64,000 nucleotides of DNA, taken from contig JAEBUN010000017.1 in NCBI GenBank assembly GCA_023014365.1, positions 310,001 through 374,000 on the forward strand, given 5' to 3'. Source of the stretch: Lepiota brunneoincarnata. Taxonomy: Eukaryota; Basidiomycota; Agaricomycetes; Agaricales; Agaricaceae. The notes under the pieces are model-generated. The model was given only the letters and a program-made list of their open reading frames with translations. It searched no databases and was not told the DNA's origin. A program made the translations under genes and the position numbers. This document shows positions 1-64,000 of this stretch, piece by piece; the stretch's first letter is position 1, and every line of letters starts with the position of its first letter.

Positions 1-283
1 GGCTATGTGAGGATGTCGCGATTATCTAGTGTACAGTGGTAATTTGGCTCACTCTTTATCTCTCTCTATTTATTCTTATCTTACACATAATTCTTTCACC
101 TTCACACTCATTTTTACATAGAAAACTCGCTCGTTTACACTCTCGGTCTCTCATTTACATACCATAGCACTCCTTTTATTCCCAATTTTCATAGAAACAC
201 AGACACGTAGAACCTTTAAAATATGTGCCACATAGTTACCAAATGGACATCTTTTACCCCCAAGAACTCGTAGCAGCCTTACA
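1..283 (+). repeat. LTR of element A, 5' copy (truncated by window start)
   Basis: Matches, as an inverted copy, the sequence 21895-22194, with scattered differences mostly C/T or G/A. The complete copy starts TGTAGGG and ends TTACA and is about 300 bp, so this copy lacks its first ~17 bases. Shared similarity ends at 283-284. Confidence 0.85.
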
Positions 284-285
284 CT

Positions 286-298
286 TGGAGCCCACTGC
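286..298 (+). other. Primer-binding site of element A (tRNA type)
   Basis: TGGAGCCCACTGC lies two bases after the LTR, starting with the TGG that pairs with a tRNA CCA end. The same motif, with CCGC instead of CTGC, follows the 5' LTR of element E (47284-47296, minus). The tRNA species was not assigned. Confidence 0.55.
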
Positions 299-560
299 AA
301 GGGGTGGCTAGCTCATAACCACACTCCTTCTCTATCCCTACGATCCTTACAACACAGCAGACCAACCAAGAGTCCAGACACGGTCACAGTCAAGGCTTCC
401 ATCCCAGTGAAGTCAGTCTTTTGAGAGCACAAAGTGTCGACGACCATCAGGAGCAGGACTTACAGTGACCACATCATTGTCAGACCAAGAGACATTACGA
501 GGCCATGCATGAAAGGCCCTACTCCTCACCTCAACACCACCAGTAACACCAACCCCTCAC

Positions 561-1377
561 ATGGCCTCAGTATCAACTCCAGGAGGTATGATGGCCATGC
601 CAGCCCCAGGAACCAAGCGTGCACCAGAGTTCAACCCCAAACATCCTGAGGAGTTGAAGGAGTTCTTCAAGGAGTTCGAACAGCAGGCGAGAGCATGTGG
701 GTTGGATAAAGCAGAGAAAGTGAAGATGGTGGTGAAGTATACAGATACCAAGACAAAACAGTTCTGGAAGAGTCTTGAAGGGTATGAACAGGATTTCGGA
801 ATACTAAAGAAAGAGATTTTAGAGTCATACTCAAAGACATCCCTTGGAGGGAAATATTTGGTCAATCACTTACTCAGGTTCATTGAGGCAGCGGCAGACG
901 AGGATATTGAGGATGAAGATGACTTAAACAAGTATTATTGTAAGCTCTGGCCTATGGTGTCTGACCTTATCAACTCCAAAAAGATTACCACAGATGAAGG
1001 CGATTGCTACTTTTGAAAAGGACTTTCCCTCAGCACTCAATGCACCATCCGGGATCAACTTAAAAAGGAGGACAGTAACCTGGACTGTTCACAGATCCCC
1101 AAAATCAAGAAAGTACTGAAGGCAGGGAGATTTGTGTTCTCGAAGGAAGCAGTAGATGAAGAAGAGTTATGGGAATGAAGGACAAGGAAGAGTTTGAAGA
1201 AATGAGGGAAGGGAAAGAAGAGATGAGAACGGAGTAGTAGTGAGGAGTCGGAGGAGTCATCTGTTGAGATGTTGACAGATGAAGAGTCCAGTGAGGAAGA
1301 GGGATGACGATGATATAGGTAAAAGGCTGGAAAAACAAAGAAAGAGGTGAGAATGAGGAAGGTAAAGGTTGAAGAGG
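561..1377 (+). pseudogene. gag: gag of element A, N-terminal part, degenerate
   Basis: An open frame of 151 codons starts at ATG 561 and encodes a helical capsid-like segment rich in K/E (PEELKEFFKEFEQQARACGL near residue 28), typical of Gag from agaricomycete Ty3/Gypsy elements. It shifts frame near 1005-1015 and then runs as broken acidic sequence (E/S-rich, 1150-1377) up to the B insertion. The coding sequence resumes at 26929 reading down on the minus strand. No intact product is expected. Assignment rests on position directly after LTR and primer site and on resemblance to Gag; no motif in this half is decisive. Confidence 0.7.
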
Positions 1378-1727
1378 TGTTACCATTTTCCCTTTAGCAC
1401 GCCTGACTGCCTATTTTTACCTATCACATGTCACTGCCCGTTGTCAACGCCCGGTTATATTTACTTATCATATACCACCGCCCGTCTATAGTTAGCTTAC
1501 TTTGGCCTGTGATTTCCACCCATTTGCATGTGATTCTCGCCTTTATCACATGCCAGTCCCTCAGTAGTATATATAGACCTAAGTATTACTTGTAATCCTT
1601 AGCTTTGTCTTATTATACACAGTATTTGTTCCTGCTCTTTGGCATTGCCTTAGACTTGCTTGCACTACTCAACGGTTAACTTGTTGTTAATCGCATTGAG
1701 CCTTGCAGACGCCTAACCAGCATAACA
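1378..1727 (+). repeat. 5' LTR of element B (350 bp)
   Basis: Begins TGTTAC and ends CATAACA. The 351-bp mate is at 26930-27280 on the minus strand (TGTTAAC..CATAACA). Flank AGAGG at 1373-1377 pairs with 26925-26929 across the inversion. Confidence 0.93.
1568..1611 (+). promoter_or_regulatory. TATA box and probable transcript start of element B
   Basis: TATATATA at 1568-1575 lies 33 bases before AGCTTTGTCTT (1601-1611). That 11-mer is the exact reverse complement of the primer site just after the LTR (1729-1739). In Tf1-type self-priming the first 11 nt of the RNA pair with the primer site, so 1601 is the predicted RNA 5' end. The spacing is what a TATA promoter would give. Confidence 0.75.
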
Positions 1728-1728
1728 A

Positions 1729-1739
1729 AAGACAAAGCT
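1729..1739 (+). other. Self-priming primer-binding site of element B
   Basis: AAGACAAAGCT, one base after the LTR end, is perfectly complementary to 1601-1611 in the R region of the LTR. There is no TGG start as in tRNA-primed elements. This is the arrangement known from Tf1/sushi-type chromoviruses. Confidence 0.75.
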
Positions 1740-2009
1740 ACTCGTTGCCTCTCTTCTTTCTTCTTGCCCTCTTTGGTTTGCACAGTACCGTTAACTGTGA
1801 GGTCTAGACAGAACCGTAATCTGTTGAGGATCATCGCTTGTCTATTCGAGCGTTGGACACAGTCCTCACCCCGAAGAACTCCAGCTGTTGTTCTTCAGAA
1901 CCTTTGCACCCCAGCGTCTCTATAGGTTCTCGGATTCCTCGTTCGTCTTGTCGAACGTCTTAGTGGATCTTAAATTTTCGGAGGTTTCTCTTTACCAGAA
2001 AAGACATCG

Positions 2010-3626
2010 TTGCCCATCACAGGTAGTTATTTCAAATCCAGGACAGATCATCCTAACCCTCGTATTTCCCAAACTGGTTCTGGATCTCCAGGACCCTCTC
2101 AACTGTCTGTTACCCCACATGCCATTCCATCTACTCCTTGCCCTACTCCTTCTTTTCACGTGCCTTCGTCTTCTCCTGAGTCCAACCAACCCGTATACGC
2201 AACCCCACCCGAACCAGTGGATACCACCCTTCAGGTAGCCACCCAGATTACTGAACCATCACCCGTCGAACTGCCTTGACTCCCCTTTGGTTTACTAGAA
2301 GCAACCACAAGTACAGGAGGTCCCTTACAATTTTCCATCCGTCAGATCAAACCCAGACAGTACCAACTCCCTCGTAACCTACAACCCTTTCCACCACCTT
2401 CCCCTGAAACCATGTCTGAAACTATGGGAGACCCGCCGGCTAACCAGCCACCACCAGGACCACCTGGAGGCCCACCAGAACCGCCCGGACCACCACAAGG
2501 TCCACCCCGTCCACCGTCACCACAACTGCAACACAACGGCTACAAAGAACTATCGTTCGAGAAACCGACACCATTTGATGGCAACCGCAAGAACTTCCAA
2601 GAGTTCATTAATTCCGTAGCACTCTACCTCTATGGTAACGCCGACATCTATTACGACAACGACAAAAAGATCATATTCTTCTTATCCCTGCTGAAATCCG
2701 GAGAAGCCAGCAACTGGAAAAACCAATATTTCCAGTCCAAACAAACTTGGGGTGTATTCACCCCTGGATCGTACGAAGAACTCATCAAAGAGTTCACCAA
2801 AGCATTTTCACCCGTCGACGTCCCCTCTCAGGCATTCCACAATCTCAACACCCTCCGTCAAGGATCCCGTAATGTCGAAGACGTCATCGCAGAGTTTAAG
2901 ACTCTCATCCATCATTCAGGACTCCATGAAGACCGCGCCCTCATAGAGAAATTCCAAAACATCATCAATCGGAATCTCGCTTACAAAATCCTCACCGATC
3001 CGAACCCGCCTAACACCATAAACGAATGGTACTGCCGTGCCATCCAGATCGACCACAACTGGCGCACCGCTTCTACAATCCTTGGACCACGTCCAGGATT
3101 CTGTCCACGCCCCACTCCCGCCAATAATTACCGCTGTATGCAACAACCATATCATAAATCGCAACAGCAATCGTCTTACACTGGACCGAATCGCCATTAT
3201 CAATTCTGCCCATCGTGTGATCCAAACACTATGGAGATTGACAACACGTACCTTAACGAAGGTCCCGAATATTACCCTTCTTTCAATATCCCCGGTGATC
3301 CGCACCCCAATCAAGAAGAAACCGAAGAAGACCAACTGGATCATTTCCCCCACAATGACAACATCAATATCAATGCCATCTTTACGCCTGAAGAAAAATG
3401 CACCTATGAGAAAGGCTTATGTTTCCGCTGCTTTAAACCCAGCCACATTTCCCGCATCTGCCCCAACGTCGCCCAATCGCAACCGAAAACTGATAAGGCA
3501 ACTAATATACAAAACGCCTCTCTTAAAATCCGTTCCATCATCGAATCTATTCCCGAAACCGAAGCCATTGAAGTCTATGAGACATGGTCCAAAGACCCGA
3601 CTATGCAGCCATTCGCAAATTTTTAA
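2010..3626 (+). pseudogene. gag: gag of element B with CCHC zinc knuckle
   Basis: The main open frame is 2412-3626 (404 aa). The same frame is also open from ATG 2010 up to a single TGA at about 2277, so Gag probably began at 2010 and the TGA is a decayed CGA. Order: proline-rich N-terminus (about residues 135-170 from 2010), capsid region (HNLNTLRQGSRNVEDVIAEF), low-complexity linker, then the zinc knuckle CFRCFKPSHISRIC (C-x2-C-x4-H-x4-C) at about 3421-3462, which binds genomic RNA. Gag ends at TAA 3624-3626, but pol continues in the same frame after it, so a CAA-to-TAA change in one gag-pol polyprotein is likely. Confidence 0.88.
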
Positions 3627-6600
3627 TTCGGAGGTTCTGTTCAATGCCAGCCCCTCCCAGTTCCCCCTCTCTCTTGTAATGTTGTAACTCTCGCATCTAC
3701 TTCAAACAATAAATCCATATATCTTCCTTTAAAGGTGCAGAGCCTGAGAGAACAAAAAGACGTCCCGCTTATCGCCCTCCTTGACTCCGGAGCTCAAGGA
3801 AACTTCATATCAGACGACTTTGTCACTGAGCACTGCCTATGGAAACAAGAACTTCCCCAAGCAATCAGTATGCGCAATTTCGATGGATCGAACAACTTAA
3901 ACGGAATGATTACCCATTACTCTACCTTCCGCACGATAATTGATGGTTGATTAACTCCCATCACCGCCTATGTTGCAGCAACAGGATTGAAACCAATGGT
4001 CCTTGGTTTCCCGTGGCTCAACGAAGTCAACCCGAAAATCGATTGGAAACGCCGTACATTCCAATGGAGAAAAGAGAAGAAGCCCAACCACCACTCCGAA
4101 TACTTGGTGTACAACAACCGACCAATCGACATTGCTACCCTCGCCATGGACTGACTAAACGCGTTCAACCCCGAAGGAAAATTCTCCTATACCCTGCACG
4201 AACCGATCTATGAACCTCTCCTCGATGAGGACTACGAAGAGTTCTCTCTAGAGTCCGAGATGCATCAGATCATTAGTACACCCGCTGAACTCACTCATGT
4301 CGAGCTCGAGATCAACCGAACTAGTCAGGCTACAGAACTTGCAATTAAACATGGAGACAAAAAGGTCGATGACCCCGCTACGAAAGTTCCCTGCCGATTC
4401 CACCGATGGTTGAGTCGTTTCAGCAAAAAGGCTGCTGAACGATTCCCTCCCCGATGATCTTACAACCACGCTATCGAATTAAAACCTGAATTCAAACCCG
4501 TTGCAATGAAAGCCTATAAACTTTCCCCGAATCAGGACAACTCTTTAAAAGAGTTCATATCCGAAAACCTCCGTAAAGGCTACATCTGTCCGTCGAAATC
4601 CCCGATGGCTTCCCTGTTCTTCTTCGTCGATAAGAAGGATGGCTCACTTTGCCCCTGTCAAGATTACCGCTATGTCAACAAACATACGGTCAAAAACACG
4701 TACCGCATCCTAATGGTTACCGAGATTATGGATAAACTCAAAGGAGCCCGCATATTTTCCAAACTCGACGTCCGTGCCGGATACAATAACATTCGTATCA
4801 AGAAAGGAGATGAATGGAAAGGTGCATTTAACACCCCGCTTGGATTATTCGAACCAACCATCATGTTCTTTGGGATGTGTAATTCCCCCACAACTTTTCA
4901 AGCATTTATGGACGACATCCTGGCATCCCCGATCCGTAAAGGAGGAATCGTCGTATATATGGACGATATTCTCATCTTCGCTCGTACCCAAGAGGAACAC
5001 GACCACATTATGGAAGAAGTTCTCGAGTGTTTGACCTTGAACGACATCTATCTCAAGACTGAGAAATGCGAATTCTACCGCGACTGCATGGAGTACCTCA
5101 GTATGATCATCACGCCCGATAAAATCAAAATGGACCCCGTTAAACTAGCCGGAATCGCCCAATGGCCCGTACCAAAATGTACTAAAGACATCCGTAAATT
5201 TATAGGATTCTGCAATTTCTACCGGAAGTTTATTCACAGATACTCCGCTATTGCCCGACCCCTTAATGCTCTTATGTCGACCAAATGACTATTCAAATGG
5301 ACTGACGAATGTAGAGACTCGTTTGACGCCTTGAAACTTCAATTTTCAAAGCAACCCGTGCTTACAATGCCCGATCAATCAAAACCATTTGAAATTGAAT
5401 GTGATGCTTCAAAATATGTGACCGGAGCCGTACTTTATCAAACCGACATTAATAATCAACGCCACCCCATAGCTTTCCTTTCGAAAACCCTTACACCCAC
5501 CGAGCGAAACTACGATATTCACGACCGCGAATTACTCACCATAATCCACGCCCTAGGAGAATGGCGCCATTATCTAGAAGGGGGACCATTCCCCGTTAAA
5601 GTTTGTACCGATCATCAAAATCTTATGTACTGGAAGAAACCGCAAGACATAAACCAATGCCAAGCCTGCTGGCATCAATTTCTCTCCTGCTTTAATCTCC
5701 AGATTGAGCATGTACCTGGTACAAAAATACCTGCCGCTGACACTCTTTCCCAACGTCCCGATCATATCCCCGACGAGGATGAAGACAATAAATCCGTAAC
5801 TGTGTTACCCAAGTCTATATTTGTCAACACCGTTGACCAGGAAACCTGTGACGATATCCTCCGCCATAATACCTACAACCCACATACCACCAAACAAATT
5901 ACCGCCCTCTTGACTGCCCCTTACACCCCGACTGATTCCCAATATTCCGTGACACGAACCCCTAAAGGTCTAATTGTTACCTATGATGGTAGAACTGTAC
6001 CACCGGAAGACCTTGAACTCCGCCAACATATCATATGGAAGTATCATAACTCTCCCACCGCAGGACACCCCGGTATCGATACGACTCTTCACGCATTGGA
6101 GTGTGATTTCTACTGGCCCGGTATGGCCAGTTTCACTCGTGATTATGTCAAGGGATGCGCCAACTGCCAACAGTTTAAAATTAACCACCACCCTGCCAAG
6201 CCTACCTTTACCCCTATCCCTGCACCTGAGTCAAACTGCCCATTTGCCCAGATCGCGATGGATCTCATCACTGACCTCCCTCCCTCCGCAGGTTTTGACT
6301 CGATTCTGTCCATTGTGATCCACGGACTCTCGAAGGGGGTAATTCTCACCCCTACCAACAAATCCGCAACTGCTGACGACATAGCCGACATCATTCTAAA
6401 CAAAGTCTACCCATGCTATGGCCTACCCGAACGTATCATATCCGATCGCGACCCACGCTTCACCGCGCAGTCATTCCAGAAACTGTTAGAACGACTTGAA
6501 ATAACCCCCACAATGACCACGGCCTATCATCCCGAAGCAGATGGAGCAACCGAACGTTCACACCAGGAAACCCAAGCATATCTCTCCATTTTCTGTTCGC

Positions 6601-7415
6601 ATCACCCCGAGAACTGGTCACAGGCTCTCCCCCTCCTTGAGTTCGCATACAATAGCCGACCACATGCCTTGTGAAAACAAACACCGTTCGAAATCATTAT
6701 GGGAATACAACTGAAAGCACTTCCCACCGTTCTCCTTGAAACCGAATCTCCCACTGTCAACAACCGCATGGAACTAATTGACTTATACCACCAAAATGCT
6801 AAAATCGCACACGAAACGGCCATGAAACACATGGAAAACCGACATCAATCAAAGTTTACCCCATTCCACGAGAATCAAATGGTTTGGCTCGACGCCCGGA
6901 ACTTAAATACCCCATATGTCACGCACAAAATGGCCCCCAAATGTCTCGGACCATTCCACATCCTCAATGTTTTGTCCCCTGTTTCATATCGACTCGAACT
7001 TCCCAAACGTTAGAAAATCCACCCCATATTTCATGCCCAACTCCTCATGCCATATACCGAAACAGAAACGTATGGACCCAATTACGTTCGACCACCACCC
7101 CTCACAGTCGAAGGCGAACAAGTATACGAAATCGAAGCCATATTAAACCACCAAAAATGATGAAACCACCTTGAATACCTAGTCAAATGGCTCGGATGGC
7201 CCGAATCTGAAAATACATGGGAACCTGAGTCCCACTTTAAATTGGTACCTGACGAAATCAGACCCGAAACTGTGGATGGACAAGTTATCCCCAAAACGGA
7301 AGATGAAGGAGATGCAGTAGCATTCTTAATGGAGTATAAACGACTCAAAGGACTCGACCGAAACGATGAAAACACACCTGTCATTCGTTCTCTTAAAGCC
7401 ATGCAGAAACCATGA
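3627..7415 (+). pseudogene. pol: pol of element B: protease, RT, RNase H, integrase, chromodomain
   Basis: Domains in order: aspartic protease with DSGA (LIALLDSGAQGNF, ~3770-3810); reverse transcriptase with YMDD (~4957-4970); RNase H (IECDASKYVTGAVLY, ~5393); integrase with HHCC-type finger (CANCQQFK, ~6160), D,D(35)E residues in AMDLITDLP (~6256), ISDRDPRFTAQSF (~6440) and HPEADGATERSHQET (~6530); C-terminal chromodomain (LEYLVKWLGWPESENTWEPE, ~7170-7230). Stops interrupt it, most of them TGA: about 3948, 4152, 4456, 5286, 6672, 7158 and 7161, plus TAG at about 7011. Most sit where arginine CGA would fit. The chromodomain targets integration to modified histones in related elements. Not functional as it stands. 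Confidence 0.93.
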
Positions 7416-7471
7416 CATTCTCGCCGCCACCCCTACCGTAAATAAATCACATCGTCTCATTTAACAGCACA

Positions 7472-7521
7472 ATGCCTTCTTCCGTCCGCTCACTCCCATC
7501 CGAATCCGCACTTATTTCTAC
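7472..7521 (+). pseudogene. ORF3 of element B, first codons, cut by D1 insertion
   Basis: ATG at 7472 opens a frame that runs into the D1 LTR at 7522. Continuing on the other side of the inversion (28411 downward, minus strand, after removing one TCTAC copy) keeps the same frame for more than 200 codons. ORF3 therefore starts here, about 60 bp after pol. See 27368-28411 for its product. Confidence 0.75.
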
Positions 7522-8193
7522 TGTTAGAGCTGGTGCAGGTCGGGACCGAAGCGGAGGGTCGGGGTGGTACCCTTGGTATAAGGTAGCCAGGGGACAGGGC
7601 GAAGTCAGTACGTAGACTTCGGGACCGAGGTGGGGTACGTCGGGCGGGGGTTTGGACTTGTGGCCTCAGCTTATGTGCTGTGCCCTCCTACTGTCCTAGT
7701 CTGTATTTCAGGAAGTCGGAGCCGAAGCGGAGCAAGGCAGAAGAGAGGAGAGGATAGGGAACAGGGAGCTGGTCCACTGCTCAATTCGATTATCAGACTG
7801 AAGAGTACAAGCCAAGTACCTATGGTATATATACTACTGGCCTTACGAACTATGACTTGTACTGACTACGTGTGGAGCGAAGCGGAGACCGATATAGTTA
7901 CAAATGGATTACGAACAGATTACAAATGGATTATGAAGGAAATGGAGACCGGTACGGGTATGGAGACTGATAACGTCTCTTGGTTACGGATGGAGAATGG
8001 AGAACCGGAAAGTAACACCGAGGGTCAGGTGACCACAGCACGTGCAGAGATGGTTGCGTGATCAGGGCAATGGGTTTGTGGTCGGAGTGAGTCGGGGCTG
8101 AGTCGGAGGGCAGAGGGTTGTTATGTGGAGCACATGTGGAGTCGAGAAGCCGAAGTATAATGGTTAAGCTCTGGGTTTGGCATGGATATGACA
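7522..8193 (-). repeat. 3' LTR of D1 (672 bp)
   Basis: On the minus strand it starts TGTCATATCC and ends CTCTAACA. It is preceded on that strand by a polypurine tract (about 8194-8211, A/G-rich with a run of G). It differs at several percent of positions from the 5' LTR 14705-15376. Confidence 0.95.
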
Positions 8194-8325
8194 GTGCCCC
8201 CCCTTTAGGGCTGAGCCTCAAGGCCCTAGGGGGTCTAGACTGGGGCCCATCAGAAAACCCCGCCAGGGTATAAAAACAGGTGAACTGGTTCGAGTTGGGA
8301 GAGTACAACTTAACCCCATACTCCC

Positions 8326-9391
8326 ATGAGCAGACAACCATCCCGACAACCGACCGCCGTGGAGCGCAAGGCGCAACTGCTGAGGGAGAAGGCTGAGCGA
8401 GAGGAGTGGGAGCAGCTTGAAATCGAGAGGTTGGAGGAGGAGGAGCGACAAGAGGAGGAGGAGCGGCAGCAGCTGATAGTGCTGCGTCAGCGACAAGCGG
8501 AGGAGCGGGCGAGGGAGCACCTGGCGGAAGAGATCAGGCAGCAACAAGATGAGGCTGCCGAGGCGGAGCGTCAGGCGATTTGGGCCAGGCTCGTTGCAAC
8601 TACTGCGGGGGCTTCGTCGAGCCGCCTGCCGGAAGAACCGATGGAGGTAGATACGGAGGAGTCGGAATCCGATTACACGGATAGGAACGAGACGGAAAAT
8701 GAGGAGGAGGACGAGGACGAGGACGAGGACTCCGGGGACACAGGGGGTAAGGGAAAAGCAAGGGCGAGGGCGGCCCCGCGACGGGGCCATGCGAACATAT
8801 TCAGGGGTGAGAACCCCTGCTGGAGGTGCGAGCGAGATGGGGTCCAGTGTGAGGTCCCCAGCGGGTAAGTTATTTTGAGGGTTTCCAGGCTACCTACTGA
8901 TAGTTTTTTAGTAACACCAGGAGTTGCCGTCGGTGCAGCAAAATGAAAAAATGGTGCGGGGGTCAAGAGGAGATGGAGCCGAGTGGGGCCGGGGGCATGT
9001 CGGGCCAACAATTTGAAGGTGAGTGAGGAGTCCTGTATCATGATGTACGCTAATCAGTGGGTTTGTAAAATTGAAAAGGTTCATCACTGAAAAGCACCAG
9101 GAGACCATCAAGAGGGTCAACATCCTGGAGGTGCGGCTTACACAGGCCATCACTTGATTGGGGGAGAGGGTGGACAAGGTCAAGCTGACGGCTGGCCGTT
9201 ATGAACAGTTGCGGTGTTGGGAGGCACAGGTGGATGGTAATTGGTCAAGTAGGGGTATTACAGAGACGGAGGAGACGGAGGAGTCGGAGGAGTCGGAGAG
9301 CATTGGAGGCATTTCGGAAGAGGAGGTGCGAGGTATGATGGAGGATGCGGCGGCGCTGCCCTGCACCTCTGGGAACGATACGGACAGGTAG
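8326..9391 (+). CDS. Gene Z (D1 copy): antisense, spliced, coiled-coil plus Zn2Cys6-like protein
   Basis: Lies between integrase and 3' LTR but reads against the element. Exon 1 is 8326-8864; intron 8865-8911 has GTAAGT..TTTTTTAG; exon 2 starts at 8912. Residues ~10-85 are a long E/R/Q-rich coiled coil; ~105-145 are acidic. Across the first intron the reading is C-x2-C-x6-C-x9-C-x2-C-x6-C (CWRCERDGVQC then CRRCSKMKKWC), the spacing of a fungal Zn(II)2Cys6 cluster. A second donor GTGAGT is at 9019; the boundary of the third exon is unclear. Helical sequence follows to TAG 9389-9391, with one TGA at ~9155 where CGA would fit. DNA binding is inferred from the cysteine spacing only. Gene X of element E has a similar motif and position. 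Confidence 0.7.
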
Positions 9392-9448
9392 TTGTACTTG
9401 TCCAATAAATTTTTTTTGTTTCTTGGTGTGGTGGGTGATCAGTGAAAC

Positions 9449-12400
9449 TCAGAGTGAATGGAGGGGGCCAGGCTTAGTGGGGTAAGAGGAATGGAAAGCC
9501 TCCACTAGATCTGTAGCATGTTCAAGCTTGGTAGCCGGTAACCACGAAGACTCTTCTTCGGTGTCTTTGTAACCTAACCAGATGACTTTATAGAGGAGCT
9601 TGCATGCGCGGCGCCGATCAATTTTTGAGTTGACGATGCGAGCAATCTCATATTCTGGTTCCCTGCCAATAGAAACCGGCATGGGCGGCAGGTCTGATCG
9701 GGCGGGTATGGTGTTAGGTGTGGATGGTTCAAGCATGGAAACATGGAAGACTGGGTGTACTCCATGCATGGAATCAGGAAGTCGGAGTGTGAAGGAGTGA
9801 GTACCTGCTTGGGCAATGATCTCGTAAGGTCCAAGGAACTTTTTGGAGAGCTTTTTGGAGGGACGGGTGGTGCGGAAGAATTGGGCTTTAATGAACACCT
9901 TTTGCCCAACCTTGAAGTCCGGAGCCGGGAGACGGCGGGCGTCGGCGGAGGTCTGATATTGTTGCTGGGCTAATGCTATTTCCGACTTCAAGGTGGTATG
10001 TAGGTCATCAAGATCAACCGCAAAATGGCGGGCCCGGACGGAGGCGAGGTCACGTTCAGGGTGAACTGTGATGTTCGGATGGTATCCTTTGTTAGCAAAG
10101 AATGGGGAGATACTGGTAGTGGCACTAGGGGCGTTATTGTATGCAAACTCAGCTAGTGGTAGTAATTCAGACCAATTGTCCTGTTGGTAGTTACAATAGA
10201 CCCGGAGATATTGTTCCAGGGTCTGGTTGGTGCGTTCCATCTGTCCATCGCCTTCTGGATGATAGCCCGAAGTGAAGTGTAGTTTCATGTTGAGGGCTTG
10301 TCCTAGGGAGCGGAAGAAGTGGGAGACAAATTCGGAGCCGCGGTCAGAGGTAACATGTTCGGGTACGCCATGCTTGGAGAAGACGTGGAGGACGAATAGA
10401 TGGGCGAGGTCGGAGGAAGTGACGGTATCGTAGGTGGGGATGAATAAGGATTGCTTGGTGAGTCTGTCGACTATTACTAGGATGGCATCGTAGCCAGAGG
10501 AGGCAGGGAGTTTTTCAATGAAGTCCATGGAGATTGAATTCCAAGGGCGTTCAGGGATGGGGAGTTGCTTGAGGAGACCGTAGGGGCGGTGGCGCTGGGG
10601 TTTAGACCTCATACAGATGACACAAGACTTACATGAGAAATCTTTGACAAAGGTGCGGACACTAGGCCAGGTGTATTCGCGCCGGATGAGTTCCAGCGTT
10701 TTATTCTGACCGAAGTGGCTGGCTAGGACATGGTCGTGCTTGTACTGGAGGACCCAAAGTTGGAGATTGTCGGCGTCAGGGACGTAGATTCTGTTGTCTA
10801 AGAGGAGGAAACCTTTATCATTGACTGACCAACGGCCTTCTGGGCTAGCAAGATGGGCGGAGGCAGTCGGATCCGCTGGTAGAGCGGCGAGGATATCGCA
10901 GTGCAGCTGGTTGAGATCCATGACTACAGCAGTGCGAAGGGATGGGGCGTAAAGAGTGGTGGCGCGGACAGAGGCCACAAGCTGCTTGTGGGTGAATATG
11001 GGCCGGAAATTGTGCGGGTTGACTGATGCATAGTCACTATTCCCCCCTTTAGGGTAGACATCCCATTGTCTAGTTAGGGCGTCAGGCTTGGTGCCGAGGC
11101 GGCCAGGTCAGAACCGGATGACGAGGTGGAATTGGGATAGGAACTCGGACCAACGAGCTTGGCGGCGAGTAAGGATCTTGGTGGTGCAGAAGTATTCAAG
11201 GTTTTTGTGGTCGGTGACTACATCAATAGTAAGAGGGGCACCCTCAAGATAGTGCCACCAGATACGAAAAGCCTCAAATATCGCCAGAAGTTCCTTGTCG
11301 TGGGTGTCATAATTAAGTTCGGCCGTGTTAAAGGTGCGGGAATGGAATGCAACGGGGTGAACCTCACCATCATCAGTGATGATAGAGAGGATGGCCACAA
11401 GGGCGTAGTCGGAGGCGTCGGTCTCGACAATGATCTGAGCATCAGGGGTCCAAGGAGTGAGGATGGGAGCGGATATGAATGCTTCCTTCAGGGAGTTAAA
11501 GGCTTCACGACATTCATCAGTGAAATTCCATTTCACGTCTTTGCAGGTGAGGTGAGTGAGCGGAACAACGATGTCGGAGTAACCATGAATGAAGCGACGG
11601 TAGAAATTGGCGAAACCTAAGAAAGACTGGATGTCCTTGACTTTCTTGGGTTCTGGCCACTCCTGGATGGTCTTGACCTTTGATTGGTCCATTCGGAGAC
11701 CGTCAGGGGAAAGGATGTAGCCGAGGTATTCCACTGTGTCAGAGTGGAACTGGCATTTGTCGGGGCAGGCATATAGACCATGTTGTCGGAGCCACTTGAG
11801 GACCTCCTTGACCTGGTCACGATGGATACTATGATTGTCAGAGTATATCAGAATGTCGTCAAGGTAGATAGTAACGCAGACGTCGAGCATGTCCTTGAAT
11901 ATATCGTTCATGAACCGCTGGAAGGTGGCGGGGGCGTTGGTGAGGCCGAAAGGCATAACCATCCATTTGAAGGAGCCATAGCGGGTCCGAAAGGCAGTCT
12001 TCCATTCGTTGCCGTCAGCAACGCGGACTAGATGGTAAGCGTGACGGAGGTCGATTTTGGTATATATGCGGGCTTTGCGAGGGGAGTCTAAGAGGTCGGA
12101 GATGAGCGGAAGGGGGTAGCGGTCCTTCTTGGTAATACGGTTGAGACCTCTAAAATCAACACATAAGCGGAGGGAGCCATCCTTTTTCTTGACGAAGAGG
12201 ACCGGGGCTCCATGAGGAGAAGTGGAGGGGCGAATGAAGCCAATAGATAATGTTCGTCAATGAAATCACGTAGAGCTCCAAGCTCTGATTGTGAAAGGGA
12301 GTAAATGGTACCGACCGGAGGTTGACCGCCGTCCTCTAGGTTAATCTGGAGGTTGTAAGGGCGGTGTGGAGCGAGTGTGTCAGCACACGATTTACTGAAA

Positions 12401-13250
12401 ACATCGGCAAACTCATGGTATTCCTCGGGGATGGACGAGAGGTCAGCCGGGTCTTTGGAGACAGAAGAAGATGTGGCCGATGCGGAGGCGGCGGAGAGGT
12501 TAATTCGGAATTGTTGGGAGCCAGGGAGCTTGGCAGCGCGGATAAAGGCAGGAGCGTTTATCAGGGATATGTGTGGTTTTGCAAGGGGGACAGATTGGGA
12601 CGAGGTCCCGGACAGGGGTGGTGAACCTAGGTCAGGAGTGTCAGGGGTGGCCATAGGCAGGGCCGATGCGGGTGCGACGCAGGAAGAGACGGAAGCAGGA
12701 TTCTCGAGTAGGGATGGCCGGAAAGTGATACTGCCCAAAGCCCAGTCAATCAACGAATTGTAGCGGGTGAGCCAGTTGTGTCCTAAGACCACAGAACAGG
12801 AAGAGTCGAGCCAGGTGACATAAGTGTCCAAAATGATAGATTCACCGGAGGGGAAAGATACAGGCAGTTGCGCAAGCTCCATAATGTAGGCATTTGAGGT
12901 CCCATCAAATAACCGAAGTTCAATAGCTGGGATGGACGAGGTTGGAATACTATGAGAATGAAAAAAAGATGAGTCCACAAAACAGTGAGTAGAACCACTA
13001 TCAACAAGAGCTTTGAAAGGAGAAAGAGAAGAGAAATTAGAACTAACTACATTGTCCGTTGTAGAAAGCGGGTCCGAAGCGGAGAGTATGGAAGTGGAAA
13101 CAGAAGATAAGGAAGTAACTAAAGGAGAAGTTAATGTAATGTGAAAAGAGTTCGGGTCGGAAAGAGCGGATGCATTGAGACGGAAACTCTCTGGAGCACA
13201 GCAGAGTTCAATGCGATCCTCAGTCTGTGCAGAGGCCTGAGGACCGCCGA
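9449..13250 (-). pseudogene. pol: pol of D1: protease, RT, RNase H, integrase, chromodomain
   Basis: Same coding sequence as in D2 (30538-34339), so read with that entry. Reading down the minus strand: protease LVDSGSTHCFVD (~13015), reverse transcriptase with YLDD ([11 protein letters not shown], ~11870), RNase H ([13 protein letters not shown], ~11430), integrase ORF 10978-9449 (509 aa) with a chromodomain near its C-terminus. It is broken by a frameshift inside RT (~12250), where residues before a conserved [14 protein letters not shown] segment change frame, and by a TGA at ~11108 between RNase H and integrase. Both defects are present in D2 as well. Confidence 0.93.
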
Positions 13251-14651
13251 CTATTTTTCCAAGCTCGGGAGAGTCGGTGCGTCTGTCTTGGGGAGCTGAG
13301 CCTGTCGGCCTTTAGCCTTGGCATCAGGGAATTTCTTCTTGTCGCAGTTGGCAGCCCTGTGATTGGGATCTGCGCAGACAAGGCAGAGGTTATTGTTGAA
13401 ACGTCGTTGACGTTCCTCGGGGGTTAATTTACCATCCTTACCAAGTTTACTAGTAAGGTCGGATTTGGGCGGGGCTAATTTCTGACCGGCGGACGGGTTG
13501 GGTGGATTGCCCTTGAAGCTGTTGTTGGGGGTGCTGCCTTTGTTGTTATTGGCAGGCTTGGCGGCAGGTTGCGGGTTGGTCGAGGTGGAAGGGGATGGGT
13601 TACCTCCGGGTTTCCTAGAGGTGGTCAGGTCCGAAGCAGATTTGGTGCGAGCCTTCTCACGTTGGCGTTCCCAGTAGCGAGCGTCGATCTTCATCGCTGC
13701 TGCTCACATTTCGATGAAGGTGTCGGGCTTGCTGTTGGGCCGATTGGACAGAATGTCCTGGATGCGGTCGGGGAGGCCTTTGTAGTAGCGGTGACAAAAT
13801 ACTTCATCACTCCAGCGGAGTTGGCCAGCTAGGCAGAGAAAGTCGACGTTGTAGATGGCGATCTTCTCGTCGTAGCGCATTCGGAGGGAGTCAAGCTGCT
13901 CAGCAGCTTCTCCGGTTGGATCCGCAGGACCGAAATTGGTCTGCAGTTCCAGGGTGAACTGGTCCCAGTCCTCGATCCAGTCATGCATTATTCCGTGGTT
14001 GTTGGCCTCATCAAGGCCGATTTCGAAGTGTTGCTGTGCCACGCCCGTAAGGTTCGTCAACGCAAAGTTGACCTTGGTGGCAGGGATAGCGAACTGAGCT
14101 GGGTTAGTACGGAAGTAGAGTCGGCATTGGAAGAGGAAGGGTTTGAGTTTGGTAGGGTCGGAACCTGTAAAGATGTCAGGTTTGCGAGCTTTGGTACGGG
14201 GAGTTCAGGGAGGCTGTGGGGCTTGAGAATTCCCACGGCCGTCCATTTGATCGGCTATGCGTTGGAAAACTCAGAGTAGGAGTCGATCATGGTCGTCTCA
14301 GTTGTTGCCAGGTGGGGTATTGTTGTTGTTGTTGCCGTTGTCTGATGGTTCGTCGTCGCCCGGGGGCCTGTCCCCATTGTCAGGATAGTCATCGGGATCA
14401 CCAGGGTTGCTGGGATCAGGATTGGGGTCGGGGCCATCGTCGGGGCCGTCGGGAGTCCGGAATACTGAAGGTTGTATATCTTCAGAGAACCAGTCTGGGG
14501 TCGAGGGCGCGATAGATTGTCGGCGAGAGCGAGAAGCCCTTGGGGAGTCGGGTTGCAGTTCCTCGGAAGGAGGTTGTCGAGTGATGTGTTTGCTATGGCG
14601 AGTGGCTGGAGTTACCAGAGTGCGAGTACGGGTAACTGTTTGAGAGACCAT
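13251..14651 (-). pseudogene. gag: gag of D1 with zinc knuckle
   Basis: Starts ATG at 14651 on the minus strand. The frame is open except for TGA codons that fit decayed CGA (after residue 117, about ten codons later, near the PP-TPRTK segment, and before AAAMKID). Capsid-like region (MRYDEKIAIYNVDFLCLAGQ), basic linker, then CLVCADPNHRAANC (C-x2-C-x4-H-x4-C) near 13370-13330. Translation is identical to the D2 copy at 29137-30537, including the stops. Confidence 0.9.
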
Positions 14652-14691
14652 GGTTAGAAAGATTCAGAGTGTGGTGGACAGGAGGAGTGTG

Positions 14692-14702
14692 AGTCTGATA
14701 AT
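14692..14702 (-). other. Self-priming primer-binding site of D1
   Basis: On the minus strand ATTATCAGACT follows the 5' LTR after two bases. It is exactly complementary to AGTCTGATAAT inside the LTR, the same relation as at 29086-29096 in D2. Confidence 0.7.
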
Positions 14703-14704
14703 AC

Positions 14705-15376
14705 TGTTAGAGCCGGTGCAGGTCGGGACCGAAGCGGAGGGTCGGGGTGGTATCCTTGGTATAAGGTAACCGGGGGACAGGGCGAAGTCAGTACGTAGAC
14801 TTTGGGACTGAGGCAGAGTATGTCGGGCGGGGGTTTGGACTTGCGGCCTCAGCTTATGTGCTGTGCCCTCCTACTGTCCTAGTCTGTATTTCAGGAAGTC
14901 GGAGCCGGAGCGGAGCAAGGCAGAAGAGAGGAGAGGATAGGGAACAGGGAGCTGGTCCACTGCTCAATTCAATTATCAGACTGAAGAGTACAAGCCAAGT
15001 ACCTATGGTATATATACTACTGGCCTTACGAACTATGACTCGTACTGACTACGTGCGGAGCGAAGCGGAGACCGATATAGTTACAAATGGATTACGAATG
15101 GATTATGAATGGATTACGAAGGAAATGGAGACCGGTATGGGTATGGAGACTGATAATGTCTCTTGGTTACGGACAGAGAATGGAGAACTGGAAAGTAACA
15201 CCAAGGGTCAGGTGACCACGGCACGTGCGGAGATGGTCGCGTGATCAGGGCAATGGGTTTGTGGTCGGAGCGAGTCGGGGCCGAGTTGGAGGGCAGAGGG
15301 TTGTTATGTGGAGCGCACGTGGAGTTGAGAAGCCGAAGTATAATGGTTAAGCTCTGGGTTTGGCATGGATATGACA
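14705..15376 (-). repeat. 5' LTR of D1 (672 bp)
   Basis: Nearly identical to the 5' LTR of D2 (28412-29083); I see one difference, near 15242. The right flank 15377-15381 is AGAAG, the reverse complement of 36267-36271. Confidence 0.95.
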
Positions 15377-17339
15377 AGAAGTGACTTGAGCTCCTTGAAT
15401 TCCTCATATGTTGGGACTCCCAGAAAGTTGTCAGCAAACTCGAAGAATGCCTGAACATCTTCAAGGGAGTCAGCCATCCCCATCTCGATGAACGCCATGT
15501 TGTTACCTTCCAAGGCCGTCCTGGTAGCTTGCATTTCCTGGACAAACTGATAAACCACCCAATGGTGGTGAAATGCCGAAGCCTCGTAAGCGACGTGGTT
15601 TGCCTCCAGGCTGACCAAGCTGGAGGACACAACACGTGCAAAAGCAGCCAGATCTAGAAAATAAAGGGAATAAGAAAAGAGAAAAATTGTGAACAGAGAA
15701 ACTTATGGTATTCACTGGTCAGTGAAGACATGACTAGGACATTCACAATGCCAGCCAAGACTTGCGGATGGTCTGCGAAGGTGCAGGGGTAATTATAGAG
15801 GTTGCAGCTGCAACACTTCTTACCCTTGCCCAGAGGCTCGCACTCCAACTTATGAGCAGCGCAGGAAGGACACCAAGACCGAGGTGGCACGTACTGGGGT
15901 AGATGTCAAAACCTTCAGTAAGGAAACATGAGAAAACTTGGAGAACATACCAAAAGCTGGCTAGCTGCCAGCAGCCTAGGAAAGTCCTCACAAAAGAGTG
16001 GGACTGGGTGGTGGTATCCATGGTCCCAAATAATGGTGGCCTCAGAGCATCAAACGCAAGCTCGGGGAACATATTTCTTCGTCCATGTGTTGGAACTCTT
16101 CTTGGACGAAAGGACGCGTTTTTGATGCGACGGGCCAGCATGAGGAGACTTTTGAGGGATCTCTGGGACCACCAGGCTAGGCAAACAAGAAGGGATGGGG
16201 GTCGGAGAAGCTAAGAACGCATCTTGAAAAACAAAAGTCAGTTCTTGAGGGGCAGGCGAAGGCTCCAGAAGGAGCTCTAAATCTGGAGAAGGTGAAATCT
16301 CCACAGTGCTTGCAGGAGACTTGACTGGAGTACCAGCTAAGTGAGGTGGTGATGGTGTTGGGCACCTAGGTGAAGCCAGCACATGTTGCCCATCCAGAGA
16401 AGAGGACCAGCTAAAGATCTTAAAGAGGTTGGCTTGAGAGACCTTAGGGACCAGAGAACATGATGACAAGTTAGAACCCACCAGGAATAAGGGGAGAGGG
16501 GGCAGCGTCGATGATTTTGCCTTCTGTTTGCCTTTAAGGGCAGCTGGTATACACACTAAAGCAGAAGTCAGCGGAAAGAACAAAATATATTGTGAAAATG
16601 ACTAAGCTTACATGTTGAAGTAGCTGAAGAGAGTATGGGGGAAGAAGGCCAGTTTGTTGAAGGGCCCAGCACCTCCAAACCTGATGCAATACCCAGGGGA
16701 GGGAGCACCAGCAAGTCTTCCCCATCCAGGGTGCGCAGAGAGATGGCGAGAGGGGGCAGCAACATTGAGCTGGACAAAGCCTCTGTGGATAATCCACCAG
16801 AGGGCCTGCCAACAGGGATACCTGACAAGGGTTCTGTGGAAAATCCAGCAGAGTGCTTGTTGGTTGGATTGCACAATGACATGATGGAAATCACACATCT
16901 TGGCACTGGAGCGGCCAAGGGAGAGGCTGGCGGAGGAGTTGGTTCATGGGGTGGAGAGTATGGTGGAGGAGAGGTCCTTGCCATACCCACCTGACAATTT
17001 CCGCAAACTCTTCGCCCTCCTCTAGCCCTCCTAGTACGTGGTGCTGGTGGTTCCCATTGAGGCAGGAGGTTGCGACATGCTGGTAGGCAAATAGTGAGAC
17101 CTAAAAGCAGAGAAAACATGAGTGATGACAATGAGAACAGGGAAAAACGCAACTTACGTTGCACAATCGATGATAAAGGTGCGCCTTGAGAAGCCGGTGA
17201 GGCATTGCTCAGCCCAGTATAGCCTGAAAACAGCATTAAGAAAACAGAAAAAACTGTAACTCGAACTCTACTTACTGGAAGAAGAGTCCAAGTCCTCCTC
17301 GTAGCAAGCATGTTTGCTGCTGCACATGTTTCTGTCCAT
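15377..17339 (-). pseudogene. Gene X: spliced Zn2Cys6-like protein carried antisense in element E, cut by D2
   Basis: ATG at 17339. In-frame splices: exon 17276-17339, intron 17224-17275; exon 17158-17223, intron 17101-17157; exon 16612-17100, intron 16556-16611 (GTAAGC..TTTAG); then a P/S-rich exon from 16555, whose end is unclear. Last exons 15716-15893 and 15382-15653 are joined by intron 15654-15715 (GTGAAT..TTCTAG). The 15893 exon encodes CPSCAAHKLEC then CCSCNLYNYPC, a C-x2-C-x6-C-x8-C-x2-C-x6-C array. The final exon is helical (SLEANHVAYEASAFHHHWVV). The frame runs into the D2-type LTR; without it, it continues in frame at 36272 and stops at 36327-36329. Function unknown; a DNA-binding role is only suggested by the cysteines. 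Confidence 0.65.
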
Positions 17340-17649
17340 TACTGATAAAAGTGGGTGTTGAAGAGTGATATGCAAGCAGGATAGACAAGTAAGAAGTGAG
17401 AGGGAGAACAAAAGAGAGGAAATGAGACCTTGGGACATTTAAAAGACCCAATCACAAGATAAAAATTTAAGCTATAGCAACAAGAAGTTGATCTATACAT
17501 TTAAACTTGGTGACATGACATTATTTTGGAATAAGCTTAGCAAAAGTATGCTACTCTTGAAGCTGGTGAATGTTCTAGAACATAGAGCGCATCAGAGAGG
17601 CTCAGATACTGTGAATTTGAAGGAGATAATGACTGAGGACAGTCAGCAA

Positions 17650-17664
17650 TTGGTTAGGGGGAGA
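17650..17664 (+). other. Polypurine tract of element E
   Basis: TTGGTTAGGGGGAGA directly precedes the LTR that starts TGATAC at 17665. This is the expected plus-strand primer next to a 3' LTR and fixes this LTR as the 3' one. Gene X begins about 310 bp before it and points away. Confidence 0.6.
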
Positions 17665-17689
17665 TGATACACCGATTTCACACCTATAC

Positions 17690-17980
17690 ATGAATTCCGT
17701 ACTCTGGAACAATTCTCTACATAGAATCATTGGCTATATCATTAAAGAACCCTATAAAGGATTGGTACTATGTCCCATAGTAGCCAGTTCAACAGAACTG
17801 AGGATATTCAAGCCTCGGAAGTGTTCAAACCAGCTCATTATCACTAAGCTTAGTGAACCAAGCTATCAGAATGCTCTCTGGAGGGATTCCGGACTCTACA
17901 TAGCCTATCAAGTATACTCTGGTCACATCCAGGGACCTTACAAGCAGTTTTCTGATGAACTCGGATTTGTTGGAACCTAA
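17690..17980 (+). CDS. ORF in U3 of the E 3' LTR, unknown function
   Basis: 96 codons from ATG 17690, starting 26 bases into the LTR. The same frame is open in the 5' LTR (48907-49239, minus), and its first ~50 codons are open in the extra LTR copy before the G insertion (47241-47079). Substitutions among copies are mainly CpG-type and keep the frame. Sequence includes SLHRIIGYIIKE and FKPRKCSNQLIITKLS; I recognise no domain. It may be the tail of a longer reading frame that enters the LTR, or a chance ORF kept because the copies are related. Confidence 0.4.
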   Translation: MNSVLWNNSLHRIIGYIIKEPYKGLVLCPIVASSTELRIFKPRKCSNQLIITKLSEPSYQNALWRDSGLYIAYQVYSGHIQGPYKQFSDELGFVGT

Positions 17981-18593
17981 AGAATGTACATAGTGGCTGT
18001 TGCAGGTGTATTACGTCCATAGCAAGCCCAATAATGATGACTGGACCATGGAATGGAATGTCCAATGTTCAGGAGGCAACACCTGATGCCCAAAACCCTA
18101 GACATATCAAAGACTCATAATTAATGAGTGCTTTGTGGGTCCCGGCACCTTGGCATATTGCCTAACTGAGATTAATTACAACGGATCAAGGGATTGTCCA
18201 TATGCCATACATTCCAATCATAATTGATCCAGAGGCTTAATGCACTTGCATGGATGCAGAATAATGCAGACAAGCACAGAACACGTCTGGCTGGATTGCC
18301 ATTTGTCAATCAGAGAGAAACCCATAACCCAGGGCAAGGTAGAAATGCTGCCAAACCTTCCAAAATATTCTGCAGTACCTGTAACAATTAAGCTTATTGT
18401 TTTCTATTTCATATTTACTATCTCTCGTATGTATCTAAACAATATAAATATGGTCGCACTTGTTCATGGAGAAGCAAGAGGTCTCACCCCCGCTTCCACA
18501 TGCAAGTCTGCAAGCCGTGATCAAGAATGGTTTCAAAGGACTATTTAGTGTGCATTGTTAAGTGTGATTTCTTTAGTCATCGACCAACCCAGA

Positions 18594-18705
18594 GACAGAG
18601 ACAGAGAACAGAGTTCAGAGTTTAGAGTTCCAGAGTGCTAGAGACAGAGACAGAGACAGAGAACAGAGTTCAGAGACCAGAGACCAGAGACCAGAGACCC
18701 TGCAC
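18594..18705. repeat. CAGAGA-type simple repeat in LTR of E
   Basis: Two clusters of GAGACA/CAGAGA units separated by AGAGTTCAGAGTTTAGAGTTCC. The reverse-complement version occurs in the other LTR copies at about 45545-45655 and 47570-47680. Unit number differs among copies, as expected for slippage. Confidence 0.8.
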
Positions 18706-18773
18706 TTTGAATTGACAGGGATTGTCCTTTCATTGTTGCACCGTACGGCTAAGATAACTTCAATGGCTGTTTG

Positions 18774-19475
18774 TGTTATGATCCATGCTCCTTCTGTATC
18801 TGAGGATAACTGGAGATGGCCTTCAATCACTCTACAAGGTGTCTGAGATGGTTGGCCTTGCAGAGCTTAGTGGATCATGCTCAATGAGATAATGAGGGAA
18901 CATGCCAAGTTAAGGCAGAGAGGGTTAACGACCACTGTTAACAAGATTAAAGCTTAAGGCTTTAATCTCTACTTGTACAGGCCTTATATACCTATGAGAC
19001 ACTATATACTCATTATAGGTAGTTGGGCTGTTCTACTTGTTGTCCACAGTCTTGACCATGATGCGCATCCTGGCTGATGGCATCTTACTGTTATTTATAT
19101 TACAATGAGTCAGTGTCCTCATTCTCACTGCTGTGTGATGTTCCATCGCTTTCCTCTGACTCATAATCTCCTTCTCCCAATTCTATCTCCATGGACTCTC
19201 CTCCATTCTTGTTCTCCATTCTTTCAGTGCTTCCATCCGTATTGGAGGTTGGATCGGTTGATCCATGGCTATCCTCTTTGTCCTCAGGGTATTCCAGAAT
19301 ATCCTCTAGAGTTATCTCCATTCCCGTTTCTCTTGCCAAGTCCTGCATGGCATTGTAATACTCCCCTTCTTTGTCTTCATATTCCTGGGCTCACAACTGA
19401 TCTGTGGTCTCCTGTACCCATCTTGTAAAGTCAAATAGTTGCTCCTGTTCCTTTCGGTCCGGACTATTCATAACA
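18774..19475 (-). mobile_element. Solo LTR G, copy 1 (702 bp) inside the E 3' LTR
   Basis: Ends TGTTATGA / TCATAACA, flanked by GTTTG on both sides (18769-18773 and 19476-19480). The intact sequence of the insertion site is seen in the other E LTR copies. A second copy is at 46376-47073. Orientation is taken as minus: on that strand GTATATAAGG is a good TATA box and an ORF starts five bases into the LTR. Here that ORF is interrupted by TGA. No internal region of G is present in the window. Confidence 0.85.
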
Positions 19476-19670
19476 GTTTGTCAACCTCTAAAACACTACT
19501 CTCTTGAATTTCGCTGTCAGACTGTACCCCCAGAACACCCTAAAAGATGAAACTGTTCATTATCTATCTCATATCACTTGTATTAGCTTAAGCTTATCAA
19601 ATTTTGGCTAAGCTTAGTGAAAACAAGCCCTCTATCCATATTAAAAATCCACAAATGTTTCCACCTTTTC

Positions 19671-20233
19671 AATGGATTGCATGCAAGCATGTCCACCTTC
19701 CCAAGTTGAAGAAGGAGAAGACAATGGCAGCTTCCGGCCCCACCTTGGCAGCTCCTGGACCATCCACTCCTGTAGTGGCCCAGGCTCCCACTTCAGCCCA
19801 TTTGGACCCCATTGCCTCCAGTCCTGCCACCCCAGTCCCAGACTGGGCACACCCAGGTGCACGGCCCTCCTTGCAGGCCCCTTCTGATGCCCACACTCCC
19901 CCTACAATCCCTACCCCGGCCCATGCTCCATCCACTACTATGTGCACAGCTGCATCTACCCCCACTTCTACTTGCTCACCCACGGTTTCTTGGCAACTGT
20001 TGTGCAGCTTGCCAATGGCTATCTCTACCCCCTCTGGCATGTTTACTTCCAGAGTCCCATCAGTCCGGATGGGAAGCACCATCCCTACCCTGGCTCTGAC
20101 CCTGATGGAGGTTGACAGTGTCCTCTCAACCTGGGGCTGGGGACTGATGCCTCCAGCCTACCCAGACTGTCTTGACTTTGCCCGTTCCCTCCTTACAGAT
20201 GGGCTTGTCATTTGGTTTGCAGATGGTTGTTAG
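19671..20233 (+). pseudogene. Element H protein, C-terminal part (A/P/S/T-rich)
   Basis: Open frame to TAG 20231-20233. Sequence is basic at first (WIACKHVHLPKLKKEK), then rich in A, P, S and T. Joined to 49265-49789 (minus) at the reconstructed E insertion site, the frame continues directly from the KH-domain part, giving a protein of about 360 aa. The first codons of the longer open frame here belong to the E LTR and are not part of the gene. Confidence 0.6.
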
Positions 20234-20296
20234 GCTCATGCCACCTAGGACAAAGGAACCAAGTCGCTGGGTCATCAACTCTTAAGAGGGGGCTGG

Positions 20297-20616
20297 TGTA
20301 AGGGGACTTGTGGGTTTGCCCCCCCCTTATGCAAGGTACATCTAGTGGTCTGTGGTAAAGCATTTGGGCTTGGCCATCCTAGCCAATGCCCAATGCCGAA
20401 CCTGGCCTCATCCTTCAGCCACTCCCATCTCCAAGTCTGATCCTGCATACAATCTATATTGTTGTATGTTGTTTGCACATGTTATTACTGGTAGTCTACA
20501 TAGTGTTTGGTTACCCAGTCTGTGCGCAGACCATTGCTGTACTTAAGTAGTGTGCATGCTGATTATGATTGGCACTTAAATATTAAATTGGTTTTGGCCT
20601 CTTATCTCCCCTAACA
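20297..20616 (+). repeat. 3' LTR of element H (320 bp)
   Basis: Starts TGTAAGGGG and ends CCCCTAACA. The mate 49929-50248 (minus) is the same length. Differences between them are mostly at CpG-type positions. Confidence 0.9.
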
Positions 20617-20621
20617 GTGGA

Positions 20622-21894
20622 AGCATACAAATGTAAAAAAAACTCTGCAAACTGGAGAAGGAAGCCAAGAAAGACAAATGTTCCTTCCTGATGGACCTGC
20701 AGGTGCAGCAGTACCCATGAGCTGATCACAGCCTGAAACAGTGGAAACAAAGCATCACAGCATGCTGCCACCCGAATGATTGCCCAAGCTGTGGCTTGCT
20801 CAAGTGGACTACTGGTATGGTCTCTCCTCCAAAACTTTGGCATATAAATGCACACACCCAAAGGACAGTGAATCACCCCCATTGCATCACTATCGAGAGG
20901 TTTTTGACTTGTCTATGATCAGGAAAGTCATTGCTGGTAGGCATCATCCTGCCAAGCCAGAGCATGGGGTCCAAGAAAGTATGGACATGCTGATCATGAC
21001 ATGTGCTTGATATCTTGTTTTAGCCTAGGTAAAATCTTAAGGAAGTCCAAAGATATTTAATGTTTTTCTAGCCAGGGCTGTAACACCCGTAAGCTGTCAG
21101 GAGGTTGTTGGATGTTGTGAAGAAGGTTATGATGGAAACAAGGATAGCTCTGCTATGTTGTGAGCCAACTTGGACAGATGAGACTGCCATAAGATAGGGT
21201 GTTAAACACCAAGAGTTGAGGGAGTCATATCTCCAAGAATGACAGCTTGGCACTGGGACTCTTGATACTATGAGGCAGGGTTGATTTTTGTCTGAGGCAA
21301 CTGTCTCATTACCATATTTAAATATGTTATATTGTTCTATCATAGTGACTGAAATGTGTGAGTATAGATCACTCAGATTAGTGATCTGTAGGCCCAGGCC
21401 TGGAGCCTGCATCAGTAAAATTGCACACCCTTCTACCATTACATTTGATCCATTCCTCTTGTACTTTTGGCTCATTCTTGTTGGAAGACCCTTACTCTAC
21501 AGTTCTCCTCTCCATTCTGGTCCCTTCCCCTTTTATTCCCCTTTGTCACAGCTCAGTACTGTACTTCATATTAATATATAGTGTTAATCAGAAGCATGTC
21601 TCATGTGCATGGTAGTCCCCTTTCAACCCTTTTAGTCTGCTCACAAAAGTTAGGAGGCCTAAGTTGGGAAAGGGTCAACCCTTTGGACCCTTCTCTGCTT
21701 ATTTCCCCTTTTGTAGGGTATGTGTAATTTTCCTGATGTGAGCCAGGCCCACTGTGACAGCCTTGAAGGGCTTTGGGCCTGGCCCAGGATTTTGTAAGCC
21801 CTGGGCCAGCAGCCTAGGCCTTGGCTCAGCCATTGGGCAGACGAAAACCTGGAAAAACAGCAGTGCACAGCATGCTCACAAAATATATGTATAG
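20622..21894. other. CpG-poor sequence between H and A, no gene recognised
   Basis: Frames on both strands are short and interrupted. Almost no CG dinucleotides are left, indicating old decayed DNA. It includes a TGTAACACCC start at about 21080 that could be an LTR edge, but no partner was seen. Confidence 0.4.
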
Positions 21895-22194
21895 TGTAAG
21901 GCTGCTACGAGTTCTCAGGGGTAAAAGATGTCCATTCGGTAACTATGTGGCACGTATTTTAAAGGTTCTACATGTCCGTGTTTCTACAAAAATTGGGAAT
22001 AAAAGAAGTGCTATGGTATGTAAATGAGAGACTGAGAGCGTAAATGAGCGAGTTTTCTATGTAAAAATGAGTGTGAAGGTGAAAGAATTATGTATAAGAT
22101 AAGAATAAATAGAGAGAGATAAAGAGTGAGCCAAATTACCACTGTACACTAGATAATCACAACGTCCTTGCGTAGCCGAGAGGGCGTCCCTACA
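21895..22194 (-). repeat. 3' LTR of element A (300 bp)
   Basis: On the minus strand starts TGTAGGGACG after the purine tract and ends CCTTACA. Inverted match to 1-283. The 3' flank is CTATA, so CTATA is the predicted target duplication just outside the window start. Confidence 0.88.
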
Positions 22195-22325
22195 CCTCCT
22201 CCGAGCTTTCTGAAAACAACTCTCGTGAGTTGTTTTCACTCATCTTCAACACCTGCGAGGTCCTCGGGGTCAGCAAACTCTGTGACATGGATATGACATG
22301 GCGAGTGAGTGTGGTAAGGGATGAC

Positions 22326-25300
22326 TCAAAAGGCTGCAAATTTGAGCCTTGAAACAGTGCCATTTGCTTCAGCAAGCGTGTAGGCACCGTTCCAGAGTCG
22401 CTTGATGACCACCATGGGTCCTAAGTACCGTGGTTTGCACTTGCGTCCGACTTCGGGCTTGATTTTCTTGTTGAGGACCAGCATGAGGGTGCCTGGAGTG
22501 AAGTTGTAGTCATGAATTTGGCTACCCATTTGCTTTTCAAAGTCTTGGGTGGAGGCAAAACATGCTGCCAAGACTTGCTCATGTATTTCGGCTAGATCAC
22601 TGTCGCGCTTTTCAAGGGCTTGGGCTTGGATGGAGAGAAGTTGGGAGGTGGTGAGTTTTTGGGTGGGGAATGGGCATAAAAAGGTGGCCTCAGTGATGTC
22701 AAATAGAAGTAGTGGTTCAACCCCATGGACAGTGTAGTATGGTGTGTGTCTCATGGCTTTTTGAGTAGTTACCCTGTCAGCCCAGAAAATATATGGAGCA
22801 TGCTCATACCAGCTGCGAATATCACTATCACAGACCTTGACAAGGGCATCCCGGATGGTTCTGTGGGTTGTTTCCACAACTCCATTGGACTGTGAGTTGT
22901 AAGCCAAGATCCAAATGTGATGGATGTGATACTTATTGGCTAGCCAATCCAAGGCTGCAACAAAGGCTGTTCCATTGTCCATGACTATTTCCTCAAGTCC
23001 TCCCCATCTGCACAAGATTTCTTCGAAAATGAAGGCTCCCAGTGTCCTGCCAGTCTCTCTAGTGAGGGCTCTCCATTCTGGCCATCCAGTAAGGCTGCAG
23101 CGAGCTTGAACAATGTATTTTCACCCATGAGATGGTGGCATGTGCATGGAGTCAATGTAGGCTTTCTGGAAGAGGGGGGCTGGGGTCTGGATCATTGGTG
23201 GCAAGACTACCTGTTCCATGGATTGGATCTGGCATGGATGGCATGTTTTAATGAACCAGTGGATGTCATTTTCGAGTGAGGGCCACCAGAACTGGTCAGC
23301 AAGAGTGCGTCAAGTGGCATAGAACCCTTTGTGTCCTAAGTTGTCATGTGTTTGGGTAAGCAATCAATGGCACTGTGATTTTCCCATCACCACTACCTGG
23401 TGTCTCCCACCATACTCCTTCCTGCACAACCTCTTGTTGTTCATGAAGAACTTGCCTGCTCGTTTGAGAAACCTTTTCTTGGCCTTTTCGGTGAGTCCCT
23501 CTGGCAGCTCTAGTGATGTTAGGAACCTCCTAATTTCCTCCAACTCTAGGTCTCTTTTTCTTGCCTCGTCATCATGGGGTGCTAGCTTGTCTGTCTTCTC
23601 CCTTTTCTCTGGGCTTTCTGGGCTGTTTCTTGGCTCACTTCTGGTCTCCAAGACGGTCACCTCTCCTCCCCTCTCTTCAAAACCTCCCACTACCCATGTC
23701 CCACACCCCAACACCTCATCATCCACCCATGCTTCAGCTTCTTCTTCTCCAAAGTCCTCCTCCTTGCTCTCCTCTCCTCTCCTTTGTCTTGACAATCCAT
23801 CTGGTCCTTGGTGTTTCTTCCCTGGAACATGCACTAGTTTGAAGTCAAACATCAAGATAGCTGAGATCCATCAATTTACAGCTGTGTTTGGGTGTACATC
23901 TGGTTTGTTGATTATTCCTTTGATGTATTTCGCATCGACCTCCACCACTAATTGTTTTGCACCCACCAGCCACAGTTTGCATGCGTTCAAGGCCCGAAAA
24001 AGTCCATACAGCTCCAGCTTAGCTTGGGAGTAGCGAGATACCTTCTTGTTCCAGGCAATAGATCCAAAACAAGCTGGCTGTCATTTTCCTGTGTTATCCA
24101 TCTGACCTAGGATGCATCCAACTGCAATTAGGGAGGTGTCCACAGCCAAAATGATGTTGAAGGGTAAGGTATGGTTGATTGGCCTGATTGCCTCCCACGT
24201 CGCGACCTTCTGCTTTATTTCCTCCATTGCCACTTTATGTTCCTCCTCCCATCTAAACTCCTCTCGTTTTCCTTGCGTTAACTTGGTGAGTGGTTCACAT
24301 ATCTCCGCAAATGACTTGATCCAATTCCTGACCATTCCTGCCATCCCCAGAAATCCATGTACTTCTGACACATTCCTGCACTCTGGCCACCTCAACACCT
24401 TCTCCACCATCACCTCATCTGGTCTCTGCCCTTCATACGTACACAGTCTCCCCACCACCACAATTTCTGGTAAGCACAGCTGGAGTTTCTTTGCTGATAC
24501 TGTCACTCCTGCATGTTTGAGTCTGTGCAGTACCCAATTATAGGTCAATCACGTGTTCCCACAAGAATCATCAAATGCCTGAGTTTTCCACTAGGACCTT
24601 GTAAGTGCCGTCTAGTTTTTCGTAACGCGTTTTTGGGCCTAATAGAGTAATGTCATCTAGAAAATTTGGGGCTGACTCTGTTTCCTCCTTCAAGAGGAAG
24701 GCAATGTCATTGTGAAAGATCCCAACTGAGCCTGTCCATCCTTGGGGTAGTACTGTTAGCCTCATTGTTCCTAAAGGCATATTGAAGGTGGTAAAGTCTT
24801 GAGAGGGCTCTGCCAGGGTTCAGTGATCATACCCCACAAAGATATCTAGTCCTGAGTAGATGCCTTGTGCTGCACATTGCTCCACATAGAGATATATCAG
24901 AGGGGGGCTTTGGGAGTCTTGAATCATGATTGCGTTGAGGGGTGTCAAGTTATGCACGATCCATATGTTGCCATCCTTCTTTGCCACAGTAAACCACTGA
25001 TGCCTGTAGGAGCTGTATGATGGCTTGTATACCCCAGTCTCGATCTTTTGTTTGATAAGCCCAATTACTTTTTCACAAAGCCCAGGGGGAATGGGTAAGG
25101 ATTTCCTAGTCCATGGGATATGTTTGATGACTGGAATTTTGACAGGAGTGAAGTAGTCCTCATGAAATTGGTCTTTTTCTGTCTCGTCCCATGCTAGGCC
25201 AAACTTGTTGTTCAACAGTATCTGTGCCACCAGTTTCTTTTCCTCTGGCCACAAGAAGTCATTTGAAAATATCCCTCGCTTGTCCATCCTATCCTGTGTA

Positions 25301-26226
25301 AGGTGTATTCCTGGCCAAAATGGAGGTGGAAGGACTGGTAACACAGGTAAGGTCAATAGGGGGTCTTCAGGTACCCTTCTGATAATTTGGTAGTTGCTAG
25401 GCATTGTCGCTGGTACTGGTCAGACTTTGTTGGTGACCTTTTTGTAGGCTAGGCAGTGGGCCTCGATGTTGTAAGTGAAAGTTGATGAGAGGATTGCCTC
25501 TGTTAATGTGTTGTCTCCTCCACAGATCCTCCATACTCCTTTGTCCTCTATTCCCCTCATCACTACCAATCCTTTCCTTGTCTTCTCCTCCACTCTCTCT
25601 CTTGTTGGCACCACCACCTTTTTTTCCTTCCCCACCAGGTCTGTCACCACTACCTCAACATTAACATCCTCCTGCTCTACTTTCCCCAACCTCACTCCTC
25701 ATTGCCAGGGCCTTCCCAACAACAACCAATATGGTGCTGTTTTCACAACAAATGCATGTGCAAATGTCTTCAAACCTCCTACCATGATCTCCAACCACTT
25801 GACACAACCCTCTAGGTTCTCCTTCCCACCATTCACTGTCTGCATCACCATCCTCCTCGCCCTATTCACCTTTATCCCCAACTCATCACATAAATCCTGT
25901 CTCACCAATACAATCTCTGACCCTTCGTCCAACAGTCCCATCTCAACTGCTCCCCTTCCCTCTTTCCCTTTCACTGTCACTTCCACCTCTTGAAGTGGTG
26001 TTGTAAACTCAAGCAACATCCCAGGTACTGCTGCTACAACAGCTCCCATCATCAGAGCTTTCTGTGTATGTGTGTTGTCAATCATGAGTTTGCGAAGGTC
26101 CCCACTGATTGATAGTAACTCCTTTACAGTGACTTTAGGGACTTCAGCTTCAAGTATGCATTTGTAGATCCCTTGCATTATTGATGTGCTTGAGATTTTT
26201 GACTTGAGTTTGTATGCTGGGTGCAT
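22326..26226 (-). pseudogene. pol: pol of element A: protease, RT, RNase H, integrase, broken
   Basis: Reading down: pepsin-like protease segment GLLDEGSEIVLVRQDL followed by LLLGRPWQ (26226-25699); RT from 25404 (KKDGNIWIVHNLTPLNA) with the catalytic pair in NFLDDITLLG (~24660); RNase H from 24548 (IILAVDTSLIAVGCILGQ) to GPDGLSRQ (~23795); integrase with an HHCC-like segment (LGHKGFYAT..HPCQ, ~23340-23230), NGTAFVAALDWLANKY and YNSQSNGVVETTHRTIRDAL (23015-22326). Several stops and frame changes; many stops are TGA/TAG at former CGA or CAG. DEGS in place of D-S/T-G is shared with other agaricomycete members as far as I recall. Inactive. Confidence 0.88.
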
Positions 26227-26553
26227 CTTGGCTGCTTCCTCCTTTCATCCTTCTTCCCTAGTCTCTGCTGACTCTTCACTACTCTTCCCAGCTCCTCTCT
26301 TCTCTTGTGCTCTCATTGTCACCATCCCTTCCACTTCTGACTTCTTCTCATTTCCCAACTCCTCCAACTTGACTATTGCTCCCCACACAAATCCTTCTTC
26401 TCCAGTCTCCATCTCTTGTGCTGAAACATACAAGGTAAGTGGTATGGATGAAGGGGTTGGGGCTGGTACCGGTGGTGTTATACTTGCACTGGGGGTTGCC
26501 TGTAGTGGTCCCCCCCACTTCTGATCTATAGCTCCTTTGAACCCTCCTGGATG

Positions 26554-26929
26554 TCATTCAATATGCAAGCTATCTCCATGCACATGGTACCCTCCAGCTA
26601 GGATAAGTAATCGACCTGCTCGAACATACTCAGCTGCAATGGGGCATGCTCGAAGCCTATATGAGGGATCTTTACACATGAGGCATGCGTAGTTCTGGGG
26701 TATCATGGGTGCCCCACATCCTGGCTGATTTCGCATGAAGGCTGTTGTTGATGCTGTTGGTATCCATTGTGCTGGTGGTGAAATGTGTTCGGCGACAGTT
26801 GGGGCTACCAAAACTAGCTGGGTGTAAGTTGCCATGTATGTTGCATCGGTTACCTCTAGCCCATGTAGTTTCCTTGTGAGTTCTTCAACCTCATCCATCA
26901 CTCCTCCCTTCTTCTTTTCCTTCTCCTCT
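26554..26929 (-). pseudogene. gag: gag of element A, C-terminal part with altered zinc knuckle
   Basis: Continues gag from 1377 after removal of B. Contains CLMCKDPSYRLRAC, which has the spacing of a C-x2-C-x4-H-x4-C knuckle but with Tyr for His. TAT for CAT is a single C-to-T change, so loss by decay is the simplest reading. E/K-rich helices precede it. Confidence 0.7.
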
Positions 26930-27280
26930 TGTTATGCTGGTTAGGCATCTGCAAGGCTCAATGCGATTAACAACAAGTTAACCGTTGAGTAGTGCAAGCA
27001 AGTCTAAGGCAATGCCAAAGAGCAGGAACAAATACTGTGTATAATAAGACAAAGCTAAGGATTACAAGTAATACTTAGGTCTATATATACTACTGAGGGA
27101 CTGGCATGTGATAAAGGCGAGAATCACATGCAAACGGGTGGAAATCACAGGCCAAAGTAAGCTAACTATAGACAGGCGGTGGTATATGATAAGTAAATAT
27201 AACCAGGCGTTGACAACAGGCGGTGACATGTGATAGGTAAAAATAGGCGGTCAGGCATGCTAAAGGGAAAATGTTAACAT
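26930..27280 (-). repeat. 3' LTR of element B (351 bp)
   Basis: Reverse-complement match to 1378-1727 with TGTTAAC..CATAACA ends. Flank 26925-26929 is CCTCT, the reverse complement of AGAGG at 1373-1377. Confidence 0.93.
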
Positions 27281-27367
27281 TACCCCCTTCTAATCTTCGA
27301 ACTCTGTTTCGAAGTCAACAAGCGGCGGGGTACGGGCGTTGGGTACAGGTCACGGATGAAGTCATTC

Positions 27368-28411
27368 CTAGTCGTAGCCGTATCCGTCGTAGGTGTAGTC
27401 GTAATTGTTGTATTGGCCGTCGCCAATGATATCGTATGTTCGTCCAAAGGTATTGGGATAGCGTTGCGCCGTCCTTTCGAGCGCGGTGTTCCGTTGGTTC
27501 TGGTGGTAGACGGGGCAAGTTCGCATGTAGTGTCCTGGTGCGGAGTGGTTGCAGTGACGACAGGTGTATCGGGGGCAGCTGTGTGCCCAGTGGCCAATCT
27601 GGTGGCATTCAAAGCAGCGATTTCTTCCAACATCATACGAGCGGGTTGTCGCGGTTTGGGGTGTGACGGTGGGGGTGGTACGATGTCAGGGAGGTCTTTG
27701 GGGTAGGGGGTGGGTTTCCTGCTGTTGGTGGGCTTCCATTCGTTGGGTGAATTTGTCCACTGTTTGTCGTCGAGTTTGGGGTGGTGGTGCGGAGGCAGGG
27801 GGTACGATAATAGGCGGGGTAACAGGGCTTGGAGGTTGTTCAGGTCGAACTTGTCGGTGGGTAGAGTGTACAGGGACTTGTTGGGCCGGTCTGTCGGTTG
27901 GTGTAGGTTGAATCGTACTAGGGATTGTGGGCACAATCCGTATACCAGTTGTGGAGCTGCAATGTTCGGTGAAAATTCGGTGGAAGGTGGGATCGGTCCA
28001 CAGGCGGTTGAATGTGTTTTGGTTTGCCTCTTTAACTCTTTTGACGCTTTGTTCGAGGCCGCAGAGGCAGAGGAGGTTTTCGTGGAGTTGGAAGAAGCCA
28101 TCACGAACTTCTGTTGATACTGCTGGTGTTGGTGCGATAAGAAGCGAAAAGATGAGGGTAGAGGCACTGTCGACTTCGTTAATATAGTCGCTAACGGAAG
28201 CGATGAGCAGGGGAGCGGGGACGGCGGTTGGCGTTTCTGCAATGGGTGGAACGGGACTGGGGGGAGTGGTCTGTTGTGGTACGCAGCGTGGGGGCGGTGT
28301 GTCTTCAGTGGTATTAAGAGTGCTTTCGACGAGGAATTGGTATAGGATGCGGTTGGAGTCGGGCTGCGCGGACGAGGATCTGGTTGTTCCATCCAACGTA
28401 GGTGGGGTAGA
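27368..28411 (-). pseudogene. ORF3 of element B: accessory protein with two zinc knuckles
   Basis: Follows the 50 bases at 7472-7521 in the same frame. Proline/threonine-rich N-terminus, a helical middle (EVRDGFFQLHENLLCLCGLE), a TGA at 27686-27688 where CGA fits, then two knuckles: CFECHQIGHWAHSC (C-x2-C-x4-H-x4-C) and CRHCNHSAPGHYMRTC (C-x2-C-x6-H-x4-C). The tail is rich in Y, N, D and G and ends at TAG 27368. The longer open frame 27280-28392 is a different frame without these motifs and is taken as its shadow. A nucleic-acid-binding accessory role is inferred from the knuckles; Gag of B already has one knuckle, so the function of a second protein is open. Confidence 0.7.
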
Positions 28412-29083
28412 TGTCATATCCATGCCAAACCCAGAGCTTAACCATTATACTTCGGCTTCTCAACTCCACGTGCGCTCCACATAACAACCCTCTGCCCTCC
28501 AACTCGGCCCCGACTCGCTCCGACCACAAACCCATTGCCCTGATCATGCGACCATCTCCGCACGTGCCGTGGTCACCTGACCCTTGGTGTTACTTTCCAG
28601 TTCTCCATTCTCTGTCCGTAACCAAGAGACATTATCAGTCTCCATACCCATACCGGTCTCCATTTCCTTCGTAATCCATTCATAATCCATTCGTAATCCA
28701 TTTGTAACTATATCGGTCTCCGCTTCGCTCCGCACGTAGTCAGTACGAGTCATAGTTCGTAAGGCCAGTAGTATATATACCATAGGTACTTGGCTTGTAC
28801 TCTTCAGTCTGATAATTGAATTGAGCAGTGGACCAGCTCCCTGTTCCCTATCCTCTCCTCTCTTCTGCCTTGCTCCGCTCCGGCTCCGACTTCCTGAAAT
28901 ACAGACTAGGACAGTAGGAGGGCACAGCACATAAGCTGAGGCCGCAAGTCCAAACCCCCGCCCGACATACTCTGCCTCAGTCCCAAAGTCTACGTACTGA
29001 CTTCGCCCTGTCCCCCGGTTACCTTATACCAAGGATACCACCCCGACCCTCCGCTTCGGTCCCGACCTGCACCGGCTCTAACA
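28412..29083 (+). repeat. 5' LTR of D2 (672 bp)
   Basis: TGTCATATCC..CTCTAACA. Near-identical to 14705-15376. More diverged from its own partner 35595-36266 than from the LTR of D1. Confidence 0.95.
28772..28816 (+). promoter_or_regulatory. TATA box and probable transcript start of D2
   Basis: TATATA at 28772-28777 is 34 bases before AGTCTGATAAT (28806-28816), whose reverse complement is the primer site after the LTR. Spacing matches that in element B (33 bases), supporting 28806 as RNA start. The same arrangement is present in D1. Confidence 0.75.
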
Positions 29084-29085
29084 GT

Positions 29086-29096
29086 ATTATCAGACT
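29086..29096 (+). other. Self-priming primer-binding site of D2
   Basis: ATTATCAGACT, two bases after the LTR, pairs perfectly with 28806-28816. This indicates Tf1/sushi-type self-priming rather than tRNA priming. Confidence 0.75.
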
Positions 29097-29136
29097 CACA
29101 CTCCTCCTGTCCACCACACTCTGAATCTTTCTAACC

Positions 29137-30537
29137 ATGGTCTCTCAAACAGTTACCCGTACTCGCACTCTGGTAACTCCAGCCACTCGCCATAGCAAAC
29201 ACATCACTCGACAACCTCCTTCCGAGGAACTGCAACCCGACTCCCCAAGGGCTTCTCGCTCTCGCCGACAATCTATCGCGCCCTCGACCCCAGACTGGTT
29301 CTCTGAAGATATACAACCTTCAGTATTCCGGACTCCCGACGGCCCCGACGATGGCCCCGACCCCAATCCTGATCCCAGCAACCCTGGTGATCCCGATGAC
29401 TATCCTGACAATGGGGACAGGCCCCCGGGCGACGACGAACCATCAGACAACGGCAACAACAACAACAATACCCCACCTGGCAACAACTGAGACGACCATG
29501 ATCGACTCCTACTCTGAGTTTTCCAACGCATAGCCGATCAAATGGACGGCCGTGGGAATTCTCAAGCCCCACAGCCTCCCTGAACTCCCCGTACCAAAGC
29601 TCGCAAACCTGACATCTTTACAGGTTCCGACCCTACCAAACTCAAACCCTTCCTCTTCCAATGCCGACTCTACTTCCGTACTAACCCAGCTCAGTTCGCT
29701 ATCCCTGCCACCAAGGTCAACTTTGCGTTGACGAACCTTACGGGCGTGGCACAGCAACACTTCGAAATCGGCCTTGATGAGGCCAACAACCACGGAATAA
29801 TGCATGACTGGATCGAGGACTGGGACCAGTTCACCCTGGAACTGCAGACCAATTTCGGTCCTGCGGATCCAACCGGAGAAGCTGCTGAGCAGCTTGACTC
29901 CCTCCGAATGCGCTACGACGAGAAGATCGCCATCTACAACGTCGACTTTCTCTGCCTAGCTGGCCAACTCCGCTGGAGTGATGAAGTATTTTGTCACCGC
30001 TACTACAAAGGCCTCCCCGACCGCATCCAGGACATTCTGTCCAATCGGCCCAACAGCAAGCCCGACACCTTCATCGAAATGTGAGCAGCAGCGATGAAGA
30101 TCGACGCTCGCTACTGGGAACGCCAACGTGAGAAGGCTCGCACCAAATCTGCTTCGGACCTGACCACCTCTAGGAAACCCGGAGGTAACCCATCCCCTTC
30201 CACCTCGACCAACCCGCAACCTGCCGCCAAGCCTGCCAATAACAACAAAGGCAGCACCCCCAACAACAGCTTCAAGGGCAATCCACCCAACCCGTCCGCC
30301 GGTCAGAAATTAGCCCCGCCCAAATCCGACCTTACTAGTAAACTTGGTAAGGATGGTAAATTAACCCCCGAGGAACGTCAACGACGTTTCAACAATAACC
30401 TCTGCCTTGTCTGCGCAGATCCCAATCACAGGGCTGCCAACTGCGACAAGAAGAAATTCCCTGATGCCAAGGCTAAAGGCCGACAGGCTCAGCTCCCCAA
30501 GACAGACGCACCGACTCTCCCGAGCTTGGAAAAATAG
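29137..30537 (+). pseudogene. gag: gag of D2 with zinc knuckle
   Basis: ATG 29137; open for 117 codons to TGA 29488-29490, then continues in frame through further TGA codons (~29515, ~29581, ~30082) to TAG 30535-30537. N-terminus basic then acidic (P/D/N-rich). Capsid region around 29728-30080. Linker rich in N/P/S/K; zinc knuckle CLVCADPNHRAANC around 30402-30443. All four TGA fit CGA arginine codons. A copy with exactly the same stops is in D1. Confidence 0.9.
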
Positions 30538-33500
30538 TCGGCGGTCCTCAGGCCTCTGCACAGACTGAGGATCGCATTGAACTCTGCTGTGCTCCAGAGA
30601 GTTTCCGTCTCAATGCATCCGCTCTTTCCGACCCGAACTCTTTTCACATTACATTAACTTCTCCTTTAGTTACTTCCTTATCTTCTGTTTCCACTTCCAT
30701 ACTCTCCGCTTCGGACCCGCTTTCTACAACGGACAATGTAGTTAGTTCTAATTTCTCTTCTCTTTCTCCTTTCAAAGCTCTTGTTGATAGTGGTTCTACT
30801 CACTGTTTTGTGGACTCATCTTTTTTTCATTCTCATAGTATTCCAACCTCGTCCATCCCAGCTATTGAACTTCGGTTATTTGATGGGACCTCAAATGCCT
30901 ACATTATGGAGCTTGCGCAACTGCCTGTATCTTTCCCCTCCGGTGAATCTATCATTTTGGACACTTATGTCACCTGGCTCGACTCTTCCTGTTCTGTGGT
31001 CTTAGGACACAACTGGCTCACCCGCTACAATTCGTTGATTGACTGGGCTTTGGGCAGTATCACTTTCCGGCCATCCCTACTCGAGAATCCTGCTTCCGTC
31101 TCTTCCTGCGTCGCACCCGCATCGGCCCTGCCTATGGCCACCCCTGACACTCCTGACCTAGGTTCACCACCCCTGTCCGGGACCTCGTCCCAATCTGTCC
31201 CCCTTGCAAAACCACACATATCCCTGATAAACGCTCCTGCCTTTATCCGCGCTGCCAAGCTCCCTGGCTCCCAACAATTCCGAATTAACCTCTCCGCCGC
31301 CTCCGCATCGGCCACATCTTCTTCTGTCTCCAAAGACCCGGCTGACCTCTCGTCCATCCCCGAGGAATACCATGAGTTTGCCGATGTTTTCAGTAAATCG
31401 TGTGCTGACACACTCGCTCCACACCGCCCTTACAACCTCCAGATTAACCTAGAGGACGGCGGTCAACCTCCGGTCGGTACCATTTACTCCCTTTCACAAT
31501 CAGAGCTTGGAGCTCTACGTGATTTCATTGACGAACATTATCTATTGGCTTCATTCGCCCCTCCACTTCTCCTCATGGAGCCCCGGTCCTCTTCGTCAAG
31601 AAAAAGGATGGCTCCCTCCGCTTATGTGTTGATTTTAGAGGTCTCAACCGTATTACCAAGAAGGACCGCTACCCCCTTCCGCTCATCTCCGACCTCTTAG
31701 ACTCCCCTCGCAAAGCCCGCATATATACCAAAATCGACCTCCGTCACGCTTACCATCTAGTCCGCGTTGCTGACGGCAACGAATGGAAGACTGCCTTTCG
31801 GACCCGCTATGGCTCCTTCAAATGGATGGTTATGCCTTTCGGCCTCACCAACGCCCCCGCCACCTTCCAGCGGTTCATGAACGATATATTCAAGGACATG
31901 CTCGACGTCTGCGTTACTATCTACCTTGACGACATTCTGATATACTCTGACAATCATAGTATCCATCGTGACCAGGTCAAGGAGGTCCTCAAGTGGCTCC
32001 GACAACATGGTCTATATGCCTGCCCCGACAAATGCCAGTTCCACTCTGACACAGTGGAATACCTCGGCTACATCCTTTCCCCTGACGGTCTCCGAATGGA
32101 CCAATCAAAGGTCAAGACCATCCAGGAGTGGCCAGAACCCAAGAAAGTCAAGGACATCCAGTCTTTCTTAGGTTTCGCCAATTTCTACCGTCGCTTCATT
32201 CATGGTTACTCCGACATCGTTGTTCCGCTCACTCACCTCACCTGCAAAGACGTGAAATGGAATTTCACTGATGAATGTCGTGAAGCCTTTAACTCCCTGA
32301 AGGAAGCATTCATATCCGCTCCCATCCTCACTCCTTGGACCCCTGATGCTCAGATCATTGTCGAGACCGACGCCTCCGACTACGCCCTTGTGGCCATCCT
32401 CTCTATCATCACTGATGATGGTGAGGTTCACCCCGTTGCATTCCATTCCCGCACCTTTAACACGGCCGAACTTAATTATGACACCCACGACAAGGAACTT
32501 CTGGCGATATTTGAGGCTTTTCGTATCTGGTGGCACTATCTTGAGGGTGCCCCTCTTACTATTGATGTAGTCACCGACCACAAAAACCTTGAATACTTCT
32601 GCACCACCAAGATCCTTACTCGCCGCCAAGCTCGTTGGTCCGAGTTCCTATCCCAATTCCACCTCGTCATCCGGTTCTGACCTGGCCGCCTCGGCACCAA
32701 GCCTGACGCCCTAACTAGACAATGGGATGTCTACCCTAAAGGGGGGAATAGTGACTATGCATCAGTCAACCCGCACAATTTCCGGCCCATATTCACCCAC
32801 AAGCAGCTTGTGGCCTCTGTCCGCGCCACCACTCTTTACGCCCCATCCCTTCGCACTGCTGTAGTCATGGATCTCAACCAGCTGCACTGCGATATCCTCG
32901 CCGCTCTACCAGCGGATCCGACTGCCTCCGCCCATCTTGCTAGCCCAGAAGGCCGTTGGTCAGTCAATGATAAAGGTTTCCTCCTCTTAGACAACAGAAT
33001 CTACGTCCCTGACGCCGACAATCTCCAACTTTGGGTCCTCCAGTACAAGCACGACCATGTCCTAGCCAGCCACTTCGGTCAGAATAAAACGCTGGAACTC
33101 ATCCGGCGCGAATACACCTGGCCTAGTGTCCGCACCTTTGTCAAAGATTTCTCATGTAAGTCTTGTGTCATCTGTATGAGGTCTAAACCCCAGCGCCACC
33201 GCCCCTACGGTCTCCTCAAGCAACTCCCCATCCCTGAACGCCCTTGGAATTCAATCTCCATGGACTTCATTGAAAAACTCCCTGCCTCCTCTGGCTACGA
33301 TGCCATCCTAGTAATAGTCGACAGACTCACCAAGCAATCCTTATTCATCCCCACCTACGATACCGTCACTTCCTCCGACCTCGCCCATCTATTCGTCCTC
33401 CACGTCTTCTCCAAGCATGGCGTACCCGAACATGTTACCTCTGACCGCGGCTCCGAATTTGTCTCCCACTTCTTCCGCTCCCTAGGACAAGCCCTCAACA

Positions 33501-34339
33501 TGAAACTACACTTCACTTCGGGCTATCATCCAGAAGGCGATGGACAGATGGAACGCACCAACCAGACCCTGGAACAATATCTCCGGGTCTATTGTAACTA
33601 CCAACAGGACAATTGGTCTGAATTACTACCACTAGCTGAGTTTGCATACAATAACGCCCCTAGTGCCACTACCAGTATCTCCCCATTCTTTGCTAACAAA
33701 GGATACCATCCGAACATCACAGTTCACCCTGAACGTGACCTCGCCTCCGTCCGGGCCCGCCATTTTGCGGTTGATCTTGATGACCTACATACCACCTTGA
33801 AGTCGGAAATAGCATTAGCCCAGCAACAATATCAGACCTCCGCCGACGCCCGCCGTCTCCCGGCTCCGGACTTCAAGGTTGGGCAAAAGGTGTTCATTAA
33901 AGCCCAATTCTTCCGCACCACCCGTCCCTCCAAAAAGCTCTCCAAAAAGTTCCTTGGACCTTACGAGATCATTGCCCAAGCAGGTACTCACTCCTTCACA
34001 CTCCGACTTCCTGATTCCATGCATGGAGTACACCCAGTCTTCCATGTTTCCATGCTTGAACCATCCACACCTAACACCATACCCGCCCGATCAGACCTGC
34101 CGCCCATGCCGGTTTCTATTGGCAGGGAACCAGAATATGAGATTGCTCGCATCGTCAACTCAAAAATTGATCGGCGCCGCGCATGCAAGCTCCTCTATAA
34201 AGTCATCTGGTTAGGTTACAAAGACACCGAAGAAGAGTCTTCGTGGTTACCGGCTACCAAGCTTGAACATGCTACAGATCTAGTGGAGGCTTTCCATTCC
34301 TCTTACCCCACTAAGCCTGGCCCCCTCCATTCACTCTGA
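30538..34339 (+). pseudogene. pol: pol of D2: protease, RT, RNase H, integrase, chromodomain
   Basis: Protease LVDSGSTHCFVD at ~30784; RT palm with YLDD ([11 protein letters not shown]) at ~31918; RNase [14 protein letters not shown] at ~32355; TGA at 32678-32680 (CGA expected, in the conserved segment before PGRLGTKPDALTR); integrase ORF 32810-34339 with zinc finger (CKSCVICM), SMDFIEKLP, TSDRGSEFVSHFF and HPEGDGQMERTNQTLEQY, then a chromodomain-like segment (EYEIARIVNSKI..YKVIWLGYKDTEEESSWLP) near the end. RT is frameshifted at about 31537-31545, two bases before a run that otherwise reads [18 protein letters not shown]. The frameshift and stop are shared with D1. Confidence 0.94.
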
Positions 34340-34396
34340 GTTTCACTGATCACCCACCACACCAAGAAACAAAAAAAATTTATTGGACAAGTACAA

Positions 34397-35462
34397 CTAC
34401 CTGTCCGTATCGTTCCCAGAGGTGCAGGGCAGCGCCGCCGCATCCTCCATCATACCTCGCACCTCCTCTTCCGAAATGCCTCCAATGCTCTCCGACTCCT
34501 CCGACTCCTCCGTCTCCTCCGTCTCTGTAATACCCCTACTTGACCAATTACCATCCACCTGTGCCTCCCAACACCGCAACTGTTCATAACGGCCAGCCGT
34601 CAGCTTGACCTTGTCCACCCTCTCCCCCAATCAAGTGATGGCCTGTGTAAGCCGCACCTCCAGGATGTTGACCCTCTTGATGGTCTCCTGGTGCTTTTCA
34701 GTGATGAACCTTTTCAATTTTACAAACCCACTGATTAGCGTACATCATGATACAGGACTCCTCACTCACCTTCAAATTGTTGGCCCGACATGCCCCCGGC
34801 CCCACTCGGCTCCATCTCCTCTTGACCCCCGCACCATTTTTTCATTTTGCTGCACCGACGGCAACTCCTGGTGTTACTAAAAAACTATCAGTAGGTAGCC
34901 TGGAAACCCTCAAAATAACTTACCCGCTGGGGACCTCACACTGGACCCCATCTCGCTCGCACCTCCAGCAGGGGTTCTCACCCCTGAATATGTTCGCATG
35001 GCCCCGTCGCGGGGCCGCCCTCGCCCTTGCTTTTCCCTTACCCCCTGTGTCCCCAGAGTCCTCGTCCTCGTCCTCGTCCTCCTCCTCATTTTCCATCTCA
35101 TTCCTATCCGTGTAATCGGATTCCGACTCCTCCATATCTACCTCCATCAGTTCTTCCGGCAGGCGGCTCGACGAAGCCCCTGCAGTAGTTGCAACGAGCC
35201 TGGCCCAAATCGCCCGATGCTCCACCTCGGCAGCCTCGTCTTGTTGCCGTCTGATCTCTTCCGCCAGGCGCTCCCTCGCCTGCTCCTCCGCTTGTCGCTG
35301 ACACAGCACTATCAGCCGCTGCCGCTCCTCCTCCTCTTGTCGCTCCTCCTCCTCCAACCTCTCAATTTCAAGCCGCTCCCGCTCCTCTCGCTCAGCCTTC
35401 TCCCTCAGCAGTTGCACCTTGCGCTCCGCGGCGGTTGGTTGTCGGGATAGTTGTCTGCTCAT
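34397..35462 (-). CDS. Gene Z (D2 copy): antisense, spliced, coiled-coil plus Zn2Cys6-like
   Basis: Same architecture as 8326-9391. The first ~125 codons differ from the D1 copy at about 20 residues (for example R for W and V for A in the coiled coil), while the zinc motif and everything downstream are identical. The frame stays open through all these differences, and most of them are C/T or G/A. The sudden change from diverged to identical, near 35056 (8731 in D1), marks the edge of the homogenised tract rather than selection. Intron signals GTAAGT..TTTTTTAG are conserved. Confidence 0.7.
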
Positions 35463-35594
35463 GGGAGTATGGGGTTAAGTTGTACTCTCCCAACTTGAAC
35501 CAGTTCACCCGTTTTTATACCCTGGCGGGGTTTTCCAATGGGCCCCAGTCTAGACCCCCTAGGGCCTCGAGGCTCGGCCCTAAAGGGGGGGCAC

Positions 35595-36266
35595 TGTCAT
35601 ATCCATGCCAAACCCAGAGCTTAACCATTATACTTCAGCTTCTCGACTCCACGTGCGCTCCACATAACAACCCTCTGCCCTCCAACTCGGCCCCGACTCG
35701 CTCCGACCACAAACCCATTGCCCTGATCATGCAACCATCTCCACACATGCCGTGGTCACCTGACCCTCGGTGTTACTTTCCAGTTCTCCATTCTCCGTCC
35801 GTAACCAAGAGACGTTATCAGTCTCCATACCCGTACCGGTCTCCATTTCCTTCGTAATCCATTCGTAATCCGTTCGTAATCCGTTTGTAACTATATCGGT
35901 CTCCGCTTCGCTCCGCACGTAGTCAGTATGAGTCATAGTTCGTAAGGCCAGTAGTATATATACCATAGGTACTTGGCTTGTACTCTTCAGTCTGATAATC
36001 GAATTGAGCAGCAGACCAGCTCCCTGTTCCCTATCCTCTCCTCTCTTCTGCCTCACTCCACTCCGGCTCCGACTTCCTGAAATACGGACTAGGACAGTAG
36101 GAGGGCACAGCACATAAGCTGAGGCCGCAAGTCCAAACCCCCACCCGACGTACTCCGCCTCGGTCCTGAAGTCTACGTACTGACTTCGCCCTGTCCCCCG
36201 GTTACCTTATACCAAGGATACCACCCCGACCCTCCACTTCAGTCCCGACCCGCACCGGCTCTAACA
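35595..36266 (+). repeat. 3' LTR of D2 (672 bp)
   Basis: Preceded by a polypurine tract (TAAAGGGGGGGCAC at about 35581-35594). Several percent diverged from 28412-29083 and from 7522-8193. Confidence 0.95.
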
Positions 36267-36271
36267 CTTCT

Positions 36272-36329
36272 CTTCCTTGCTTTCCCAATGACTCAGGATC
36301 CCAAGGCCATCTTGGAGGACTTGAACTGA
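36272..36329 (+). pseudogene. Gene X, last codons (separated by D2)
   Basis: After one copy of the CTTCT target duplication (36267-36271) the X frame from 15382 continues for 19 codons to TGA 36327-36329. An uninterrupted frame over the site with one target copy removed supports D2 having inserted into a coding exon. Confidence 0.65.
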
Positions 36330-36973
36330 TGTCTCTTTTTATCTTTTATTTTTTTTCTTGAATGTACATGTATATACATTCAATATCATTATCTTGTTTC
36401 TTGTCTCCTACTGAGTTAAGCTTAAGACCATCTGGAACATCCCAAGCTAGGCTAAGGTTTCCAGCTGCTTATACACTCATCAGATATTTCTCTGATACTT
36501 CTGCGATGTCTATTGACCCCTCAACACGCCGTGATCTGCAATGCATAGTGATCCACAATGCATAGTGACCCAGCTCATCTGGTTTACTTACAAGCCTGAA
36601 CCAGCCTGTCCCCAATGTTCGAAAAAGCCCTTTGTGAAAAAGCTTGTGTCAAACTGTCGAACTGAAGCGCCCCTTGGGACCCATCTCCCCCCTAGCCAAA
36701 TTGAAATCAGTACCCTCACCGTTCCATCAGAATCCCTGTGCACACTGATAACCACGAGACCCTGGCGGCATGTTATCTAATAAGGCAACTGTGGTTCAGC
36801 AAGTCTGTCGAAGGCTGGCTACTCAAGATTACAGGTTTCCTAGGCCTCTCAGGTCATAAGCTAAGGGTGGAGGGTACTTTTCATCCACTCGTTATGATTC
36901 ATCATCACTGCCAACAGCCTTTTCAAAAGCAAGGGAGCAACGTCTCATTCTAGCAGACACCCTTCGCAAGAAA
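36330..36973. other. Interval between genes X and Y of element E
   Basis: T-rich start (36335-36360) suits a 3' region of X; GTACATGTATATACATTC near 36364 is a short imperfect palindrome. No convincing coding sequence. Contains one TAAGCTTA at 36417. Confidence 0.4.
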
Positions 36974-38320
36974 ATGGCTTCTTCTATCCCCCGTCTCCAG
37001 GTCAAGCTTGACAATCTCATCAGCAACGCCAAAGGTCGTCCTCAGCACCTGCAAAATGGCCAAGTCGCTCGTCCTCTTGTTGAGAAGGCTCTCCTTGCAT
37101 TCGATGCCCCTGGGGTATGTCTACTCTTTCCATGCTTCTCTCGCCATTTCTAAATCATTTCTAGTCTGCTTATATTGAAGCATTATTGGAGGATAATGAG
37201 GCTATCAAGCTTCATGTCAACCAGGACTATGTCTTCCATATCCACAAGCTCTATGAAATTTACCAAAACAACTACCATTTGTCTTATGAGATGCCTGCGA
37301 TCTATAAGGCGCTCTCTGAATGCTGTAGCCACATTAATCATGTTCATTCTGAAGAATCCCACAAATCCAGGACCGAAGAGGCTCAGAACCCATCGTCCAT
37401 GACTGGCTCTACTTCCTCCAACATTGCCAAAGGCTCTGCTGTCCCCAAATGCATAAGCTTAGCGTTCTTTTGGCTCCAATCATCTTCTCATGTATAAGCT
37501 TAGCCTCACAAAGGTTGCAAGGCCCCTGACTCTGCTGCTGTTGTGGTAGACACTGATACCAAGCCTGTGGAGAGTATGAACAGTGCCTCCAACTCCCGAG
37601 CAACTGGTGCTGACACAGTAATCTAGCTGCTTCTCAACTTATAACATTGGCTGAGATCATCGCTTGCCTTCAACACATGATGGTCAATGAGGAGGTTTCT
37701 CAAGCTATTGTCGAAGAGGTTTGTGTAGTCTCATCTTATTGCAAGCATCATTTGTCTACCTCTGATGTGGTGCACCAGCTCTACTCCCCCTAACCACTGA
37801 TTCTGACTTCATCCTTTGCTAGGAGGCCATCAAAAAGTCCTCCTTGTCTAAAGGCACCATCCATCTTCTTCCCTATTATCAAGTTCCCAATATGAACACT
37901 AAACACTGCTGTTATGCCTGGGCTGAACAGGTTCTAGCCAAAGTCAACGCCAATACTGCCAAGCATGCCCATACCAAGTTTACTTCCGATGAGCACACCT
38001 TTGTAGGCTTATCTGGTGGGCAATTTCTTACTTCTATTCGCTAAGCGTAATGGTTCTGATACTTATCCCAGGCAGCTTGTTTGCTCCAGGAACTCCAAAA
38101 CCTTCTGTCTCACTCTTGCAACAAGTACAAGTCCGAATCTCACAGTGACAACACTTGGTCAGTCAAATGCGACCTCAATTCACTCAGCCAGGACTTCATC
38201 AAGGCTATTCCCTCGCTTGAAGCCAACTTAAAGAGGTTCCAATTCCTCATTCAAGAGTGCATCCGTCTCAAAAGCCTTTTGCGCAACCTCTCCAACTTGG
38301 ACAAGTCCTCCCCTGCTTAA
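36974..38320 (+). pseudogene. Gene Y: second spliced gene antisense in element E, unknown function
   Basis: ATG 36974. First intron 37115-37164 (GTATGT..TTTCTAG) is in frame. Exon 2 is helical (EDNEAIKLHVNQDYVFHIHK). A later intron is likely at about 37719-37832 (GTTTGT..TTTGCTAG). The last frame 38081-38320 is helical (DFIKAIPSLEANLKRFQFL) and ends in TAA 38318-38320, which is part of a TAAGCTTA octamer. Between 37440 and 37640 the frame is not continuous; two TAAGCTTA copies at 37454 and 37495 lie there. I recognise no family. It converges with the end of the E integrase 75 bp away, so it is antisense to E, like X. Confidence 0.5.
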
Positions 38321-38397
38321 GCTTAATGCTTTTTACAGTCCCCAGGATAGTTTTCCTTCGATAAGTAGATAGTTCTGTCCACAGTATCAGGTTTTTT

Positions 38398-41300
38398 CTA
38401 TCCCTCCAACTCTTCTGGCTCCCATCTGTCACTAGGCTCATCCTCAGTAGTCTTCTCCAGGGTCTTCAGTCCCTCTGGTGACAGGTCTAACAACTCTTGT
38501 AACTCCAGCGGCAATGGCATATGTTTTTTGGCTAAGTAGGGAATTACTCTGAACACTGCCACTTTATTCTGCCATACAGAACCATCCAACTCTGCCAGGA
38601 TATAAGATCCTCCCTTTGATCTAGATATGACCACCATGGGTCCTAGATACCTGGGTTTCATCTTCCTGTCTGCTGAGCTCTCTATAGCTGTATTTCTCAC
38701 TAATACTAAATCTCCTGGGCCAAAGTGATAATCTTTTATCTTATGTGCTACTTGTCATTCCATTTCCCAAGCCTTGCTAAGCTTAATGTCTGAAACACGC
38801 TGACGCACCTCCTCAACATGCCAAACATGTTTTGCCAAAGCCTGAGCTCAGTATCCTATCAACTTGGCCATGGTCAAGTACTTATTCAGTAGCTGTACTA
38901 GCCAAGTGGCCTCTTGGACATCCAGAGGTAGCATCAGGTGCACTCTGGTTACCAAAAAGTACAGGGAACACCCCATTCCTTTTCTAATGGTTATCTGATC
39001 TGCCCACATAATGTGTGGTAGGTGCCAATACCACTTTTTGACATCTCCATCTGTAGCTTTGTACAACATTTGCTGCACATCCCAGTGGGGTCTCTCAATA
39101 ATCCTGTTTGCTTTGGAATTGTAAGGAGATATTGTTACTCCCTTTATCCCATATTTTTCTTCCAGCCATCAAACAGCTTTCTTAAATGGAGAACCATTGT
39201 CCATGACAATTTTCACTATGCAGCCCCATCAGCAAATGATATCTTCAAATAACCACTGCACAATTGAACTAGCATTCTCTTTTCTCAAAGCTTTTGCCTC
39301 CATCCAGGATGGCAGTCCACATCTTCCATGCACAATGTAACTACACCCATTAGAACTTGGTGTCATATGTAGTGTGTCCACATGTAGCACTTGGAATATC
39401 GATGGCATGGGCATTACTATTGGCGGTATCTCAATGATCACCTTTTGCCATTGCTGGCATAGATGGCACGATTGCACATACCAAGCTATGTCTCCTTCAA
39501 CTTCCGGCCACCAGAACCTCTGTGTTATAAGCTTAGTGGTTGCATATATTCCTCTGTGTCCTAGGAAGTCATGGCTGGCTTGCAACATATACATACGCTG
39601 CTCCTTATCCACTACTAGCTGATGTTGACCACTCGGACTTGTTCTATACAGTCTCCCCTCTTCATCCAGGAAGAAATGCTCCACCATATACTTAAGCTTA
39701 CGCAGGTCCGGCTCATCCAAGCCTTCAGCTGCACTACTGCCCCCTGTTTTCAGGAATTCCCTGACTTTGGGTATTCTTCCATCTTGTATTTGTGCTGTAT
39801 CTGTCCTACACGATTCATCATATGCTTCCTCTATCTCAGTCAACTTTTCCTCTTCGAAATCTGGCACTAGCCTGACATCCATCATTAAGCTTAGTACTTG
39901 TCGGTGGTTTTCTGGGCACACTGGGTCTTCTATAACCCTAAGCTTAGCCTGTTGTTCATCCAAGTACTCTTCCCAAGCTTGATCCAGCTCATACTCAAAA
40001 TCATACACATCACACGCCAGACCCTGGTTGAAGCCAGAGTGACTGTCGATCTCATCACAGAAGGCTTCCAAGGGTAACAGATCTGCAGTCCCCAGATCTT
40101 TGATCAACTCAAACTCCTCTCCCTCATCCTCAGATCCATCGTTGAAATGACAGGCTGTCTCATCACTGGGATAGTAACGTCATCTGGACAGTCCATCTGG
40201 CCCAAATGTCTTCCCTTCTTTGTGTACTAGCGTGAAGTGGAATGATCTAATGAAGTCCACCCAACAGTTTACAGTAGCGTTCGGGAGTTTTCCTGGGTTG
40301 TTTAACATCCCAAAGAGAAACTTTGCATCTGTTTCCACTACTAGATTTCTCGATCCCCACAATAAATATTTCTCCTGTTCCAGCACCATTCTTAAGCTGC
40401 ATAGCTCTTGCTTGGGCTGAGAATACCTCTGCTGTCTCTCATCCAATAATATTGACCCAAACTTCACATAATGTATAAGCTTAGTGTCTTCTACATCTCT
40501 CTGATATATATAGTATCCCACTGCCCTCCATGAGGTATCCACAGCTACTACTATGGGTTGTTTACTTGGAAATTTGGGGTTCCTGGTCAGAAAACAGCAC
40601 TGAATCACATCTTTCAGCTCCTGCTGTGCTTTCTGTTTGTTTTCTCCCCACTCAAACTCTTGTCCCTTCTTAAGCTTTTCATATAGAGGTGCAGCAATGG
40701 CTATGAACTTCAGGATATGATTCCTGCAGCGCATAGCTGTTCCTAGAAAACCCCTTAGCTTGGAGACATTCTCACAATCCCCCCATCTTAATATCTTCCC
40801 AATGGTGTCTGTGGCAGGCAACCATCCTTTATATGAGCATTCAAAACCCACTACAGTGATTTCATCAGTGCAGATAGTCATCTTGGGCCCAGAGAAGGTT
40901 CCCCCTATGTATTTCATCCTCTGTAGAATCCTATTGACTGTCTGCATGTGTTCCCATACAAATTGTCAGATCCCTGGGTTCTTTTTCCACGTCTCTTCAG
41001 TGCCATCTGGCAGCTTGTATCTGGTTTTCAGTCCTCTGATAGGTACATCATCTATGTACAGCATTGTGTATTCTGGTATCTCACTGGCTAGGATTGCTGT
41101 TACATCCTCATGAAATATAGGCACTGAATAAGTCCATCCCATAGGTAGCATCACTAAGTGTAGCACTCCAAAAGGTGTTTGGAACGTTGTTAAGTCCCAA
41201 GATGACTCAGCTAACAATCGCTTGTCATACCCAACATACAGGTCCAGAATGCCTCCGCAAGCTCTGCCTGCAAAGTGCATCACCAAATCTTCCATTGCTG

Positions 41301-42860
41301 GTGGCAGTCCTGAATGTGCTATCGTCACTTTATTCAGCGGTTCCAAGCTGTGTACCAGCCTCAAGCTTTTTCCATCTTTCTTCACCACACAGAACCATCT
41401 GGATCTATAGGATGAGTTTGACAGCTCATATACACCAGCACTAATCTTTCTCTTTATAATGGCACAGACTTCACCATAGATTGCTGGTGGGATCAGAATG
41501 GGCTTCTCAACCCACAGAGTATGTTCTACCGTCAGTATCTTGATTGGTGGGAAGAAATCTTCTCTAAAACATCCCCTCTCCTCATCTGTCCATGCAAATG
41601 CTTTCTCTTGAAGCATCATGACCTGGTGCATCAGCTTTCTTTCTTCTGGCCACAAGAAATCCCCTGCATGGGTTTCATCCAGCTTAAGCTTACACTCCTC
41701 AGTATATCTGCCTGTCGGGGCAAACTCTGGAGGATGCATGCTAAGCTTAGGCATTTCTGCCAGCAGGTCCCCTTTTATTTCTCATTTTATCCTGAATCTC
41801 TCTAGTAAATCACCCAACACTGGCCTCACTTTTATGGCAACTGGTTTATATTTCTTCCCAGCCAGGCATTGTACTGCATCTTCATCATCTCCTTCAGTTT
41901 CAAAGACAGTTATTCCCTGACCCTCAGTATCCTGCATATTGGCTATGCACCCTAGGCACAATAATGCCATTGCTTTATCTTCCTGTGGGCAGTCCTCATC
42001 GCGTATGACTTGGTCAATGAACATTAGCTGTAGCTTGGCCTCTGAGAAGCTTCCTTTTGCTAAGCTTAGTGTTTGTGTGATGACAGGGCCCTTCTCATCA
42101 TCATAGTCTATTATACAAGCCACCTCTCCTTGTCCCTCAGTCAACTCATCGAGGTTTCTTGAAAATTTTGACTGTTTTCTCTAAGCTTAGGAGGATTGCA
42201 TTCTCCTCAAGCATAAGTTGGTAACACAGCTCTTTCTCTGGTATTTGGGTCCATAATAACCAAGGTTTGCTCACCACTGGCACTATTCCTGACTTCACTA
42301 GCCATCATTACATCAAATGGCTGTCCCAGGAGTACTCAATACACAGGATTACAAATGATGTGGACTTGCAAATAGATTGTGACTCCCCTGCAGGTAAAGC
42401 CTACATTCTTTGCCAATCCACAAGTCTTTTCAACCTGCCCATTTGCACTCTGCAAATTAATTGTAGTGTCTGGGTCCCAAGAGACTTGACATGCAATTGC
42501 TGCTTCCTGACTCATGGATACAATCTGTGACCCACTATCTAGCAAGGCCTCTTCCTGCCAAATCTCATTTATCAGAGTCAGAACTACTTTCAATGGTTTG
42601 CATTCTTTAGCAATAAACACTTGCTGTCCCCTGTCTCTTCTGGGAAGTGACTCCAAGTACTGCATGATTGGATCCTGAGCTATCCAGGCTTGGGTTGCCA
42701 AGCCTTCTTGGAGCACTGTATCATACTTCTGAGAACCATCTGCCAACTCCATTATCATGACCTGTACCGGCCCACCATTAATTTCCATATGTTCTGTATC
42801 ATCTTCCAAGGGTCCAATTCCTGCTATTAAGCTTTGATTTGTGGGTACCCGTTTTCTCAT
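38398..42860 (-). pseudogene. pol: pol of element E: protease, RT, RNase H, integrase, broken
   Basis: Reading down: protease EALLDSGSQIVSMSQEAAIA (42860-42336); RT 41754-40966 with KKDGKSLRLVHSLEPLNKVT and catalytic YIDD (MLYIDDVPIRG, ~41050); RNase H 40947-40180 (VVAVDTSWRAVGYYIYQRD, ending GPDGLSR); integrase 40107-38398 with finger HDFLGHRGIYAT..CHLCQQW, and a core broken by stops near 39240 and 38850. Same lineage as element A (matching order and linker motifs), different from chromoviruses B and D; no chromodomain seen. Many codon pairs read AAG-CTT (Lys-Leu) or CTA-AGC-TTA (Leu-Ser-Leu) because of the octamer. Confidence 0.87.
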
Positions 42861-42863
42861 AAT

Positions 42864-44991
42864 TCACTCTCTATAAGTGTTCCTGTATAAAGGTGACAAT
42901 GCCAAGAGTTCTCCATGCGATACCGAGGCTTCTCGCTTTAATACCCTGCTGAGTACTTCCTCCATATTGACATTCCTCTCTATAGGGGCCTGGTGCTTAT
43001 AAGCAGGCTCCTTCTTGGATGGTTCCATCCTTCTGACAGGTAGTGGTGGTACCTCAATGACTGGGTGCAGTGGTTTCACATTTCTATATGGTAATTCCCC
43101 TGCCACTGTACACACTGGTTTCTCTGTTGTCTGCCCTATTTCCTCATTTTCTGATTCTTCTGATCACTTGGAATCCAATGCGTCCTCAGGAGTCTGTCCT
43201 CTAGCAAAGGCGACCTTCTTCTTCAGAGCTGGCTCCTTCCTCAAACCCTTTAGAAACCTGACTCCAAGTTCCAAGTCTTTGCACCACTCCTGGTGTCCAA
43301 ACACTGGCTTGCCGAGGGCGTACCATCTGTCAAACCACTAAGCTTAGCCTGTATCTGGGCCAATTGCTTGGCCAAAGACTGTATTTTGACGTTATCATCC
43401 TTTCTGGTCATAAGCTTAACCTTTGGGGCACTCCCAGCATGGATGGCAGCTGTTTCCAACATTTCCATGCGCTGCTTCAGACAGTGGATTTCTTCTTCCA
43501 CTGGCAACCTTTGGTTTTCTGACCTCAGGAATGCTTTCTGTGCAAACACTGCTGCTGCTGGCACTTGTGGTATCTCGGGCTCAACCTCTGGCAGTTCTGG
43601 TACCTGAACAAAGAGTTGTCCCTTTGTTGCATAGTACTTCGCTACTTTCTCTTTAATAGGCCCTTCTCCTCGAGGGATACTTGAGCCATCTCCCATATAT
43701 ATTTTGTTCCCTTCAACTCTAATTTGGCCAGCTTGTTTATCCGCCTCCATGTCCGGACAGAATAACCAACTATGCCCCAATAACCAACAGTAGAAACACT
43801 TGCGATTAGAAAGCGACCCTGCTAGCCCACTTCCAGTATTCCTCTGAGCATGATTATAGCTGGCATGATTATGTCCGTCCTTCGCCAAACTCTCTAAGTA
43901 TGATTTTAAAGTATGCCCCTGGATATTCATGAGGTCCTTAAGCTCAGCAAGACCACCTGCATCTGCAAGACTTCATCCTGAAACTTCTGCTTTAAGCTTT
44001 GCAGCTCTCGCTTTACTACAGGGTCATAAGTCCCTGTTCTGGACGTCGCAGGTGGATGGCTCATTGATGCCAAGTTCACTGGCCTTGAATCCTGATGAAG
44101 GGATCACATAAGTGTTTTGTCAATCGAAATTTTGATGGCTTTATCCACAACGATCCTCCAATCATAGGGGTCTTCTTTGCGTAAATCCTTTGCAGTTAGT
44201 GCTGACCCATCGCTCGCAGTTCTACGTGCCCCGGTGATTGCTAATCTTGCATTGAGTATGTCCTGGAACACAGAGTCCAGTGCACTCATAAATAACTCGA
44301 CTAGCTCTTGGTTTGAGACTACTGCTGGCGACTTCAGGCACTTCTCTGCTTCTAGAATGAATCACCTTTTGAAGTCCAAAACTTTATGCTCCTCATTCAT
44401 CGCAATGCCTCTACTCTCTGCACAGAGTTCCCTCAATTGTCGCACTGAGCCCTGCTTGGCCACCACAGTCTCAGAATACTCTTTCTTCAATCTCTCTACA
44501 AAGCCTGTCCAGCTTCCTGCTGGGAACTCTGCAAAACTCATCCACTCTTCACGGATATCCTGGTCCACATATGACACTGCCCAATTTATCCTTTCTGCAT
44601 TGTCCGTCGTCTTCATTATCATGAAGAGCCATTCAAGTGTCCAGAGATAATTTCTCAATGTCTGTGGTTTTGATGCATCCCATCTGGGAGCATTATTGCT
44701 AAAGGGAATTGGCATATGCTCATGTCCCATTTTACTAGCTGTAGTTGTCATAGACGGCATAGTTTGGTTTGTCTGTACAGTTGGAGTTGACTGTGATATC
44801 TGTGGTACCATAGAGGTACCAGGAGGGTTCATATGAAACAAGTTTTGGTTTGTAAATGCTAAGCTTAGCATAGGAACGGTCTGACTGTCCTGGCTTTCGG
44901 TGTGCAGAATATGCACTATGTTGCAAGCTGAGGCTGGAAGCCTTATAGTAATTCTGGGAGCAGTAGAGATTGGTGGTGCAACTTCTCTCAA
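42864..44991 (-). pseudogene. gag: gag of element E with zinc knuckle
   Basis: ORF 44991-44362 (209 aa) has the capsid pattern APRWDASKPQTLRNYLWTLE. After stops it continues at 44289-44104 and 43930-43250, which holds the knuckle CFYCWLLGHSWLFC (C-x2-C-x4-H-x4-C), then a coiled segment. 43115-42864 is the linker before protease (PIERNVNMEEVLSRVLKREA), comparable to the protease-proximal linker of A. Upstream 44992-45280 is the untranslated leader. Confidence 0.82.
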
Positions 44992-46375
44992 TACTGCAAC
45001 TGCTAAACTGCTCGCTGTGCTTGCAGTTATAGAACTAGTAGGATCTTTTCGCTTTCGGGAGGTACTAGCGGCAATGAGGCCTTCAGAACCTTTTGGACAA
45101 TTAGAATTCTGAGTAGTTCTCTGTTTTGGGGGGTCAACCTTCCTGAGACTGCTCTCAAAGGACGTTTTGGGTGACTTTACAGTCTTTGCTTGAACCTTTT
45201 TCTGCTTTGCAGGTGAAAGGTGGGCCAGTGTCCAAGTCTTTTGGTGTTTGTCTCATGAAATTCAACTGAAAACCCCCCTCGCGGTGAAAAGGTAGAAACT
45301 TTTGTAGGTTTTAATATAGATAGTGGGCTTGTTTTCACTAAGCTTAGCCGCAATTCGATAAGCTTAAGCTAATACAAGTGGAATGAGATAGATAAAGAAC
45401 AGTTTTGTCTTTTAGGGTGTTCTGGGGGTGCGACAGCGAAATTCAAGAGAGTAGTGTTTTTAGAGGTTAATGGACAGCTGTGGAAGTTATCTTAGCCGTA
45501 CAGTGCAACAATGAAAGGACAATCCCTGTCAATTCAAAGCACTGGGTCTCTGGTCTCTGGTCTCTGGTCTCTGAACTCTGGTCTCTGTCTCTGTCTCTGT
45601 CTCTAGCACTCTGGAACTCTAAACTCTGAACTCTGGTCTCTGTCTCTGTCTCTGGGTTGGTCGACGACCGAAGAAATCACACTTAACGACACACACTAAA
45701 TAGCCCTCTGAAACCGTTCTTGATCACGGCTCGCAGACTTGCATGTGGAAGCGGGGGTGAGACCTCTTGCTTCTCCACAAACAAGTGCGACTGTATTTAT
45801 ATTGTTTAGATACATACGAGAGATAGTAAATATGAAACAGAAAACAATAAGCTTAATTGTTACAGGCACTGTAGAACATTTTGGAGGGTTTGGCAGCATT
45901 TCTACCTCACCCTGGGTTATGGGTTTTTCTCTGATTAACGAATGGCAATCCAGCCAGACGTGTTCCATGCTCGTCTGCATTACTCTGCGTCCACGCGAGC
46001 GCGTTAAGTTTCCAGATCAATTATGATCGGAATGTATAGCGGATGGACAATCCCTTGATCCGTTGTAATTAATCTCAGTTAAGCAGTATGCCAAAGTGCC
46101 GGGACCCACAAAGCACTCATTAATTAGGAGTCTTTGATATTTCTAGGGTTTTGGGCATTGGGTATTGCCTCCCGAACGTTGGACGTTCCATTCCGTGGTC
46201 CGGTCATCATTATTGAACTTGCTATAGACGTAATACGCCTGCGACAGCCGCTAGGTACATTCTTTTATGTTCAAACACATTCGGGTTCATCAGAAAACTG
46301 CTTGTAAGGTCCCTTGATGCGACCGGGGTATACTCGATAGGCTATGTAGAGTCCTGAATCCCTCCAGAGAGCGTT

Positions 46376-47073
46376 TGTTATGATCCGTGCTCCTTCTGTA
46401 TCCGAGGATAACTGGAGACGGCCTTCAATCACTCTACAAGGTGTCCGAGACGGTTGGCCTTATAGAGCTTAGTGGATCGCGCTCAATGAGATAACGAGGG
46501 AAGACGCCAAGTTAAGGCAGAGAGGTAAACGACCACTGTTAACAAGATTAAAGCTTAGGGCTTTAATCTCTACTTGTACAGGCCTTATATACCTATGAGG
46601 TGCTATATACTCGTTATAGGTTACTTGGCTGTTCTACTGGTCGTGCGCAGTCCTGACCATGATGCGCATCCTGGCTGATGGCATCCTAGTGTTATTTATA
46701 TTACAATGAGTCAGTACTCCTGCTACTGCTGTGCGATGTTCCATCGCTTTCCTCTGACTCATAATCTTCTTCTCCCGATTGTATCTCCATGGAGTCCTCT
46801 CCATTCTCGCTCTCCATTCTCTCGGTGCTTCCATCCGTATCGGAGGTTGGGTCGGTTGATCCATGGTTATCTTCCTCGTCCTCGGGGTATTCCAATATAT
46901 CCTCCAAGGTTATCTCCATTCCTGCTTCTCTCGCCAGGTCCTGCATGGCGGTGTAATATTCCCCTTCCTCGTCTTCGTATTCTTGTGCCCGTAATTGGTC
47001 TGTAGTCTCCTGTACCCATCTTGTAAAATCGAACAATAATTCTTGTTCCTCCCGGTCTGGACTGTTCATAACA
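46376..47073 (-). mobile_element. Solo LTR G, copy 2 (698 bp)
   Basis: TGTTATGA..TCATAACA ends and GCGTT duplications at 46371-46375 and 47074-47078. It splits the U3 ORF of the surrounding E-type LTR: the parts before and after are contiguous in the other E LTRs. About 90 percent similar to copy 1, with intact CpGs where copy 1 has TG or CA. Confidence 0.88.
46701..47069 (-). CDS. ORF in U3 of LTR G, acidic protein of unknown function
   Basis: ATG lies five bases inside the LTR. 122 codons: an N-terminal helix (EEQELLFDFTRWVQETTDQL), AMQDLAREAGMEITLEDILE, then an acidic E/S/D-rich tail ending at 46701. The frame is largely kept in copy 1 (19475-19100) apart from a TGA. It lies upstream of the LTR TATA box, so it would not be on the genomic RNA start of the 5' LTR but would be in the 3' U3. 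It could be the C-terminus of a G polyprotein extending into the 3' LTR. Confidence 0.45.
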   Translation of the reverse strand: MNSPDREEQELLFDFTRWVQETTDQLRAQEYEDEEGEYYTAMQDLAREAGMEITLEDILEYPEDEEDNHGSTDPTSDTDGSTERMESENGEDSMEIQSGEEDYESEESDGTSHSSSRSTDSL

Positions 47074-47283
47074 GCGTTCTGATAGCTTTGTTCACTAAGC
47101 TTAGTGATAATGAGCTGGTTTGAACACTTCCGAGGCTTGAATATCCTCAGTTCAGTTGAACTGGCTACTACGGGATATAGTACCAATCCTCTATAGAGTT
47201 CTTTAATGATATAGCCAATGATTCTATGTAGAGAATCGTTCCAGAGTACGGAATTCATGTATAGGTGTGAAATCGGCATATCA

Positions 47284-47296
47284 GCGGTGGGCTCCA
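47284..47296 (-). other. Primer-binding site of element E (tRNA type)
   Basis: On the minus strand TGGAGCCCACCGC, a few bases after the 5' LTR end at 47300. One base different from that of element A. The E-type LTR at 45286-47283 is inserted right behind it and duplicated its last bases. Confidence 0.6.
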
Positions 47297-47972
47297 GATG
47301 AAAAGGTGGAAACATTCGTGGATTTTTAATATGGATAGAGGGCTTGTTTTCACTAAGCTTAGCCAAAATTTGATAAGCTTAAGCTAATACAAGTGATATG
47401 AGATAGATAATGAACAGTTTCGTCTTTTAGGGTGTTCTGGGGGTGCATTCTGACAGCGAAATTCAAGAGAGTAGTGTTTTAAAGGTTAACAAACAGCCAT
47501 TGAAGTTATTTTAGCCGTACGGTGCAACAATGAAAGGACAATCCCTTTCAATTCAAAGCGCAGGGTCTCTGGTCTCTGGTCTCTGGTCTCCGAACTCTGT
47601 TCTCTGTCTCTGTCTCTGTCTCTAGCACTCTGGAACTCTAAACTCTGAACTCTGTTCTCTGTCTCTGTCTCTGGGTTGGTCGATGACCAAAGAAATCACA
47701 CTTAACAATGCACACTAAATAGTCCTTTGAAACCATTCTTGATCACGGCTTGCAGACTTGCATGTGGAAGTGGGGGTGAGACCTCTTGCTTCTCCATGAA
47801 CAAGTGTGACCATATTTATATTGTTTAGATACATACGAGAGATAGTAAATATGAAATAGAAAACAATAAGCTTAATTGTTACAGGTACTGCAGAATATTT
47901 TGGAAGGTTTGGCAGCATTTCTACCTTGCCCTGGGTTATGGGTTTCTCTCTGATTGACAAATGGCAATCCAG

Positions 47973-48633
47973 TGTCATATCCATGCCAACTCAGAGTCTA
48001 ATCATTTAAACTTCGGCTTCTCGACTCCACGTGTGTTCCACACAACAACCCTCTGCCCTCCGACTCGGCCCCGACCTGCTCCGACCGCAACCCCCTGCCC
48101 CGATCACGCAACCACCTCCACATGTGCCGTGGTCACCTGGCCCTTGGTGTCTCATACCCCCGTCTCCATTTCCTGTCCATAGTCAAGATACGTTATTAGT
48201 CTCCATACCTGTACCCGTTTCCATTCCATTTGTAATCCGTTCGTAATCCGTTTGTAACTAGATCGGTCTCCGCTCCGCTCCGCACGTAGTCAGTACAAGT
48301 CATAGTTCGTAAGGCCAGTAGTATATATACCGTAGGTACTTGGCTTGTACTCCTGAGTCTGATAATCGAATCGAGCAGCGGACCAGCTCCCTGTTCTCTA
48401 TCTTCTCCTCTCTTCTGCCTCGCTCCGCTTCGGCCCCGACTTCCTGAAATACGGACTAGGACAGTAGGAGGGCACAGCACATACGCTGAGGCCGCAAGTC
48501 CAACCCCCCGCCCGACGTACTCCACCTCGGTCCCGAAGTCTACGTACTGACTTCGCCCTGTCCCCCGGTTAACTTATAACAAGGTTACCACCCCGACCCT
48601 CTGCCTCGGTCCCGACCCGCACCAGCTCTAACA
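47973..48633 (+). repeat. Solo LTR of element D (661 bp)
   Basis: TGTCATATCC..CTCTAACA, flanked by TCCAG at 47968-47972 and 48634-48638. It keeps the TATA box and self-priming segment of D LTRs, with more differences than D1/D2 show from each other. It formed by recombination between the LTRs of a third D insertion. Confidence 0.95.
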
Positions 48634-48906
48634 TCCAGCCAGACATGTTCTGTGCTTGTCTGCATTATTCTGCATCCACACAAGTGCATTAAGCCTCTGG
48701 ATCAATTATGATTGGAATGTATGGCATATGGACAATCCCTTGATCCGTTGTAATTAATCTCAGTCAGGCAATATGCCAAGGTGCTGGGACCCACAAAGCA
48801 CTCATTAATTATGAGTCTTTGATATGTCTAGGGTTTTGGGCATTGGGTATCACCTCCCGAACGTTGGACGTTCTGTTCCATGGTCCAGTCATCATTATTG
48901 GGCTTG

Positions 48907-49239
48907 CTATGGGCATAATACACCTGCGACAGCTGCTATGTACATTCTGTAGGTTCCAACAAATCCGAGTTCATCAGAAAACTGCTTGTAAGGTCCCTGG
49001 ATGTGACCAGAGCATACTTGATAGGCTATGTAGAGTCCGGAATCCCTCCAGAGAGCATTCTGATAGCTTGGTTCACTAAGCTTAGTGATAATGAGCTGGT
49101 TTGAACACTTCCGAGGCTTGAATATCCTCAGTTCAGTTGAATTGGCTACTACGGGACATAGTACCAATCCTCTATAGGGTTCTTTAATGATATAGCCAAT
49201 GATTCTATGTAGAGAATTGTTCCGGAGTATGGAATTCAT
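48907..49239 (-). CDS. ORF in U3 of the E 5' LTR, unknown function
   Basis: Counterpart of 17690-17980 with 110 open codons; it extends further at the C-terminus because a stop there is absent. Differences from the other copy are few and mostly conservative. No domain recognised. Confidence 0.4.
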   Translation of the reverse strand: MNSILRNNSLHRIIGYIIKEPYRGLVLCPVVANSTELRIFKPRKCSNQLIITKLSEPSYQNALWRDSGLYIAYQVCSGHIQGPYKQFSDELGFVGTYRMYIAAVAGVLCP

Positions 49240-49264
49240 GTATAGGCATGAAATCAGTGTATCA

Positions 49265-49789
49265 CTGTTTACCTAATACCACAAGAGCATCACCAAGTTG
49301 CTGCTTGGTCCCCCTGATAGAGACATGGCACTTGTTGGCACTTCCCATGGCCACAGAGTAGACATGGAGGTGAGCACCACTGATGTCAGCAACCTGCTTG
49401 AGGCCACAGCCGCCACAACCGACCACGTGCCCACCCATGTTGTCGGTGATGACAAGGGTGGCCTGATAGCAATTGGCCTTGTTGTCCCATGGGTAGTGAG
49501 CCAACAGCAGGAGGGTAGTAGAGGAGCCTTTAACTGTGGGGTGAGTGTGACCCAGGTGGTTGGGAGTATGTACAGGAATGCCTGCAGAGCAGGACTTTCC
49601 CTTTTGGGTAGAGGCTGCTTGAATGACAGCTGGAGTGGGCACAGCAGTGGCTGTTGAGGATTTCTCCTTGAGAGTATGAAGGCAAGACAAGAGCAAACCA
49701 ATCAAGTGGTTAAGCTTGCTGATCTGGGCCAAGAGGGCCTAGGTGTCTTCACCAGAACGCAAGGGACCCATGGGAGCAGGGGTCACCAT
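49265..49789 (-). pseudogene. Element H protein, N-terminal part with KH-like domain
   Basis: ATG 49789; a TAG at about 49739 (CAG expected), then open to the E insertion. A leucine-rich helix (SKLNHLIGLLLSCLHTLKE) is followed by an S/T/P linker. Then comes a KH-type RNA-binding fold: VITDNMGGHVVGCGGCGLKQ with a GxxG-like GCGG loop, SGAHLHVYS, and VSIRGTKQQLGDALVVLG. The protein continues at 19671-20233. H has no pol, so it would need another element for movement. A KH protein inside a small self-primed LTR element suggests RNA binding or packaging, but that is inference. Confidence 0.62.
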
Positions 49790-49916
49790 TGATATGTACA
49801 GTGGGCACAGGGGTTTTCTGCTTGCCTGAGGACTTTCAGCAAGGCATACTAGTGGTAGGGCTGTGTAAACAGGGTAGATGGGGGGCAGAGAGCTAGGGTG
49901 GCAAGTCTGCATAGAG

Positions 49917-49927
49917 ACTCAAATATT
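49917..49927 (-). other. Self-priming site of element H, decayed at one CpG
   Basis: Minus strand AATATTTGAGT, one base after the LTR. The LTR holds ACTTGAATATT (49961-49971, minus). The two pair at 9 of 11 positions, and both mismatches vanish if each was a CG (AATATTCGAGT with ACTCGAATATT). The 3' LTR has ACTTAAATATT, the form with both bases changed. Confidence 0.55.
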
Positions 49928-49928
49928 C

Positions 49929-50248
49929 TGTTAGGGGAAATAAGAGGCCAGAACCAATTTAATATTCAAGTGCTGATCATAATTGGCACATGTGCTACTT
50001 AAGTACAGCAACAGTCTGCACACAGACTGGGTAACCAAACACTATGTAGACTACCAGTAATAGCATGCACAAACAACATACAACAATATAGATTGTACAC
50101 AGGATCAGACTCAGGAATGGGAGTGGCCAAAGGATGAGGCTGGGTTTGGTGTTGGGCATTGGCTAGGATGGCTGAGCCCAGATGCTTTACCACAGACCAC
50201 TAGACGTACCTTGCATAAGGGGGGGGCAAACCCACAAGTCCCCTTACA
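49929..50248 (-). repeat. 5' LTR of element H (320 bp)
   Basis: TGTAAGGGG..CCCCTAACA; mate at 20297-20616. A TATA-like TACTTAAGTA lies about 30 bases before the predicted RNA start. Confidence 0.9.
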
Positions 50249-50253
50249 TCCAC

Positions 50254-51338
50254 CCTATGAGAGGCAAGGAGAAACCCCATCACACCAAAAACCTAAAACC
50301 CTGCATGCTCCACACTAGAACAGACATGATGGATCATTACCCATCAACCTGGGAGGAAACTCCACAACTATGATGACCTCACCTCAGGTAAAGCTCAAAG
50401 ATGCTGCAGGACCACAGTCTTTCAAGCTGGAAACATATAGGATACCAGCAAATATCTCAAACCTATTGCTAGTGGCCACCATGGCTTAACTCCTCTCACC
50501 TTCATCCTCGCCACCCTGGCATCCATCCTCATCACAATAGGCACACTCCTCCAATGTTCACTTGTCAATATGGTTCATACAGCACTGTAGCACAGACAAC
50601 AAATCTCCTTAATATGGTCCTTGGCATGTATCAAAAAAAAAATGTAACCCCTCCACAAGCTTGGTGGATAGTTTTCTAGTGATTAAACATAAGAATATGA
50701 GGGAAGCCATTCTAGTTTGTCCAATGGGCTGGACAAATGTTGATGATCATGGCCACTGTGCTTGCATGAATGTGGTGTTAGCTGCTGTGCTTACGAGAAG
50801 CATTGCTTGTGCTTGCACAACTCATGAATGTTGATCAAACATTGTTCCTCACATAGTTCAAAGGAAAAGGGCTAAGGTATGGATTGTATGTTATGATTTG
50901 TCACAGCAGGATGATATAGCTTGTTTCAGAGTTCTTTCTTGTCAGAATCAGGAGAATTAGCTACATATCAAACTGGGTTTACAATGCACAATCCAGGAAG
51001 GCATAGTAACCTATGCTCACAAAGAAGCAGTCTGCCACACACATGATGTGGTGATCAAGGTTTGACATTAAGATATTCAGTGCTTAAAGTCACATTCATA
51101 CATAGTTAATTGTTCCACTATGTGTTGGTCCCTTGCAAAGGAAGGAACATGTGAGTCACACCTGGCTGGTGATAGTTGGAGGGTGGTTGATGATCCTTGA
51201 ACTTTTCACTGTCAACAGCCACATTCTCAGGCTTGTTATACTGTATATATTGATGTCATTTCCCATCTTCCTAAGGAAATAATGTGATTAACATGGTGTG
51301 TGCTTCTGTAAGCGCAAAAACTTATACAATGATTTCTC
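50254..51338. other. CpG-depleted sequence, no gene recognised
   Basis: No frame of useful length and very few CG dinucleotides (one at about 50787, another at about 51310). Probably ancient repeat or gene debris. Confidence 0.4.
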
Positions 51339-51746
51339 ATATTTACATCAGACAAGGGCACTCAAGGGAAGCTGTTTCTAGATCACTGCAGATGGCCATA
51401 AATGCTGTCCTGACATGCTTGGGAGGAGGACAGGTTAGCACATGGGTTTTACCCCACCTACAGTCTTAAATGATGATATCAACATCTGATTACCTGTTTT
51501 GTCTTGTACCAGGGATGGTTCGTTTGTCACCAAATGACAACCTTTTGATGAGTTAACAGCAGTAAAAAAATTTAATAGCCATGGCTGTGTTGCCTGCTGA
51601 CAACAACAAGGCACATTTGTTGATTGTCATCATATCTGGCATGAATCCCCAAGCCACCAGCACTAGTGGCCACACTCTGTAAATTGTGGATCTAACCCTG
51701 GACTAGCTAGAAACAACAACCATCCAAGTTCCGAGATGGCCCTCAA
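51339..51746 (+). repeat. Segment P, copy 1 (CpG-depleted)
   Basis: Direct match to 54058-54465. Many differences are CG in the other copy and TG or CA here, for example in the GACATGCTCGGGAGGAG stretch. It ends where a 16-base unit is doubled (CCATACTAGTGGGATT, about 51750-51781) before the NACHT fragment. Confidence 0.75.
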
Positions 51747-51767
51747 GCCATACTAGTGGGATTCCAT

Positions 51768-53560
51768 ACTAGTGGGATTGCAGTGGCAGGGCTACACTGA
51801 TTTTCTTGCTTTGTCACATGCAGCATTAGGCTTTTTCATGTTTGCCTGTGATTATATGATTTGTTGATGTCCCTGGAGTCAGAGACCCAGTATCATAGCT
51901 AGCCACTATTGTTGTAATTGCTAAGAGAACTGTATCCTCTGTCAAGGGGCATGATCCACTTGCCATGCTCCATTTTCTGTATAATGAGCTACTTAAGCCT
52001 GTCCCAGAAGAGATTCAGGTTATTACTAAGAGGCTACTTGGTTTTATCATCCTAAAGGATCAAGGGTTTTCCACACCCACGCACACACCACCTTTCTAGA
52101 TTTTGTGTAATATTTGAAGCTCAAACAAAATTTAGCCTATACAGTGATCAACTGTCACTTGGGACACCACATTGAGATTATTTTTTTCTGCTTGCTGTTG
52201 GCCCCATGCTACCATATAAATTGTGCTGAAGTATAGTAAGTAGTGGTCTATATAACATAGAAGCTCATTAAAATAAATCCTGATACAACAACTGTTGGTA
52301 TGTTTTTTTGAGAGTTTGACACTCAAAATTGCCAAAAACCATCATTTGGGACAGTGTGACCAAGGTGTGACACTCAGTTATTAGTCAGCCTCCTTGACAT
52401 CCCCACCAGCCTCTCCTTCACCAATCCCTGTCTCCTGCTCCACTAGAGCCCAAATTTCGGCTCTAGTAGCACATTTATGCCAATTTCCTTAATTTTGCCA
52501 GTGAAGAATGAAGTCCCTGAGGCTCTGGCAAGCAGCAGCAGCACCACCAAGCTTCTGGTTGAGTTCTGCTTGCTCTTTCTGCTTTTTTTGAGCAATAGAC
52601 TTGGCTTGAGCAATCATGAAATATATGTGTCAGAATATGGCCACAAAAGAAAGGTTGGAAGGGAATACAGATTTTTGATTTTATGAGCATGCCTCTACCT
52701 AAGCTGAATGTCACACTCTCAAAAAAAGTCAGCTAGCACTGCACTCTGAGCACCCAGGCATGCCAAATTTCACTTATGAATAACCTGAATGCATACCTAC
52801 AGGTTTAACCAAAAATTGGGACAAAATAAGCATTTTCTCAGACTTAAATGACATTTGATCTGACTCTGAAAGTTGTTTGGGCCCATTTTGAGTAGTTTTG
52901 AGGAAAAAATCATATCTTCCTCATTCATCTCACCTTCAATCCTCACAAATTTTGGGATTCACATAGATACAGGTGGGTTACATTTTTGATGATTTTCCCA
53001 AGGTATTTACTTTAGGGGCTGAGGTACAATCGTTGATTGTCCCAAGTGACGGTGGTGTCCCAAGTGACGGTCGATCACTGTAGTGCTCTTCACAAGCTTC
53101 ATTCTGTCCTACAGATCCCAGAGTTTGGAAGAGTGTCGACGGACGAAATCAAAAGTTTCCATGCTTCTTTAGCTGACTACCTGCGCAATCCTGATGCATC
53201 GGGCAAGTTCTGAGTTAATCCTCAGGGAGCAGGATTGGACCTGCGGTTGTTGTGCCTCTGGGTATTGTAGTCCGAAGTTTCAGTGAGCGTCCGATGAATG
53301 TAGACCCATCGATCATCTTACTGATAAGCTGTTCAATTGAGTGAACACATTCCCTCTTCGGTGTACAATGGCTCTAGTATGGCGTTCCTGTTATTATAAC
53401 CCTTGGCTAGGCAACTGGGTTTGGAGGGATGCAGCACATGCCTTTTGCCACCATTTAATGCCATGTCCTGGTCCTCGCTGTCCGTTTGGGACACACATAA
53501 TGGGGTCTAGATCCGTAGCGAATAGAGGGTGAGTGAGCCCATAGTACTAGGAGGCCTTGG
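51768..53560 (+). pseudogene. NACHT/STAND gene fragment, C-terminal half, interrupted by a MITE
   Basis: 51768-52141 and 53083-53560 together match 58950-59735 of the NACHT gene downstream, in the same orientation. The left part has lost its CG dinucleotides, the right part keeps them. Stops are present in both. The MITE 52142-53080 sits at a TA site in the middle. It covers the region after the nucleotide-binding domain plus the downstream HHLMPCPGP segment, so it is a partial duplicate, not expressed as a full protein. Confidence 0.8.
52142..53080. mobile_element. Tc1/mariner-like MITE or decayed transposon (939 bp)
   Basis: TA duplication (52140-52141 and 53081-53082). Terminal inverted repeats of about 29 bp start CAGTGATC; left reads CAGTGATCAACTGTCACTTG, right (reverse complement) CAGTGATCGACCGTCACTTG. 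The two differences are exactly the two CpGs. The right end has an extra tandem copy of the inner repeat (GTCCCAAGTGACGGT twice). On the minus strand a short coiled-coil reading frame (~52620-52480) may be a leftover of an ORF. The CAGT start and TA target fit the Tc1/mariner/pogo superfamily. Confidence 0.8.
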
Positions 53561-54057
53561 TGTTTGGGGTATGTCCGACAGTGGTAGCACTTTAGAAAAA
53601 GGTTCGTCAAGCTCTGAGTATTGAGGGAGGGCTGGGGCCGGGGGGTTGGTGGCGAGTGGTGGCGAGTGGTGGCAGTGTTAGCATTGGTGTTGGTGTTGGT
53701 GTCAGTGTCGGTGATGGTTGGGATGTTGTTCCGTACGACGCATCTGATTCCGTTGCTGGCTGGGCATAATTGCGAGTGTCAGATGGTGATCATAGTGCCA
53801 AGGCTGGCATGCTGTAGGGTGGTCTCATAGATGGTGACGTGTTCGTCGAGTTGGAGGTATCAGGTATGGCCAGTGGTTGAAAAGGATGCTAGATATTGTG
53901 GTATCCACGCGAAATTGAAGGCTGGCAAGCGAGGGAGGAGGGTATGTACTACAAAGGTAAAGTTTCGCGTACTAACTTGCAAGTCGTGTGACCTTGTCAC
54001 GTGTCCGCCTCGCGCAAGAATCAGCCTCTGGTGAGGCATGAGCCAGATGCCCCGCTC
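53561..54057. other. Interval with GT-rich simple repeat, no gene recognised
   Basis: GGTGGCGAGT units and GTTGGT/GTCAGT runs at 53635-53725. CG dinucleotides are frequent here, unlike the sequence to the left of 53.0 kb. Frames on either strand are short. Confidence 0.4.
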
Positions 54058-54465
54058 TCGTATTTACATCGGACAAGGGCACCCGAGGGAAGCTGTTCCT
54101 AGATCACTTCAGATGGCCGTAAATGCTGTCCCGACATGCTCGGGAGGAGCACGGGTTAGCATATGGGTTCTACGCCACCAACAGTCTCAAATAATGATAT
54201 TGACACCTGATTGTCTGTTTTGTCTTGTACCGGGGATAGTTCGTTTGTCACCAAACGACAATCTTTTGATGAGTTAACAGCAGTAAAAAAATCAATAGCC
54301 ATGGCTGTGTTGTCTACTGACAAGAACAAGGCACGCTCCATTGTCTGCCACCATGCCTGGCATGAATCTCCGAGTCACCAGCATTAGTGGAACCCATACT
54401 CTGTAAAATGTAGATCTAACCCTGGAATAGCCAGAAACAACAACCATCCAAGTTCCGAGATGGCC
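54058..54465 (+). repeat. Segment P, copy 2 (CpG-rich)
   Basis: Direct duplicate of 51339-51746. It immediately precedes the HET gene by about 75 bp, so it may contain its upstream region. No domain recognised in its frames. Confidence 0.75.
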
Positions 54466-54538
54466 CTCAAGCAAAACAGAGCTTTTTGATTTATAGTTGA
54501 ACTGGGTGTCAACCGCGGGTCAATAGCTATATAATCCG

Positions 54539-56887
54539 GTGGGTTCTTCGACCCAATATCCTCTAGCCCACCCCGCATCTGGTCAGCGAGCATCATGTCT
54601 GCCGTCAGGAGTACTGGAACGGTACGTCCCGTTTACACTTAATTTGGACATAACGCTTACCAGATTCTCTGGAAAGCAATACCAGCAGCACCAGCTTGAA
54701 GGGTACAATGGTGGCACCCGCGAAAAGCTGTTGGAGTTGCTTTCAGTAGGGGAATCCCTCCGCATATTAGTCGCCAGGGCAAAACCACGAAGGCTCATTC
54801 GGGAGGACGCAGGCGTCCTAGGCCCTCTATGGTTTGGGCGAAAGTGCGACGATTCCCTCCACGTTGTTGCCAACTGCCTTCGCCTATTCTTCGCAATCGT
54901 CCTAGCCCCGATCTATGTGTTTATTCCCCACACCGAGCGCTCTTTGTCGAACATCCTTCAGTCCATCTTATGGGGTATCGAGTGGTCACACGTCCCTGAT
55001 GCAGTGCTGTCCCAGGTACCGAGCCAGACTTCCAACAGTACCACAAAGGCACGTGGACAGTACGCTGTCTCTGGGCATAAGCCTCGATGGCTTCTTCAGG
55101 TGCATTTTCGTGGCAAGGAGATCACCTCCGAGCGTCAGGTACGCTACGATATCAAGGAAGACGACACATCCTCCTCCCCTAACGTCGATTTTTCATCTGG
55201 GGCACAAGCCCTCAGAAAGTCCATCCAACAGCGCGGGTACACAGCGATAAGTTATGCGATGCAAAGTGCCGAAGTATTATTCAATGAGTCCGGAAAACGA
55301 CTCGACCCCCAGCCCGAAATCGAACCGGGCCGTGGTAAACGCACATACAGCCTCCAGAACCGTAAGCACATTGCTCAAGCCCTGCTAAACGAATATGCAC
55401 GTACTCGAGTAATGGCAGGCGGGCAGGATGGATACGAGTTCATTTGGCTGGACGAATTTTGCCTCTCTGATGAGGAGGACAAATCGGAGTCGGGAGTTCA
55501 ACACGACAGGGACATGGAAATCGGGCAGTTGGCGGATATCTTCCGCGGTGCCAACGACGTTGTGGCGTTTTGTCATATCATCGGATGTGACCATACTGGC
55601 GTCAAATGTCCTTGGGGAAACCGTTTATTCACCTTAGGCGAAATACTGCACACGCCACAAGTCCTGCAGATGACGAGAGAAGTTGGTAACCGCACGGATG
55701 GTAGCCAAAAGGTTGTGAGCCACATCGTCCGAGTTCCTGGACAGACCTTCCGGGCAGATATGCAAGCCAAGGCGGCGGCGGCGAAGGTGTGGCATCTCTA
55801 TAACATCATGCAACACGCCACCAACTCTGGCGCTGTTAGTTGGCAGTCTGCTATCCACTCCCTCGTCGTCGAGGCGATCAGAAGGGACGAGGCCAACCAA
55901 TATCATTCACATCACTTCCTCGGTAAAGCCCTCAACGGACTTCTACCCCGCAAGGCCCGGCTGGAGGATCTACAGGGCATTAATGGATGGGCAGATCTGG
56001 CATGGCTGTTGGAATTGAACCAAGGGTACTACAACGCAGCAATGCTTGCTGCTGTGTGTAAGCTTGCCCGCAATGATGTAAAGGAATACCGCTGGTTGGG
56101 GAAACCCATTGCACCACGGGAAGGGTGTGAGAGGTTGGAGCCGCTCGTCACCGCCATTCCAGTCAGATTCCGCGACAAACGTGCTGGTACCTCAGAGCCG
56201 GTATTGTCGATCATTGGCCCCAAATGTGTTAGGCTCTCACATACATTGAAACGAGATTCCGGAGGCCTATATCACAATGAGGCTATGCGGGGGCTCGGGT
56301 CATGGGTCTTGATCACCTGGACAACCTGCATGAGAGTTGGGTTTATTCTATTCGCAGTCAATATTGTTGCCGCTCTGGTCTTTATGGAAATCATTACCAT
56401 CGTGCGTGTCATTATCGAGCTCTTGGCGGGGACCATTTATGTGGTGAAGGATTCATGGGTGGTTTTCGAACGGGTGGAGGATCACAACGCTCTTGTTCGT
56501 TATCTCGCATTACAAGACCCCTGCATGGAGGGATTAGAGGATTGGGGAGAGCAACAGCTCGTGCCAGAATGGGAGTTGACTGATGGTGATTTTGGGGCTC
56601 ACGACAAGAAAAGCGGCTCATACCCAATTTTCTTAGCTGACCTAAGGACAGGCACACTCGCGAAGGCGAGAGTTGTGGGTCGGCCAAACGATATGGTTGT
56701 CCTCGCCGTCCACGGCAGTGGTATTACATGTATGCTGCTTCATAGGGAGGAAAAGGCAAAAGCAGCATCGGTGGCATCCAAGGTCGGCATGGCCAATCTC
56801 CCTCCATTCGTTCTCGCACAGGGAACGAGGTCAGGCACCATATATGTCGGCGATCGTATGCTTCCTACTCCTAAATACATTCCCTAG
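54539..56887 (+). CDS. HET-domain protein (heterokaryon incompatibility type), membrane-linked C-terminus
   Basis: 782 open codons without a break to TAG 56885-56887. Residues ~230-345 match the HET domain: GYTAISYAMQSAEVLF (the A-L-S-Y-x-W-like start), YEFIWLDEFCLSDEED (IW-D-xx-C core), then DMEIGQLADIFRGANDVVAFCH. Next come CDHTGVKCPWGNRLFTLGEILH, seen in agaricomycete HET proteins, and a helical region. Two or three hydrophobic segments lie at ~590-640 (VLITWTTCMRVGFILFAV). HET domains trigger cell death on fusion with a different genotype. The start is uncertain: the open frame has no ATG before ~residue 238, while an ATG at 54595 in another frame is followed by GTACGT and a later TTACCAG, so a short first exon is likely. 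Confidence 0.85.
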   Translation: MGSSTQYPLAHPASGQRASCLPSGVLERYVPFTLNLDITLTRFSGKQYQQHQLEGYNGGTREKLLELLSVGESLRILVARAKPRRLIREDAGVLGPLWFGRKCDDSLHVVANCLRLFFAIVLAPIYVFIPHTERSLSNILQSILWGIEWSHVPDAVLSQVPSQTSNSTTKARGQYAVSGHKPRWLLQVHFRGKEITSERQVRYDIKEDDTSSSPNVDFSSGAQALRKSIQQRGYTAISYAMQSAEVLFNESGKRLDPQPEIEPGRGKRTYSLQNRKHIAQALLNEYARTRVMAGGQDGYEFIWLDEFCLSDEEDKSESGVQHDRDMEIGQLADIFRGANDVVAFCHIIGCDHTGVKCPWGNRLFTLGEILHTPQVLQMTREVGNRTDGSQKVVSHIVRVPGQTFRADMQAKAAAAKVWHLYNIMQHATNSGAVSWQSAIHSLVVEAIRRDEANQYHSHHFLGKALNGLLPRKARLEDLQGINGWADLAWLLELNQGYYNAAMLAAVCKLARNDVKEYRWLGKPIAPREGCERLEPLVTAIPVRFRDKRAGTSEPVLSIIGPKCVRLSHTLKRDSGGLYHNEAMRGLGSWVLITWTTCMRVGFILFAVNIVAALVFMEIITIVRVIIELLAGTIYVVKDSWVVFERVEDHNALVRYLALQDPCMEGLEDWGEQQLVPEWELTDGDFGAHDKKSGSYPIFLADLRTGTLAKARVVGRPNDMVVLAVHGSGITCMLLHREEKAKAASVASKVGMANLPPFVLAQGTRSGTIYVGDRMLPTPKYIP

Positions 56888-57898
56888 CATTTGGCACCGA
56901 TGGCCAATGGTGGTATGTCCAGCGACGTGGAGAATGGTCATGGTCCTATATCCTCCTGCTATCAAGTCGGCTGCCTCGTCTTCTTCTTTATCTGACATCA
57001 GGGGCCCAGAGTTTACTGCTGCCCTTGGCGCACCACCAAGTGTTTCCCAGAGCGATTTTAATCCATATCAGGGTGTGAGGGGCTAAATATTTGCGAGCAA
57101 AGCTGTTAAAGATCCTGCTTCGTTGCGACTTACTATGATCGACCTGGGTGCTCGGACACCAATCGGCCACCTCATATATCTTGCTCTATTCGTACTCGAT
57201 TCACATCAAATTGATATGTGATATATAGCACAATATACTACTGGCTTCTAGGTGTTTTTACGTTGCACCGTGCGGCTTGTGGTGTGGTGGAAAGTTGGCC
57301 ATTTGTCAGGTGCCACGTCGGAGTTTGATCTCAGTCAACGGACATCCCCGAGGATTGCACGTTTTGCTCTTCCAGCGGTCATGTATGTACAAACCAAGGA
57401 CACTTGTGCTATCTAGGTCGGCCTAGTGCCCAAGCCATTTCCTTCTCCCAGTTTATATTGCACGACAACTGCAATGAGTTGTAGCGCAGACAAGCTACGT
57501 ACCGTATATGTTGATGCCTTGAATTCTGGATGTCCTTCGTCAAAGTGTCTAGGGGCAGTGACGGAGGTTGAGAAGAATCAAGGGACCAAGGAATCTGATG
57601 GACATGTTTTTTTAGCAACTTGTGCTTATTCGCACCCTGAATTTCCTCAATTCCACCTGACAGTCTAGTGATGTTCCGAGCTGATGAGGCCGATGTTTAA
57701 TCGGGTTTATGAGCTTGGCGTGCTTCCATCTGCCACAGCCATGAGGTATGTTATTACTGGCGCTTCTCAGATGCTATTCTGTGCACGGGGCCATCATTAG
57801 AGAGGGTGTGGCCGTCCTTCCTACCAGCACCTCCTTTTTCTCATATCAACTTCGCCTCTGACACTCACACAATATACCCCCGTTTCTCTCGTGGCCCC
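56888..57898. other. Intergenic region between HET and NACHT genes
   Basis: No convincing gene. 57426-57668 has an open frame of 80 codons without recognised features. Normal CG frequency. Confidence 0.4.
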
Positions 57899-59610
57899 AT
57901 GTCAGTAATCCGGGACTTCCTTTCGAGGCGGCGCAAAAGTGGTGGAGGGGATGGGACAACCGTGTCTCGTAGTGGGTCCAGTCGGTTTCCCCCAGCAGGA
58001 TTTCGTTGTTGATAAAGCTGTAACAGGTCGTAGGAAGGACAGGATATATGGGTTCTTCAGAGTAGCATGGGGTTTTGTGATGAACAATCCAGTGATGGTT
58101 GAAAATATGTACGTCAATGAACAATCATCCCTTGGTGAGTACCCTTGAATGGTGTGGCAATCGCTCAGACTGAGCAGCTATGTCCCCAGTCTTGCCTTGG
58201 CTCGCGGAGCATACAATTCCTGGAGCCGAATTTGATTCCTCTGCCCGTGACCCTCCTCCCCAATGTCACCCTGGGACACGCGTGGACATCATCACCGAGA
58301 TTCAAAGCCGAGTCCACCAGCCAAAGCCGGAGGAGAGGATAATTTGGCTGTATGGACCTGCTGGAGTGGGGAAAATCTGCCATCATGCAAACAGTCGCAG
58401 AATGTGAGGCCAAAAACAAGACCCTGGGCTGCTACTCTGTTTTTCTCGAGACCATTTGGCCGTTGGGACCCCTCACGTATCTGGCCGACTATTTCATACC
58501 AACTGGCTGTCCAGGATCTCTCCTATCAATCATACATGCGGGAGCAAATGGCCGGGAATCCGAAGCTGTTGGAGAAGAGTGTGCACGAGCAGTTCGAAAA
58601 GCTCATTATTGAGCCGTTCGGTCGAAGGCGCTTGCTCAGGGACAAGCAGACATTGCCTATATTTCTGGATGGCCTAGATGAATGCAGAGGGGAGGATGCA
58701 CAAGTCGAAATCATCCGGCTTGTCAGCAGGGTTCGTTGAGAAGTTCCCTGCAGCTCCTCTCTTCTGGATCATCGCGAGTCGTCCTGAGCAACACTTGAGG
58801 ATCGCTTTTGGGCGTAACGTTGCACCGACAGGGCTCTGGAAGAAGCACATTCCATTTGATTCGGATGACGCTTGCAATGATGTGGAACGCTTTTTGCAAA
58901 GTGGATTTGACGAGATCCGGGAGAAGCACCCGTATTCCATACCAGTGGGATTGCAGTGGCCGAGCCACGCTGATTTTCTCACTTTGTCACATGCGGCATC
59001 GGGCCTTTTCGTGTTTGCCTCTGCGATTGTACGATTCATTGATGACCCTGGAGTCGGAGACCCAGTATCTCAGCTAGCCGCTATCGTTGCAATAGCTGAG
59101 AGAACCACATCCTCCGTCAAGGGGCGCGACCCGCTTGCCATGCTCCATTTTCTGTATAACGAGCTACTTGAGCTTGTCCCGGAAGAGATTTATCCCATCA
59201 CTAAGAAGCTACTTGGCTTTATCGTCCTAAAGGATCAAGGCTTTTCCACGCCCGCGCACACATCTTTCCAGGTGTTGTGTAATATTTTGAAGCTCAAACA
59301 AAATTTAGCCTATAGCGCTCTTCACAAGCTTCATTCTGTCCTTCAGATCCCGGATCCCAGAAGTGCGTCGGCGGACGAAATCAAAGTTTTCCATGCTTCT
59401 TTTGCAGACTACCTGCGCAATCCTGATGCATCGGGCAAGTTTTGGGTTAATCCTCAGGAAGCAGGGTTGGACCTGTGGTTGTCGTACTTCCAGGTATTGC
59501 AGTCCGAGGTTTCGGGTGAGTGTCCGATGAATGTCGACCCATTGATCAGCTTACTGACAAGCTGTTTAATTGAGCGTACATATTCCCTCCTCGGTGTACA
59601 ATGGCTCTAG
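57899..59610 (+). pseudogene. NACHT-domain STAND protein, frameshifted
   Basis: Possible start ATG 57899 (MSVIRDFLSRRRKSGGG), intron-rich N-terminus to about 58180. NACHT from CHPGTRVDIITEIQSR: Walker A WLYGPAGVGK-S at ~58349-58375, ISYQLAVQDL, Walker B LPIFLDGLDE (~58650), PLFWIIASRPEQHLRIAF, then a helical arm to GVQWL and TAG at 59608-59610. Three single-base frame changes, each an apparent extra base in a homopolymer (AAAA 58372-58375, GGG 58426-58428, GGG 58729-58731), together restore frame. They may be real mutations or consensus errors. STAND proteins are NTP-driven switches in fungal allorecognition and immunity. A partial copy lies at 51768-53560. Confidence 0.82.
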
Positions 59611-59939
59611 TATGGCCTTCTCATTATGATGACTTTCGATTAGAGGACCGGATTTGGGGAACTGCAGCGCGTGCCTTTTGCCACCATTTAATGCCATGTC
59701 CTGGTCCTCACTGTCCATTTGGGACACACATAATGGAATTCTCGGATCCAGCCAGACTACTCCCTATATTCGAGACGATCGACTTTTCCAAACTCATCGG
59801 GGGTTACCTTGACCCTTACGATTGCGAGAGCATCTTCGCATTCGGTGACTGGTTGATTCCTGAATTCGGTGACTGGTCGGTTTCCGAGGTACGGATCCTA
59901 TTGAATTGTTCAAGCTGGACTACAGTGCTGTCACCTTAG
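59601..59939 (+). CDS. Conserved frame downstream of NACHT stop, possibly its tail
   Basis: Overlaps the end of the NACHT frame in another frame. The first ~45 codons (AFCHHLMPCPGP, CPFGTHIM) are open and conserved in the partial copy at 53368-53510 despite base changes, which suggests coding. It may be the real C-terminus joined by an unseen intron or frameshift. No domain recognised. Confidence 0.35.
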   Translation: MALVWPSHYDDFRLEDRIWGTAARAFCHHLMPCPGPHCPFGTHIMEFSDPARLLPIFETIDFSKLIGGYLDPYDCESIFAFGDWLIPEFGDWSVSEVRILLNCSSWTTVLSP

Positions 59940-61228
59940 ACCCACACAAAGCTTTTTCAAGCAGGCCTTATGCGGATGGCTACCGTCGGTGACTACGGGT
60001 GGATTCGTAGGGACATGTTGTCATACAGAATGGACCAGTGGAGGGACGTGGAAGGTGATACACGGAGTGAATTTTACACGTACTGTGATCTGGTAAGTCT
60101 CTTGAGTCATTTGCTGGCCCGGAATCTGACCCACCGCTCCCAGAGCGACACCCTCCCCAGATGGGGTCTCCTCAAGCCAATATATAAAACTTCCGATCTT
60201 GTGGCTGAATTTCAATCATGTCAGCAGTCCTTTACCGCCGTTGTGGTTGGCTCGAGGATGAAAGGAAGATGTATGTTACTAATGCGCCGCATGAACGAAA
60301 ACCATCGCATCATCTATATGATTCCATACTCGTCAGAAGAAGAGCCGTCGAGTATTTTCACGGATCTCTGATGAGGTGGTGTCAAGATTCGGGGCTGAAA
60401 GGACGCCATCAGTGGGCGGCCTCACTAAAGGGGAAAGGCAGACGAATGAGCGGGAATCGGATAGTATTCGAAGGTCGGGGGAGGAATTGCGTATTTACAG
60501 GAGCTCGCCACTATTCATACTATCTGCTTGATGATGTAAGCCAGCGGGCCTACCAGGGGCCTTTACGTGCTTGTGCCTAGTACTTTTTCTATTGCCACTG
60601 TCTAAGCCGTAGTCGTTTTCGTTCATGGCGGCTGAGTGGGATGTACGTTGTTGATATACTTGATTTACCATTTTCCTCCGGAACATGGGTCGTGGGCTTG
60701 GGCAACCATGATGCAAGGGACGCATTAGGACGCCTGGTTCCTCAGTCCAGTCGGTATCATACACCCTTCCCTCGTTCCTAAATAGATCCCTGCATACTTT
60801 GTGTAAGGTTTGTAAAATCAAGCGCCTGGATAGGGGTCCATGGTCGACTGATCCCGGGCAACAACCGCCCGAAATCAAGAAAGCTGACGCCAGTTGAAAT
60901 TGGCCCCAGTGCCTGCGACAGAACGTCAGGTTGGTGTTGGTACAATCCAGGACCCAGAGACATGAGGCTAGAACCGAGGTCGATCTTTCCGGGCTCAAGG
61001 GGTAGGAGGGCGGTGCACTGGTTGTATCACCTTGCGAACCAGAACATATTTCTCAGTATAAATACAGTGTCTGACGCGTGCCACCTGAGAGTCTGAGGGC
61101 ACGACATGGTTGGGAACTACGTCCGCAAGGCCAAAAGCAAAACGTAATATCCATATGGGCCAGGTACAGCATACGTCGGGTATACTAATAGATGTGAACG
61201 AAAGCCGGCCGGTGCCCCCCTCCTGATA
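59940..61228. other. Mixed interval, weak coding signals only
   Basis: A frame at 59970-60371 contains a plausible intron (GTAAGT at about 60092, CCCCAG at about 60160), and an overlapping frame is open at 60218-60580. I could not decide between them or recognise a family. 60581-61228 shows nothing I can support. Confidence 0.3.
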
Positions 61229-62580
61229 TTATTGATACGCAGCCTCCAGTTCGGGCTTCTTCAGGTGCATTTTCACAAGCAGCTTCGACACCCGTGAATT
61301 CTTCCTAGAACCCTGACTACCCTGGCTAGTAAGTGTGGTCGTAGATGAGGCAGAGCCGCCGGATAGATGGGCCGAAGGCATGGCAGAGGGAGCACTCAGC
61401 CGTTCTCCTATATTGACTTGAGCTCCCGACGTGGATGGTATTTGGGCTGGTACCTGTGCTATGGCGAGAGGGAGGGCCTCAACAACTGGGATGGCCTGGT
61501 CCATGAGTACACCAGCTGCAGGGATCACTGGAGCAATGGGCACAGGCACGATTGAAGAGAGGTTGATATTGGGTGGGGTTATGAATAGAGGAGCGGGGTG
61601 TACTGGGGGGACCATTGGGATATTTGTGTTTATGGGAGGGGGCAAAGATAGTGTGGGATTAGCTGGTTGGGACGGAGATGCGCCGGTGGTATCTCTATGA
61701 GCCAATTCATCCAGTGAGCTGCTGATGATTGGGTATTCGCGCAGACGTATGACTCGAGACACAATATGTATAAGTTTGGGACCACTGGGACCCAGTATAG
61801 GAAAACTGTAAGCACTCGTAAAGATACGTCGAGGGTATGAACGCACCTGGGACCCAGTATAGGAAAACTGGGGTCCACAGGTGCTCGGACCACTACCTAA
61901 GTACGACGAGAATGTGTACAATTATTTGCTAAGTAATGTAACTCGATCGTCGTTGCTAGCAGGAATATAAAAAGTCCATAATGAAGTACCTACGGTGACT
62001 AAGGACAATATGAAATAGCCAAGAAAACAATAAGCGACATCGAGCTGGACGGCTCGGTATTTCGACAGCTGCTCGAAGAGGATACCGACACAGTTGTGGG
62101 ATCATTGTTGGGCAGTCCAGCAAAATCATGGTTTGGAATGCCGCCCGGAGGTGTGTATACTAGCGTAAATTGGGGGTTCCCTGGGAACGGGATTGCAAAA
62201 GGTTGGTTCAACAATTGGAGGGCAACCTGCATTGGAGAAGGAGCAGTCCCGCTGGCACTTGTTGATGGAGGGATGGCAGCGTTCGGTGGAGATGTCCATT
62301 GCGATGGGTTGCTCTCTTGTTCTGGAGAAATGATTCAACAAGCAGAGATGGAAGTACAGATAAGCTCAGTCATACTTCGGATGGCGAGAAGCTACTCACG
62401 AGCGTAGTTCCCATAATCTTGGGCACGTCTTTCCCTCCTAGTCTTCCTGCGACGAGCAGAGCCTTCGCCTGTCGTGTGGCTTGTATCCTGCGCGTCATTG
62501 ATGTATCCTGTAGCATTTTGGCTATTCATCTGTGTTGGGCCATAGAAATTTGTTCCCGTCGCATTTTGAAAGAAAGGCAT
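61229..62580 (-). CDS. Spliced proline/serine-rich protein, unknown function
   Basis: ATG at 62580. Exon 1 62400-62580 encodes MPFFQNATGTNFYG then a basic stretch (RRRKTRRERR). Intron 62322-62399 (GTGAGT..TCTCCAG) is in frame with exon 2 (QPFAIPFPGNPQFTLVYTPP), which runs to around 62000-62100. A further intron joins the large last frame 61921-61229, rich in P, A, S and T with a basic end (SRVSKLLVKMHLKKPELEAA). The splice between exons 2 and 3 was not resolved. A 24-base direct repeat (from CTGGGACCCAGTATAGG, ~61788 and ~61849) lies within the last exon region. The N-terminal FFQNATG type start resembles leader segments of some mushroom NACHT proteins; that is only an impression. Confidence 0.5.
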
Positions 62581-64000
62581 ATCAAGACCTCTTGTTAGGA
62601 GAATGAGCAAGGCAAGCGATGGATCACGATAGGTAGCAACGAAGGGGATTGAGAGTCATGGGATGTAGCCATATATCCAGAGCGAAAGACGCCCAAGTGG
62701 TTGTTGGGTCCTGAGGAATGTCAACAGGCGATGCGGGCGGTGCAGAAAAGAGGCGCCTGGATCTTCGATCTCCTTGCCATTGATTATGCCAAATGAGACT
62801 CAAAGACACACCACCCTGATTCCGCGCCCATGGGAGGATCTATGGTCACTAGGGAGAGATGAATAATGGTGTCGGAAGCGCGGTCTATCATACTATTCCC
62901 TGTTTTATTCCTCCCTTTCTGTTCTCCTTGGAAACCTCTCTTTTTCTTCCTCGACGTGGATGGCGAATTCCAACAGTCACCATCCCTGCGGGACAACAAA
63001 AGGCAGGACAAGGAGACCGGAAGAGGAGCTGGTAAAAGGTACGGAATAGCAACTTGTTATGCTCTACCCAGCTCGCAGGATGTAACTTATGCACCGACTC
63101 CGTGTCGCAACATGCCATTTCCGCGAAACTGGCATAGAGGGACTAGGGGAAAGAGTAGGACTGGTCCACAACCTTGTTACCGAGGATATTTCCTTGTCGT
63201 TTCACAACGCGTAGGGGTGAGATTCGAGAACATAGTGATAAGTACGCGATTGGCTTGCAGACCCGTTAATCGCACCCCTGTCAGGATCCTGATGATATGC
63301 GGGTGATCACCATAAGGTCGCAGACAACTCTAGATCTGCACAGCACAAATTATGCACGTGTACCAGAACCCTGGTCACACAGCCCTGGCACTGCAAAGTT
63401 AGACTACATTGTCGATCCATGAAGAACGTTCTAGCAATCATCGGAAACCGCCCATACTTAGTGGCACTTTGTCTAGCGTGCTGGGACCCTCAGTTGTGGC
63501 TGTGTTGCTAACTTGTGCTGGAGGCTATAAGTCTATATGTATCGCAGCGGTTACTCAGGCTGCGTGCGTGAGGCGTCAATCCCCCGTGAATCTGATGGCA
63601 GGTTGTCGCGCCAAGCGGGACTCTGCATGTCGGGAGTGTACACAGACCATGGCTCTGCTGGAGTCGACTGAAGTATGTTGCAAGTGGCATGTGAACGTTT
63701 TTGGAATAAGGCCGTCTTGAGGTGGGATCAGTATGTCACGAGCCCTTATGTTCGAAATAGTGGAGTCTACCTACCCCGACAATATAAAAGACTGTAAATA
63801 CAACACTTCGAGGTAAAAGAAATGGCCTTGATAAGGTTAATGATGTCCGACATTTCAGCCAATCCCGGAATAATTGGGCGTCTGGCATGTCAGCCTGCGG
63901 TCCTTTGATGCAGTGCGGTTCTCGTAACAAAACCTCACGGTGAGGGCGTCTTTAAGCCATATATATGTTGTACTTGATGGGTCTTATATCTCTTTCGTGA
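62581..64000. other. Right end of window, no supported gene
   Basis: Open frames at 62866-63306 and 63409-63720 lack recognisable motifs, splice support or relatives in the window. CG frequency is normal, so this is not decayed repeat DNA. Confidence 0.3.

Follow-up and report, generated by a model that had tools for sequence, protein, structure and literature searches.

Exchanged target-site duplications and a one-sided homogenised tract in two inverted Ty3/gypsy elements point to a crossover that flipped 13 kb of a fungal genome

Two copies of a Ty3/gypsy retrotransposon with a chromodomain, D1 and D2, lie in opposite orientation, one at each breakpoint of a 13,035-bp segment, and have exchanged their 5-bp target-site duplications. 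It is probable, judging from the sequence, that a crossover between these inverted elements, with gene conversion on one side, flipped the 13,035-bp spacer. That the sequenced DNA contains a real inversion, alone or beside the other orientation, can be held with slightly more confidence. The sequence compared (the window) was the 64,000-bp stretch G000:C11:310001-374000, within a 55.6-Mb assembly of 95 contigs. On this reading the locus would be a self-contained record of an ectopic crossover together with its conversion tract, preserved in a fungus, probably of the mushroom type, whose genome undergoes CpG-directed decay.

D1 and D2 carry exchanged target-site duplications

Self-comparison placed D1 at 7522-15376 (coding strand minus), with LTRs at 7522-8193 and 14705-15376, and the LTRs of D2 at 28412-29083 and 35595-36266. 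D2 (28412-36266, plus strand) is an inverted copy of D1: the alignment of 7522-15376 with 36266-28412 covered 7,855 bp without a gap and with 69 mismatches, all transitions. The coordinates, length and inverted arrangement given in a preliminary description of this DNA were exact in the self-comparison. D elements have LTRs of the form TG...CA and a 5-bp duplication, and they encode, in succession, a protease, RT-RNase H, an integrase and a chromodomain; this order marks the family, whose members are called chromoviruses. Pfam matches in the minus-strand frames of D1 placed the RVP_2 protease within 12088-13311, RT and RNase H within 11108-12256, and integrase, an SH3 Tf2-1-like domain and the chromodomain within 9449-11107. 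The named fungal relatives of the D RT among the 120 matches listed came from the mushroom-forming fungi Cyclocybe, Trametes, Pisolithus, Armillaria, Pleurotus and Lentinula, with about 68 to 72 of every 100 residues identical; the top-scoring match of those listed was a frog record with 53% identity.

Neither element has matching flanks of its own. D1 lies between TCTAC (7517-7521, plus strand) and AGAAG (15377-15381, plus strand), and D2 between GTAGA (28407-28411) and CTTCT (36267-36271), which read TCTAC and AGAAG on the minus strand. In the orientation of D1, the flanks of D2 read AGAAG...TCTAC, and the duplications of the two elements have therefore been exchanged: the outer duplication adjoining D1 now has its partner at 28407-28411, and that adjoining D2 has its partner at 15377-15381. 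All flank letters were as previously claimed. This exchange must have come from a crossover or from something with the same result.

The exchanged duplications of D1 and D2 are exceptional when set against other D copies. Controls were the D-family copies with both ends among the matches listed, a subset of the family, with 60 bases fetched around each end. The 5-bp duplications were identical at both ends in all ten other single copies checked, whose spans (7,469 to 9,443 bp) indicated that some carry insertions or deletions. Three LTR-only matches gave exact duplications in two cases and duplications one transition apart in the third. Two other inverted D pairs, on contigs C19 and C1, were checked in their first members, which had matching duplications. 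A tandem D-LTR-D on contig C7 had matching outer duplications (GTATC). This tandem (G000:C7:652472-667434) consists of units offset by 7,156 bp with one LTR in common, and these are near-identical (0 differences in 2,000 and 1 in 2,687 compared sites).

Flipping the segment restores the orientation of four older elements

The segment between the D copies (15377-28411) also splits four older nested elements, B, C, E and H. Each of them has one LTR inside the segment and the other outside, in opposite orientation, and flipping 15377-28411 alone gave direct LTR orientation in all four. The left (5') LTR of B (1378-1727, plus strand) follows the duplication AGAGG (1373-1377), and its right (3') LTR, now inverted (26930-27279, minus strand), adjoins AGAGG at 26925-26929. 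The 320-bp LTRs of E lie at 20297-20616 (minus strand, inside the segment) and 49929-50248 (plus strand, outside), with TCCAC beyond each, at 20617-20621 as the reverse complement and at 50249-50253. For E, undoing the flip leaves a direct LTR pair with TCCAC beyond both, as had been proposed. The LTRs of C are 300 bp long; the left one (1-283, plus strand) begins 17 bp before the window, and the right one is now inverted (21895-22194, minus strand). Four bp of flank match (CTAT, at 21891-21894 on the right) and 5 bp do not, the 4-bp duplication length having been picked after the sequence was seen. An H-type LTR at 45285-47283 has CCGC on both sides, also hinting at 4 bp.

The 5' LTR of H, outside the segment (47299-49264, minus strand), carries a D-type LTR (47970-48633), and the 3' LTR, inside it (17665-19671, plus strand), carries a 703-bp insertion (18774-19476). 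The flip joins the two interior parts of H and restores the direct orientation of its LTRs. The duplications of H itself do not match even after the flip (ATGGA at 19672-19676 against AACAG at 49265-49269), which is evidence against our reading; the proposed repair of H stands for orientation and contiguity, and falls short at its duplications. The H LTRs hold more insertions: a second H-type LTR lies 15 bp from the first (45285-49264), and the 703-bp repeat is inserted at different points in two H LTRs (within 45285-49264 and 17665-19671).

Other copies of the host elements are contiguous across the breakpoints

Paralogous copies of B and H provided the empty sites. Seven B loci (L002-L008) were fetched from 40 other matches listed, and in six of them the equivalent of 7521 adjoins the reverse complement of 28411 with nothing in between, the two alignments overlapping at the junction by 5 bases in four copies and by 6 in two. 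The seventh, L005, exits B 38 bp earlier into another element. An open frame of 70-372 codons spans the empty site at the same place in each of the six contiguous copies. The claim that undoing the flip repairs B was borne out by the direct LTR pair, the matching AGAGG and these copies.

Among the matches listed, and with self rows excluded, 39 loci reach the H breakpoint with the first query base on one side and 35 on the other. In the 19 loci common to both sets, the reverse complement of 36267 is followed by 15377, and the two matches overlap by exactly 5 bases in all 19. Their match to the 36267 side extends over about 1 kb in six loci, over 159 bases in four, and over 34-35 bases before a gap in nine. 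Reading 14 distinct H loci in full showed contiguity in 13, five of which are also among the 19, and a gap of about 70 bases in L023. Where the site was readable, the uninverted arrangement was thus found in paralogous B and H loci of the same assembly.

D1 and D2 are homogenised on their inner side

The differences between D1 and D2 are distributed very unevenly. Sixty-eight of the 69 fall in the outer 1,212 bp, which are 5.6% diverged, and the remaining one (offset 7719) falls in the other 6,643 bp, a clustering with P ~4e-54 under uniform spread. Near-identity runs from alignment position 1,213 to the inner ends; the mismatch positions place this homogenised tract at 8734-15376 in D1 (plus strand) and 28412-35054 in D2 (minus strand). 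The tract comprises the 5' LTR and the pol frames of D1 (coding strand minus), and the unconverted part consists of the 3' LTR and about 540 bp before it. Since identity continues up to the inner ends, one parental inner part was lost, that is, converted. This one-sided tract, which the preliminary description did not report, speaks for recombination that really took place, and did so very recently.

Comparison with other copies showed how far the relation of D1 to D2 changes along the element. In the outer 1,212 bp, L031 and L032 come nearest among the other copies, with 92.4-93.9% identity to D1 or D2, little short of the 94.4% between D1 and D2, and have 4 transversions where D1 and D2 have none. 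For the 1.4 kb that follow, the best full-length match (L032) reaches 95.8%, against 100% for the pair. At 10000-11500 the pair is again 100% identical, and the next best of the 40 matches listed has 96%. A single site separates the inner LTR of D1 from that of D2, whereas inner and outer LTRs differ at 29-36 of 672. At the variable LTR sites, derived states numbered 23 in the outer LTR of D1, 18 in that of D2 and 22 in the common inner version. The shared inner LTR is as decayed as the outer ones, and homogenisation therefore took place after ageing, by conversion.

A recent arrival of both elements from a common source was rejected on the 29-36 differences between outer and inner LTRs and the equal decay of the three LTR versions, and the like derived-state counts ruled out hypermutation local to the outer ends. 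The mosaic identity fits a crossover with conversion in a chimera test, in which site counts for the donor of the tract favoured neither element (5 sites against 5).

CpG decay orders the insertions and dates the conversion

Most of the 69 differences between D1 and D2 lie in CpG context (53); at 10 sites a neighbouring base also varies, and 6 differences are of other kinds. These contexts ruled out repeat-induced point mutation of the CpA kind. PMC4352252 reports that C-to-T changes in transposons bear a CpG signature in three basidiomycetes, strongly in one of them and weakly in the other two. The fraction of CpG sites differing between the LTRs of one element was 0.46-0.49 in D, 0.62 in B, 0.73 in C and H, and 3 of 3 sites in E. 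This order tracks the nesting: D lies within B, which lies within C, and D also lies within H, which lies within E. One of the 347 CpG sites in the tract has changed since the conversion. If decay is treated as a clock, the age of the conversion can be estimated at about 0.4% of that of the D elements, with an upper bound near 2%. Because CpG decay follows the nesting, this one locus gives relative dates both for the insertions and for the exchange. Given so recent a tract, the inversion itself might be a recent one, a polymorphism or an error of phasing.

A crossover with conversion is the probable origin of the inverted segment

In the event that we propose, two members of one Ty3/gypsy family would have entered the locus some 13 kb from each other and facing opposite ways, one landing in B and the other in H. 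After ageing, D1 and D2 would have recombined, and a crossover inside the paired elements would have flipped the 13,035-bp spacer, so that the inner flanks changed places and took the target-site duplications with them. The same event would have copied the inner 6.6 kb of one D over that of the other by gene conversion, leaving the outer 1.2 kb of each with separate CpG-decay mutations. The simplest route would be a break in one D, a long repair from the other and resolution as a crossover. We infer that crossover and conversion were a single event, and the assembled order presumably reflects the order in the DNA of the cell. The event may have been mitotic, a reading adopted because the tract size fits the tracts of yeast mitotic crossovers. 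The data support a crossover between inverted elements as the only simple known route that exchanges both duplications and splits four older nested elements.

The inversion had previously been presented as proven. Its origin by crossover is supported by the duplications and the split elements, but that word is too strong for the DNA itself, since mis-phasing or coexisting orientations, both named in the preliminary description, would give the same picture in a single assembly. Conversion without crossover could have homogenised 6.6 kb in a chromosome that kept the ancestral order, after which an assembly joining the wrong inner flanks would produce the same sequence. A near-identical stretch of 6,643 bp is exactly the kind of ambiguity that could mislead an assembler, and in a yeast Ty1 assay of 36 isolates the authors inferred that conversion had occurred without a crossover in 9 and with a crossover in 1 (PMC9879454). 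However, homogeneity extends to the inner ends, where the two copies have different neighbours and reads anchored in these would bring differences back. Polishing errors would hardly produce so sharp an outer edge together with a reach to both inner ends, and the tract itself therefore looks real. The tandem D units on C7 were kept separate and have matching outer duplications, which argues against a simple collapse of long near-identical repeats there. Such mis-phasing would also require two independent events, and we consider it quite unlikely. Two independent insertions with flanks that look exchanged by chance have in their favour that 5-bp duplications are short, and nothing else. Ten matching bases at fixed positions are expected about once in a million, the other copies are contiguous on both sides, and two further duplications add to this; contiguity in the other B and H copies ruled out a chance match of the D flanks, and we give this origin next to no weight.

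The assembly might instead present one state of a pair that flips repeatedly, both orientations coexisting in the nuclei of a dikaryon or in the population. This overlaps with a crossover with conversion, each flip being the same crossover, and their probabilities are not additive. An estimated tract age below about 2% of that of the elements fits repeated exchange, and D1 and D2 still form a 6.6-kb near-identical inverted pair. On the other hand, one recent event suffices, and the inverted pairs on C19 and C1, with matching duplications on their first members, show that inverted pairs need not exchange. The flank 54500-63900 matched only itself at full length, giving neither a second orientation nor an allelic contig, and no second haplotype in the assembly for that interval. 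A search with 22326-24326 likewise gave no second haplotype, the best other copies having 94% identity at full length and 96% over part. We hold coexisting orientations to be unlikely, though deserving of attention. A live switch, in which the 6.6-kb arms keep exchanging, both 13-kb orientations coexist among nuclei and conversion keeps the arms identical despite CpG decay, would be equally unlikely on the sequence. Contigs G000:C53 and G000:C59 have mirrored match sets to 22326-24326 with like identity, as if they were allelic or duplicated contigs.

Comparison with known transposon-mediated inversions

Transposon-mediated inversion with exchanged duplications is of a known kind, the Galileo type; the one-sided conversion tract with its CpG clock is what is added here. 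In the Drosophila buzzatii inversion 2z3, as described in the sections available of PMC2775673, opposite copies of Galileo also lie at the breakpoints, their duplications are exchanged and ectopic recombination was inferred. Unlike the D elements, which are Ty3/gypsy retrotransposons with 5-bp duplications, Galileo is a DNA transposon with 7-bp duplications. The same account of 2z3 has two chimeric copies and non-inverted chromosomes, in contrast to the one-sided conversion tract and the solely paralogous uninverted copies found here (PMC2775673). The literature search returned the Galileo precedent and not this locus, which is no proof that the locus is unpublished.

Yeast offers further parallels. 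A crossover between inverted Ty1 LTR retrotransposons on one chromosome arm is drawn as an inversion in PMC9879454, where a figure legend gives an inversion of chromosome II with Ty1 at both breakpoints, and where crossover-associated conversion is reported. Ty1 recombination was induced by directed breaks in that system, unlike in the D pair, and the four isolates described in detail are reported there without recombination between same-arm inverted repeats (PMC9879454). In PMC3616911, the conversion tracts that accompany mitotic crossovers in yeast measure 10.6 kb at the median, with 4.7 kb for events in G2 and 14.8 kb for those in G1; the meiotic figure is about 2 kb. The tract of the D pair resembles them as a kilobase-long conversion adjoining a crossover, and differs in that the yeast tracts come from allelic recombination between homologues, not from ectopic recombination between transposons (PMC3616911). 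Within a single assembly, exchanged duplications combined with older nested elements can mark an inversion or a phasing error.

Surroundings of the transposon stack

A gene copy is split around the transposon stack, with its parts within 50254-60000 of the window and at C11:304808-309904, and all matched parts of this bracketing copy lie outside the inversion. No coordinates corresponded to the gene X whose repair had also been claimed. A tandem paralogue occupies 55038-59736; its region matched NPHP3_N (E 4e-7) and, weakly and below threshold, HET (E 0.033), and 348 bp of the paralogue (58586-58933) found no match. At 61722-62068, about 346 bp are repeated at many sites of the genome with up to 99% identity, apparently as a young short repeat.
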